Of a stretch of DNA of 64,000 nt, positions 1 through 64,000 are shown in pieces. The translations under genes were made by a program, and so were the position numbers. Position 1 is the stretch's first letter. Each line of letters starts with the position of its first letter. Source of the stretch: Fomes fomentarius. Its lineage: Eukaryota > Basidiomycota > Agaricomycetes > Polyporales > Polyporaceae. The stretch spans positions 2,356,001-2,420,000 of the forward strand of contig JABYQN010000003.1 in NCBI GenBank assembly GCA_022606135.1, in the 5' to 3' direction. The notes beneath the pieces were generated by a model. The model did no database searches. It worked only from the letters and a program-made list of their open reading frames with translations, and was not told where the DNA came from.

Positions 1-1
1 A

Positions 2-237
2 GCTGCCTTTGCAATCAATCCAACTACCAACCTGGAGAAAGGCTTCAGCACATGGGCACAATTCCTAACCGAGTTGAAGACTGCATTCACTCCCCTGAAC
101 CCTGTTGACAATGCTATCACTCAAATGAAAGCATTGAAACAAAGTGGAACAGCAGATGACTATGTTGCAGCATTCAGACCCCTTGCCATTTGATCCACCA
201 TCACAGATGTTGCAGTCCTGTCAGACTACTTCCTAGG
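2..237 (+). pseudogene. Ty3/gypsy Gag fragment
   Basis: Frame 2 encodes a retrotransposon Gag core: a stretch containing FSTWAQFLTELKTAF, then MKALKQSGTADDYVAAFRPL, resembles the Retrotrans_gag domain of fungal gypsy elements, which packages element RNA into virus-like particles. A TGA at about 191-193 interrupts it, after which the frame continues for some 15 residues. There is no start, zinc knuckle or polymerase. The piece runs off the left edge, so the break could be a local relic or the end of a larger element outside the window. Confidence 0.65.
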
Positions 238-321
238 GGTAGGCTGGTGTAGTGGGTAACCCAGCCCCCTGTGGTGGGTTCGAACAAATTGTGAGGTTGC
301 GAGTTTGAATCCCCTTGCCCC
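238..321 (+). other. tRNA-like segment (possible tRNA relic or SINE head)
   Basis: About 84 bases fold partly like a tRNA. GGGGTAG at the left can pair over 7 positions with TTGCCCC at the right end, and CTGG/CCAG can form a D stem around TGTAGTGGGTAAC, which resembles an A box. GAGTTTGAATCCC near the 3' end resembles a B box with a decayed T loop, and a second B-box-like GGGTTCGAAC lies in the middle. The T stem pairs poorly, so a working tRNA is unlikely. It ends exactly where the solo LTR begins. Confidence 0.3.
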
Positions 322-876
322 TGTTGAACTTCCGGACTACCGGCTGTGCTCGGACCGGAGTTGTGTACACTTGTTTATGGTCATATGATTAGATAGGCTG
401 TGTTCCTACTTACCATTTATGGTTTTCTTTGTTCTCCTACTGTACTTTCCCATGACCATATGGTTACTGTGCATTCCTGTGCGTACCAGTGCGTTCTACA
501 CTGCACCGGACTCTTCTAGACCTTATGTCTGACTCATGCTATGACTGTATCTGACTCATACGCCGATACGGACTCTGACTCATTGTCTTATGGCTACATG
601 TGACTGCTTTGTTTGCTGACTCATGGACTCATCCCTCATGTATATAAGCAGTCCCTTCCTTCGCCTCTGCTCTTCAGTCGTTCGCTCACTGACTGAAGAG
701 TAAGTCTCTTACCTACATATGCTCTACTACTTCTTACTGACTTAGTACTTGTAATCCCTCTCTGTTGTGACTTACAGGTACTTCACTATGCAATATAGTC
801 ATTCGCTGCCTGACTGAAGATCCCTCTCTGTTGTGACTTACAGTCACTCCTCGCCTTACAGGTTCAGATTTCATCA
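322..876 (+). repeat. solo LTR of copia-A family
   Basis: It begins TGTTGAACTTCCGG and ends TTCATCA, and aligns throughout with the two 567-bp LTRs of the copia-A element at 18365 and 24271. It carries the same TATATAA box and downstream leader. It differs by scattered substitutions and small indels (about 555 bp), so it is an older insertion. The flanks do not show an obvious 5-bp duplication (gcccc against ctcag), so recombination at the ends is possible. Confidence 0.85.
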
Positions 877-3777
877 CTCAGACCGTACCTTGTTCGTGTT
901 TGAATGCTGACATCATGTAGAAACCAGAATGACAGGTGATAAGATGAACCAGATATGCACGAGACAGAATAACACAAGAGAAGAGGCGCCGAAGACCGAG
1001 TCTGCACACACTGCACACGAAACAACCTAACCAGACTTGCAGACATGATTCACCTATTTACGCATGCAGCGACGATTGATACGCTAATAGAGCTAGTAGA
1101 CACTTCAGGCATTCCGTCAATGCTTCCCTTGAGGCTCATGCACCGGAGATCCTTCCCTCTTCAAAGTGTTTGGTTCGAGTCGAGAAGACCCTGATCACGT
1201 AGGCATTTCCCTGGTACAACGTGTAAGTATTATCAAAACAAAAGCAATAGCGACATACAGGCTACCTGCATGCCAGCGTGGTGGCGAGAGCACAATGGCA
1301 GTCTGTGAAGACTCGAACGGATCGAGGACAACGTCATGGCGATTAACGACTGAGCAGACATCCTCCATGTGCATCTCCAGTGCCTCGTATGCTAGTTCAA
1401 GCCGGGTTATCTTGGCCTTGAGAATATCGTTCTCAGATTCAAGAGAACTTGAATACGTGGATGCTATTAGAGTGAACAATCTATTCAGTACTGGAGTTCG
1501 CGTGCGCCGTCTAAGACTGCCTGTAGTACTCACAAGCCACACGCTCAACATCCTGTACTACATCTGTTTGTACAGTGACATCCCGCGTGATGACTCCTGT
1601 TTGAGAACTTAGCGACCGAGGGGAGCAACGACCAATGATGCTCACCTGGGGCATTACTATCTCTCCTACCTTGCTTCAAGATCAATTCATCGACATATTG
1701 TGACTCTGTTGTCTGAGAATCTAAGGCTCCACCTTCTACGAACAAAGCCCTGTACAGGACTGTTTCAGATGGAAGCTGAACAGGGTACGCCTATTAGTAA
1801 ATGCTCACCGTGTCTGGGCAGAACCAGTTCTTGTTGCCCGGGGCGGGTCTGAGATGAAACGTCGAGGCGGTGACCTTTGTAATTCCTGCGAAGGCTCATA
1901 CTCATCGTCGGAGAGGTGACGATGACCCCCTGACATAGCCTAGACGTTTTTAAGGAGACATTCTTGTACGCAGTGTCGCAGGCAGAGGCTGCCCAAAGTG
2001 TGGAAGCCATAGGACATCAAACGCCGGACGGGGGTAAGAGGAAAGTATCGAACCAATTACATCTCAGATACGAAAGGGTATGAGACGATACGACACAGCC
2101 AAACACATGGCACAGGTATCGCGATTGACAAGAGCGCCATATATTCTCACGACGTCACACACATATGACCTGGGACACGTGGGTGGTATCACTGGGCGGC
2201 CCGACCCGTCCTGGCTCGAGACACCATCGCGATATTCTCCGTCCCCCGGTGGTGTAGTTCGACTCATTGTCAAGAAGCGCCTTGGTGTGGTTGGGCGCCT
2301 CTTCCGGGGTGTTCGGAAACGGTAAACCTAGACTCGCACCGAGATACATTCAATCCCCCAGAAAACTTACACGGGTCCCAACAGGTCATTTATAATAGCG
2401 CATTCCAAGTTACAAAGGGAGTTGATAGGAAACGTTTGAGTGAGATCGTTTCATGTGTTCGCCTGTCCCGAATTAAGTTGGTTTCGCGTTCTTCGTACTT
2501 GATTGTCGCCTGAGCTAGCTTTGCTCGCAATTGGACCAGCGTCGTAGGTATGGCATGGCCGTACTCCCGTGTCCGGCTGCCTACAACCTCTATGTAGCCT
2601 AAGTATCTCAAAGCATCCCGGCGGCGCTCTGCGGCCTGGTGACTTCAGACTAGGTACGATGTCATAAAATTCACAGCAGCTCACTATGGCAGTGAGCTCC
2701 GAGGTTGGCCAATAGGGTCGTATCCCTCACGCTGAACTATCGGGACCGCCAGCGTACGACGAACGCGTAGACGTCGAGCATTCATCCCGTCATCTGGATA
2801 CTTGATGCCTACCCGTGCGTGCCTCTTGATTCCATCCTAACTCTGATGCCTCGCGCGTCTAAAAAATTTCAGGACCACAATCGAACATCCTCGTCCTCGC
2901 CCAAGACTTGTGATCCGTACGTCAGTCAAGGCTTCGGTGAGGTGTGCTTTGTTGGCTGGTTGCAACAACTGCCTCGATGGCATATATCCCCTGGACTCGG
3001 CGCAGGCTCGTCACAGATCGGTGGGCATCGTCATCTTGCTGGTAATATCGATCGGGAGGATGAAGTGAAGCATATCCAAACTCAAACCCAATCCGTGCCT
3101 GGACGATGCGGGCCACCTTCGACCAAGTTCTCGATTCCTGCTCGCGCACTCAAACCTTGCGCGCGGCTAACGGCACTGGCGCACAGGGCGACCGTTTGAG
3201 CGCATGACGCACACAAAGTTGGCGTCGTTGGCCGGTTCGAGTCAGTTCGAGCCTTCCAGCCCTGCCCCCCACTGAGTACTGATGACGACGGCTCGGACTA
3301 GATGCCCAGTGACATGACCCCCCACTATCACTCATTGCTTCCGAGGGTCGCGAGACCCAGGCTCGGACATGGACATAGACTCTCGCACGACGCCCAAGCT
3401 CCGCAAATCAGTCCAAGTCGGGCCCAGAGGGGGACGGGACGCGTACCGGGAGTCTTGCGCCCAGACAAATGGGCATGGCTCGCAATTGAGCTCGAAGATT
3501 GCGGTCGGGTTCGCTCGCACCCCAGGTAGGGTCGAAGCTGGGTGGGATGCGCTTCGGATGCCCTGAAGTCGGATGTTAAACGTTGAACACCTGAAGAGGG
3601 CACGATGCGCCCTTCCAACATCCAGCCTCCCCCTCACTAAGTACATATTCTGGCCAGTGTTTCGTTCCTCGCACTTGGCCGAATAACACTGGATTTTACT
3701 GAGACGAAGGATGAAGAAGGAGAGCATGAGCGAGGCCATCATGGCAGAAAGCCCATCCTGGAAGAAGGGACCTCAGA
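877..3777. other. stretch without a confident gene
   Basis: No ORF here carries a motif I recognise. On the minus strand, 1195-1551 holds a short stretch that could form a coiled coil (SLESENDILKAKITRLELAY), perhaps an exon relic. Minus-strand 3332-3742 is open for 136 codons without recognisable content. No tRNA, rRNA or repeat was seen. Confidence 0.4.
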
Positions 3778-4572
3778 TCAGATCGATTCGCAGAGAGCCA
3801 GATCTGTGAAATGCACGACGCTTCCCGGGCCGCGAGCACTTGCAATGTGCGGCGAAATGGAAGGCCCTAGCCGAGCGCCAATTTTGCTCAAGCTAGAGCC
3901 ACTCGTAAACGATGGTGTGGAGTCTCTAGAGCTGGTTGCTTGAAGTACATGGTCGCAGATGTCTAGATCTACTCACCTTGCATAATGAGATGCGGAGAGC
4001 ACGAGACCGTACAGCGCATCTAGGTTCCCGCAAAGATGCTCCAGTTCCTCCCAGGAGGCGTGATTCTCCTTGTTGTATCCGCGGAGCACGTCCAGGTCTT
4101 CACACCAACATCTATTCTTGACGTCGTGCTAGTATATCAAGGATCATTGACTCCCGAACCAATGAACGTTCGAGGTAGCGGAGGCTTGGGAACAATCGGC
4201 GAAGGTCCGTGACTCCGCGGTTGTGAAGTCACTGAAGACCCGAAGCGGCGGACCTTGGTAAATTGTATGCTGGTTGCATACGAGTAGAGTTCAACGTACC
4301 ACGAGGTCAATAAGGTCCACTGCTTCGTCCATCTCTTCCAAGAGACAGAAGACATCTATTTCGATGGCGAGGAGCGTAAGGCTGCGCTGTGCAGGGTCGA
4401 GATGGAGCTTAATGAGGCGGACGAAATCGTGTGCGAGTCTCCTCCTTCTTCTTCTGGGTACTTGAGTGCATGGGTGCGGGCGCGGAGGAGGTGAGGAGGC
4501 GGGGTCAGCTCGTCCACGGCTCGTCAGACTTCGTACTCTAGCGGAGTAGCACGGTGTCCCTGTGCGGGTCAC
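3778..4572 (-). CDS. unrecognised multi-exon gene, 5' end uncertain
   Basis: I do not recognise the protein. The gene model rests on splice signals: exons 4572-4300, 4253-4160, 4097-3977 and 3925-3778, with introns of 46, 62 and 51 bp that all start GT and end AG and keep one frame to a TGA at 3778. Readable segments are FVRLIKLHLDPAQRSLTLL, a short acidic helix LLEEMDEAVDLIDL, a Pro-rich piece and WEELEHLCGNLDALYGLVLS. The exon-1 frame has no good ATG at its left end, so an upstream exon probably exists. No domain or signal peptide is visible. The consistent phase over three introns is the main argument that it is coding; it could also be an old relic. Confidence 0.45.
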
Positions 4573-4663
4573 CTCGCACAGCCAGCGAACGATTGAAGAT
4601 GCAGAGGCACCACACGCACAGTCGAGGACTGCTGGACAGTCGGAATGAATACACTACATGCAC

Positions 4664-5164
4664 AGGCCCGAAGGTTGTGTTGGGATAGGCATGGAAAATC
4701 TCGGGGCGGTCTTACCTTACCCAAAATCATATTCTCACGGGAAAGGTAAACTATCCCAACAGTTTGCCAATGGTCTTTCATGAGCAGGTTTGGCAACCTT
4801 TCACACCGGACAGGGCACGGGGGGAAATGCATGACAAAGTTAGAAAAAACCGTGGCGATTTGACGCCCGATGCAAAAGGTACACTTTCCCGACTCGGGTA
4901 AGTTTGTCTCAGAGTCCTTTGGTGCAAAACATAACCTTTCTCAATGCTGCCACCGACCCATATTAGGTCAAGCACAGGAAAGTGATGGGAAAGTGATGCT
5001 TTCCGGCCCTGTAATCCATGATGTTATAGGTTTCCTTTCACTCCCTGTGAAAAGCGCTGCATATAACAGTGAAATGCAATTTTTCCCCCAAAGGTCAATT
5101 TGCTGGGGAAGGTAAGACCGCCCCGAAATTTCCCATGCCTATCCCAACACAACCTTTGGGCTCG
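4664..5164. mobile_element. MITE-like element with long terminal inverted repeats
   Basis: The ends are inverted copies of each other over about 55-58 bp. Left 4664-4721 and the reverse complement of 5107-5164 share AAGGTTGTGTTGGGATAGGC, then CGGGGCGGTCTTACCTT, with few mismatches. The interior (about 385 bp) has no ORF and repeats short GGGAAAGG-type motifs. TGCAC occurs just outside both ends (4659-4663 and 5165-5169) and may be a 5-bp target duplication. The first few bases of the repeats do not align cleanly, so the exact ends are uncertain. It is non-autonomous. Confidence 0.65.
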
Positions 5165-5367
5165 TGCACATAGTGATATGGAGGCTGCAGCAGCTCTGCG
5201 AGTCGTGTCACCATCTCGTCTTTGAGCTGGGACTGTAGGGACATAGACATGGACACAAGCGGGGGAGCTCACCGCTGGAGCGCGCGTACTCTAACAACCA
5301 ATTTTGCGACGGCGCGTTTTTTGCGTCCACAGGTCCGGTGTCACGTGTGTGGTCATGCTCAGTTGGC

Positions 5368-8116
5368 ATGTTAGGCGCCGTTGATGTAAGCATGGTCGAA
5401 CAATGCCCGCGCGGCGTACATACCTCTTCGTTCCAACGAGTCTCGTCCGACAGCGACCATTCGACCACGATTCCCAGACTTCCTACTACGCCTGTTTCGC
5501 AGCTTGGTGATATGGCTGACGCGGACCCGGCACTGAAGGCTATGCCTAGACATCAAGGGTCGGGAAGCTGGACTTCAAGCGGCGCCTTCAAAAGCGGATT
5601 GTAAGTAGCATCCCATCGTCGTGAATACTGCTTTGCTGACGTGCAGTCACTTTGTATGTAGAGTACACGCGGTCATCCCTATGTTGATCCGTGATGTCGA
5701 GAAACATGACACCTGCAGTTTCGACGACATGCTCAAGTTCATGCTCGAGAAAGTGGACAATACCAAATCGATTAGCTCGGACAAACGTCTACAGAACACC
5801 CTGCAAGCCGTAGTAGGGCTTTGTAAAGGGATGGACAAGCAGTTACGTGAGCCGTTGGCAAAATAGTATGTGCTTTTTCGTATGCGCATACAAGTCCATT
5901 GAATTCCCTTCCAGCTGTACGAAGATGTCTGATGAACACGAACGCTACGACCCTTTTGTTCGTACATTCAACGATGCACTCCCTTACCTCGAGGGTCTGA
6001 AGGTCAAGCAATCGAACTTTCGCTCGGCGAGCAAGCTCGACATCCTGTTCTGCCGGAACGCCGAAAGAGAAATGCACGGCTCCCATGTTGGGGCGGACGA
6101 CGACAGCCTCATAAAGACCAAGCGCAAGCCCGACATCGTTTTGACCTCAACACATGCTGCAATGCGGGTTTTCAACCTCAAACATAGGGAGAGCAAGGCG
6201 GACCTCGTTGAGCGCCTGGGCCGGCAGCCGTCCGGCAACTTTACGTGGCATGACGTGCTCTCGGCCTGGGAGTTCAAGCTGCATTCGAAGACACTCAAGA
6301 CTCCCCCGACGTCCTATGACACAGCCTTGCACGGCGAATATGAGACGATGGCTGTCACATCGAGAACTAAGCCACAAAAGAAGGATTCTAGGCAAGGGAC
6401 AGGGGCAAAGGAGTGCCGGAGGCCCAGAGACCCACCCGCAGTAGTGACAGTACGTGTAACAAGGCGCAGTCTATTAACATACGCTCATCTACTCTCTCAG
6501 AAACCTTACGCACTACGACGCTCCTCAAGGAGGCGCAGAAAACCGACGAAGCAATTCAAATCAAATCCGAGGACCAGGTTGAGAACGCGCTCAGTCCTGA
6601 CCAACCCTCGCCGGGTGTACAGTGTGCGTTGTATGGCGCTGAAATGCTCTCTCGCGCTCCCGCGGTTGCACATGCTCTCGTCATGCTCATACAAGGTGCG
6701 TTCTTCTGTGCTCGGAGGCAACGGCGTGATTGACGTCGTCCTCAGACTCTATCTTCCGTATTTGGTGGTACGATCATCAAGGAGCCATCCAAACTACCGG
6801 CATCGACTTCCTCACGGACTTGCCGCGCTTCCTTGCCCTCCTCTTTGCTCTGCAACGGTTCGAACTCGAGGATTGGGGCCGCGTCCCTGAGTTTGATCTG
6901 GAGTACCCACAAGAGGTAGACCCCACCACGAAAATCATCGGCCGCATGGGCCGTGAGGTAGAGGTGTATCTTGCGAAGCACGTGTACAAGACTTTGGGTC
7001 TCAAGGGGAGGGGGACTTACGTCGTCGAGTCCAAATGCCACAACGTCGGCAAGGCTCATTCACTCAACGATGCACGTCTGGTCACCAAATTGTTGTGGGC
7101 GGACTGTATGCGGATGTTAGAGGGCGAAATCGTGCAGCACGCCATTGCGCTTGACAAGAAGATCGAGGACCACATGCCGCAGGTCGTGGACGAGCATCAA
7201 TACGACGAGTACAACACTCGTACTGTTCGTGAGAAGCTTGGAATTCCCTTGAAGGTTTGCGTCGGAGCCGACGGAATCGAGCGCAAGGTCTATCGCGTTC
7301 TGCGCGTGATCACGATGGAACGCCTGGAACATCTGCGTAAGCTCATAGGGCAAGACTTCGTCAAAGGCTGGATGGTGTTGACGCTGGGTATGTTGCACTC
7401 CCGCGCCCGTGGTCTTGTGAACTTGAGGGCTAACTAGGCATATAGTGCATCTTATCAACTGGCGCAACGGCATTCAGCACAAGGATATCAGCGTGAACAA
7501 TCTCATGTACCGCTGCAAGCCCGACAAGACCCTCTGTGCGGTACTGAACGACTGGGATCTCAGTTCCATCGTTATAAATGGGAAAGAGACGTACAGCAGC
7601 TTCGAACTGACGGGCACGGTACCCTACATGGCTATCGAACTTCTCAGCCCGAAAGCGCTTGCCGGGAAAGTTCGTCATCTGTACCGCCATGATCTCGAAT
7701 CCTTCGTATGGGTCTTCGTATGGGTCGTCCACTGCTGCCAGGATGGAGAGAAGCTCGCCAAAACACCCTTCGAGAAGTGGAGTACTCCTGACGTGGAGGC
7801 ATGTCGTGGGGCGAAGTTGGGTTTCCTGCTCCATGACTATCAAGACATCCAACCCCCCGCCTCGTGGACGTCAGAATTCACACTCGCATTCGCATTGATC
7901 ACGTATCTACAGGTTGCTGAAGAACATCAATCGGCACAGAGGAGGGCTCAAACACAGCGTGCACGGGGTCTACAGGACGTTGGGGAGTTGGTGATAAAGG
8001 AGGAAGATGTGCCCGATGATGTGTGGAAGGGGCTATGGTCTGTTGTTTCATCCAGTTCTAAGTGCAAGCCCGAACTGCAATGTGTTCTTGTTCTCGCCGA
8101 CTTGAAGCTAGAGTAG
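5368..8116 (+). CDS. FunK1-type protein kinase
   Basis: This is a protein kinase of the FunK1 family (Pkinase_fungal), which is expanded in multicellular basidiomycetes. Kinase signals are in the last third: GIQHKDISVNNLMYR is the catalytic loop (Asp and Asn present), LNDWDLS replaces the usual DFG-type metal-binding motif, and GTVPYMAIELL followed by LYRHDLESFVWV is typical of the family. Upstream lie VQCALYGAEMLS and IWWYDHQGAIQTTGIDF, which are also family hallmarks. My model uses exons 5368-5600, 5647-5865, 5915-6453, 6501-6695, 6746-7387 and 7446-8116 (five introns of 46-58 bp), giving 832 aa in one frame. An ATG at 5392 is an alternative start. The gene looks intact. Substrates of this family are unknown, and no signal peptide is seen. 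Confidence 0.88.
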
Positions 8117-9244
8117 CACTCATGTACATCGATATCCTGGACGTAGTCGTCATAATGGTATGTCGAACGTTGCGAGCAAATCGGGATAGAATCGGACAAG
8201 TCATGGGCTCACTGGTGACTTCCATTCGTTTGCAGGTGATCGTACTAGGTCGAGACCATACACTATCGTACTGTCATCTTCCTCTTCTCGAGGCACACGA
8301 CACTCTTTACTCTTTCATTCGCACCATTGACCTCTTTTATCCCCCGATGTTTACAAGCACCACTTCGACCACCGCACTGCCATGCACTCAGACATCCTCA
8401 TCGCAGCACGCAACATCGCCCCGACAGAGGAGTTCTTCATCCCGGTGGGATGTGGTGCATGAGCGAGTTATAAATTGTGCAAAATCACACATGTGCTGCA
8501 GATCCCATCCTCACAATTCACATTATCCTCTAAGCTTCTTGAACAACGCCACATCACCTGTGGTCACCTTCTCCAACGGCTAACCTCCCGCACATCGTAG
8601 ATCCCGTGGCGGTACAGCAACGAGGTTATGAAGTTGTGCAGCATGAGCGACGCGCCGAGCGAGCAGTGGCTAGTCACCCGCAAAGCATCAGCATAAATCA
8701 TTGACTCTATGCGTTGCTCAAAAGCAGAGACGCACCCTGGGGATTCCGCGGCGTACTCGTCGTATACAATATAATAGGAGAACATGTATGCGAGTACCAG
8801 CCTACCGGTACCAGGCTCACCACGTCCTGGTTCGACACGACGACATGATTTCGCTACCGGGCGTAGGGCTCTGAGCGGGGTAGCCGATCGACTGGACCGG
8901 TGCGCGTTCAGCCGGGTTTGGAACATAAGTAAGTGAAGCGAGGTTCGGCGGAGGAGGGGGCACGTACGTTGAATGTGATAGACGAAGAGCCGCCCGCCCC
9001 AGTGTCAGTGGAACATCCTGCGCCTGTTTCAAGTTTGAGCACGATCATGGCTCTCCACTGGCACCATTGATCATGCAGCGACCGCTCTTCGCACACGCTG
9101 AACACTCCATCTCCTTTGGTCAAATCAGCTCACTTTTTGAACACATCTGACTAGAGCGTAGATAATAATGAAACCTTGCGCGGAGACATGCCATCGTACG
9201 AAGTCACGATGCTGTCCCGCTGCTACCTTCGTGTCTATTCCTAG
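8117..9244. other. stretch without a confident gene
   Basis: This lies downstream of the kinase. The minus strand around 8940-9110 reads as a possible exon (SLHDQWCQWRAMIVLKLETG and a Gly/Ser-rich piece) followed by a GT splice-like site, but I could not extend it to a gene. Plus-strand ORFs here carry no recognisable motif. Confidence 0.35.
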
Positions 9245-9933
9245 ATGCCTTGGCTCAGGATCGAGTTGCAGTCGACGTCATTTTCATTTACTCCTTGCGT
9301 ACGCCCTTCTCTCAGCCTCCGCATAGCGCCTCTCTCAATTGATGATCCAGACTTCGCGATCCCTGACTATCTTATGCGCGACCATCATGCGGTGAGCGCA
9401 ACCAGCGAACGCGAGCACCAGAAGGCCGCACCGGACGCCGCTGTCTATCCGCACCTTGGGGAACTTTGGGAGCTCTATACCGCCTCACTTCCCGATGCCA
9501 CTCTCGCAAGGTCATGCGCGACCTGTGCACTTCGAAACTCGTTCCCTTCGATTTGTGTATGCACACTGCCTCGGACGCTGTGACGGCAATCAAAGACGAT
9601 GAAGTTGCACGGCGCGGAAGCCTTGTGATGACGGTCGTTCCGAGTCTCGCTGGTAAGCCTCTCTGACTATTGTTGCTTTCGTGTACGACGTCGTGGCTCA
9701 CTTGCCTCCCTGGCCCGCCGCTTCGAGGAATCTGACTGTTTCTCTATCACCGCTTCCGTCTCTGCATTGAGCGGGGCCACTTCTACTTGACAATCTTGAC
9801 AGAGCTGCTTCGTACTTGTCGCACAGCCAGGCGATCGCTCGAGGATACAGACATTGTGATGACTATCAATGAATTCCTGCGAGTCTTGGCGAGCAAGTCG
9901 GAGGCCCTGGAGGTATTCGGGCTGAATCAAGAA
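9245..9933 (+). pseudogene. possible broken coding region, unrecognised
   Basis: Coding-like text runs from 9245 (HLGELWELYTASLPDATLA) and continues in another frame from about 9500 (VMRDLCTSKLVPFDLCMH, then RGSLVMTVVPSLA) to a GT site at 9652. After an AG near 9804 it may continue as ELLRTCRTARRSLEDTDIV and INEFLRVLASKSEALEVFGL, ending at a GTACGT near 9935. The frame change near 9500 implies a frameshift or a missed intron. No domain is recognised. This could be a decayed host gene or chance. Confidence 0.25.
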
Positions 9934-11745
9934 GGTACGTGTGTTAGCTCGTATGGTCCGATTGACCTATCCACGTGGGGAACCCCATCTTGTGAGATGG
10001 TCAATGCATCTTCCATCTGCACACGCTATGTGGGCATTGTGTATGCTACTCCTCGCGACGAGAACGGACAATCATGAGCGACTCGACGCAGACGTCGATA
10101 TTCCACGCATCTACGTGAACCTCGTGGACGGCGGTAAACAATTCTTGCACAAAGACAGGTCTCGATACACATCATCCGAAACTGAAACAGATACAGATTT
10201 GCGTATACCAGGGGGGCGCGGGAGATGATCGCATGTGTGTCAACATGTGAACAGGTGGAAATTCCAGAACGACAGGGCCACAACTCCTCCGAAGTCTTGG
10301 CTACACCTCCTGAGACCGCCGCGCCTCCTCGATTTCATGTTCATGAGGTACCCTGTGAGGCTCCCCCTCGTCGTCCGTGTTATCGGTGTCTTGTGGCTCT
10401 CTCCAACCGGAAGGTCCGTCATCATCAACACCACCAAATCCGTGCAGCTGTGCACCGAGCGGCTCGACGAAGCTCGCAAATCGGGATGAGATACCGTTTG
10501 TGTCTCCTGGGTTAAGGCCACTCGGTCCTGCAGGTTGCGAACGTAAGCTACTCCACGTGCTTGCAGTACGAGAGCGGTCGAAGTCGCGCAAGTTTAGATT
10601 GAAACGAGAGATGAGTATTGTAGTGAGCCTGTGGCAAGGTAGGGTGTCAGCACAAGCTGTGAGCATAACGGGGGAAGTAGATAGGCGAAGTTGAACGATG
10701 CTGCAAATGTACTCTAGAGTCTTCGCAGCTGGCGGCAGGAAATCATCGGGCTGCAGTCGCTCGAGTACGAGCTGGACTGATCTTTGCGAGAGTGGTCCTC
10801 GAAATGGATAGCAAGGACCCGGGTGATGTCTAAGCCTTGTGACACGGGCTTGAGACAGGAGCGCTCTCGCCTCCCCCCTTTTGATAGTAAAAGAAGCAAG
10901 AGGTGAGGGTGATCAGCTTAGAGCAGGTATATCGAGGGCATGGTCTAGGGCAGGCCTAGCTAGTAGGACATCCCAGCTCCAAGTTCAAGGCGGCGATTTC
11001 GGTCGGACTTGATGAGACCTGTGAGAGGCAAGGTGTAACTGTCCCGAGCAGTGATTGCAAATGAATAGTCAGTACTTTTGAGGGCCCTAGATCGGACTGT
11101 CTACAGGCCATTTCGAAGGCGCTTACTAGAGAAGCGCTGTGGCGTCCGCGTGCGCAGAACGGACATTGTTGCGGCCGCGGGCTGAGCTCGAGCTTGGTGC
11201 CGACGTGTTTCATAACGGTCGCGCTCTATCTAGCATTGGATCATAGCAGACAGGAGATCTGGTCAGACTGAAAAGCGCATACGTACAGCAGCACCGGATG
11301 AAAGATCAACGTGGGAGATTCAAGGCAAAGGCAAAGGCGTCTATCGACTGGCTTGTTGTCATCCTCTTCTCTCTCAGATCTGCTCGTCAACGTGTCGTTC
11401 AAGAGCCAAATCCGGGTACATAATGCTCATGCCCTCTCATCGCCGTCCACTGCAAAGTCAGCGAAACCAATGCTGCTCATGCTGCTTTCTTTCACAGACT
11501 CGGTTTGCGTTCGAACCGTCTGCTAGTACACACATATGTATGCTGCATGCAGGACACCCAGCGTCCAACTCAAGAGTCAAACCTGCGATACCAGCAATAG
11601 AACCAAGCCGGATCTACTCAGAAGTCGGGGCAACTCTAGGCTTCTGAAGTATTCGAAGTCATGAGCTTCGCGGCACCAGCCTCCGTTGCGCTGTTCACTT
11701 GACCTCTCCTCATGATCCCAGTCTCTCTCTCTCTTCCCGCCTCCG
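9934..11745. other. stretch without a confident gene
   Basis: Short overlapping ORFs on both strands have no recognisable motif. The last few hundred bases before 11746 are presumably the promoter region of the GMC oxidoreductase gene; a CT-rich tract lies at 11721-11736. Confidence 0.4.
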
Positions 11746-11753
11746 TATATAAT
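11746..11753 (+). promoter_or_regulatory. TATA box of GMC oxidoreductase gene
   Basis: TATATAAT lies 49-56 bp upstream of the ATG at 11802 and follows a CT-rich tract. The position fits a fungal core promoter with a short 5' leader. Confidence 0.55.
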
Positions 11754-11801
11754 GCACCTTCCGAGGCCCAACCCTTCTTGTGCCTTCTCCCTCCGCTGCC
11801 A

Positions 11802-14048
11802 ATGAAGCTCAGCCAACAGCTCTTGCTCTCCAGCACTTTCGCCGGACTCTCCGCTGCTGTCATCCTAAAGGGTTCCTCCCAGCTCAAGCACTCATATGAC
11901 TTCATCATTGTCGACGGTCTGTATTTCCGTCCCGCTTCTAGCATCCGATCTCATTGTCTCTCAGCGGGTCCGGGAGGTGCGACGACTGCAAACCGTCTCA
12001 CTGAGAGCGCAAACGTGAACGTATTGCTCCTCGAAGCCGGCGGCGCGTGAGTTCACGTTTACTTGCTACTAACCTTGGCAGATGCTGACGGATCTCGTAC
12101 AGTAACGATGGAGTACTCGAGATTGATGTGCCCCAGCTGTGCGTAACGCTCACACCAAACACTGCATGGGACTGGAACTTCACCACCGTCCCGCAGGAAG
12201 GTTTGAAGGGACGCACCCCACCATTCCCGTGTGGTATCGGCCTGGGCGGGACGAGTGCCGTTAGTACGTACTACGTACCCTCTATTCCTCTCTGCCGTAT
12301 ACACGATGTGCTCATCAGTACTCCGACTTACGTAGACTGCCTGGTCTATACGCGCGGCACAAAGTCCGACATTGACACCTGGGCTGACCTCAGTGGAGAT
12401 AAGAGTTGGGGATGGGATGGCGTCCTTCCGTACTTCAAAAAAGTGAGTTTTGAAAAATTATTTTCATTCCATCTTCGTGTGCCTGTGCCTGAGCAAGGCA
12501 TTCATTCACGATTAACCTCAAACACATCACAAACTAAACTCTCGCCCGCAAGCAACGCTTACTATGTTTCCTCACGATGCTCTTGATAGGATGCTGACAC
12601 GCTGCCTCGCAGAGCGAGAAGTTCAACTTCCCTGCGGACGGCCACAACATCTCGCGCCAGTTTTTGCCTGAGGTACACGGCTTCGATGGTGTAATTGGTG
12701 TTAACGTGCCCGGCGCGGCGCGTTCCATCTACCGCCACATTATTGCCGTCACACAGGAGCTGGAAGAATTCCCTTTCCAGATCGACATGAACTCGGGCGA
12801 GCACCTTGGTCTCGGTGCGCATTCATGAGTGATGTCGAACGCAGACCGCAACTTACACTGACCTCGCCCTAGGGTGGACACAGGCTCTCGTCGATACTGG
12901 GGTGCGTTCAAGTGCGAAGGCGTACTTAGCACATGAGTACCTCAAGCGCCCGAACCTCGATGTGCTTCTGCACGCTCGCGTTTCGCGCGTCTTGCCAACG
13001 GACGGCGCCCTCTCACTCAACAGTCTCGAGTTCCAGGACGGCGAGGGCGGCGAGCTCAAGAACCTCACCGCGAGAAAGGAAGTCATCCTCTCTGCCGGAA
13101 CGGTGCACACGCCCGTCATCCTCTTCCACTCTGGAATTGGCTCATCTGACGTCCTCACTCCCCTCGGCATCCCCGTGCTCGTCGACAACCCGTCCGTCGG
13201 CCAGAACTTGACCGACCACGTCGGCTGCAGTATCACCTTCGAGGTCAACTCTACCAAGACACTCGACGAGCTCTGGCGCAACGAGACGTACAAGGACTCT
13301 TTGCTTGCGGAATGGCGCGAGAACAAGACTGGTCTCCTCGTGGACACCTCGGAGAATCATGTCGCCTTCCTCCGCCTAGCTGAGGACGACCCGATCTGGG
13401 AGACCCACCCGGACCCTGCGAGCGGCCCTACTACCGCGCACTTCGAGTTCCTCTTCCAGAACGGCGTGTACCCGACCAAGGAGTCCGGCAATTACTTCAA
13501 CTTGCCCGTCGGCGACGTCTCCCCGGCTTCGCGCGGGTTCATTACCATCAACTCGAGCGACCCGTTTGCTGCGCCCTTGATCGACCCGAGGTTGCTCTCG
13601 GAGGACATCGACTTGTACATCGTCCGCCAGGGTATCAAGGCGGGTCAGCGGTTCGTCGCTGTGAAGGCGTGGGAGGGCTACTTCATCCGGTCGTTGGTCA
13701 ACTTGACGACGGACGAGGAGATCGATGAGTACATCAGGCAAAACACCGTCAGTTTCTTCCATCCAGTCGCTACCGCCGCGATGTCGGCGAGGAACGCGTC
13801 GTGGGGTGTCGTCGATCCTGGTCTGCTGGTGAAGGGCGTTAAGGGGTTGCGCATCGTCGATGCGTCTGTTGTGGTACGTCTCGCCTTCCGATATATGAAT
13901 GTATCTACTCATGAGAGATTGTTTACAGCCAAGGTTGCCTGCCGCGCATACCTCTGCGGCTGTCTATGGTGTCGCAGAGAAGGCGGCGGACATCATCAAG
14001 GCTGCGTATCCTGAACTGTTTTGTAGTGATGTGGCTACCAAGGCGTAG
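11802..14048 (+). CDS. secreted GMC oxidoreductase (aryl-alcohol oxidase-like)
   Basis: A flavin-dependent GMC oxidoreductase of the AA3_2 type. These enzymes oxidise alcohols such as aryl alcohols and pass electrons to oxygen, supplying peroxide for lignin decay. The N terminus (MKLSQQLLLSSTFAGLSAAV) looks like a signal peptide. The FAD-binding fold follows (YDFIIVDAGPGGATTANRL, then LLLEAGG). SFFHPVATAAM and, in the last exon, PAAHTSAAVYG hold the two catalytic-site His positions. Exons are 11802-11916, 11965-12046, 12103-12263, 12336-12442, 12613-12814, 12873-13873 and 13929-14048; their lengths sum to 595 codons plus stop, normal for the family. Several N-x-S/T sites fit secretion. The substrate cannot be told from sequence. 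The gene appears intact. Confidence 0.9.
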
Positions 14049-14821
14049 TCATCCCTCGACTACCGGGTCTTACGGACGAGAAGCATTCACTCTCACAATC
14101 GAACCTGGTTGACAGACGCGCTTTCTTCGGGTCAGTACTAGGTTGACTGTGCCTTGACAATAGTAAGCATGCTCTTGCTCTTGTTCCACTGATGACGTCA
14201 TGGCAGAGCGTGTCTTGAGGACGTGTCATGTGTGAGCTCTTCAGCACTGCTACCTCACACCTTGATCTCGATCATTCAGCAGCACATCCTTTCTCTTTGT
14301 CCTTCACTATACCGCGAACTTTCGCAGAAGATTGCTTATGCAGCGTGATCAAGTACATCGTCAATCGATACATAAGCGGTGCGTGCCATCGTGCCATGGA
14401 TCCACAGCGTTCGCTGGGTTGATGGCGTGTAGTCGCAACGCGGTGAGTCTTGGAGCTTGGAGACTTGCACTCGGTACTAGCGATCGGTCAGTGACAGGGA
14501 ATACATCTACAGGACCCACACTGGTAGCTGTTCGCGGCCTGCACGTGCGTGTGCGGTTGTGGGACTACCATTCATCTAAGGTTCTATATAGAAGATATGG
14601 TGGAATCTGCATCTCTGCCCGGTCAAACGTAGTTCCCGGACTACACAAGGAGGGGTAACCATCGGATGTAGGTTGTTCAATCAGTGACGGCAAGCTTGAG
14701 GCACGACAGTTCGTAAGTAGGATGTGCATCGACATTGTCTATCATCAATCCAGTGTCTCTGCAGGGGTTCTCATTGTAAGATGTAGCAGTGGAGGGGTAA
14801 ATCGAGGTGTATTGGCAGGGC
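14049..14821. other. intergenic, no gene seen
   Basis: This lies between the convergent 3' ends of the GMC gene and the F-box gene, so it should hold both terminators. A motif near 14475 (TACTAGCGATCGGTCAGTGA) recurs in changed form near 16517, hinting at an old dispersed repeat. Confidence 0.4.
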
Positions 14822-15703
14822 TCAGATGTACGCAAGATCGCCCACAATTGCGAGTCTGTCCACACCACATCCACCCCGGTCTCTCATCCCGGAGGTACCT
14901 CCGAGCTTGCCCTTGCCCCTGGCCTTCCGGCCACCTAGTTTCTTGTACATCTCACGCATCTCGGACTTCGTCGGCTTCGATGCTTCGGCTTCTTCATGCC
15001 ACCTCTCCTCCCTGATCTCCTGGGGGTTTGGTGGCCAGAACGAGAAGAAGTGGTGTGGCCGGAATAAGGGAATTGGGGTGGAGGGCGTTGGGGAATGGTT
15101 AGGAGATAGGTGGTCCGCTGGAGACGACCGTCTCAGTTATGAATGCATGTCGACCAACGTGGTTAACTACGACTCACCCATTTCTGTTTGGACTCGCGCC
15201 TCGTCCAGTTGCCCAAGGGCAGACTTTCGTCGCGGAAGTGTTCTTTCCGGTAGTGGTGGAACCAGACTGTACACGGAAACTGAGTAAGGGACGTCGCTGG
15301 TTACAAGTCCGGTAATAGTAACTCACCGAAGTTGAATGTCTGGCTCTGATTCCACTTCTTCGAGACCCGCGAGCAGCGTGCGAGTTCCTTGTTTGTCACG
15401 AGAGAGAAAATGCGCCGTGATATATCGGTGGGCAAGTGGGCGAGTGAGGGCGGCGAGATGTTGGCTGCGAGCCGGTTCTGGACCTGCCAGGACTGTCCGC
15501 GAGAGACATCTATGAATATGAGATAATGGGAAGGAGGACCGTCGTAAGAAAAACCGCTTGCAATGCACCAAGAGAAAAAGAACACTAACCACATTGACAA
15601 GCCTGAGCTCTTCATCGCCGGCTGACGAGTTGCGACCGCCTGCAGGCTCGTTGTCGAGTGCGTCGGTGACTTGTGTACGGAGAACGGCTTGTAGAAGACT
15701 CAT
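14822..15703 (-). CDS. F-box protein (Pof10-like), apparent 1-base frameshift
   Basis: This is probably a substrate adaptor of an SCF ubiquitin ligase. After MSLLQAVLRTQVTDALD and an intron comes an F-box (LAHLPTDISRRIFSLVTNKE, then LARCSRVSKKWNQ). The next exon (WFHHYRKEHFRDESLPLGNW, then TRRESKQKW) and a late Lys/Arg-rich segment (MREMYKKLGGRKARGKGK) match my memory of fungal Pof10-like proteins. Introns are about 50-90 bp. In the last exon the frame that follows the splice (up to SRSGHQTP) does not connect with the frame of the conserved end (EIREERWHEE). The switch is at a run of five C on the coding strand (15022-15026 on the plus strand). One base seems to be missing, which may be a real mutation or a homopolymer sequencing error. 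Confidence 0.7.
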
Positions 15704-18364
15704 GATGAAAGTGAAAGGGCTTTCGGGGTGAATAAGGTCTTGGATGTTTCGCTAGATGGTGCTTTCTATTTATCCATCTCAGTCTATCACGTGCAAGACG
15801 TCGCGGATGTAGAACAGGCCTGAGTGCGGACTTGCCCGTAACTGAAAGGGGTTCTTACTGAAAGCAAAAAAGTTGACAGTACACGACTGGCCACGCCATA
15901 ACCGAAATTGAATATTATTCACCTGCACGGAATGAACTCGTCCCAGTGTAGAAACACATTCAGCACAAATTGTAGCTTGCATCTTGAAAGGTTGAGCAGC
16001 TGCGTATGATACTAGTGACTGGCGAACATAACTTGCTGACATAGTACTGTCGTACTTACTACGACCGTCAGCCAGAGGGAAATACCCCATTTGCATCTGT
16101 ACCAGATTACAAACCCTCAATCAGGTGATGTGTAGTGACTAATGCACACGCGATGAGTAAGTAAAAGTAACGGTCTGTATTGATACGGAAATGGTGGCAA
16201 ATGCGCGTAGGCCAAACTCAAAGTTGACGTAGTATGACTGCTGTGCTCATGATATCATGGCTTTAGCTGTGACTCTCGAACTTCAAGTGAACTTCAGAGA
16301 CGTAACACAGTCATTTGGTTCGCCTCCTAGATCTTGGCTGCAATTTCGGTGTTCCTTACTCTTGTGGTATCCCTGCTACTAAATGTGGCCATGGGTAAGC
16401 TCCGTCGCTGCAAGCTGTGGCCAGGCTCAGACAGAGGAGCTTGCAGTGATGCACATCAAACATCAGTGTTCGTGAATGGCGCATACATTGATTGTGTGCA
16501 CATGACCGATCAAGGATACTAGCGATTGGTCAGAGACAGGGAGCCAAGATGAGCTACACCACGGGATGACGCCGATACATCAGGTATATCAGATTGTAGT
16601 GCCTGATCCATATGCCCACCGATATCCCTCCAATATCTCTCACCTGCACTGCTATGATATAGTTTCAGACAATAGCGGGCAGACATCATATCAGCAGTAT
16701 CCGAAGGGTATTACCAATCATATACTTAGTGTACCAGTTCGATACCAGACAGGGATCTCCTCACATCCAGGTTTTGTCTGCCGTACTGCATTAATAGTGC
16801 CTAATGTCTATATCGTTCTTCGGGGCACCCACTCACAAGCATGTACACAAAGAACAATGGACTGATGACATTGACATCATACAATTGGACAGCCGTGTGA
16901 ATCATGTAGCTTCGTGCCTGCATGTGCTCACTGCCTCGCAGTGCTGACACGTTGATTCTCGAACCACTACTTATCTGACCTCGTACTATGCACTGTGGAT
17001 CCGAGTCTGCGGGTTTTTCACCGACTGATTCTTGGGGAATACTTCGTGAAGATGAAGATAAGGCATCGGGAACGTTCCCAGGTATTCAGTGCTTCATGGG
17101 CGCCTCCTATGTTCGCGACTGGTGAATACATGAGGATTATCCTCCTGATTTTGCAATATTTCACTATGCACCCCGCAGCCAGTCGAGCGGTTTCGGGGTC
17201 TTACTGAAATATTCGAGGTTGAAAGCCTCCTATTTGATCGGGTTTCTCCCATATGCAGAGCAGTGACATTGTTCCTATACGGTAGGGGAAATGAATGTAT
17301 AGCGAATAGATACGGAGATACAATAATACAACAACAGGCAACACCAGCCTCGAGCCCACTGTACACAAAGGAGAGCTTCATAAACTAGATCGCAGGCATG
17401 CCGCAACTCGACTCACGATCTGTCATACTGATACTATGAAGACATTGCCTGTAATCAGGTGTATACCATTACAATGAGATACAGTTCCGAATGCATATGG
17501 ACGTACTAACTCACTGGTGGCACTGATGAACGTTGACGTCAACGGACTCCTTCCCTACCCATCTACCGATCCCGATGTGATACCCAGTGTATCTGCTAGT
17601 AGGGTGCAAACACGAACAGTATGCACAGATCCCAGAGAGAAGCACAAGATGTAGATCCCAGACACCAGCAACCAGCAGCGCTAGCACGAAGAACCCAGCT
17701 GGACTGCAAGACAGCCTAGAGCACCCAGCATTAGAACGAGCCCCAAGCACTAGAACAAGCACAAGCACTAAGGGCTGAAGCAAGCAAGCCAGATCCCCTC
17801 AGTATGGCACGATACGTAACCTCCAGCTTAGGGACAAGGATGGGCACCAGGGGACTTGAGAGCCAGAGGTAGAGGTTGAGCACAAGTTGGAACGCAACCG
17901 TCGTGAAGGTAGAAAGCAATCGGAGCGCCCAATGCCGGCCTCTTCCGGACCCCATCAGATGACATCAAACGACGCCAGGGGACATTTCCTATGTTCAGTA
18001 GGAATCTACTCTCGTGAGTATTCACCCCTCCTTTCACCAGCCCCAACTATCGCCTAGTACTCATGGTGAAATGGGCTTTTCCCTGTATCATTCGGACATG
18101 ATGCCGACCTTTGGGGTTCACAGTGATGCCTGCTGGGCCTGCTCCATCTCACTTCCGTTCTGCCCTGTTGAAGTCATGTCGACCACAAACCAACCAACAA
18201 TCCTCTCCGTATCCAACTGAAGCTCAGTGAGCTGGTCATTTGTGTACGTCATCCAGGCAAGGGCGCCAGAGTTGAGCGGGTACTCAATGACCATCAGCAA
18301 AAGTGCCCCAGACAGGCATCATGATTACATGTACATACATTCGCCACATTTGTCACCAGGTTCA
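15704..18364. other. intergenic stretch, no recognised gene
   Basis: The first 100 bases are probably the F-box gene promoter. Minus-strand 18118-18300 is open for 60 codons (MTYTNDQLTELQLDTERIVG) and ends shortly before the copia-A insertion; I do not recognise it and it may be an exon or a transposon relic. Near 17660-17780 there is a degenerate AGCACAAGCACTAG-type repeat. Nothing else was seen. Confidence 0.4.
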
Positions 18365-18931
18365 TGTTGAACTTCCGGACTACCGGCTGTGCTCGGACCG
18401 GAGTTGTGTACACTTGTTTATGGTCATATAATTAGATAGGCTGTGTTCCTACTTACCATTTATGGTTTTCTTTGTTCTCCTACTGTACTTTCCCATGACC
18501 ATATGGTTACTGTGCATTCCTGTGCATACCAGTGCGTTCTACACTGCACCGGACTCTTCCAGACCTTATGTCTGACTCATGCTAAGACTGTATCTGACTC
18601 ATACGCCGATACGGACTCTGACTCATCGTCTTATGGCTACATGTGACTGCTTTATTCGCTGACTCATGGACTCATCCCTCATGTATATAAGCAGTCCCTT
18701 TTTCACCTCTGCTCTTCAGTCGTTCGCTCACTGACTGAAGAGTAAGTCCTTTACATACATATGCTCTACTACTTCTTACTAACTTAGTACTTGTAGTCCC
18801 TCTCTGTTGTGACTTACAGGTACTTCACTATGCAATATAGTCGTTCGCTCACTGACTGAAGATCCCTCTCTGTTGTGACTTACAGTTGTGACTTACAGTC
18901 GCTCCTCGCCTTACAGGTTCAGAGTTCATCA
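18365..18931 (+). repeat. copia-A 5' LTR
   Basis: TGTTGAAC...TTCATCA, 567 bp, identical to the 3' LTR. It contains a TATATAA box at 18684-18690. Downstream lies an intron-like stretch: GTAAGT at 18742, a perfect TACTAAC branch site at 18777-18783, and several CTTACAG acceptors from 18819 on. Confidence 0.95.
18684..18690 (+). promoter_or_regulatory. copia-A LTR TATA box
   Basis: TATATAA inside the 5' LTR, also present in the solo and 3' LTR copies. Transcription would begin about 30 bases on, near the twice-repeated GTTCGCTCACTGACTGAAGA segment. Confidence 0.6.
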
Positions 18932-18949
18932 GGTTATGAGCCCTGCGCT
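18932..18949 (+). other. primer binding site (internal initiator tRNA-Met)
   Basis: GGTTATGAGCCCTGCGCT starts directly after the LTR. Its complement reads AGCGCAGGGCTCATAACC, which is the D-stem to anticodon-loop region of a eukaryotic initiator tRNA-Met, with the CAT anticodon. Matching the anticodon arm rather than the tRNA 3' end is the half-tRNA priming arrangement known from Drosophila copia and yeast Ty5. Confidence 0.75.
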
Positions 18950-19985
18950 CTAATCAGTTGCTTCTCTGTCGACACTTTGCGCGCAAACTCTGTTCGTCGA
19001 CTCTCTGCCCGTGCACTCTCCTCCACTTTCCCTAACTCTTGACTGTGCCCTCCGACACTGCTGCCAGGGGGACTTTACTGCGCTCGTGACGCAGCCCTGA
19101 GCGCTTTTTAGTAGTCGCTATCTAGTATCTCTGTACAACCTTTGGTGCTTTCGCGGCACACGGGTTTTTCAAGTATCCTCAGCCAGGCCACGCACTTGCG
19201 CCCGCCAGCTGTTGTAGCCGGGGTGGTTATCACCTTTGGACCGGAGGACAACCGTTCGGACCCTCCTTACTATACTCTTTTTGATACCTAGACTCGTATA
19301 GCTTTTCTTGGGCACAGTTGGCGACTTCTATCTGGATTGTTGGGAATATCGGCTTCCTGACCTTCTGGCTCACCTCAATAGGTGTTCCTCTCTACCAGAT
19401 CTCGCACGTGGCAAGTCAATCATCGCGTTTTTTCTCTGAACCATCGTACTGGAGCCGCCTACTACTGCCAATAGTCCTCAGCTCAGCTCCGATTCTGAAG
19501 CTGAAGTCAACGCTGAACTTGCAGAACATCATTCTACTGCATCGGCGTTTGATTGCTCGGAACAGCCCCATCTTTTTGATCTAGACGATCAGGTCGATCG
19601 TTATCACTACGTCTACGACGACGGAGAGCAGGAGTGGGACCAGTGCGACGTACAGCTCTGTCCCAATCGCTACAATCAACTCCCTCTTCCATACGAACCG
19701 ACCTTCCACTGGGCATATCCAGCAACTTGGCAGCAGGACACCGACCCACAACACGGAGTTCCTCTTCCCTATCTTCAGGAAGAAACTCACGCACAGCCCT
19801 CCTCATCTCGTCCTAATTTCTATCTCCGATCGCTCTTCGGAAACTCCCCTCCTGTCGATTCAAGTCCTCTTCCTCCAGTCTACCTTCCTCCTCCTATCGT
19901 CACTGCGCCCCCTGTCGCGCCTATCACATTCACTCTAGACTTCAAGGAGGAATATCTCGATTCTCCCCAATACCTCTTATCCATC

Positions 19986-22900
19986 ATGGGAGATATCAAA
20001 GTCGACTCTATCCCTGTCCTCTCTTCGGCGAATCAGTACAACGACTGGTCTGCCAAGATGAAGGGCTATTTCATCTTCATGGACTGTTGGAGTGTTGTCA
20101 AAGGCGCTACTCGTCCTACTGAGCAAGCTGCCAAGGACAAGTGGGATAAACTTGATGGGCAAGCTCGCGGCATGATGTACATGCGTGTCGCACCAAACTT
20201 TCACTACGTTCTGGACACTCAGATTCCTGTCTCGGGTGGACAACCCAGGGACATGACTGCTGCTGAGTCCTGGGAAGCGTTACAGAACAAGTTTGGCAAG
20301 CCTAACAGTGCCCACGTCTGGGGTTTGTTCGAGTCGCTCGTTGCTGAGCCTCGGATGAACGAACAGAAGCCCCTTCAGGATCAGATGATGCGTCTTATCA
20401 CACGCCTGCGCGAAATTAGTAGCAACGGCGTCACGCTCTCTGACAACATGCAAGCCCTTCTCTTGATGTCCAAGATCCCGGAGTCGTACCGGTCCATGGT
20501 TTCTGCGCTTATGGCGACCACAGACCTCGACAAGGTCACTCTCGACAACATCCAGTCGAAGACCTTGGCTGAGGAGTCCATGCGCAAGAACGGCCAGTCT
20601 GCGAACAAGGTCTCCCAGACCAAGCCGAAGCCCAAGGGTCCCTGCTCTCATTGCGGGAGTGGCTCTCATCATGAGTCCAACTGCTATCAGAAGTACCCTG
20701 AGAAGCGTCCCAAAGGCAAGGGCAAGGGTAAAGGGAAGGACAAAGACAAGGATAAGGACAAGGGGAAGAATAAGGACACTTCTCATAACCATGCGCACGT
20801 CACTACTGAGTCTGTATCATCTGTACTTGTAGCCGGTTCGTCTAACATCACTGCTTCTTTATATGATGAGGCTATGGCCTCGAACAGTGTGAACTGGACT
20901 GCATGGCTGATGGACTCTGGAGCCTCTCAACATATCACGGTTGATCTCTCTGAGTACATTGAGTACCAGCCCTTCGATACGCCTGTACTGTTTAACACTG
21001 CTGGACAAGGTGATAGCAGCGTCATTCAGGCACTTGGGGAAGGAACTCTGTCTGGAGAAACCTGGTTAGACGGTCAGAAGGTAGCAATTACTCTGAACCA
21101 TGTCTACTACATACCAGGCACCATTGGTCACATCTTCTCGACTGGCTCCATTGAGCGCAATGGTTACTCCCTCTTTCAAGGGGATGGGCGCATGTGCATT
21201 TTCGACAAGCTGCCTGACGGCGCTGTCAAACATGGTTCGACGATTCATATCAAGGGTCGTAAGATCCTGGAGGCGCGATACAACCCTTCGTCTAATTGTT
21301 ATTGGACAATTATTGAGCTTCACAACAGCAAGCGCGTCCATCTCAATGTCCGTAAGTTCAAGACCTGGCACCGTCGCTTTGGTCATGCGGGCAAGGTCGT
21401 TCTGCGCAACCTTCCTAAGCACACTAAGGGGGTTGATGCTGTTGATCCTGCAGATGAAGAACCGTGTGATGGATGTGCTTTTGGCAAATCCACTCGTAAC
21501 CCCTTTCCACCTTCTGAGAAGCGCGCTACTGAAGTTCTTGAGCAAGTCCATACGGACCTCGATGGACCGATGCGCACTCAGGCAATTGGAGGTTGGAAAT
21601 ACTTCGCCGGTTTCATTGATGACTATTCTGGTCTCGCTCGTGCTTACTTCCTTAAACACAAGTCTGACGCGATCCAAGCGTTCAAAGACTATAAGGCGTG
21701 GGCTGAGAACCAGACCGGCAAGAAGATCAAATCGATCCGCTCAGATCGAGGGGGGGAATACACATCAGACGAGTTCTCTACACTTCTTCGTTCGCACGGT
21801 ATCGAGCACCAGAAGACTCTACCGGGTTCGCCTCAACAGAATGGACGTGCTGAGCGCTGGAATCGTACTATTACTGAAAAGGCTCTGTCTATGCTCCACC
21901 AAGCAGGCCTTAGTCATGGTTTCTGGCAACTCGCTCTTGACGCAGCCGTTCATATCTACAATTGTCAACCTATGCGACGACACAAGTGGTCGTGCCCCAT
22001 CACTGTTTGGGATGGTACCGTTCCGGACGTCTCTTACTTCAGAGTGTTTGGGTGCAAAGCTTTTGTCCACGTGCAGAAGGCAAAGCGCGAAGGGAAACTC
22101 GACAAGAAGGCTGTCGAGATGATCTTCGTTGGGTATGAGTCTGGTTCCAAGGGGTATAGGTTTTGGAATCCAGCCAACCGCTCTATCGTCGTGTCCCGCG
22201 ATGCAACATTTGACGAAGAGTCTTTCCCTGCTCGTAACTTACCTGGCAACCGTCCTTCTACCCCGGACAACAGTCCGTTCTCAGATGATCAATCAGATGA
22301 TTCCTCGAACGATGACTCTGATTCGGTCGATCCCAATGATGCAATTCCTTTCATTCCTCCCAACCTCTTCGAACCACCACAACCTGACCCTCCAGCGGAT
22401 GCTGATCCCGCTCCTCCTGCAGAAGATCCTGCTGAGCCTCCTCCTCCTCCGCAACGTCCTCCTACGCCGCCTCCTGTCGTTCCTCCTCGTCCTCCTCACA
22501 AACGTGGTCGTCACCCTCCAGTGGGAGCTAATGAACCAAGCATTGCTCGTGACCGTCCTCGTCGCGAAAAAGCTGGTATTCCCCACAAGGACAGGACTGA
22601 TAACAACGTGTATGACGATCCTGCACGTGCTGATAATCAGATCGACAAGGATGGCAATCTGCGTGAAGCGGAGACGATACTCGCTTTTCTAGCTGCTGCT
22701 CAGTATAAAGCTGGCTTACCTCAGTCGCACAAGGAAGCCATGCGCTCACCTGATGCTGGGAAATGGCGCGAAGCTGAGAAGTCGGAGTTTGAGTCGCTTA
22801 TGGAGAATAAGACTTGGGTTCTCGTTCCTCGTCCCAAGGGCCGGCATGTTGTCTCTAACCGCTGGGTCTATGACATCAAACATGATGGGCGGTACAAGGC

Positions 22901-24259
22901 TCGTCTGGTTGCAAAGGGTTTCACTCAGGTGTGGGGAGAGGACTACCATGAGACGTTCTCTCCAGTGGCACGGTTTGAGTCTATCCGGTATTTACTCGCG
23001 CATGCAGCGCTTGAGGACTGGGACATCGAGTCAATGGATGTCAAGACCGCGTTCCTGAATGGTGATCTAGATGAGGAGATTTATATGGAACAGCCGGAAG
23101 GCTGGGTCGTTCCTAGGAAGGAAGATCACGTCTGTCTACTCAAAAAGGCTATCTATGGCCTTAAGCAGGCGTCGCGTCAGTGGAATGTGAAAATCCATCA
23201 ATCGCTTCTAGATCTGGGATTTACACGGACATATTCTGATGCTGGGATCTACGTATATCGGCGACAAGGGGGGATCACGTCACGATTGTCGTTCTTTATG
23301 TCGACGATTTACTTCTGATGGGCGATCAGTCTAGTCACATCAAACAAGTCAAGCGTTCACTTTCTAAGCAGTACAAGATGACGGACTTGGGATCTGTACA
23401 GCGCTTCCTTGGTCTTCGCATCACTCGTGATCGATCCACTCGTATGATCGACATCGACCAGGAAGAGTACATCCAGTCTGTTCTCGAGCGCTTTCAGATG
23501 GCTGACTGTAAACCCTCACGTACACCCCTTCCTGCTGGTGCTGTCTTGGCAAGTGCCGACGAACCAGCTTCCGATCAGTTCAGGCAACGCTACCAGAGTC
23601 TCATTGGCAGTCTTTTGTACGCCATGCTCGGAACGCGTCCTGATATCTCCTTCGCTGTCACACGGTTATCAAAGTACAATGCCAATCCCTCTGAAGCGCA
23701 CATGAGTTATGCGAAGTATGTCCTGCGTTACCTTCAAGGGACAAAGGCGTATCGCTTGCGCTACAAGGGAGCGTCTAATGACGGTCTGATTTCCTATTCG
23801 GATTCAGATTGGGCCGAAGACCGTGATGATCGGCATTCTACCTCTGGCTTCGTCTTCTTGATGGCAGGTGGTGCTATATCGTGGGCTTCGAGGCGTCAGC
23901 CTACCATTTCGCTCTCCTCTACTGAGGCGGAATATAAAGCGGCCTCTGATACCTGTCGTCAGTTGATCTGGCTGAGGACGTTTGGCGATGAACTTGGTGA
24001 TGACTTGACCAGGCCGACACCCATGTGTTTAGACAACCAGGGTTCGATTTTCCTGTCAGTCAATCCAGTAGTCGACCGGCGTACCAAGCACATAGAGATT
24101 CGCTACCACTTCATTCGTGAACAAGTGGAGTCTGGCTCTGTCGAGATCTTCTATGTTGCGACCGCGGATCAGTTGGCTGATTCTCTCACAAAGAACGTGC
24201 CTTATTCCATTTTGGCAAAGTTCGTTGATGAGATCGGTCTTGTTTCCGTTGCATCTTGA
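19986..24259 (+). CDS. copia-A gag-pol, one frameshift in RT
   Basis: From the first in-frame ATG, codons run to 23318 and then continue in another frame from about 23270 to 24259. Residue estimates: UBN2-type Gag 1-200; CCHC knuckle (CSHCGSGSHHESNC) near 219; Lys/Gly/Asp-rich tail; protease MDSGASQH near 308; integrase zinc region and core (HTDLDGP, RSDRGGEY, GSPQQNGRAE) 455-690; Pro-rich linker; RT (NRWVYDIKHDGRYKARLVAK, AFLNGDLDEEIYM). YVDDLLLMG lies in the second frame, followed by RNase H (ISYSDSDWAED, SSTEAEYKA). The shift occurs at a six-G run, 23268-23273; the second copy has seven G there. Upstream of the ATG the same frame stays open back to 19440 and encodes a conserved Cys/His module, but no upstream ATG is seen. 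Confidence 0.9.
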
Positions 24260-24261
24260 AC

Positions 24262-24270
24262 GAGTGGGAG
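24262..24270 (+). other. copia-A polypurine tract
   Basis: GAGTGGGAG abuts the 3' LTR and follows the RNase H stop closely. It would prime plus-strand DNA synthesis. Confidence 0.7.
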
Positions 24271-24837
24271 TGTTGAACTTCCGGACTACCGGCTGTGCTC
24301 GGACCGGAGTTGTGTACACTTGTTTATGGTCATATAATTAGATAGGCTGTGTTCCTACTTACCATTTATGGTTTTCTTTGTTCTCCTACTGTACTTTCCC
24401 ATGACCATATGGTTACTGTGCATTCCTGTGCATACCAGTGCGTTCTACACTGCACCGGACTCTTCCAGACCTTATGTCTGACTCATGCTAAGACTGTATC
24501 TGACTCATACGCCGATACGGACTCTGACTCATCGTCTTATGGCTACATGTGACTGCTTTATTCGCTGACTCATGGACTCATCCCTCATGTATATAAGCAG
24601 TCCCTTTTTCACCTCTGCTCTTCAGTCGTTCGCTCACTGACTGAAGAGTAAGTCCTTTACATACATATGCTCTACTACTTCTTACTAACTTAGTACTTGT
24701 AGTCCCTCTCTGTTGTGACTTACAGGTACTTCACTATGCAATATAGTCGTTCGCTCACTGACTGAAGATCCCTCTCTGTTGTGACTTACAGTTGTGACTT
24801 ACAGTCGCTCCTCGCCTTACAGGTTCAGAGTTCATCA
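24271..24837 (+). repeat. copia-A 3' LTR
   Basis: 567 bp, identical to the 5' LTR, and followed by the GTTCA target duplication. Confidence 0.95.
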
Positions 24838-24842
24838 GTTCA

Positions 24843-25267
24843 CCGGCGCGGGTGAACCCAATGACATCTACATGTTATCAACCTCCAAATGTTTGGCAGA
24901 TAGTGTCAGATCTGAGATATCTTGTGTGTGCTGCCGGCGCCGGTCGGTTATGCCATTCATCATCAGCATTGGTTGGGTTTGTCACGGTCACCTAGTATTG
25001 TGAGGTATAGCAGATCCTGGCTTTGCATATCTGTCACCTCCCGCTATGCAGTTCCCATTCGGTGTGGTCAATCATGTATGTACATGTCTATACAGTTGAA
25101 GCAAGCAAAATATGCTGGCGCCGGTGATCAATCCACTGGCGATGCCACCATTGGCCATTCTCCAGAGCTCATGCCAATCCATATCTCGCACAATGAGTAA
25201 TATAGCAGATAGACTATTGATTATATTATGCAACATATGTGGGCAAAACGTAGATACATATTGGTGC
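24843..25267. other. short stretch without a gene
   Basis: This lies between the copia-A insertion and the stop codon of the DUF6698-like gene. It was continuous with the sequence left of 18360 before the insertion. GCCGGCGCCGG-type and GCTGGCGCCGGTG motifs occur, but no coding signal. Confidence 0.4.
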
Positions 25268-27021
25268 TTATGCGACGTGACTGGTAGGGGCTCCAGATGG
25301 TGTGGCACTACTCCCATTGCCGGCAGGCATGTTCTCGATGCCTGCAGCCTGGGTCTGTGCTCGTCTAGTGGCCATGAGGACAGCAAGATCGTCGTCATCA
25401 TTGTTCTCAACCCAATGAGTAACAGTCCAAGCAATGAGTGGCTGGCGGTAGCGGAAGACCTGCCTGGGAAAAAGGTGCAGTGGGTCGCGACATTGAGCAA
25501 CAGGACAGAATTGAACTTACAGGTTCCACCATTCTAAAGTGGACTTAACCCAGTTGCTGTCGGGTGCAGACTCGAAAACAGCCACAATGCGCAAGAAGAA
25601 GTCCTCGAGGTTGAAGTCACCATCTTTGACGGACCACTCATCTTTCTCACTGAGAAGATGACGTGTCTGTGGCATAAGTGAGTATGATGACTTGATTATC
25701 ATGGGCAACAGAACACGTACATGGCACATAGCATATGCGATGTGTCGAGGAGACACTGAAGTCAACCTGTGAAGCTTCGCTTGGCAAGCCTGCCCTTTGT
25801 TCGCTTTTTGGGCAGGATCGATAGCGGATGATGGGGAGGTGTAGACATGACGAAGAAGCTATCGATGATGCGTGACCATCGTAAATGTGACCCTGAACAG
25901 GATGTTGTCAACTCACCCGTACCGGCAGGAGACTGTGGCAGAAGTTCCTGTCCAACTGCCCTGGGACCCATTTGGTGGGGTCTGCGAACATGAACGCGGG
26001 CCATTTCTTTGCAGTCACCGAATATGTAAGGGCTTCACCCTGATCACTCAGTGGCACTTGAAGCTTTGCAGCCACACTGTCAAGTGAGGAGTCATCACAA
26101 TGGAGCTGGTAATTGAAAGGCAGGACTCACCTGACTGGATCGAGCATGAACTCCTTGTAAACACGGATCGGACACAGTCGCTGGGCGGTGAGCATGTTGT
26201 TGAAGCTGAGCTGTGTCTTGTGCAACAACTCATGACCAACGGAAGTGATAGGTGCGTTGGGGAGGGTATTAGGATCAGCGTCCATGATGTAGTTAACTTG
26301 CCTGTCACTGAGGCTCCCAGTGTCATCTGACTGGGCCTGGCGGTGAAGGTGATCGATCTGTGATGGAAGACTGAGTCCTATGTTGGTTCAGGTGTGGGTG
26401 GCCGACGCACCATCCTGACAAAATTTTCAAGCTGGGTGCCATCTGATAACTTGTTGAGTGTGTTGCGGAACCCAGGGACCAGAGCGAGGATACTGTTATA
26501 GGCAGCAACATACCGTGCACGATAGTCTGGCTCCCTACGAATGCATATCAGATGACATAACCTGAAGACAGAGTGTGGTGAACTCACATGGCTTCGACTG
26601 CGGGGTCTTTATCAATGGCCTCAAGCTCGGCAACATCCTCATCGTCACCCGCGTCGCGTGCAGCAGCAATCGCAGCCTCCACTGCTGCATGCACCCCGGT
26701 GCGGAACACAAGTCTGATATCAAGGAATGGGTCGATAGAGCGTGGAATCCAACATGCAGCGTGCCGGTATGGTTGGAGATCATCAACTCTGAGGCCGGTA
26801 TGGTTAGTAACACGCTTTGAAGTCGTCAGTAATCATGACTCTCACTTCTTCTGCTTCTTCCGTCCATTGACATGCTCACCGAGTGTGCTTGCGATGAGCT
26901 CGCAGTGATGCTTGCGGGTGCTAGCAGTGAGTGTGGTCGGTGTAGGAGTTTGAGACATCAACTCGGCACTGTTCCGCGTTTGGACAGGTGTAGTGGGAGG
27001 ACCATGGGTAGGGCTTGACAT
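25268..27021 (-). CDS. DUF6698-like gene of basidiomycetes
   Basis: A multi-exon minus-strand gene whose exons read through as one protein. It starts MSSPTHGPPTTPVQTRNSAE with a basic end (GRKKQKK). Next come RHAACWIPRSIDPFLDIRLV, an acidic helix, then EPDYRARYVAAYNSILALV with LNKLSDGTQLENFVRM. After that come ITSVGHELLHKTQLSFNNML with LCPIRVYKEFMLDPVR, then VSPRHIAYAMCH, and finally WSVKDGDFNLEDFF with DSNWVKSTLEWWN. This order matches my memory of DUF6698, a family of unknown function abundant in Agaricomycetes. Six or seven introns of about 50-85 bp fit, one with a perfect CTAAC branch site. The stop is at 25268. It sits head to head with the Plavaka relic, so it may be carried by a transposon. 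No catalytic motif is known to me. Confidence 0.65.
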
Positions 27022-28593
27022 CCTGCAATGCTGTGGTGAATAGGAGGATAAGGAGGAGACAGGAGGGGATTCACCGCCCTCCACATCAGTCACAGTTCTT
27101 AAAGTCGGCAGCGGCATGTTCAGGAGGACTGAACATTTTTCCTGTGATCACGTCACCAGGTTGGCGGGGGCGTGACTGGTCGTCCATGCGGAGGTGTGGC
27201 TGTTGCATTGTGGAAGATACGCCACATGGGCCGCAGTGCTTGGATTGTGATGCCCTGCAGGTGTTGACTAATGGTGTGTCCCTGGTGGGTTTTATCAGTC
27301 CTGTCACTATAAGATTAAGCCATGCAGTTCTACTCCCTTAGTGTGCATCATTGGGGGCTGGTTACGGGTCGGATATTAGGTGAGGAATGAGCGGGACAGG
27401 AGGATGCAGTATGGCCCCAGGCCGGTGATACTTAGTGAATCTGAGGTCGTGATCCCATTTGCAGCAGCCTCAGTGTCCAAAGATGACAATAAGCAGGCTT
27501 AATCTGCTTACCAGAAAGCCGAGTCCATGACAAATCACATACGCCACCAAAATCTGAGGGCATTGCGGCTGGTCTGAGATTGGGTTGATATGAGTGATCG
27601 ACTCATATGTAGCGCCTACAGTGGAGAGCGAAAGCGTATCAATGTGGCAATGGTTCGAATGGAACTTTGTTATCTGTTGAATGACTGGGTGTGATGCACT
27701 TACATGGGCAATGAGTTGTGTTCACCGCTCTGTGTTCTACTATGCTGCAGGTGCAACAAAGCAGACCTAGCCTTGTCGCAGGTGCAGCCTTGAGGTTGAC
27801 CTCCATGAGTGTACCGACCAAACGAGCCTGACCCAGGTGATATAAGCCAGTTAAGATGTTGAGGTCAATCAGTCGGCCATGAGAGTGACGGAAAGAAAGC
27901 ACATGAGAGGAGGGCATTATGTAGTGTGCAGCAACTTGTTGAAGTTCGGTGCTGCGTCAGTGGAGGCGCCCACTTGCCTTTTTGGTCTAGGGGTGTGGAT
28001 GGTTGAAGTTCAACTCTCACCGTGATCAATGCCATCCGCTTGTCACTTCTGGAACCTGGAGGTCGTCTCACTAGCGCATTACTGAGGTCTTCGCATTCTG
28101 TCGGCCAACTGATGTGTCTCCTACCGATCAGGTGTGCATCAGCTCTGTTGGTTTCTGTCACGGCACTGCTCACACTCATTATGGCTTACTTGTGTTGCTG
28201 CAACACTAACTTCCCAACATGCAAGGCACTCTCGGTTCATGGGGCCACCTACGCGCAAGTAAAAGAATGGTCCAGTGTGACCTCACTGTTGCACAAACGT
28301 AAACTCATTGAGGAGAGGACTCGGGCCGTGAAGCACATGGCACGTAGTGATCTCTTGGGCAAAACTTCCACGGGCAGAGTTCATGAGGGACAAGTGCGTA
28401 GTATAGCGATGTCTTGGCATTTATATATCTCATTTACACTATGCCATAGGTTGGCTATATTCTGCCCAGTGAAGACCTTGATTCCTCCGCAGAACCTGGA
28501 GATCTCGCTCGACCTTGCTCCCCCCTCCGTGTTACTGGTACAATCTCCTCCCCGCTTGGTGCTACACAACTCCCCTCTGCACCTCTTTCTCAC
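27022..28593. other. unassigned stretch between DUF6698-like gene and Plavaka relic
   Basis: On the minus strand 28190-27900, text such as GRRHISWPTECEDLSNALV ending at a GTGAGAG donor could be an exon, but I could not place it. On the plus strand, 28200-28600 may hold the decayed 5' part of the transposase gene. No terminal inverted repeats were found by eye. Confidence 0.35.
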
Positions 28594-29747
28594 ATGGGCC
28601 GTCCTGCATGTTCACGTCGCCTCCCAAGAGCTCTGAAGGATTATGTCCTGTAATCTGTCTCCGCACTGCGATGTGTCACATGTCATCGCCGCCCTGAAGA
28701 GCATGACAGCAACACAACGGCCCCAAAGCCAGACCTTAGTACGGGCCCAGCAGCCTCAAGGTCCCATACACCCACACACAGGGGTCCTGTTTACGAAGAC
28801 CATGAGGTTGACGGTTTCGGGCTCTATCAATCCTATCTCATTACCCCTGCACTTGAGACTGACCTCAACCAGGGAGGGGCTGAGCAATGCGATGACACCA
28901 CTCTCAACACTCCATCACCTGAACGCCCACGCTGGTGGGCTGGTTTTGGGCATGGCATGCTTCAAGCCGCATGTGAAAACCTATTTTACCCCTTCCTTAA
29001 CGTGACATCCTTCCGACTCATGCACTGGTTCTACTCAGGTTCCAGTACCAAGTCACTCTCTGAGCTGGACCGGCTGGTCTCCGAGGTGATCATGGCTGAC
29101 GACAGAACTTCAACGCTGCACGGGAAGCAAGGCGCCTCGACAACCTCACAACCAATCCTGCAGTCAGCGAGCAACTCTCCTCCACTGATGGATGGCATCA
29201 CACGAACGTGAGGATACGGTTGCCAGCTGAAGGTGTGAAACATACCTCCGAGGGCGCCGCGCCTGTCTTTGACGTTCCAGGACTCTATTACCGCAAACTT
29301 ATGGACGTCATCACATCAGCCTTTCAAGATATCAACTCCACCACCTGGAGTATGGTTCCCCATCGCCTGTGGTGGCAGAATCCACAGGCGTTGCTGGACG
29401 ACCCTCCTGAACGTGTGCAAACGGAATTGTACAACTCCGAGGCCATGGTTCTAGAGTACGAGAAGCTCGCCGCACGACCTCGGGCTCCTGGTGACAATCT
29501 TGAGATCGCCATTGCAGGTATCATGCTTTGGTCGGATTCTACTCACCTTGCTCAATTTGGCAACACTTCGCTATGGCCGATCTATCTCTTCTTTGCAAAT
29601 CAATCGAAGTACATACGTGCACGACCAACTGCCTTTGCTGCACACCATCTGGCGTACATCCCCTCTGTAAGCCACCCTACATCACTAGCTCATCGTTGCA
29701 CTGACAGTATGTATGTGTAGCTTCCTGATTTTCTCCAAGATACCTAC
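28594..29747 (+). pseudogene. Plavaka-type transposase, N-terminal part, broken
   Basis: This matches the conserved region of Plavaka transposases (CACTA-like DNA transposons of Agaricomycetes): FGHGMLQAACENLFYPFLNV, then FRLMHWFYSGSSTKSLSELD, IRLPAEGVKHTSEGAAPVFD, LYYRKLMDVITSAFQD, TELYNSEAMVLEYE, MLWSDSTHLAQFGNTSLWP and AAHHLAYIPS. After a 50-bp intron (29668-29720) it continues PDFLQDTY and stops where the LTR of gypsy-C begins at 29748. A stop interrupts the start region (after LKDYVL), and a frame change near 29102 separates VIMADD from NAAREARRLDNL. The catalytic core downstream is missing. It is therefore a dead fragment split by a retrotransposon. Confidence 0.8.
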
Positions 29748-30341
29748 TGTCATGGCGACTTGACGCAAAGCCCCTAGACGCTGATCGGCAGCGATCGATA
29801 GGGCGAGGCGGCGAGGAGCCGAAAGGCGGAGGGGAAATGATGGAGAGAGAGAGAGAGAGAGAGAGGGACAAACTCGACGAGGACAAAGCAACGACCGGCT
29901 CTAAGGCACAAGATTGTCGACAGCTAGTCTTCAAGCAAGATGCGACAGACTAGTCCCAGTGACCAAGTAATCTATTAGTACGGAGAGTACACATACAGGT
30001 GTGGAATTCTACTCACCTAGTCCCAGTGACCAAGAGGTCGAGATGGGGACTAGGGAGGGCGCTAACTGATCTTATATACTACTGGGGAACCAAACAATGC
30101 CAAACAATGATGGGGAGTGAGTCATGGGGAGTCACAAGGGTGCGGGAGTCAGAATGAACAAGAATGAGTCATGCGGGAAACCGAAGAGAGGGATCAAAAC
30201 CGAGAAAAGGGTATAGATAAGAGGGGAAGTGGGTAGCTACCAGAGTGACTGGGGTAACAAAGGGTGACAAAGTGTGACAGAATGGTGATGAAGTGATGAA
30301 AAAGAGGCGCTGAAGGAGGCGCTGGTACTGCATCCGTGACA
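29748..30341 (-). repeat. gypsy-C 3' LTR
   Basis: On the minus strand it runs TGTCACGGATG...CGCCATGACA, 594 bp, with a purine-rich GGAGGGGGGTAA just before it (plus-strand 30342-30353). A GA microsatellite (about 29843-29867 on the plus strand) lies inside. A TATATAAGA box reads on the minus strand near 30070-30080. Confidence 0.8.
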
Positions 30342-32546
30342 TTACCCCCCTCCTATCGTCCGTCGGTCCCCGACGGATCCACATCTGGGTAGGCGTCCAG
30401 ACTCCCATTCATATAGTGTGGGGGTAGTCTCTGTGAAGTTAGTTAGAGGTTGCCACGGTAGGGATTGGAGTATTGCAGCCGAAATGCGACGGGGGGCGTT
30501 GGGGTTGCGTTTGTGGAATGCATCAATGAGTTCCTGGCAGTGGGTGAGGTTCTTTGCAGGCTCCCAGCTGTTGTTGCCTTTGCTGTAACCCTTCCAATGC
30601 ACCAGATACTGGAATTGATTCCGATACTTGCGGCTGTCCAAGATCTCCTCGACTTCGTATTCCAGCTCGCCCTCAACCTCAACTGGGTCGGGCTCAGGGG
30701 GTAGGTCGCCGTTGACTTCGTTACCTGTCCATGGAGTTAGACGGTCGACGTGAATGACATCGTGTCTGGGGAGCATCGAGTGGGGGAGTTGGAGTCGGTA
30801 AGCAAGGTCGCCCACTCGTTCTACCACCACATAAGGACCAAGTCGTCGAGGACCCAGCTTACGGCTCGCTTGGTGAATCGTTACGTCCTTGGAGTCCATC
30901 CAGACTTGGTTGCCCACTTTGAACTCATGAGGCTTCGGCTTCCCCTGTTCGAACTGTTCCTTCATGGTCTCTTTCTCCATCCGCAGCGCAGCTTTTGCCT
31001 CTCGTCGAACCTCCCGTAGTGTTTCGAGTCGTTGCTCCAGGACTGGGAATTTAGAGGGACTGCCAATGGGCACCGTGAAGTTTGGGCGGTATCTGTATAT
31101 GACCTCAAAGGGCGACATGTCGAGTGCAGAGTGTAGGCGGCTATTGAGCACAAACTCGGCAGTGGGGAGATGGTCGACCCAATCGTCCTGACGCGCGTTG
31201 GTGAAAAGACAAAGATGCTTCTCTACCTCCTGGTTAGCACATTCCATCTGACCATTGGACTGGGGGTGATATGCCGTAGTGAGTGCATGCTGAATACCCA
31301 ACTTCTCGTATAACGCCTTCATGAATCAGGCTGCAAACTGAGGTCCACGGTCGGAGACGATCTTGCTGGGGATCCCATGAAGACGGAAGATTTCACGGTA
31401 GTGGATATCAGCAACCCCTTCTGCCGTGACATTTGACGTGGTGGGCAGTACGTGAACTTGCTTGCTGTAGTGGTCGCAGTACACGATGATGGTGTCATAC
31501 CCATTAACGAGCGGGAGTCCGGTGATGAGGTCGACGCCCATCGTCTGCCAGAGCCCCTCGGGGACATCATGGGGATGTAGAGTGCCTCGTGGGTGTCGGG
31601 GTGCCTTCCGGCGTTGACAGGTCTCGCACCCTTCCACGTATTTCCGCACGAACGCAGCTTGTTGTGGCCACCAGTAAAGACGGCTGACCAGCTCTAGTGT
31701 TCCATTCCTTCCCAGGTGTCCTGAGGCTAGAGTGTCGTGGCAGAGGAAGGTGATGTGTTTGTGCAGGTCCCCTCCCAGGGGAATGTAGAGCTTTCCAGGT
31801 AGATAAGACCGTTCTCCACTTCCCATTCCAGAAGACCATTCGTCAGCTTACAAGGTCCTTTCTCCTTGGGCACCCAGAGCGCGTCGACAACTTCAGGGTC
31901 CTGAACCTGCGCATCTCGGATTTCCTGCTCCAGAGAACTAGTGTCAGTGAGCATGGCCGAGAGTGTGGCAAACCGCTCTGGCCCAAGAACGATCTGCTCC
32001 TGGTTGTCATCGGCATCTAGCACCTGGTGGGTGGGAAGGCGAGAAAGTGGATCTGCCTGCGTATTGGACTTGCCGGGTTTGTGGGTGAGATGAAAATCGA
32101 AGCAACTGAAGTACAGGGACCATCGAGCCTGATGACGGCTGAGATTCTGAGCGGTGCACCAGTACTCGAGGTTGTGGTGATCCGTGATGATCTCAAAGGG
32201 ACTTGGCAGGCTCTCCAGATAGTGTCACCAGTCCTCTAGGGCCCGTATGATACCCAGCATTTTGCGGTCGTAGATCTTGTAATTTCGCTCCGCATCTGAC
32301 ATGGATTCGGATCAGAAAGCTACGGGGTGCCAGAGTCTGTCATCCAGTTTTTGAAGCAGTACTCCTCCGGTCGCGAATCCAGAGGCATCTACCTCAACTC
32401 GTGTTGGCCGGTTAGGATCCCAGGAGATCAGCACTGGTTCGCTCGTGAAAGTGTCCTTCAGTGCCTGAAACGCGCGCTGCTGAGCAAGTCCCCATGTCCA
32501 TGGTACGTCCTTCTTGGTCAGGTCATTAAGAGGACGGGCATGGCGA
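30342..32546 (-). pseudogene. gypsy-C pol fragment: RNase H, integrase, chromodomain
   Basis: Read on the minus strand: RNase H (VEVDASGFATGGVL, YKIYDRKMLGIIRALEDW, HKPGKSNTQADPLSRLPTH), integrase zinc domain ([29 protein letters not shown]), integrase core ([38 protein letters not shown]) and a C-terminal chromodomain (EYEVEEILDSRKY, YLVHWKGYSKGNNSWEPAKN). Chromodomains steer chromovirus integration to heterochromatin. Stop codons break the frame at least after IIRALEDW (TGA before HYLES), within the VAF-SES region and after DRGPQFAA; the first looks like CGA changed to TGA. No Gag, protease or RT remains. Confidence 0.88.
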
Positions 32547-33074
32547 TGTTACGCTCTCGCATGACTATCAAACGTTCTACTTGAGTTGTAACCCTAGTTC
32601 CTTATGACCTTGCTAGTCCGATCGATCCTTATACGAAGGAGATCTTGAAGTTAGTCTGAGAGAGCAAGTGATAACTTGCTAGAGTATAGCCTGTGTTATT
32701 TGCAAAGAGACTAAAGCTTGGGGAGTTTGCTCTGAGACATCCTCCCCTTATATACATGTAATGAGACTGCGGAAATCTAGCAGTAAACTGCGTATTAGTA
32801 AGTCCTTACTGCTGCACAGTCGATCTGACTAACTGCGCAGTCGACCTGACTAACTGCACAGTTGCAATGACAGACTGCACAGTCAAGGTGACTAATCAGA
32901 AGTAGTGTGCACAGTCTGGCTGACTAAGTCCGTAGTCCTGACTACTACTGGATGACCATATAACAGAAGAATCCTATGGCATGAGAATCCTAAAAGTAAA
33001 AGTACAGAAATCGAGTACCATAATTCTAGTTACATAGTTAACCACTAATATCGCATACTTATCAACTTGTAACA
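32547..33074 (-). repeat. gypsy-D LTR, minus orientation, without its element
   Basis: 528 bp, the reverse complement of the gypsy-D 5' LTR (35217-35744) with only about two differences seen. It forms the outer half of the left arm of the large inverted repeat. Flanks are gypsy-C on the left and copia-A on the right, so no target duplication is expected or seen. Confidence 0.9.
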
Positions 33075-33582
33075 GGCAGCAGGACACCAACCCACAACAT
33101 GCAGTTCCTCTTCCCTATCTTCAGGAAGAAACTCACACACTGCCCTCCTCGTCTCATCCTAATTTCTATCTCTGATCTCTCTTCGGAAACTCCCCTCCTG
33201 TTGATTCAAGTCCTCTTCCTCCAGTCTACCTTCCTCCTCCTATCGTCACTGCGCCCCCTGTCGCACCTATCACATTCACTCTAGACTTCAAGGAGGAATA
33301 TCTCGATTCTCCCCAATACCTCTTATCCATCATGGGAGACATCAAAGTCGACTCTATTCCTGTCCTCTCTTCGGCAAATCAGTACAACGACTGGTCTGCC
33401 AAGATGAAGGGCTGTTTCATCTTCATGGACTGTTGGAGTGTTGTCAAAGGCGCTACTTGTCCTACTGAGCAAGCTGCCAAGGACAAGTAGGATAAACTGG
33501 GCAAGCTCACAGCATGATGTACATGCATGTTGCACCAAACTTTCACTACATTCTGGACACTCAGATTCCTGTCCCGGGTGGA
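32547..33582. repeat. left arm of 1036-bp inverted repeat
   Basis: The arm consists of the gypsy-D LTR (minus) plus the copia-A segment equivalent to 19729-20237 of the full element. It is the reverse complement of 34709-35744 and exactly the same length, with about five base differences found by eye. A 1126-bp spacer of copia-A gag/protease separates the arms. Confidence 0.9.
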
Positions 33583-34708
33583 CAACCCAGGGACATGACT
33601 GCTGCTGAGTCCTGGGAAGCGTTACAGAACAAGTTTGGCAAGCCTAACAGTGCCCACATCTGGGGTTTATTCGAGTCACTTGTTGCTGAGCCTCGAATGA
33701 ACGAACAGAAGCCCCTTCAGGATCAGATGATGCGTCTTATCACACGCCTGCGCGAAATTAGTAGCAATGGCGTCACGCTCTCTGACAACATGCAAGCCCT
33801 TCTCTTGATGTCCAAAATCCCGGAGTCATACCGGTCCATGGTTTCTGCGCTTATGGCGACCACAGACCTCGACAAGGTCACTCTCGACAACATCCAGTCG
33901 AAGACCTTGGCTGAGGAGTCCATGCGCAAGAACGGCCAGTCTGCGAACAAGATCTCCCAGACCAAGCTGAAGCCCAAGGGTCCCTGCTCTCATTGCGGGA
34001 GTGGCTCTCATCATGAGTCCAACTGCTATCAAAAGTACCCTGAGAAGCGTCCCAAAGGCAAGGGCAAGGGTAAAGGGAAGGACAAAGACAAGGATAAGGA
34101 CAAGGGGAAGAATAAGGACACTTCTCATAACCATGCGCACGTCACTACTGAGTCTGTATCATCTGTACTTGTAGCCGGTTCGTCTAACATCACTGCTTCT
34201 TTATATGATGAGGCTATGGCCTCGAACAGTGTGAACTGGACTGCATGGCTGATGGACTCTGGAGCCTCTCAACATATCACGGTTGATCTCTCTGAGTACA
34301 TTGAGTACCAGCCCTTCGATATGCCTGTACTGTTTAACACTGCTGGACAAGGTGATAGCAGTGTCATTCAGGCACTTGGGGAAGGAACTCTGTCTGGAGA
34401 AACCTGGTTAGACGGTCAGAAGGTAGCAATTACTCTGAACCACGTCTACTACATACCAGGCACCATTGGTCACATCTTCTCGACTGGCTCCATTGAGCGC
34501 AATGGTTACTCCCTCTTTCAAGGGGATGGGCGCATGTGCATTTTTGACAAGCTGCCTGACGGCGCTCTCAAACATGGTTCGACGATTCATATCAAGGGTC
34601 GTAAGATCCTGGAGGCACGATACAACCCTTCGTCTAATTGTTATTGGACAATTATTGAGCTTCACAACAGCAAGCGCGTCTATCTCAATGTCCGTAAGTT
34701 CAAGACCT
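33075..34708 (+). pseudogene. copia-A copy 2, gag to start of integrase
   Basis: The segment corresponds to 19729-21377 of the intact copia-A. It starts inside the leader ORF and ends within the pre-integrase domain (NVRKFKT). A TGG-to-TAG change and a 5-base deletion near 33487-33500 destroy the Gag start, after which codons are open from 33514: Gag, the CCHC knuckle, the Lys-rich tail and the protease MDSGASQH are all present. Most differences from copia-A are C-to-T or G-to-A at CpG. Past 34708 the ORF runs into the antisense arm, which encodes nonsense up to 34968. Confidence 0.88.
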
Positions 34709-35216
34709 TCCACCCGGGACAGGAATCTGAGTGTCCAGAATGTAGTGAAAGTTTGGTGCGACATGCATGTACATCATGCTGTGAGCTTGCCCAGTTTATC
34801 CCACTTGTCCTTGGCAGCTTGCTCAGTAGGACGAGTAGCGCCTTTGACAACACTCCAACAGTCCATGAAGATGAAACAGCCCTTCATCTTGGCAGACCAG
34901 TCGTTGTACTGATTTGCCGAAGAGAGGACAGGAATAGAGTCGACTTTGATGTCTCCCATGATGGATAAGAGGTATTGGGGAGAATCGAGATATTCCTCCT
35001 TGAAGTCTAGAGTGAATGTGATAGGTGCGACAGGGGGCGCAGTGACGATAGGAGGAGGAAGGTAGACTGGAGGAAGAGGACTTGAATCAACAGGAGGGGA
35101 GTTTCCGAAGAGAGATCAGAGATAGAAATTAGGATGAGACGAGGAGGGCAGTGTGTGAGTTTCTTCCTGAAGATAGGGAAGAGGAACTGCATGTTGTGGG
35201 TTGGTGTCCTGCTGCC

Positions 35217-35744
35217 TGTTACAAGTTGATAAGTATGCGATATTAGTGGTTAACTATGTAACTAGAATTATGGTACTCGATTTCTGTACTTTTACTTTTA
35301 GGATTCTCATGCCATAGGATTCTTCTGTTATATGGTCATCCAGTAGTAGTCAGGACTACGGACTTAGTCAGCCAGACTGTGCACACTACTTCTGATTAGT
35401 CACCTTGACTGTGCAGTCTGTCATTGCAACTGTGCAGTTAGTCAGGTCGACTGCGCAGTTAGTCAGATCGACTGTGCAGCAGTAAGGACTTACTAATACG
35501 CAGTTTACTGCTAGATTTCCGCAGTCTCATTACATGTATATAAGGGGAGGATGTCTCAGAGCAAACTCCCCAAGCTTTAGTCTCTTTGCAAATAACACAG
35601 GCTATACTCTAGCAAGTTATCACTTGCTCTCTCAGACTAACTTCAAGATCTCCTTCGTATAAGGATCGATCGGACTAGCAAGGTCATAAGGAACTAGGGT
35701 TACAACTCAAGTAGAACGTTTAATAGTCACGCGAGAGCGTAACA
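35217..35744 (+). repeat. gypsy-D 5' LTR
   Basis: TGTTACAAGTTG...GAGCGTAACA, 528 bp. It has a TATATAA box at 35537-35543, and the likely transcript start AAGCTTTAGTCT at 35572-35583. Upstream is a block of repeated GACTGTGCAGT/AGTCAG motifs (35400-35480), which may be regulatory. Confidence 0.92.
35537..35543 (+). promoter_or_regulatory. gypsy-D LTR TATA box
   Basis: TATATAA lies 35 bases upstream of AAGCTTTAGTCT. The spacing fits initiation at that sequence, which is the one complementary to the primer site. Confidence 0.6.
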
Positions 35745-35746
35745 TT

Positions 35747-35758
35747 AGACTAAAGCTT
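35747..35758 (+). other. self-primer binding site (Tf1/sushi type)
   Basis: AGACTAAAGCTT begins two bases after the LTR and is the exact reverse complement of AAGCTTTAGTCT at the probable RNA 5' end (35572-35583). In the Tf1/sushi group of chromoviruses the first 11 or so bases of the transcript fold back onto such a site and prime reverse transcription. The chromodomain of this element fits that group. Confidence 0.7.
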
Positions 35759-35820
35759 GACTTCTCCACTTTTCTAAGTGCAGAGAACCCACAAGAACAA
35801 GGAACTTCTTTCTCGCTCGA

Positions 35821-36555
35821 ATGCTGAGAAAGAACAGAACAAGCAAGACGGCAGAGAACAGGATAAGCCATCCTCTTCTACAAGGGCCAAGGAATGTAAC
35901 GATACCAGGGTTTAAACGAGAGAAGTCCCTACCATCGTTACCAAGACTAGTCATCCCAGAAGTCACAGTTACAAGACCACCGACTCCATATCCTGGACGA
36001 AAACAACTCTCACAAACAATCCCATTTGTAGAGGACGTTTCATCCACGCATTTGAGTCCAGAAACCCTTGTAAACGACTTACAGAGGACGCAGGAGTGGC
36101 AGGAATATAGGAGTTCACTAGCCACAAGCAGCTTTACTGGAGTAGTACAGGATATACTCCCACAAGTGCGAACAGTTTCTGAATCATCAGGAGGAATCGA
36201 TTCAGACAACAGAGAAACAGACCCAGACAGGATATCAACTGCAGGAATATTCTACAGGAAACAGCAAGTTCCAGTAGACACAGTTGACGCACTTCAGATT
36301 ATAACGGATAATCTTGAAGTATTAAGGAAGGAAGAAGTTACATGAGACTATCATTCAGCTTTCGACAAAGCATATCTATATCTCATACAAACTATCCAGA
36401 TTTTGGATACAGTCCCAAGAGAAGTTTATGGATCAATCCCACAGACCCAAAACTTTGCGGAATTTCTCGAGCAACAGTACAAGTACCTCAGGTCTAGGGT
36501 TATTAGTCCAGCAAACCTAATAGATCCTGATCTACATAGCAAAAATTCACAGTAA
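35821..36555 (+). pseudogene. gypsy-D upstream ORF (ORF0), one internal stop
   Basis: An ORF of about 244 codons between the primer site and Gag, starting at ATG 35821 and ending TAA 36553-36555, in the same frame as Gag. A TGA at 36343-36345 interrupts it; the codons beyond (DYHSAFDKAYLYLIQTIQIL) look just as coding. I do not recognise the protein. It is basic at the start (MLRKNRTSKTAENR), then Ser/Pro-rich with a helical end (FAEFLEQQYKYLRSRV). It may be an N-terminal extension of Gag reached by readthrough, or a separate product. Gypsy elements normally have no such ORF. Confidence 0.6.
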
Positions 36556-36606
36556 CCGTCGAGCAAGAAGGTTACACCAAGAGTTTCTACATCGCACACA
36601 GCGTGT

Positions 36607-38400
36607 ATGACTGCGAAGCCATACAGTTGTAATCGTCTATATCATCTGTTCGACAACAACAAAACCAGAGATATACACTATCGAGAATCTTACAGCCGGT
36701 GGAACAACTGCACGCACGAACGTTGCCCACTAAGGTACAACACAAAAGAGATTCCGGTAACCATCTCTAAACCAGAAGGTACGGAAATACCAAGGCCATC
36801 GCAGGAATCAAGAATCGAACGATTATACAAGAAGGGACCAAGAATAGAAACTACGCCAGCGCCGGCAGGAAGTTTAGCAAGTCCAAGAATACCATCTAGT
36901 TCTCTGTCCAGTCCTCGAGTTTACACCAACGTTCAATTAAGCCCAATTGAACCGGAAGCAGGACCTAGTACAGGAATAAACCTCTCACGGACACAGAGTA
37001 CAGAGGAGTCAAAAACAGAAACAGAAAAAGCGACGGAACCAGGAATAGGAGCCAGCATCTATCTTGAACCACCGGAATATCCTGTTCCACGACAGATAGA
37101 GCCATTTTATCCTGAACCATCAGAGGAACCTATCAGACGACACGCAAAGCCCTCTTTTGAAATGTTGTATGTCAGACCACCAAGTTCAAGCACATCCATT
37201 TCTGCTGCATTCCAGCATGCGTTCCCATCAGGGAGTGGGGTACCTAGTACACCGCCACCTAATCCACCAAACCCTCCGTCAGGAGGAGGTAGTAATAGTG
37301 GACCCTCGGGACCACCAGGACCACCAAACTCACCAGGAACGCCAAATCCTACACCACCACCAGGGGGTGGCAGAGGAGGTGGAGGAGGTGGAGGAGGTGG
37401 AGGAGGAGGTGGTGGAGGAGGAGGTGGTGGTGGAGGTGGTCAACCTCCTATTCCACCAGCAGCCCCCCTTGCACCACAAAATCCTCCTAGAGGGAAAGGA
37501 AAAATCAAGGACCCAGAAGTATTCAATGGAGATAGGACAAAGACACGATCCTTTCTCAATCAGTTGTTTCTCCTTTTCACTGCAAGACTGGACGACTTTC
37601 CAAATGACCACACTAAGGTCGCAACAGCATTGTCATTCATGGAAGGAGACAACATCAACTTCTGGAAAGATACAGCCATACAGCGGGCACAAGAGGAAAT
37701 ACAGCCAGGCATTCCCAGGGGACTAGAACCTTGGAATGTCTTTGTCAAAGATTTCCAAGATTCATTTGCCCCGATAGACGAGGTGGATGATTCCATGGTC
37801 AACTTAACCACCATTCAACTCCGAGACTATGCGTCAGTTGACGAGTTCAATGCAAGGTTTATGGACCTAGCTCTTAAAGGAAACATCCTCGACCCCATAT
37901 CACAATTGGCATTGTATCGACAGGCATTACCAGATTACCTGTTAAAGAAGATTGCTCTTTCATACCCAGCCCCGTCGACCATAGCGGAATGGATGACAAG
38001 GACTAAAGAGTTGGATCACAGTTACCAACTCACAGAGAAGATTCTGTCAAACCAAAGGACAAGGAAAACAAAAACTGCAAGGACTACAAAGTCTAGGGCA
38101 ACAGTCAAAGCGGTCAATGTCGAGGAAGACACAGAAGTTCGGGTAAATCGACTCAGCGAAAAAGAACGAAAAGACCTACAAGACAAAGGTCTTTGTTTCC
38201 GCTGCCGCAAATCTGGACATATAGCCAAGGATTGTCCTAGCAGACCTGTCAAGAGGACAAAACGACCTATGGCACGACAGGTTAGGAAGATGAACAGGGA
38301 GATCCTGGAAGATATCGAAGAAGAGGAGTCGGAACAAGACATGGAACAAGAACTAGAAATCAATGCCCTAAGGGCCACGAACTTTAACTCGGATTTTTAA
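36607..38400 (+). CDS. gypsy-D Gag
   Basis: An intact 597-aa Gag, the structural protein that forms particles and binds RNA. The N terminus carries the Cys/His module (C at residue 8, H 13, W 32, C 35, C 40, then P-L-R) also found upstream of both copia Gags. A long Pro/Ser/Glu-rich region follows, then a run of more than 20 Gly coded by a GGN microsatellite (37366-37440). The Retrotrans_gag core is at about 298-480 (PEVFNGDRTKTRSFLNQLFL, LPDYLLKKIALSYPAPSTIA). A CCHC knuckle (CFRCRKSGHIAKDC) lies near 530, and an acidic tail ends the protein. The stop is in TTTTTAA, where Pol continues in the -1 frame. Confidence 0.9.
   Translation: MTAKPYSCNRLYHLFDNNKTRDIHYRESYSRWNNCTHERCPLRYNTKEIPVTISKPEGTEIPRPSQESRIERLYKKGPRIETTPAPAGSLASPRIPSSSLSSPRVYTNVQLSPIEPEAGPSTGINLSRTQSTEESKTETEKATEPGIGASIYLEPPEYPVPRQIEPFYPEPSEEPIRRHAKPSFEMLYVRPPSSSTSISAAFQHAFPSGSGVPSTPPPNPPNPPSGGGSNSGPSGPPGPPNSPGTPNPTPPPGGGRGGGGGGGGGGGGGGGGGGGGGGQPPIPPAAPLAPQNPPRGKGKIKDPEVFNGDRTKTRSFLNQLFLLFTARLDDFPNDHTKVATALSFMEGDNINFWKDTAIQRAQEEIQPGIPRGLEPWNVFVKDFQDSFAPIDEVDDSMVNLTTIQLRDYASVDEFNARFMDLALKGNILDPISQLALYRQALPDYLLKKIALSYPAPSTIAEWMTRTKELDHSYQLTEKILSNQRTRKTKTARTTKSRATVKAVNVEEDTEVRVNRLSEKERKDLQDKGLCFRCRKSGHIAKDCPSRPVKRTKRPMARQVRKMNREILEDIEEEESEQDMEQELEINALRATNFNSDF
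38394..38400 (+). promoter_or_regulatory. possible -1 frameshift site at the Gag stop
   Basis: T-TTT-TAA covers the last sense codon and the stop of Gag. Slipping back one base gives TTA and opens the frame leading to the protease (LNGQAELTPDLPTDLHVTV). Gag and Pol in gypsy elements are often joined this way. No experiment supports it here. Confidence 0.45.
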
Positions 38401-41400
38401 ATGGGCAAGCAGAATTGACGCCTGACTTGCCTACAGACTTGCATGTAACAGTAATAACCAATACACAGCGAAGGCGGCATGCCTTGCTTATACCCGGTTA
38501 CATGCAAGTTCAAGATAAAGCCGTCAAGGTCAAAGGGTTGATTGACACAGGGGCAGACGCTGTCATTGTCAATTAAAAAAATTGTAGATCAATATAACCT
38601 TCCAACGGTACGGCTGCCAAAACCCTTGACTTTCCGGAATGCAGACGATAGCATCAACAAGAAAGGAACAATTACGCATCGGGTTGAGGGAACATTCAAT
38701 ATCAAGGGAAGAAGACTGTCAACAAATTGGTATGTGGCCGATATTGGGAGGGATGACGTTCTTTTTGGAATGCCATGGATTCGCAAGTACAATCCGAATA
38801 TTGATTGGGAAAGCGGAAGAATTGTATTCAAACCTGAACTCATCAAGAAGCAGCAACAGATTTACAAGTATCAGTCGCAGCACGATCCACCGGAAGGACG
38901 ACTATGGGGGTTTCCCATAGAACCAAAGAACCAAGATCTTATCACATCATTCCTACACCTGGAGACAGATGAGGATGATGAAGATGAAGAAAGGTTAACT
39001 CATATCCCATCACAGATTCTTCAAAAACTTTACCAGACACGAGAAGTCCGGAGGATCAATAAGTCAACAGAGATTGCAATAGCTGCAAAAAAGGATCAGA
39101 AGACAAAAACATTGGATGAAATCTTGCCAGAGTTTGTGCAAGATTTTAAACCAGTGTTTGAGAAGAAAGCAGCAGACCGATTTCCACCAGAACGACCTTG
39201 GGATCATGCCATTGAATTAAAGAAGGAATTTGATTGGCATAAAAAGAAGTCATGGAGGAAGATATATCTGTTGACAACCACTGAACGGATGGAACTTAGG
39301 AAGTTCATTGACGAAAATCTTGCAAAAGGATACATAAGGAGGTCAAAATCTCCTCTAGCATCACCATTCTTCTTTGTGACAAAAAAGGATGGAAGTCTCC
39401 GTCCAGTACAAGATTATCGGGCTCTGAATGAAGACACAATAAAGAATGTGTACCCATTACCATTGATCAGCGACATTCTAGACCGGCTTAAAAACGCGAC
39501 CATTTTTACCAAGCTGGACGTACGAGCCGGATATAATAATGTACACATCAAAGAAGGAGATCAATGGAAGGCAGCATTCATTACTCCAGAAGGACTATTT
39601 GAACCACTCGTCATGTTCTTTGGATTGACCAATGTGCCAGCAACATTCCAAAACATGATGAACGACATCTTCTATGACATGTTACATGAAGGATGGATTG
39701 TCATTTACATGGATGACATCCTAATCTTCTCTAACAATGTCGAAGAACATCATCAGAGGACACGCAGAGTATTGCAACGACTTCAGGAAAATGATCTATT
39801 TCTGAAGGCCGAGAAATGTGAATTTGACGTACAAGAAGTCGAATTCTTAGGTTCAATTGTCCATCCAGGAGTTGTGGCAATGGATCCGATCAAGATCAAG
39901 GCAATTGAGGAATGGAAAGAACCGACTACAGTAAAACAGGTCCAAGCATTCCTAGGATTTGGAAACTTTTATTGAAGATTCATCAAGGACTATTCCAAAC
40001 TAGTTCGTCCTTTGACAGAATTAACAAAAAAAGACAAACCTTTCATATGGTCCAAAGAGTGTCAGGAGACATTTGACGAATTGAAAAGAAGGTTTACAGC
40101 AGAACCTATTCTGCACATCCCAGATCCGGAACGACCGTTTCAGATAGAATGTGATGCATCAAAAGTGGCTACAGGGGCGGTACTACGACAACAAGGCTCC
40201 GATGGAGTATGGCACCCATGTGCTTATTTGTCTAAATCTTTCACCCCAGCGGAACGGAATTATCAAATCTATGACTGGGAATTATTAGCGATAATCCGCG
40301 CATTGGAGGCATGGCGGCATTTTCTACAAGGATTGCCACATCCAGTTGAAATTCTTTCCGATCATAAAAATTTGACGTACTTTCGTACTGCACAAAAGCT
40401 CAACCGACGACAAGCAAGGTGGCATCTCTTCTTATCAGGATTCAATGTATTGCTCAAACATCAGCCGGGAAAAACATTAACACAAGCTGACGCCCTTTCT
40501 CGGAGATCAGGGCATGAGAGGGGGGAAAACGACAACAAGGATGTTGTCATATTGGAAACAGAACTATTTGCTAAAGCAGTCAACACCGAGTTACAAGAAC
40601 GGACTCGTAACACCAAGTTGAGAGATGCGGCAATAGTGGATTTCATAACCAGTAAAGGGAAAACTATTCAACGACCAGAATTTGGTGATCCTAAAGATTG
40701 GTCCAAGGACAATGGATTACTCCTGTTCAAGGATAAAGTCTATGTTCCTCCTGATGAAGATCTCCAACGAGACATTGTCAAGATGTACCACGACGTCCCA
40801 GTCATGGGACATCTGGGAATTCAAAAAACATACGACCTGGTAAAACGAGATTTCATGTGGACAGGCATGCGCAAATTCGTAACTCAGTATGTTAAGGGTT
40901 GCACAATCTGCCAAACATGCAAAGTCAACACACACCCTCTTAAACCAGGGCTTATGCCGATTCCCCATAGCGGAGATACCCGACCATTCAGAACGATCAC
41001 AATGGATTATATCACTGATCTACCCGAGTCAGAAGGGTATAATGCCATCCAAGTAGCTATGGATATTCTCCAAAAGGACGTATACAAACGGTTTGGATTA
41101 CCTGCAAAGGTTATATCAGACCGAGGACCACAATTCACATCCAAGGCATTCAAGGAGTTACACCGAACTTTAGGAGTTGAGACGGCTCTAAGTACAGCCT
41201 ATCATCCTCAGACAGATGGACAAACAGAACGAGTTAACCAGGAGTTGGACCTGGCCCTACAGATATACTGTGCAAACAATCCGGAAAATTGGGTGAAACT
41301 ACTCCCTCAATTTGAATTTGCACACAATCAGCAGACACACTCAGTTACCGGGAAGTCTCCGTTTGAACTTCTTCATGGGTATCAACCGGAGGCTGTTGGA

Positions 41401-41979
41401 ACTGTTAGAACGGAACAAAAGCACCCAAGCACAGAAGAGAGACTGCGCAGTCTCCAAGAAGCCCGAGAGAACACCATCGCAGCACATGCGCAAGCTGCGG
41501 CGGCCATGGCTCAACGGCTTCCTGCCCTGAATATACCACTAAAACAGGGAGACCAAGTGCTTCTAGACACAAAGAACTTAAAACTTCCATATCCATCCCG
41601 GAAACTGACACCAAAACGGGTAGGACCATTTGTAATCACCAAGGTCTTAGGACCAGTCACTTTCGAACTGAAACTTCCAAAGACATGGAAAATGCATCCG
41701 GTGTTTCATGCAGGGCTTCTGACTCCATATACGACTACTAAGGAACATGGACCGGATTATATCCGACCACCACCTGACCCATCACCAGATGGCACAGAAG
41801 GGAATGAAGAATGGGAAGTCGAAGCAATTCTGAATCATCGAGTCAGACGAAAAAAGAAACAATATCTCATAGCATGGAAAGGGTGGCCGGCAGCTGAAAA
41901 TTCATGGGAATCGGAGAAGAACCTCAAACATGCGCAGACAGTGCTCAAAGCATATAAAAAGAGGCACAAGTTGACATGA
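38401..41979 (+). pseudogene. gypsy-D Pol: PR, RT, RNase H, integrase, chromodomain
   Basis: Protease LIDTGADAVIVN (about 38537-38572) is followed by a stop: one extra base near 38573 throws the frame, which resumes as KIVDQYNLPTVRLP. RT is complete (PVQDYRALNEDTIKNVYPLP, FTKLDVRAGYNN, IVIYMDDILIFS). TGA at 39974-39976, after GFGNFY, looks like CGA changed to TGA. RNase H follows (FQIECDASKVATGAVL, KHQPGKTLTQADALSRRSGH), then the H2C2 integrase zinc domain (VMGHLGIQKTYDLV, GCTICQTC). The core keeps its Asp residues (TMDYITDLP, VISDRGPQF), but the stretch between AIQVAMD and ILQKDVYKRFG is about 25 residues shorter than usual, an in-frame deletion. Last is the chromodomain (EWEVEAILNHRVRRKKKQYL, WKGWPAAENSWESEKNLKHA). 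It is dead as it stands. Confidence 0.9.
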
Positions 41980-42042
41980 GCACACCAACTCATTCCCCAT
42001 CGCTCACAGTAACCACCACAGTCCACCAGAACCTTCTCAACC

Positions 42043-43200
42043 ATGTCTTCTTTCCACACTCACACTCACTCTCGCCGTAACTACTCCAACATTCACAATG
42101 TCCCTAAAGCCCCTCGTTTCATTCTGGAGCGTTGCCCTGTCCATTATTCCCATCTCCCACGCCATACCATTTCCACTGACCCCGATGGGAGCCTGTCTGA
42201 CCGTATCGGATGGGTCCTCCTCCATAAGGACCTTGTGGGACACGTTGAGGCTCGCCTCCGTCACATCCCTCATGCCGTAGCTTCGGCTGGAGCGTACCAG
42301 GCCCTTGCCCGGGCGGCAGCTTCTTATGGGATCCTCGAGAGATACGTCCCCAGGCTAGGGGCCCCCAAGAAGGAGAAGACGGTAGCGATGCAGGCTCTCG
42401 ACGAAGCCTATCAGGCGACAATTCAGGCCACGGAACAAGTCATCGATACCTTGGCGACACCGGTTGTTGCCCGGGCTCTTGCAGATCTCATGCCTCTCAG
42501 TAACCAGCATGTCACAGAGAACCACGGATGGATTCTCAATTTCCCAGAGCGTTTCCAAGACCACCAAGGAAACACCCCAGAGCCACCATCCTGGTCGCCA
42601 GCCTCATGGGACCCATGGGGTCCTTCTCCAAACCATGCCGACAGGGAAGCGGCGTGGGGCCCTTCTCCAAAGCATGGCGACGAAGAAACAGACACGCCAG
42701 AGTCTACCCCATCCCTGTCGCCATCTTCGTTACCCCCTCTGGAGCGGCTTGACCTGCGGTCAGTTGAGGAGGTTGATGAGCAGGATACCGCTGTCGTTGC
42801 AGCAGGAGATCCCTCACCACCACCGACACCACCGCCATCCGCGACCACACCACCTGACAACGGCATCCCACACTTGCGGCGGTATCGGATGATGCACGGA
42901 CTAGGCAACACACGGTTCCTCGTCGTCACCACGGACAATGAGATCGTCTCTGTCACCGACCGAGGCTTTCTCTTCCCCTCAGAAGAGATGGAGTCAAGGT
43001 ACCGGGAGTTATGGCCAGATGCAACGCCGCTGCACGCGCGACGAGCTGCACTTATCATAGACGACATGGTAGCTAGGCACACCAACCCTCTCACATTGCG
43101 CCAAAACCTTCTCGCTCCCATCGCTACGATAATGCATTACCGGAGTGCGATTGGAGTTTCAGAGGAAGAGGAGCGGTTTTGGGACGGGTGGGGGGATTGA
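42043..43200 (+). CDS. gypsy-D third ORF (385 aa) in env position
   Basis: An intact ORF with its own ATG 64 bases after the Pol stop, ending 130 bases before the 3' LTR. It has no signal peptide or membrane segment, so it does not look like an envelope protein. The N-terminal half is a folded-looking helical region (ISTDPDGSLSDRIGWVLLHK, LVGHVEARLRHIPHAVASAG, AYQALARAAASYGILERYVP). A Pro/Ser/Asp-rich middle follows, with two copies of a WGPSP[KN]H motif. The C-terminal domain includes IPHLRRYRMMHGLGNTRFLV and YRELWPDATPLHARRAALII. I recall similar ORFs after pol in other basidiomycete gypsy elements, but know of no assigned function. It is intact although protease, RT and integrase are damaged. 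Confidence 0.75.
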   Translation: MSSFHTHTHSRRNYSNIHNVPKAPRFILERCPVHYSHLPRHTISTDPDGSLSDRIGWVLLHKDLVGHVEARLRHIPHAVASAGAYQALARAAASYGILERYVPRLGAPKKEKTVAMQALDEAYQATIQATEQVIDTLATPVVARALADLMPLSNQHVTENHGWILNFPERFQDHQGNTPEPPSWSPASWDPWGPSPNHADREAAWGPSPKHGDEETDTPESTPSLSPSSLPPLERLDLRSVEEVDEQDTAVVAAGDPSPPPTPPPSATTPPDNGIPHLRRYRMMHGLGNTRFLVVTTDNEIVSVTDRGFLFPSEEMESRYRELWPDATPLHARRAALIIDDMVARHTNPLTLRQNLLAPIATIMHYRSAIGVSEEEERFWDGWGD

Positions 43201-43313
43201 GTTACGACAGAGGAACAGATCACCGAAGCCTTACTAGCACTGACTCCCAAGTCTCTTTCATCGATGACTGACTTGTTGTAAACTGTATATCATAGGGTCG
43301 AGGACATCCCTAC

Positions 43314-43325
43314 AGAAAGGGGGAG
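43314..43325 (+). other. gypsy-D polypurine tract
   Basis: AGAAAGGGGGAG lies four bases before the 3' LTR and would prime plus-strand synthesis. Confidence 0.65.
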
Positions 43326-43329
43326 CTGA

Positions 43330-43892
43330 TGTTACAAGTTGATAAGTATGCGATATTAGTGGTTAACTATGTAACTAGAATTATGGTACTCGATTTCTGT
43401 ACTTTTACTTTTAGGATTCTCATGCCATAGGATTCTTCTGTTATATGGTCATCCAGTAGTAGTCAGGACTACGGACTTAGTCAGCCAGACTGTGCACACT
43501 ACTTCTGATTAGTCACCTTGACTGTGCAGTCTGTCATTGCAACTGTGCAGTTAGTCAGGTCGACTGCGCAGTTAGTCAGATCGACTGTGCAGCAGTAAGG
43601 ACTTACTAATACGCAGTTTACTGCTAGATTTCCGCAGTCTCATTACATGTATATAAGGGGAGGATGTCTCAGAGCAAACTCCCCAAGCTTTAGTCTCTTC
43701 GCGAATAACACAGGCTATACTCTAGCAAGTTATCACTCGCTCTCTCAGACTATACTCTAGCAAGTTATCACTCGCTCTCTCAGACTATCTTCAAGATCTC
43801 CTTCGTATAAGGATTGATCCGACTAGCAAGGTCATAAGGAACTAGGGTTACAACTCAAGTAGAATGTTTAATAGTCACGCGAGAGCGTAACA
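43330..43892 (+). repeat. gypsy-D 3' LTR
   Basis: 563 bp, TGTTACAAG...GAGCGTAACA. It aligns with the 5' LTR except for a 35-bp tandem duplication near 43720-43790 and several substitutions. Confidence 0.92.
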
Positions 43893-46490
43893 ATCCAAGC
43901 ATTCAAAGACTATAAGGTGTGGGCTGAGAACCAGACCGGCAAGAAGATCAAATCGATCCGCTCAGATCGAGGGGGGAATACACATCAGACGAGTTCTCTA
44001 CACTTCTTCGTTCACACGGTATCGAGCACCAGAAGACTCTACCGGGTTTGCCTCAACAGAATGGACGTGCTGAGCGCTGGAGCCGTACTATTACTGAAAA
44101 GGCTCTGTCTATGCTCCACCAAGCAGGCCTTAGTCATGGTTTCTGGCAACTTGCTCTTGACACAGCCATTCATATCTACAATCGTCAACCTATGTGACGA
44201 CACAAGTGGTCATGCCCCATCACTGTTTGGGATGGCACCGTTCCGGACGTCTCTTACTTCAGAGTGTTTGGGTGCAAAGCTTTTGTCCACGTGCAGAAGG
44301 CAAAGCGCGAAGGGAAACTCGACAAGAAGGCTGTCAAGATGATCTTCGTTGGGTATGAGTCTGGTTCCAAGGGGTATAGGTTTTGGAATCCAGCCAACTG
44401 CTCTATTGTCGTGTCCCGCGATGCAACATTTGACGAAGAGTCTTTCCCTGCTCGTAACTTACCTGGCAACCGTCCTTCTACCCCGGACAACAGTCTGTTC
44501 TCAGATGATCAATCAGATGATTCCTCGAATGATGACTCTGATTTGGTCGATCCCAATGACGCAATTCCTTTCATTCCTCCCAACCTCTTCAAACCACCAC
44601 AACCTGACCCTCCAGCGGATGCTGATCCCGCTCCTCCTGCAGAAGCTCCTGCTGAGCCTCCTCCTCCTCCACAACGTCCTCCTACGCCGCCTCCTGTCGT
44701 TCCTCCTCGTCCTCCTCACAAATGTGGTCGTCACCCTCCAGTGGGAGCTAATGAACCAAGCATTGCTCGTGACCGTCCTCGTCGTGAAAAAGCTGGTATT
44801 CCCCACAAGGACAGGACTGATAACAACGTGTATGACGATCCTGCACGTGCTGATAATCAGATCGACAAGGATGGCAATCTGCGTGAAGCGGAGACAATAC
44901 TCGCTTTTCTAGCTGCTGCTCAGTATAAAGCTGGCTTACCTCAGTCGCATAAGGAAGCCATGCGCTCACCTGATGCTGGGAAATGGCGTGAAGCTGAGAA
45001 GCCGGAGTTTGAGTCACTCATGGAGAATAAGACTTGGGTTCTCGTTCCTCGTCCTAAGGGCTGGCATGTTGTCTCTAACCGCTGGGTCTATGACATCAAA
45101 CATGATGGGCGGTACAAGGCTCGTCTTGTTGCAAAGGGTTTCACTCAGGTGTGGGGAGAGGACTACCATGAGACGTTCTCTCCAGTGGCGCAGTTTGAGT
45201 CTATCCAGTATTTACTTGCGCATGCAGCGCTTGAGGACTGGGACATTGAGTCAATGGATGTCAAGACCGCGTTCCTGAATGGTGATCTAGATGAGGAGAT
45301 TTATATGGAACAGCTGGAAGGCTGGGTCGTTCCTGGGAAGGAAGATCACGTCTGTCTACTCAAAAAGGCTATCTATGGTCTTAAGCAGACATCGCGTCAG
45401 TGGAATGCGAAAATCCATCAATCGCTTCTAGATCTGGGATTTACACGGACATATTCTGATGCTGGGATCACGTATATCAGCGACAAGGGGGGGATCATGT
45501 CACAATTGTCGTTCTTTATGTCGACGATCTACTTCTGATGGGTGATCAGTCTAGTCACATCAAACAAGTCAAGTGTTCGCTCTCTAAGCAGTACAAGATG
45601 ACGGACTTGGGATCTGTACAGTGCTTCCTTGGTCTTCGCATCACTCGTGATCAATCTACTCGTATGATCGACATCGACCAGGAAGAGTACATCCAGTCTG
45701 TTCTTGAGCACTTTCAGATGGCTGACTGTAAACCCTCACATACACCCCTTCCTGCTGGTGCTGTCTTGGCAAGTGCCGACGAACCAGCTTCCGATCAGTT
45801 CAGGCAACGCTACCAGAGTCTCATTGGCAGTCTTTTGTATGCCATGCTCGGAACGTGTCCTGATATCTCCTTCGCTGTCACACAGTTATCAAAGTACAAT
45901 GCCAATCCCTCTGAAGTGCACATGAGTTATGTGAAGTATGTCCTGTGTTACCTTCAAGGGACAAAGGTGTATTGCTTGCACTACAAGGGAGCATCTAATG
46001 ACGGTCTGATCTCCTATTCGGATTCAGATTGGGCAGAAGACCATGATGATCGGCATTCTACCTCTGGCTTCGTCTTCTTGATGGCAGGTGGTGCTATATC
46101 GTGGGCTTCGAGGCGTCAGCCTACCATTTCACTCTCCTCTACTGAGGCGGAATATAAAGCGGCCTCTGATACCTGTCGTCAGTTGATCTGGCTGAGGACG
46201 TTTGGCGATGAACTTGGTGATGACTTGACCAGGCCAACACCCATGTGTCTAGACAACCAGGGTTCGATTTTCCTGTCAGTCAATCCAGTAGTCTACCGGT
46301 GTACCAAGCACATAGAGATTCGCTACCACTTCATTCGTGAACACGTGGAGTCTGGCTCTGTCGAGATCTTCTATGTTGCGACTGCGGATCAGTTGGCTGA
46401 TTCTCTCACAAAGAACGTGCCTTATTCCATTTTGGCAAAGTTCGTTGATGAGATCAGTCTTGTTTCCATTGCATCTTGAACAAGTGGGAG
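43893..46490 (+). pseudogene. copia-A copy 2, integrase to RNase H
   Basis: The segment resumes copia-A at the equivalent of 21671 (integrase), 300 bases beyond where the 5' piece ended. It keeps the integrase end (the intact element's GSPQQNGRAE reads LPQQNGRAE here), the Pro-rich linker, RT and RNase H. CGA-to-TGA at about 44193 makes a stop. Next to the RT active site one T is missing between 45469 and 45470 (GGGATC-ACGTA), so YVDDLLLMG again lies in a different frame. The G run at 45487-45493 has seven G. RNase H reads to 46479. Most differences from copia-A are CpG to TpG or CpA. Confidence 0.9.
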
Positions 46491-46840
46491 TGTTGAACTT
46501 CCGGACTACCAGCTGTGCTCGGACCGGAGTTGTGTACACTTGTTTATGGTTATATGATTAGATAGGCTGTGTTCCTACTTACCATTTATGGTTTTCTTTG
46601 TTCTCCTACAGTACTTTCCCATGACCATATGGTTACTCTGCATTCCTGTGCATACCAGTGTGTTCTACACTGCACCGGACTCTTCTAGACCTTATGTCTG
46701 ACTCATGCTATGACTGTATCTGACTCATACGCCGATATGGACTCTGACTCATTGTCTTATGGCTACATGTGACTGCTTTATCTGCTGACTCATGGACTCA
46801 TCCCTCATGTATATAAGCAGTCCCTTCTTCACCTCTGCTC
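46491..46840 (+). repeat. copia-A copy 2 3' LTR, truncated
   Basis: 350 bp of LTR from TGTTGAACTT, ending shortly after the TATATAA box at the copia-B boundary. The remaining 3' portion is not found beyond copia-B (51855 on), so it was deleted rather than simply interrupted. Confidence 0.9.
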
Positions 46841-47434
46841 TGTGGGAATTACTATGGACTATGGACTATAGATGCGCATTAGGCGCTTATGGGCACAGCA
46901 TTTTCTTTGGCTATGTTTCCTTCTTACCCAATATGGTACACTCAATACTGTACTTATATGGTTATTGGTTCTCACTTCGTCCAATCCATTCCGGTGCATT
47001 CTACACTGCTCCGGATAGTTCTAGATAGTCTTGGATGCATCCATGTGACCATCTCTAGTACTTTCTACACCTTTCTCTTTGTTCTGTCTGAGTCATCGCT
47101 CCACCTTTCTTACTCAGCGTTGGTTCACTCTGACTCAGACATATCACATGCTCTCCTTTCTGTCGCTTACTCATGCAGCTCCTGTACAGTATATAAGGAG
47201 GGACTTTCAGGGCTTTGTCTCCTCAGTCTTTGCTCACTGACTGAGGAGTAAGTACTTTGTTCTACTATATGCTCTATGCTCTTACTTACTTAGTACCTAT
47301 AGCTCGTCTGTCTGCGTGTCTACTAAGTACTTATCCCTTTATGATTATAGTCTTTGCTCACTGACTGAGGACTTGTCTGTCTGCATGTTTACTAGTCGTT
47401 GCAACTCTTGCCTTCACAGGTTCAGACTTCATCA
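46841..47434 (+). repeat. copia-B LTR, forward
   Basis: It runs TGTGGGAATTAC...CTTCATCA. The inverted copy starts TGTTGGAATTAC, so one base differs. TATATAAGG is near 47190. A twice-used GTCTTTGCTCACTGACTGAGGA motif parallels the copia-A leader, which shows the two families are related. Confidence 0.9.
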
Positions 47435-47452
47435 GGTTATGAGCCCTGAGCT
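47435..47452 (+). other. copia-B primer binding site (internal tRNA-iMet)
   Basis: GGTTATGAGCCCTGAGCT follows the LTR. The first 14 bases equal the copia-A site and complement an initiator tRNA-Met anticodon arm. Confidence 0.7.
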
Positions 47453-48459
47453 CTGCCGTTGTTAGTCATCACTTTGCGCGCGCCCCATCCTCTCGACGAC
47501 TTCTACCCTCATGCTCTTCCTCCATCTTTCCCTAACTCTTGACTGTGCCCGCCGACACTGCTGCCAGGGGGACATTCCTGCGCTCGTGACGCAGCCCTGA
47601 GCGCTTTTGTAGTCAGCTATCTACTAGTATCTTTGTACAACCTTTGGTGCTTTTGCGGCACACAGGTTTTCAGGTATCCCTCAGCCAGGCCACGCACTTG
47701 CGCCCGCCAGCTGTTGTATCCGGGGTGCTTAACACCTTAGGACCGGAGGACAACCGTTTGGACCCTCCTTACGATACTCTTTTGATACCTAGCTTAGAAT
47801 AGTTTTCTTGGGCACAGTTGGCAACTTCTACCCTTAGCATCGGCATACCCGGCTTGCTGGTGTTCAAGGTTCACCTCAACAGGTGTCCACATCTACCGTT
47901 GCCTTTGCACGAGGCTTATCTCCCAAATCATCGAGCTTCCTGAACCTTTCGCATCGACACAGTGGCTTCGTCGAGCGACGAATTCGTCTGTAGTCACTCT
48001 TTTCACTGGTACGACACCAGCGAACAGAAGGACTGCTTCTGGGACGAAGAAGAGCATGACTGGTATAACTGCAATAGACAACCGTGTCCTAACCGGGAGT
48101 CTGAAGTAGTACAACCAGACAACTGCGACATTCCAACAGATTATATCACTCCTGCTCCTGGACAAACTTGTCTACCAGACACATCAGACTCGACTTCCTC
48201 AGCATCATCTTCTTTGTCGTCTCAAGGCGAAGTTGAACATATACTTGCCCCACCATCACCTACTGTCGACGCTCCTCAATCCCCTCACTCTACCTCTTCT
48301 TCTTCAGTCTCTCCTATCGCATCTGTCTCTCCTCTCGCTCTAGACACCCCTCTCCCACCATCTCAATCTCTTTCTCCATTAACATCTTCTCTACCTGCCC
48401 TCAATCTTATCGTCAACCCACCTCAGCACGACTCAACCGACTTCATCTATTCATTCACC

Positions 48460-51078
48460 ATGTCGGAAGGCGGTGTTGAGAAGAATCTTCCTCAGCTCAC
48501 TGGGCAGGAAGGTTACAAGGAGTGGGCTTGTCAGATGAAGGGATATCTGATGATGATTGATGCTTGGGAGCTTACAGAAGGGACGGAGACTGCTCCTGGT
48601 ACTGATGCTACCGATGAGGAAAAGAAGGACTGGAGGAAGAGAAACACTCGTGCTTGTGGCATCCTTATGTACAAGACTAGTACTGAGGTTGCGAAGTGCT
48701 ATGAGGGAAAGAGTACGGCACATGGCATCTGGACCACTCTCAAGACGACGTACGAGAAGACGGACAATGGGTACAGTGTCTCTCACTTTGAGGAGCTGCT
48801 CAACTACCCAAAGTTTGTCGAGAACAAGTCGATCGTCGACCAAGTCCAGACGTTCATTGGCCGTATCAATGAGTTGACGTCTGACAACAAGAATACCCTC
48901 GCCGAGCACATCAAGGTCTACTGGCTATTCTCTACAATGCCTGAGTCTTATCGCCCGTCGATTTCCACCATCCTCCACACTACAGCAGAAGCTGACTTGA
49001 CACTCGACAAGGTCAAGCCTAAGCTGAAGCTTGAGGATTCACTTCGAAACACTTCAATCGGCCAGGCAAACAAGATCTCAAAGCTGAAGACCAAGCCCAA
49101 ACCTCCTTGTTCTCACTGCGATAAGGATAACCACGACTCGTCCAACTGCTACAAGAAGTTCCCGGAGAAGAATCCGCGGAACAAGAAGAAGGACAAGGGC
49201 AAAGGCAAGGACTCTGGCTTGACGAATCAGGGTGGTAATGGGAATCAGAATGGACATAATCATGCGCATACTATCTCTTCTCTTGTACCTGTATCTAGCA
49301 CTGTGAACGAGATTGCTGCTTCCTTCTACAAGGCATCTTCGGACATGGACCGAGCAAACCTCACTGTATGGGTCATGGATTCAGGCGCATCTCAGCATGT
49401 TACAGGTTGCTTTGAGGACTTCACTGAGTATCAGAAGTATGACGAGCCAAAATTCTTCGGGACGGCTCAGTCTGGCGACTCTGGTCGCATTGAAGGACTC
49501 GGTGAAGGAATCATCAAGGGATACACCATGGTTGATGGACGACGAGTAAACATCACTCTCCATAATGTCTGCTACGTTCCAGCAGTAGGAGATGCTCGTC
49601 TGTTCTCAACAGGTGTGATAGAGCGTTCACGTTCATTCACTTACCAAGGGCAGTATTTTATGAGCATCTTTGACAAGGAGCCTGAGGGCCCTGTCGAACC
49701 TGGTTTGACGGTTAAGATTGCAGGTCAGAAAGTTCTGTCTGCTGAGTATATTCCACAGATGAATCTCTATATCTTTGGACTCTTCCTGGATAGAAAGAAC
49801 TCTGGCATTCTTGATGCTACACCCAAAGCCACTCTAGATCACGATCTCGCCCATCGTCGCTGGGGTCATCCTGGCAAGGAAGCTGTTCGTCGTCTTCCTG
49901 ATGCGGTTGAAGGTGTGGACGGTGTAGGGTCTCCATCAGAAAAACCTTGCAACGGATGTGCAAAAGGCAAGATGTCTCGCGCTCCGTTTCCTCCCTCAGA
50001 GAAACATGCTATGGAACCTGGTGTCTTTGTCCATATGGACGTTGCAGGACCGATCAGTACCTCGATTGGCGGATATAGCTACTTCTGTGTCTCCGTCGAC
50101 GACTGTTCTGGCTTAGGTCGAGTCTATTGTTTGAAGCGCAAGTCCGAACAGGAGGAGGCTTTCAAGCAGTACAAGGCTTGGTCTGAGACCCAGACAGAAC
50201 ATAAGATCAAGAAGGTACGATCCGATCGAGGGGGGGAGTACATGTCTGAATCTTTCGAGGCTCTCCTACTAAGCTATGGGATTGAGCACGATAAGACAAT
50301 GCCAGGTTCACCTCAGCAGAACGGTCGTGCAGAACATTTCATCCGAACCATTGAAGAGAAGGCTCTATGCATGCTTCACTTTGCTGGTCTCTCTCATGGA
50401 TTCTGGAAACTTGCTGTCGACGCTGCTGTTCATATCTACAACCGTCAACCGATGAAACGTCTTAAATGGCAATGCCCCATCACCGTTTGGTCTGGTAAGA
50501 AGCCAGACGTATCATACTTCCGTGTGTTTGGGTGCAAAGCCTATGTACACGTGCAGAAAGACAAACATCATGGGAAGCTTGACATGAAGGCAGTTGAGAG
50601 GACATTTGTGGGTTATGAAATGGGTTCAAAGGGGTACCGTCTATGGAATCCATTCGCCCGTCAAATTGAAGTATCTCGCGATGTTATCTTTGATGAGACC
50701 ATTTTCCCTGCACGTGAAGACACTGGCACTCGTCATTCTACCCCCGACGATAGTCCATTCCCTGAGTATCCATCAAAGGATTCATCCAATGATGAGTTAC
50801 CAATCCCTATTCCTATTGAGGATGATGCTCCTCCTCCTCCTCCAGCTCCTCCTGTAGACCCTGCTCCTGCTCCAGAGCAACCTCAGCAACAGCCACCACC
50901 TGCTGAACTGCCTGCTGCTCCTGCTGAAGTACCGCATGCTAACCATCATTGTGCTCGTCATCCTCCTGCTGATGGATACAACAGCTGGCAGGCGCAAGTG
51001 CATGGCCTGGCTGAGGGATACCTGAAAACCTGTGTGCCGCAAAAGCACCAAAGGTTGTACAAAGATACTAGTAGATAG
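48460..51078 (+). CDS. copia-B Gag-protease-integrase, lacking RT
   Basis: From ATG 48460 (MSEGGVEKNLPQLTGQ) there are 872 codons. UBN2-type Gag comes first (YKEWACQMKGYLMMIDAWEL), then the CCHC knuckle (CSHCDKDNHDSSNC), protease (WVMDSGASQHVTG), integrase zinc region (HRRWGHPGKEAVRRLP, CNGCAKGK), integrase core (VHMDVAGPIS, KVRSDRGGEYMS, GSPQQNGRAEHF) and the start of the Pro-rich linker. From about 50984 the codons come from the inverted leader and are not natural protein. The frame stays open upstream to 47944 and includes the Cys/His module at 47989-48096, but there is no ATG in that part; a GTG at 47962 is unlikely to start in a fungus. The coding part is otherwise unbroken, so this could be expressed as a Gag-PR-IN product. 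Confidence 0.88.
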   Translation: MSEGGVEKNLPQLTGQEGYKEWACQMKGYLMMIDAWELTEGTETAPGTDATDEEKKDWRKRNTRACGILMYKTSTEVAKCYEGKSTAHGIWTTLKTTYEKTDNGYSVSHFEELLNYPKFVENKSIVDQVQTFIGRINELTSDNKNTLAEHIKVYWLFSTMPESYRPSISTILHTTAEADLTLDKVKPKLKLEDSLRNTSIGQANKISKLKTKPKPPCSHCDKDNHDSSNCYKKFPEKNPRNKKKDKGKGKDSGLTNQGGNGNQNGHNHAHTISSLVPVSSTVNEIAASFYKASSDMDRANLTVWVMDSGASQHVTGCFEDFTEYQKYDEPKFFGTAQSGDSGRIEGLGEGIIKGYTMVDGRRVNITLHNVCYVPAVGDARLFSTGVIERSRSFTYQGQYFMSIFDKEPEGPVEPGLTVKIAGQKVLSAEYIPQMNLYIFGLFLDRKNSGILDATPKATLDHDLAHRRWGHPGKEAVRRLPDAVEGVDGVGSPSEKPCNGCAKGKMSRAPFPPSEKHAMEPGVFVHMDVAGPISTSIGGYSYFCVSVDDCSGLGRVYCLKRKSEQEEAFKQYKAWSETQTEHKIKKVRSDRGGEYMSESFEALLLSYGIEHDKTMPGSPQQNGRAEHFIRTIEEKALCMLHFAGLSHGFWKLAVDAAVHIYNRQPMKRLKWQCPITVWSGKKPDVSYFRVFGCKAYVHVQKDKHHGKLDMKAVERTFVGYEMGSKGYRLWNPFARQIEVSRDVIFDETIFPAREDTGTRHSTPDDSPFPEYPSKDSSNDELPIPIPIEDDAPPPPPAPPVDPAPAPEQPQQQPPPAELPAAPAEVPHANHHCARHPPADGYNSWQAQVHGLAEGYLKTCVPQKHQRLYKDTSR

Positions 51079-51854
51079 CTGACTACAAAAGCGCTCAGGG
51101 CTGCATCACGAGTGCAGGAATGTCCCCCTGGCAGCAGTGTCGGCGGGCACAGTCAAGAGTTAGGGAAAGATGGAGGAAGAGCATGAGGGTAGAAGTCGTC
51201 GAGAGGATGGGGTGCGCGCAAAGTGATGACTAACAACGGCAGAGCTCAGGGCTCATAACCTGATGAAGTCTGAACCTGTGAAGGCAAGAGTTGCAACGAC
51301 TAGTAAACATGCAGACAGACAAGTCCTCAGTCAGTGAGCAAAGACTATAATCATAAAGGGATAAGTACTTAGTAGACACGCAGACAGACGAGCTATAGGT
51401 ACTAAGTAAGTAAGAGCATAGAGCATATAGTAGAACAAAGTACTTACTCCTCAGTCAGTGAGCAAAGACTGAGGAGACAAAGCCCTGAAAGTCCCTCCTT
51501 ATATACTGTACAGGAGCTGCATGAGTAAGCGACAGAAAGGAGAGCATGTGATATGTCTGAGTCAGAGTGAACCAACGCTGAGTAAGAAAGGTGGAGCGAT
51601 GACTCAGACAGAACAAAGAGAAAGGTGTAGAAAGTACTAGAGATGGTCACATGGATGCATCCAAGACTATCTAGAACTATCCGGAGCAGTGTAGAATGCA
51701 CCGGAATGGATTGGACGAAGTGAGAACCAATAACCATATAAGTACAGTATTGAGTGTACCATATTGGGTAAGAAGGAAACATAGCCAAAGAAAATGCTGT
51801 GCCCATAAGCGCCTAATGCGCGTCTATAGTCCATAGTCCATAGTAATTCCAACA
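50984..51854 (-). repeat. copia-B leader and LTR, inverted copy
   Basis: This is the reverse complement of 46841-47721 with minor indels (871 against 881 bp). On the minus strand it holds the complete LTR, the primer site (plus-strand ACCTGATGAAG at the LTR border) and about 290 bp of leader. Confidence 0.92.
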
Positions 51855-52492
51855 CGGTGACAGACCTTGTCCACTAGAAGGTCAAAGGGGAGGAGGTCAG
51901 CATGGGCTTCCATAATATCAGTTGCTGTGGAGCGGAGGGCTCCCGTCATGGCCAGGAGTGCTTGGCGTTGAACCATTGCCAGGTGTCAGATGTGCCCAAC
52001 CGAGCCATGCTGACGCTTCTGCCCCCGGAGGGTGCACACTGGGGTCAGAAAAGTGTCAGCTGCATATAGCATGCTTGGGACCACCACCGCCAAGTAGAGA
52101 CAGCAGACCACCACAAGCGTGAGGCTGTTGTGCGCTGTTGCAAGGCGGCGCAGTTGTGCCACCCACTTGCTGCCTTTGGAGTACACCAGTGCCACGTGTT
52201 GCTTGAATCGAAGTTGGTGGTCCACAAGCAGGCCCAGAAAATGGTGGTGGTCAGAAGGTGTGATTGTCATGCCATCCGTGAGGTGCAGTGTCGGGCCAAG
52301 ACCCTGCATGCGCGCCTTGCAGTTGAGGAGACCAAACTTATCGAGGGAGTACCGGGAGTTGTGTGAGTGAGACCAGTCCAGTGCACCTCCCGTCCGTTCC
52401 ATAAACTGGCGGATCTTGTGAGCTGCGAACGTTTTCCCAGTGACCACTAGGGCGACGTCGTCCATGGAACCTACCGCCGTCTCCCCGGACAC
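51855..52492 (-). pseudogene. LINE (non-LTR) reverse transcriptase fragment
   Basis: The minus strand encodes the C-terminal part of a non-LTR RT: MDDVALVVTGKTFAAHKI is the end of the active-site region (xxDD), followed by YSLDKFGLLNCKARM, FLGLLVDHQLRFKQHV and, after one TGA, VQRQALLAMTGALRSTATDI with HADLLPFDLLVDKVCHR. The order matches basidiomycete LINE RTs. The 5' part (endonuclease, RT fingers) is absent at 52492 and the 3' side is cut by copia-B at 51855. Confidence 0.8.
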
Positions 52493-53383
52493 ATGAACTT
52501 TAGCCTCGAGCTTCCGACCCCCTTCAATAAATATGAGGCGGCTCCGGAGACGCTCTGCCGGGAGATACTATCTGCGAGGTATTTCCTCTTGTGTTTAAAC
52601 GAATCCATCCATGTCCGGAAATGTATTGTACATGAACTTATGGTTCAAGTGTTGCACGACTTATTCGGACTCATACTCCCAGGCGGGGTAACCACGCCGG
52701 ATGGTGATTGCTATAAAAGGGCCGGTGAACCCATAATCCATCGTACTGATTACTCCACCAGGGTGCCCAAGATATTTGATCGTCTTTATCGGTCTTATCG
52801 GGAAAAGAATGAGATGAACTAACTTGACTACCCACCAATATCACTCGTTGTCGACTTATATGCGAAATGTTCGGCACTTCACTCATTCATGGTGAATCAG
52901 CGAAGTCAATGTATCCCCAACGCTCTGCAGACGATCCTTTGCCAGCTACTAGCGAGATCATCTTCGTGCGTCTCTTGCATGTTCCACGCCCCGGTGCTTA
53001 TTACCAACACAGAGCTCGACTCGTGCCAGATCCATACATAAGAACTCTAGGGTGGCAAGGGGGTTGTGTACCGTGATGGCAACACAATGGCAGGGCAGAG
53101 TCTCGGTACTACTATTAGCAGCAGTGGACTCGGATTTCACGCGAACTTGGTCGCTGCGCGTTCAGTTGCAAGGATGATACGTTGTCAACAAGTTCAGAGG
53201 ATGTCCAAGGTGTCCGTGGTTTTCACAGCAGCACAACGGAGGTGAACGTAAGGCCTGAGTCTTGAAGCTTTGGAGTATGTAGCGTGCAGGGTCGCCTGAG
53301 ATTGAACAGGTGATCACAAGCGCTGTCACGCTGTGACCGCGTACGGAGATTGGGTGGCACTGAGTGAGTGTTTACTCCTCGCC
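52493..53383. other. stretch without a confident gene
   Basis: A plus-strand ORF at 52493-52822 has no recognisable motif. Some sequence directly before 53384 is probably the promoter of the next gene. Confidence 0.35.
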
Positions 53384-54466
53384 ATGATGTGCGCCGCGTT
53401 CCCCGCAGAGATCTTCCTCGCAATCAAGACCTGCATTCCCCTCGCCGACCTCCGCACTCATGTCTGCTACTACACCTGTAGCTCTCGCATTGCCGCCTTA
53501 TACGACTCGGAGCCAAACCCCGATTCTTTCTGGCATCACGCTTGTTGGTCCTGCGGTATCGGATGTTCAAAGCAGATGGACGGCAAGCTTCGTCAACTCA
53601 CCTTTTGGAGAGACCTTGCGATCAAGATCATCCGATGTTGTGGGTTCTGCGTTCATCCACAGTGCGGCGAGGCGTTGTTGGAGTACAATAGTAAGTCTCC
53701 CTCAGTCGTACCCCACGATGTCATCTCCATGAGTTGGGCATGCAGGAAAGCGTATCGCCCAGGCGTTGCAAACTGTCGATCCTTTCAGCATTAAACAAGA
53801 TTGGAGCATAGATGACCTTGACATCGAGATTGCGGGCTTCACGCACGCAGTTCTGCCTCAGCTTGCATTCCTATCTCGTTATGTGCCCCGCGGACCCCTT
53901 GCTGCCCTTCGCCAGGCCTATGTCCGCGATGCTGGCGTGAAGGGCATCCCCAGCAACCCTGCCATGCTTGAAGACCATGCTCTGCTCCTCAGGAGCTTTG
54001 CAACGGAGATTCCGACGGACATGATAGAGTTGGGACTAGGGGATGGCCAGATCCGTTCCAGAGTCCCCTCGTGCAACCCTAGGGGCGTGACGGTACTTGA
54101 CGTGGTCCTCACTATATATGCAGAGTGCGTATCTCTAGTCCACCCTTTCCGCCCACGACCTAATGCCTCGGCCGGCGTCATTAGGTTGGACGTGCCGCTC
54201 GCGTACGAAAATGTGTGGGACTTTGTCAGAGGCCACCAGGAGCATTTTACCGACGCTCTATGGGCGCAGGAATCCCGCGAAGTTTTTGGATATCTCCGCA
54301 CTCTACGCGCCGTGCACAATACATGGTGAGTATACCCGTATATATAATGCCCCACTTGTGTGAAGCTGACCCTCACTACACCCACAGTCCTGTGTCGCGA
54401 TTTGGCTACAACTGGCCCATGGCGATGCGTGTACGACATCCGTACTTCATGATCTACCTAAAGTAG
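53384..54466 (+). CDS. unrecognised 321-aa protein, degenerate F-box-like start
   Basis: I do not recognise the family. Exons 53384-53690, 53746-54325 and 54388-54466, with introns of 55 and 62 bp, give 321 aa without a break. The start (MMCAAFPAEIFLAIKTCIPLA) resembles the first helices of an F-box, but the rest does not look like leucine-rich repeats. A Cys-rich patch follows (WHHACWSCGIGCSK, then CCGFCVHPQCG), which might bind metal. Next are acidic helical text (LTIYAECVSLVHPF) and a conserved-looking end (FGYNWPMAMRVRHPYFMIYL). No signal peptide is seen. The ATG at 53384 was chosen because it is the first in-frame ATG. Confidence 0.55.
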
Positions 54467-55712
54467 ATTCGTCTCGACCGCCGCTCGAGGCCGCTCTTGC
54501 GTGATCATCCCGCAGTCGCACCGTAACGCTCGAGTCTCACGACCGCACACGACAGTGCTTCAAGCTGATGCTGGACAGCTCGACACTCGCGCGGGCGTCG
54601 AACGAGACACGAGGATCGTGCAGCAGGTCCCGTCTATCCTGCCAACCTTATGCCGACATTCTCCACCTCGCGCCGCCGTTTGATATCGGCATCCCAATCC
54701 CGGGACAGTTAGAGCCAGGAGCGCGACGGACTTTCTCGGCGCAATGGGGACACCGTTCCCGGTTAGGCGCTTGGTTGTGGTGTCTCTGGGTTCGCCCCTT
54801 CAAACGCTCTTAGCAACTCCTTGTCTGCGCAGGAGTATCCTTTGGTCGTGCACGCCCAACTTTGGTACAGCGGACCTCGACATCTCTCCCTGTCTCTAGG
54901 CGCCTTCTTCTCCGCTTCCACATTGGGCCTGCAGTCAGACTGTATTGAACGTCTCACAGTCCAGACACATACATACACAGAGTTGTCTCGTCAAGTGGCG
55001 CCTACCGATATGTGCATGTCATAGGGATATCAGTTCAAGGTGGTGCTCTTATTCGGACTAGGGTGCGCTGTTGGACTTGCGTGACGTATATTACAATCAC
55101 AATAATGGATCCGGGCCATCAGTTATACATCCTTCCAAGCTCGCATCGTGTCCGACGTGGATTTCGACCACACCTCAGGCGCACACCAATGACTTTCCCT
55201 CAGCTCTGCCACGAACTCACAGACCACATTCGCCACCACGCTGGACCCTAACAGCATGAACAGAACTATCCGCCGGCCTCGATTCCACCACATGCCACAT
55301 TGTCGACGGAGGGCTCGGGATCGGCAACCTGACTCGGCGTGATAGCTATCATGCGTCGCCGTCATAAGGAATTCAAAACCATCTACTGTATCCCTAGCTG
55401 ATCATATCTCCCAATGCATCACTCTCCCACATCTGCTGGACTGTTCTTTGACTGGTGACGGGCATGCCACTGTACCCGATAACCGTGCTATGGGTCTCGT
55501 TCTCGTTCAAATTGGCGCTTGGGTACTGAGCACTCGGTCCGTATACTTGAGAAGAGACACCAACACGTAGGGGTTGAAACCACTCGTAGGAGCAATACAT
55601 CGGCACTTGAACGGGCGATAAGAATGCAAGACCTAGGGCAACCGATAAACAGGTGCAACAGAATAGTATTGCGTGCGAATTAGGCCACCGACGATCCTAA
55701 GGCCCGAGGGAC
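54467..55712. other. intergenic stretch, no recognised gene
   Basis: Short ORFs on both strands have no motif. The stretch includes the 3' region of the 321-aa gene and the terminator side of ERG7. Confidence 0.4.
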
Positions 55713-58700
55713 TCAATTTTTGTTACCCTTGAGCCCCTCGAGATACTGATGTGCACGCCCAAGCATCCAGATCGTGAACTCGAACTTGAAGTTCGGGTAC
55801 GAAATTGCGACGTTTTTGTTGAACACGCCCTCGATCGCCTCCTGCGGCCACGAGCCGTCCTATCAACGCGTAGTACATCAGCATTTCGCTCTACCAACGT
55901 CGAGCTACACTCAAGTGCAGTACTCACCGGTCGCTGGCGGGACATGACGAGTTTGACCGCACGCTCAATCGGTTCCGGGTGCGGGTACCGCGCATACATG
56001 AGCGCCATCGCCGCCCAGCACGTCTGGACAACCTGAGTCTGCTCGTGCTCAACCCACGCGGCGACCTCGCAGCTCTACCATCAAACCGCACACGTAAGGA
56101 GGAGGCCGACACAGACCCAGAGGGTCCACGGAGGAAGTGGAGGAAGACGCACCTTGTAGCTCTCGCCCCAGCCGCCGTCGGCGCGCTGCTTGCTGATGAG
56201 GAAGTCGCACGCCTTGCGCGCGTGCTTGCTGTTCTCGTATGTCTCGCCGACGAGCGAGAGCGACTCGAGCGCGAACTGCGTCGCGTAAGTGAAGCAAATC
56301 CCCCACGAGCCGAACCAAGTGCCTTCCGGTCGCTGGATCTTATGCAGGTAGTCGACGGCCTGCGTGATCGTCCGCCTATTAGATGGATCCCGGTTTAGCT
56401 ACGCTTGGAGGAAGACGAGAGGGCGTCGCTAGAGCACTTACTGGATGTCTCGCGCACGGTACTTGGGGTAGTACTTCCGGAAGATGGAAAGCGCGGTGAT
56501 GACGGACGTCGTGCACTCGGGGTAGTTAAACTCGGTCATGATGTTACCTAGCGGGAACTTGTGTGTCAGATTATTTACACAGATTATTTACATTGCGCAT
56601 AGATGGATGGGATACTAGCTCACCGAAAACCTCAGCCGGGTTCAGGTATTCCATCCACTGTGGCGCGCGGATGAGCTCGTAGCTCGCGAATCCGCCGTCT
56701 GTGTTCTGCAGACTGAGCAGGATGTCGACAGCGTCGCACAACCTCCTCTCCGAGATCAGCTTCGGTGCATCCCTGGTACCAAAGACGGTGAGCGGAGAAA
56801 GGTGAACCACAAGAAAGCAACTCACTTGACGTGCTCCTGGAGGTACAGCACGGCCTTCAGGCCCTCTCCCGTGCAGTCGCTGACCGTGTACCCCTGCGTC
56901 TTCGTGCTGAACGGCCACGCTCCCTTAGTCGCATGGCGATACGCACTCGCATGATGCTTCGGGTTTTCCCTAATCTGGCACTTATTTAACCACTCCAGAA
57001 TCCTTCCGACACTATCCCTGAACTCCTCCTCCTGGCCCAAGCCCGTCTCGATGAGCGCCTGGGCGGTAAAGACGATGTCCCACAGCTGCGAGCCGTTCGT
57101 GCCGCACATCATCATGCCCTCCGCGCCCATCCACATGAAGTCGTGCCGGCGCTCGTAGTGCTTCTTGTACGCTGCGCTGTCCCGGCCCTCGGCGTGCATG
57201 CGCACGATTTGGTTCATCATCTTGTTCACTGGCCCGAGGTCCTGGCAGTCCGTGTTCTCGTCCTCGAGCACGACGAGCTCGTACGAGCGCTTGATCGCCG
57301 CACGCCGGAGAGGCGGGAGTGCGCAGCTCTCGTACACGCCGAGGATCTTGTAGAGCCCCTCGAGGATGTGCGAGTGCGGGGTGTAGAGGTCGACTGCGTG
57401 CACGTAGCTGCGCTGCGCGGGCCAGTCGATCGAGTAGTAGTTTTGGGTGTAGAGTTCCTGCCGTGATCGCGGTGGTGAGCGACAAGATCAGAGTAGCCTG
57501 TCAGACTGATTTCATACTTCACGTAGAGCCAGCACAAGGTCGGTCTCCTCCATTTTGAAGCGGACACCGTACAGGTATCCCATCGGGATGTACACCGCTC
57601 GTGTATGAATCCACCACCTGTGCGGGTGGATGGGAACCCAGTCAGGCAGCAACCTAGTATACTATCAGCACCATACATCTATTATATGTGCGGAATGATG
57701 CGACGAAATGTACGTACCATAGCTCCGCGGGAACGGGGTGATTGCCTTCCCAGTCGTATACATTAAGAACCGAGAGCCAGAACTTGCCCCACGACGGTGC
57801 ACCAAGAGCGCCGCCAAACTTGTGCAAGCACACGCGGGCTTTGATAGCGACTGGGTGATCTGCTTTCACGCCGAGGATGCGGACCGCGCAGTAGTTCAAC
57901 GCGGTGCCGAAGACCGTGCTTGGACCCTCAGTATGACTGCAAACAATCGCGTGGCGTCAGAGTACTGCATATATGCATCACACAACAGTTTGACAGAAGG
58001 TGTGGTTCGTCTTCGGGCAGGGTGAACCTTGAACTGTCGAAAAGAATGATAGGCGTGAACCTTGAGCCATAGAAGCCAGAGGGATCCATCTGCACAGGCC
58101 GCTCGCAACAATATTCCCAACGAAAGGCTCGGCATATCTCCCTGACTTAACGAGCCGTCCGTGCGTTATAGCAAACGTGAAGATTCAGGAAGCGTAAAAG
58201 CATGATATCCGTACCGACCGCAAGCCCTTCTGGGGAGTACAGGCGTCAACGCCAAATACAATCCATGGAACGCGATGTCGGATGTCTTCGCATTTCGGGA
58301 TGTCGAGAAACCAAACCTCAACGCATATGTCCCCGAAGACGTGCAAGGTCCAGAACAAAGACACGAAGGGTGAAGAATAAATGTGTACAGAGACTCACAT
58401 TCCCCAGCCACCATCCTCGTTCGCATGGTTGAAGAGATAGCGGATGATCTCCAGCCTCTCCTCCTCCTTAAACGGCATACCAGTGACATACGACCCGATG
58501 ACCAAGCCCGGGATGAGGAACATCGGGCCCCCATACTCTCCCGCCCAATGCCCGTCCTCCGCCTGCAGATGCTTGAAGTACCGATAGCCATTCCGCGCGG
58601 CCTCGAGCGCGTTCGTCGGCTTCGGGAGCTCAGGAAGGTCAAGCGGCTGGCCGAGCCAATACTTGTCGTAGTCCTTCTGGGGCCACGCCGCGCACTCTTC

Positions 58701-58823
58701 GTCAGTGCGCAGATAGTGCCACGTGTGGTCGCCCTCGTCCGAGATGCGCAGTCGCCAGCGGGAGTAGTCCGTGAATGGGAGCTTGCCCGACGCGGGAATG
58801 TCAAGAGGCGTGTATGCGGACAT
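55713..58823 (-). CDS. ERG7: lanosterol synthase (oxidosqualene cyclase)
   Basis: This enzyme cyclises 2,3-oxidosqualene to lanosterol in ergosterol synthesis, on endoplasmic reticulum and lipid-droplet membranes. Exons on the minus strand: 58823-58399, 57936-57718, 57653-57518, 57457-56826, 56772-56624, 56547-56442, 56375-56153, 56074-55928 and 55859-55713. They sum to 2184 bases, i.e. 727 aa, normal for ERG7. Hallmarks are [20 protein letters not shown]-type repeats ([64 protein letters not shown]) and [12 protein letters not shown], which holds the catalytic Asp; many cyclases have DCTAE, so Gly replaces Ala here. Intron 1 is 462 bp and the other seven are about 51-85 bp. An upstream in-frame ATG at 58904 exists, but 58823 ([20 protein letters not shown]) fits the family better. 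The gene is intact. Confidence 0.95.
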
Positions 58824-59444
58824 GGAGAGTTGAAGAGTCACAGGTTCACCAGCTGGATGAGGATGCTCGGGTGGGGGTGCGCCAGATGGGTGAGCGCAGG
58901 TCAAGCTTTAAGCAACAGGGAAAAATATCACAAGCTTCGAACGCTGCGCGCGTAGACGACGAGACGAGGGTGGGGAGACGATGAGAGAAGGAAGATGCAT
59001 GGTCTTAATACGCGGCCGCAGAGTGGCACGACTCCGATTTACGCCAAATTCTTGGTCGTCGACGTCGCGTCGCGTAAGCGCTCTCAATGAGAAAAAAAAA
59101 GTAGCTTGGGTATATTACCAGTCCGGGAAGAACTTGGGGACATTGGAGATGGACAGAGATCCAGAGTGAGGGCCCTGAGGGGAACGGAGAACGAACCGAC
59201 TAACGCTAATACAAGCTCAGGAGCAGGAGCACTACTAGTAGCAGGCGCTCATGCCTTCTATTTGATCTGCAGTCGAGTCGCCCACCTAAGTATTGATTTG
59301 TCTGCGACTTCCTAACCGAGATCTTCTCAGCTCTTGTTCATACCAAGCCGAAGTCCACCGTCAAAATTGCGTGACACTGATTATTAAAGTATATATAGTA
59401 TGTGCCCAAACATCTATCCTACCACACACCGTGACAAACCAACT
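58824..59444. other. ERG7 upstream region and 3' side of the His-rich gene
   Basis: There is no ORF with a motif. The half next to 58823 should hold the ERG7 promoter, but no TATA box is evident there. TATATATAG at 59391-59399 lies close to the stop of the minus-strand gene and may be part of its 3' region. Confidence 0.4.
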
Positions 59445-62155
59445 TCACTCTAGTGAACGCTGTTTGAACAACCATTCGTACGGCGCGGTGCTGACCGGTG
59501 TCATAGTCGATCCATTCGAATCGCTGACCAGGGTCGACGTCGCAGAGTCTACGCTGCTTGACACAAAAGTCACCGTCACCGTCGACGAGGTCGTGTCAGC
59601 GAGGTTGTTGGCGTAGGGATTATACACCTTGACTTCCAGTGCAGGCGAAGAAGTGAAGGTCGCGAGGGTCGACGAGTCCGTCAGCAAAGGCTGGTCCGAG
59701 GTAACTGGCGTAGAGTCAGGAATAGGAGACGAAGTGGGGAGCACGTTGTCTGTATCGGTCGCAGAGGAAGTCATCGACGTGGTGGAAGTCGCCGTTGGCG
59801 CCATGTTCATCACGTCCGTAGTACTAGACGAGTCCGTCAGATCACTGGTGGAAGACGCGGTGATCGTCGAGACCGAGCTGTCCGTAGTTGTCGGAATATC
59901 TGCACTTCCAGACGTAGTAACCGGATCGGCCTTCAGACGGAGCTTGACCTCTGGAGCACTGGGAGTGAATATGAGCGTCACGTTCTGTGCCCTCTCGAGA
60001 TCTAGAGTGTCAGCATTCAACATCTTCGCGAGTCCAGCCGGCGTTGCTGGCTGAGTGGCTGACCCGTACTGATCATCTAGCTCCTCTTGAGCCAAGCTCG
60101 TCACTCCAGATGGCTCGGCGGCTGTTGAAGAGGTCGCCTCACTCGTCGCAGTAGTCGTCGCAGCAGAGGTCGCCATAATGGAACTAGTAGCAGCGGAAGT
60201 CGCACCCCCGGACTGCGTGGATTGCCCAGTAACAGCAGTTCCAGAGGGACTGTCGTCATGAGTTCCATCGTCCTCTCCCTCGTACCACATAGGACGAACG
60301 AACCCCGTTTGAGGGTCGTACGCATACACTTGACTCTTGTGGTCGTCACTAGAGGAACCTTCCATGCATTTCTCCACGGTCATCGGAGCAGGAGCCACAG
60401 GCCGTGGATCGAAAGTGGCGCAGTAGTCCTCCATTTGGGCAGAATTGGCAACGAAGACCGGCGTCTTGAGAATGACCGGGAGATACGAGCGCGTAGAGCT
60501 AGTTGTAGCGGAGGCAGCAGTGGCTGAAACCGAGGTGTCGTTCACAGGGGACACCGGGACCAGGTACATGACAGTACGATCGGAGTTCGACGCGTTGAGG
60601 ACGAAAGGCGAACCATCCGGGTCCCCGTCATTGCTGTTGCTCGCGAGCACGAGAGATGCTAGCTTCTGACCTTGTTGATCGTTCGCATTCTGACTCTGCG
60701 TGGGTGACTCATGAGTACACCTCTCACAGATGAGCGACGAGGGTGAATACCAATATCTCGATTATACCCGGCACTCCCTCCTTCTGACCGTCCCGCTTCA
60801 CATTCATCCCTATGCCCGCCATCATGTCGAGTAAACCACCTCCGGAGGAAGCCGTCGACGCAGGATGCATCACATAGGTATTCCCGCCATTGCCAGAGAT
60901 GAAAATGGGAGAGGTGTTCCGCATTCGAGCCTGTCTGCGATGAACGCTGACTTGGTCGTGGTCACCTTCAACAACGACCTTGGCGTCGTCATGATGGTGA
61001 TGATGATGATGAGGCTCGGGAGACCGACGGAAGTGGGCGCGATCGTGATTGCCTTGCCCGACAATCTTGTGATGGTGGTGACGGCGAGGTGCCGGCGTCC
61101 TGCGGTGAACATGCACGCTGTCGTTGTTACCCTTGACAATGACCTTGTCGTGGTGGTGGTGATGGTGAGGGTGAGGGGAAGGCGAACGACGGACGTGGAT
61201 GTGGTTATCATCACCTTTCACAATGACCGGGTCATCATCGTGGTCATCGTGGACGTGGACGTGGTCGTTGTGTCCCTTGACGATGACGCGGCCATGATCG
61301 TTGTGCGGACTGCGAGCGCCGATGCCATCCGCGTCCGACTCGACAGACCGATCATGCACGTTGACGTGGTCATGATCTCCCTTCACGACGACTTCGTCGT
61401 GGTCATCGTGGTCATCGTGGTGGTGGTGGTGGTGATGCCGTTTCCCCGCCCGTAGACGACCATTGGTCACAACCTGGCGCGCTGACATTCCCCGTGCCCC
61501 CATCCAGAGACTCCTCATGCGGGTCATAGGGTCAATGGCCCATGTCTCTCTCTGAGGACGGCACGTCAATGAGCCAGTGCACGAGTGACCACTGACGACA
61601 ACTCACTGTCTGTTTCTTCTTCGATGAATCGGACTGATTCTTGTCGTCCCCTCCATCATCATCACTGATAGTATTTGAATCCTCACCATCCGACGCAGGC
61701 TGAGCCTTCTTCTTTCCAGACTTGCTCATGGATGCGGGGAGAGGCACGACCGGCTTCGTGTGTCGCGCATGCTCGGTCGGAGTGGCAGTGGCAGACTGCG
61801 TGGTCCTCGCCGTTCTGGGCGTCCTCGACGTCTGGTTGGCGGTATTTGTTGAAGTCTTTGCGTGGTGGCGCTCGTGTGTACTGCTGCTACTGGGCGCATC
61901 GTCACTGGAGTCCGACCCATTGCCATCTGTGTCCGAGCCTGAATGGTCGTCATCGCCGTCGTCGGCAGCAGCAAGTCGAGTCACTCGTTCGTCCTTGTCG
62001 GAGTGACGAGCTGCAAGCGCGACTTGCGGCGGCTGGTCGGACTGACGGATAGACAACGCAGATGATTGCAAAGGTGCCGGGAGGGCCGAAACTCGCATTG
62101 CCGCGATAGAGGTGAGAACCGCCAGCAGCGAGAAGCGAGTTGAATAAGCGACCAT
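59445..62155 (-). CDS. secreted His/Asp-repeat, Ser/Thr-rich protein
   Basis: I know no family for it. Exons 62155-61607, 61551-60751 and 60695-59445, with two 55-bp introns, give 866 aa. A signal peptide (MVAYSTRFSLLAVLTSIAAM, cut near VSA-LP) is followed by an acidic Ser/Thr region. Then come six copies of an 18-residue unit of the form V[IV]VKG[DN]xDxVxVH (for example DKVIVKGNNDSVHVHRRT) separated by runs of His and Asp. A Gly-rich piece follows, then a segment (LASLVLASNSNDGDPDGSPF) and a long Ser/Thr/Ala-rich tail likely to be O-glycosylated. There is no obvious GPI signal. The His runs suggest metal binding (inference). The repeats may form stacked beta hairpins (inference). A TATATATAT box at 62351-62359 lies about 195 bp upstream of the ATG. 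Confidence 0.8.
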
Positions 62156-62350
62156 GTTGGCAGGATGCTAGCGAGGTGGCTATATGCACTGGGAAGGTGG
62201 AGGTAGAGATGCTGTGAACGACGCAGTCGTAGGGCGGGGCGATAGCGACGAAAACTAGGACAGCAAGGACCACCAGGGCCTCGAAAGCAAATGACGGTGG
62301 AAGGGGTAGAAGAAAAGCGGGGGGAAGACAAACGAACCGCAACGCCCCTC

Positions 62351-62359
62351 ATATATATA
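62351..62359 (-). promoter_or_regulatory. TATA box of the His-repeat gene
   Basis: TATATATAT on the minus strand, about 195 bp upstream of the ATG at 62155, followed by a C/T-rich leader. Confidence 0.45.
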
Positions 62360-62735
62360 CCCCTTCACCTGAACTACCTGGGCCGAGCAGAAGAAGTACG
62401 AGGCTGACGGCCATATGCCATCGCCTGATTGGGTAACCCACTTGCCAATCCCAGAAAGCAGGAGATCTGCCTATTCTGAGGCGCGCTGGCTTGGGAATAC
62501 ACACTATAAGAATCTTGTTTCGCGACATGCAGGGAACGTGGTGACCACCTGAAGGGGTCGAGCCGAGCGGCTGAAGACATTATGTAAGGCTGAGATTAGT
62601 GTATGGCGAGCATATACTGTAAAAGAGTGGCTATTAGTATATACGTAGGTACGTACGCTAGAGCAACTAGGTCAGTTTTCGGGTTCGACACCGTCGTCGT
62701 CGTCGTCGTCGTCGTCAGAGCCCCGTCTGCAACCC
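62360..62735. other. intergenic, no gene seen
   Basis: This lies between the His-repeat gene promoter and the GH5 gene stop. A GTC microsatellite (about 62693-62716) lies just after the stop of the GH5 gene. Confidence 0.4.
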
Positions 62736-64000
62736 TCAGGCGGAGGCAGAGGCAGATGCAACCACCAAGTCGCTCGTGGGCGCGGGGGTGCCAGACGCGA
62801 CGACCGAGTCACTTGTGGGTGCGGGAGTCGCGGTGACGACGGTGGACTCGCTTGTAGAGGAGGGAGTGCTCGCCGAAGGAGTAACTGAGGTAGCCTCTGT
62901 GGTAGTTGAAGCGGGGAATTCGGTCGTGGTGACGGAGGTGGACGCAGACTCGGTGCTACTGATCGTCTCCGAGGTGCTCGTGGGGGCCGCGGTGGTGCTA
63001 GTGTAGGTCTGGCCGATGTAGGGCTCACAGACGTTCGGATCGTTGAACTGGGACGGGTCCTTGGTGAAGTAGCCACGCTTGACACCCTCGAAGTACGACC
63101 TTAAGAAGATCAATCAGTAAGAATCAAGAACGTCCACCCGCTACTAACGAACTCACCATTGGCGATTATAGACGCTGGTCTCCTCGACCTTGAAGTTCCA
63201 GAACTACGCAGGCGCAGAATCAGCTCCCGGACCTCAGCCGAATACAAATGCTACTCACGATCCACCCCATGTCCTTGCCATACGCTAGCTTCTGCGCGTC
63301 AGCCCATTTATGCACGAACTCCTCCGAAGCTTCGAACTGCGTCGGGAGGGCCCACTCGCCAAACCAGAGAGGCGAGTTGCCAAGCGCAGCGTCGTTCTCC
63401 ACACGGTCGAGGTTGCAGATGTGGATCAAGTACGCCAGTTCGTTAGCGTCTGCTACACCCTATGATAGTGGAGCCGCCACGGTCAGACGATGTATACTCA
63501 TAAGACAACGGTACTCACGCCGAAGCTATAGTAAAGGTGGTTGTCGTAGGCCATGGGACCGATAGCAGCATCTGCAGGGTTTCCACGGGAGTCGCCCCAT
63601 TGCCAGCTGACATCCATGAAGCTAGTTTGAACCTGATGAGCCAGCGCACTAGTACACAAGGAAGATTCATCATGAACACTCACTTCGCGACAAGGGGCTG
63701 CTTCTGCTTCTCCGTAGCAGCCCTGAAGTCAAGCTTGAAGTTCAGCTTGTGGCTCAGGTCAACGATGATGGGGATCGCAGTCAGAAGCGCCTTCTTGACC
63801 TCCAGGTTGAGCGCGTTGGAGGCGGCAGTCGCAGTCGCAGAGATCGCCGCAGTGACGTTCGACAGTGACAGGTGGAGGTCAAGATCGAGGTGGAGGTCGA
63901 GGGAGGGTTCGCCAATGCCGAGGATGTACTCTACAGCCCGAATTGTCTGCACGTAGTTCTTCTGGACTAAACAGAGAGTCAAAACAGCAGAAGCGGTGAA
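62736..64000 (-). CDS. GH5 glycoside hydrolase (exo-beta-1,3-glucanase-like), 3' part
   Basis: The gene continues past the right edge. Exons in view: 63966-63684, 63632-63519, 63459-63259, 63203-63157 and 63099-62736. The sequence matches basidiomycete GH5 proteins related to glucan 1,3-beta-glucosidases: FMDVSWQWGDS, DAAIGPMAYDNHLYYSFGG, DAALGNSPLWFGEWALP, where the Glu of FGEWA should be the catalytic nucleophile, then FVHKWADAQKLAYGKDMGWI, FWNFKVEE and YFEGVKRGYFTKDPSQFND. The acid/base Asn-Glu motif must lie upstream, outside the window. After CEPYIGQTYT the protein ends in a Ser/Thr/Pro-rich tail of about 80 residues, typical of secreted or wall-linked enzymes. Likely role: beta-glucan remodelling or degradation. 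The five exons stay in frame. Confidence 0.88.

What the first reader, a model, noticed from the sequence alone, without database searches (positions are those of the whole stretch)
19554..48096. Same Cys/His module at the Gag N terminus of two copia families and one gypsy family
Three elements share C-x4-H-[LW]-[FY]-D ... W-x2-C-x4-C-P-x-R: copia-A at 19554-19670 (C-SEQP-H ... W-DQ-C-DVQL-C-PNR), gypsy-D at 36628-36735 (C-NRLY-H ... W-NN-C-THER-C-PLR) and copia-B at 47989-48096 (C-SHSF-H ... W-YN-C-NRQP-C-PNR). Spacing C-x4-H and W-x2-C-x4-C is exact in all three; only the middle differs (18, 18 and 21 residues). Ty1/copia and Ty3/gypsy Gags are not otherwise alike, so a shared small zinc-finger-like module suggests exchange or capture between superfamilies, or a common host partner. 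I know of no description of it.
Basis: seen in the sequence. Interest (0 to 1): 0.85.

Follow-up and report, generated by a model that had tools for sequence, protein, structure and literature searches.

The report
Shared Cys/His Gag module, retrotransposon superfamilies
Two very different kinds of retrotransposon in a fungus carry the same small, undescribed, possibly metal-binding protein piece in front of their capsid protein, in several families apparently made from an unusual start codon, which suggests that the piece has moved between unrelated elements and does something useful for them.

Summary
In detail: the three segments lie at the stated coordinates with exact C-x4-H and W-x2-C-x4-C-P-x-R spacing. 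They are homologous: a profile of copia modules alone finds gypsy-D at E about 1e-11 scaled to the genome, a gypsy-only profile finds copia-B at 1e-7 and copia-A at 1e-4; the best shuffled frame scores 10 bits. Three more gypsy Gag leaders of this genome carry it, and 8 of 108 foreign proteins found with copia-A, one from Trametes sanguinea. Pfam, PDB and fold searches gave no convincing match. New here: in copia-A, copia-B and gypsy-G the module lies upstream of the first in-frame AUG, in a translated-looking, AUG-poor frame; homologous N termini and copy comparison point to CUG (copia-A, gypsy-G) and GUG (copia-B) starts. gypsy-D has a weak-context AUG. Best reading: a minor, N-terminally extended Gag, organised like murine leukaemia virus glycoGag, carrying a module exchanged between superfamilies. 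Metal binding and any host partner are untested.

The parts
18365..18932 (+). copia-A 5' LTR (3' copy 24271-24838)
   Evidence: 568 of 568 identical positions; the last few bases may belong to the primer site
18940..19985 (+). copia-A leader with no ATG in any frame, between primer-site-like sequence and Gag AUG
   Evidence: 0 observed, 8.7 expected in dinucleotide shuffles, 0 of 2000 as low; an ATG with 5 codons lies just before, at 18936
19449..19451 (+). CTG, proposed start codon of extended copia-A Gag
   Evidence: kept in 37 of 38 copies; aligns with Met of P0010 (MEPTTA) and first Leu of P0013 (LEPTTA)
19554..19670 (+). Cys/His module of copia-A
   Evidence: (C, H, C, C, P, R kept in 37 of 37 gap-free copies)
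19986..23318 (+). copia-A Gag-Pol frame from its first AUG (Retrotran_gag_2, integrase, first part of RT)
36607..36609 (+). gypsy-D AUG in front of the module, weak context (T at -3, A at +4)
   Evidence: present in 14 of 15 copies, the other not aligned there
36628..36735 (+). Cys/His module of gypsy-D, a chromodomain gypsy element flanked by copia-A sequence (nested)
37162..37164 (+). next ATG in any frame after 36607 in this gypsy-D copy, in frame with Gag and upstream of the capsid (about 37501)
   Evidence: not at the same place in two other copies
47962..47964 (+). GTG, proposed start codon of extended copia-B Gag
   Evidence: 11 of 11 copies, A at -3 and G at +4; V-A-S-S aligns with M-A-S-S of foreign homologues
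47989..48096 (+). Cys/His module of copia-B
48460..51078 (+). copia-B Gag-Pol frame from its first in-frame AUG

Best explanation
The segments are copies of one small domain (about 40 residues; C-x4-H-x(16-22)-[WY]-x2-C-x4-C-P-x-R, spacing range from the sequences printed) that sits on an N-terminal extension of Gag and has been passed between Ty1/copia and Ty3/gypsy elements. In copia-A, copia-B and gypsy-G the extension is made by initiation at a near-cognate codon (CUG, GUG, CUG) while most ribosomes scan on through an AUG-poor stretch to the ordinary Gag AUG; gypsy-D may get a similar effect from a weak-context AUG. A minor share of Gag would thus carry the module into the particle. The module probably folds as a small beta sheet and binds a metal through C, H, C, C. 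Because it works on two unrelated capsids, I infer that it acts on something outside the capsid lattice, most likely a shared host factor or the element RNA. Shown: homology, placement, coding constraint on the copia-A leader, AUG depletion. Inferred: start codons, isoform ratio, metal, target.
For: Homology. Foreign copias. Coding leader: variable sites by codon position, minor allele in at least 3 of 38 copies: 1/2/8 before the module, 2/5/18 in the linker, 11/9/38 in gag, but 11/2/4 in the 5' UTR; copia-B linker 14/9/26 (at least 2 of 11 copies plus reference). AUG depletion: (copia-A 0 vs 8.7; copia-B 2 vs 8.4; gypsy-G 0 vs 5.5) and, keeping the protein, (synonymous shuffle: copia-A 0 vs 5.9, P 0.00025; gypsy-G 0 vs 3.2, P 0.02; gypsy-D 0 vs 2.1, P 0.04). 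Start codons; among 4 gypsy-G copies the frame just upstream of the CTG runs in three different registers while CCACCCTGGCC is kept in 4 of 4, the accCUGg context reported for MLV (passage of PMC5778647). Transfer. Fold: (mean pLDDT 80, residues 11-40 about 90).
Against: Codon-position bias inside the module itself is weak in copia-A (4/4/7) and absent in copia-B (6/4/3); 5 of 11 copia-B copies have lost the final R. AUG depletion of the copia-B extension is not significant under synonymous shuffle (1 vs 2.6, P 0.17); of two further gypsy-D copies checked, in L054 the next ATG is in frame but elsewhere and in L060 it is out of frame. gypsy-E and gypsy-F show upstream AUGs in another frame and decayed copies, so their start is unknown. 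Queries with the gypsy-E, F and G modules found only their own families (3, 2 and 6 rows), and the copia-only profile reaches gypsy-E only at E 11 and gypsy-F at 0.1. A protein-database search with the gypsy-D leader found no relative. Some gypsy-G copies are decayed, so their upstream indels could be neutral. Single origin of the gypsy modules is not rejected (p-AU 0.059). The MLV paper itself saw low ribosome coverage at the CUG. No structure match. No transcript or protein data.
Confidence: 0.6

Rival explanations
1. The module was present in a common ancestor of the Gags and has been kept in some families and lost in others; no exchange took place.
For: Gypsy modules as one clade is not rejected (p-AU 0.059); losses are easy.
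Against: Capsid relatives of gypsy-E (n108, 33%, E 1e-19) and of gypsy-D (n112, 30%, E 9e-15) show no recognisable module; foreign copia P0016 matches gypsy-D (E 1e-7) better than copia-A (1e-5); the tree joins P0016 and gypsy-D at 88/91, not a strongly supported branch. By established knowledge copia and gypsy split very anciently, yet modules are still 24% (copia-B to gypsy-D), 33% (copia-A to gypsy-D) and 40% (P0016 to gypsy-D) identical.
Confidence: 0.18
2. The module frame is reached through a spliced upstream exon carrying an AUG, not by a non-AUG start.
For: A GTAAGT donor-like site follows the TATA-like box in the copia-A LTR (about 18742, read); three Trametes sanguinea models (P0012, P0014, P0017) have other N-terminal sequence in front of the Gag part.
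Against: copia-A has no ATG from 18940 to its Gag AUG, and none between the TATA-like box (18684) and the donor-like site (list); homologous N termini begin at the CTG and next to the GTG; in gypsy-G the frame upstream of the CTG is not kept.
Confidence: 0.15
3. The extension serves the element itself (RNA packaging, nucleic-acid chaperone, assembly control) rather than a host partner. This concerns function only and is compatible with the rest.
For: copia-A and copia-B leaders are also unusually similar as RNA next to the extension (82.5% over 475 columns).
Against: It is portable between unrelated capsids; a zinc knuckle is already present further along in gypsy-D (zf-CCHC), and a C-x2-C-x4-H-x4-C string can be read in both copias.
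Confidence: 0.35
4. Chance or convergent Cys/His spacing in composition-biased leaders.
For: Short motif; one gypsy-D query hit lies outside the elements (C2:967243, E 0.05).
Against: Cross-profile test with shuffled control.
Confidence: 0.02

Closest known systems
Murine leukaemia virus glycoGag (CUG-initiated N-terminal extension of Gag)
   Same: Extension in frame with and upstream of the Gag AUG; near-cognate CUG in accCUGg context (gypsy-G; MLV context from passages of PMC5778647); minor isoform expected
   Different: Carries a Cys/His module; found in retrotransposons of two superfamilies; signal peptide and membrane topology not examined; sequences not compared
CCHC zinc knuckle of Gag nucleocapsid (Pfam PF00098)
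   Same: Small Cys/His motif in Gag
   Different: Other spacing (C-x4-H ... C-x4-C), other end of Gag; gypsy-D has both
Ty1/copia Gag, Retrotran_gag_2 (PF14223), and chromodomain Ty3/gypsy elements (chromoviruses)
   Same: copia-A and copia-B have the copia domains; gypsy-D has RT, RNase H, integrase and chromodomain
   Different: The N-terminal module is not among the domains that Pfam finds

Membership tests
One homologous module family (this report) | C-x4-H and [WY]-x2-C-x4-C-P-x-R in order | tested here: met
   copia-A, copia-B, gypsy-D, gypsy-F (L070) and gypsy-G; gypsy-E only with a stop inside the module in L069; gypsy-F copy L085 has CLNR; 6 of 108 foreign proteins by pattern, 8 of 108 by profile
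One homologous module family (this report) | Cross-superfamily profile match above shuffled background | tested here: met
   gypsy-D and gypsy-G with the copia-only profile, copia-A and copia-B with the gypsy-only profile; gypsy-F only E 0.1 and gypsy-E E 11
MLV glycoGag-like extended Gag | In-frame extension upstream of the Gag AUG without AUG | tested here: met
   copia-A, copia-B, gypsy-G; not gypsy-D, which has an AUG; open for gypsy-E and gypsy-F
MLV glycoGag-like extended Gag | Initiation at the near-cognate codon shown by translation data | not testable with these tools
   no Ribo-seq or protein data
MLV glycoGag-like extended Gag | Signal peptide / membrane topology of the extension | not tested
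   no predictor run
zf-CCHC (PF00098) | Profile match in the module | tested here: not met
   Pfam scans of module segments gave no zinc-finger family, only stray hits (best E 0.029)
Known protein fold in the PDB | Structural match of the predicted model | tested here: inconclusive
Metal-binding domain | Metal bound by C, H, C, C | not testable with these tools
   only the conservation of the residues was seen

The most novel reading that the evidence does not exclude
A portable accessory Gag domain has moved more than once between Ty1/copia and Ty3/gypsy retrotransposons of polypore-type fungi and is delivered in both as a minor, leaky-scanning or non-AUG initiated Gag isoform that binds a common host factor (for example of silencing, heterochromatin or transport): a glycoGag-like accessory function in intracellular retrotransposons.
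Probability: 0.3. Interest if true: 0.87.

Novelty: new variant of a known kind. Interest (0 to 1): 0.72.

Why it matters
Gag parts are thought to evolve with their own capsid lineage. A domain shared by two superfamilies says that Gag extensions can be exchanged and gives a handle on a possible accessory function in retrotransposons. It can be missed by annotation that waits for an AUG: among the close foreign relatives, P0011 and P0018 (the latter marked partial) begin at the downstream Gag AUG. It makes a specific, testable claim about non-AUG translation in mobile elements of fungi.

Tried and rejected

A host protein carrying the module: not found, but only single-sequence searches with pre-filtered candidates were possible in this genome.

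Full report
What is there. The window lies in a 41 Mb genome of 24 contigs. The closest named copia relatives come from Trametes species, so it is probably a polypore fungus (inference). The three segments are present as described. copia-A (LTRs identical over 568 positions) and copia-B carry the Ty1/copia domains; gypsy-D carries RT, RNase H, integrase and a chromodomain and is flanked by copia-A sequence, so it is nested.

Where the module sits. In copia-A and copia-B the first in-frame AUG (19986, 48460) is downstream of the module. In gypsy-D an AUG at 36607 precedes it. In gypsy-G (L114) the module again lies upstream of the first AUG of its open frame.

How far it reaches in this genome. 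Six-frame searches with single modules gave 68 copia-A rows (66 places, two being split), 11 copia-B rows and 18 gypsy-D rows (17 places) (lower bounds, as candidates are pre-filtered). All 25 other-family rows of the copia-A query were copia-B (11) or gypsy-D (14). The copia-B query also led to two more gypsy-type Gag leaders, gypsy-E and gypsy-F, with further copies. A profile of five families found a sixth, gypsy-G (E 0.0017 in the loci held), among 8 gypsy leaders fetched; its own query gave 6 rows. Queries with the gypsy-E, F and G modules found only their own families. The only hit outside elements was C2:967243 (E 0.05; read). Two foreign copia modules used as queries found only copia-A and gypsy-D (78 and 66 rows). 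Without a recognisable module: 19 of 19 further copia leaders fetched and 7 of the 8 gypsy leaders. These are picks from the RT lists, not a census, and some fetched copia stretches held no gag (part of whose output was cut).

Homology, not chance. A profile from 10 copia modules (2 here, 8 foreign), with E-values scaled to 1.5 million frames, scores gypsy-D at 44.7 bits in the window and up to 48.6 in other copies (about 6e-10 to 4e-11), gypsy-G at 29-32 bits (5e-6 to 5e-5), gypsy-F at 18 bits (E 0.1) and gypsy-E at 12 bits (E 11, frame cut by a stop). A profile from the 4 gypsy modules scores copia-B at 38 bits (about 1e-7) and copia-A in the window at 28 bits (1e-4). The best shuffled frames have 10.3 and 10.2 bits, the best unrelated real frames 9.9 and 10.5. 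gypsy-E and gypsy-F are therefore members mainly by pattern, place and the gypsy-side link.

Other fungi. Of 108 proteins found with copia-A, 8 carry the module by profile (E 8e-12 to 2e-6) and 6 by strict pattern, all within the first 40 residues: P0013 from Trametes sanguinea, seven from unnamed contigs. The other 100 score no better than E 0.1; that includes the plant copias, and close relatives whose predicted proteins begin at or after the Gag AUG or have other N termini.

Is the extension translated? In 38 copia-A copies, variable sites (minor allele at least 3) by codon position are 1/2/8 before the module, 4/4/7 in it, 2/5/18 in the linker, 11/9/38 in gag and 11/2/4 in the 5' UTR; 31 of 37 gap-free copies keep the leader frame open, and 37 of 37 keep C, H, C, C, P and R. 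In 11 copia-B copies (minor allele at least 2) the linker is 14/9/26, gag 13/19/50, the UTR 17/8/10, but the module 6/4/3; 11 of 11 keep C, H, C, C and P, 5 of 11 have lost the last R and one has a stop. In 15 gypsy-D copies the module is 5/4/9.

Start codon. copia-A has no ATG between the primer-site-like sequence and the Gag AUG (0 against 8.7), copia-B 2 against 8.4, gypsy-G 0 against 5.5; of 34 copia-A copies counted, 19 have none, 9 one and 6 two to seven. Short ATG frames do lie in or before the primer site. Shuffling synonymous codons only, copia-A still has 0 against 5.9 (P 0.00025), gypsy-G 0 against 3.2 (0.02), gypsy-D 0 against 2.1 (0.04), copia-B 1 against 2.6 (0.17). The N termini of relatives align with a CTG in copia-A and lie at a GTG in copia-B; the codons are kept in 37 of 38 and 11 of 11 copies. 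An AT[C/T] in good context also precedes the copia-A CTG in 38 of 38 copies, so the exact codon is open. Relatives' first Met may itself stand for GTG or TTG, because bacterial gene callers write these as M (recalled). gypsy-G keeps CCACCCTGGCC in 4 of 4 copies while the frame just upstream varies. The MLV glycoGag CUG is reported in the context accCUGg, although that paper found low ribosome coverage at it (passages, PMC5778647). In gypsy-D the next ATG in any frame is 555 bases downstream, in frame and before the capsid; in L054 the next is also in frame but nearer, in L060 it is out of frame.

Origin. Gag comparisons place n108 next to gypsy-E and n112 next to gypsy-D, both without a recognisable module. 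P0016, a foreign copia, matches gypsy-D best in this genome, and the small tree pairs them at 88/91, though no branch is strongly supported, long branches are present and one gypsy clade is not rejected (p-AU 0.059). Module-bearing gypsies lie near copia-A/B more often than other RT elements do (within 50 kb: gypsy-D 12 of 17, E to G 7 of 10, other RVT_1 21 of 56, random 13%), so they share neighbourhoods in which exchange could happen; nesting inflates this count, and the random figure used guessed lengths for three small contigs.

Fold. AlphaFold with 11 sequences gives mean pLDDT 80 and three strands; with 3 sequences pLDDT 72 and four strands. No solved structure matches convincingly.

Conclusion. 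A real, homologous Gag module, undescribed in the searches named, shared by both superfamilies and most likely carried by a non-AUG or leaky-scanning extended Gag. Exchange is likely; metal binding and partner are inferred.

Noticed in passing
18933-19396 and 47436-47897: The 5' untranslated leaders of copia-A and copia-B are more alike (82.5%; blocks of 94-96%) than their coding stretches (about 70%), the likeness ending near the start of the extension: possible structured RNA or recent exchange.
   Followed up: partly
23240-23318: The RT frame of this copia-A copy is broken at one site; in the genome, copies with and without such a break occur. Mutation, assembly error and frameshifting are all possible.
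   Followed up: partly
35821-36345: gypsy-D has a 174-codon AUG frame upstream of Gag, without Pfam match.
   Followed up: no
30345-31325: Minus-strand integrase end with chromodomain: a further chromodomain gypsy element.
   Followed up: no
12833-14011: GMC oxidoreductase gene piece, an ordinary fungal gene beside the elements.
   Followed up: no
18929-18945: Primer-site-like sequence resembling the anticodon arm of initiator tRNA-Met (half-tRNA priming; recalled, not tested).
   Followed up: no
19671-19751: A second motif, W-[AG] ... W-Q-[EQ], follows the module in copia-A and several foreign relatives; not seen in gypsy-D.
   Followed up: partly
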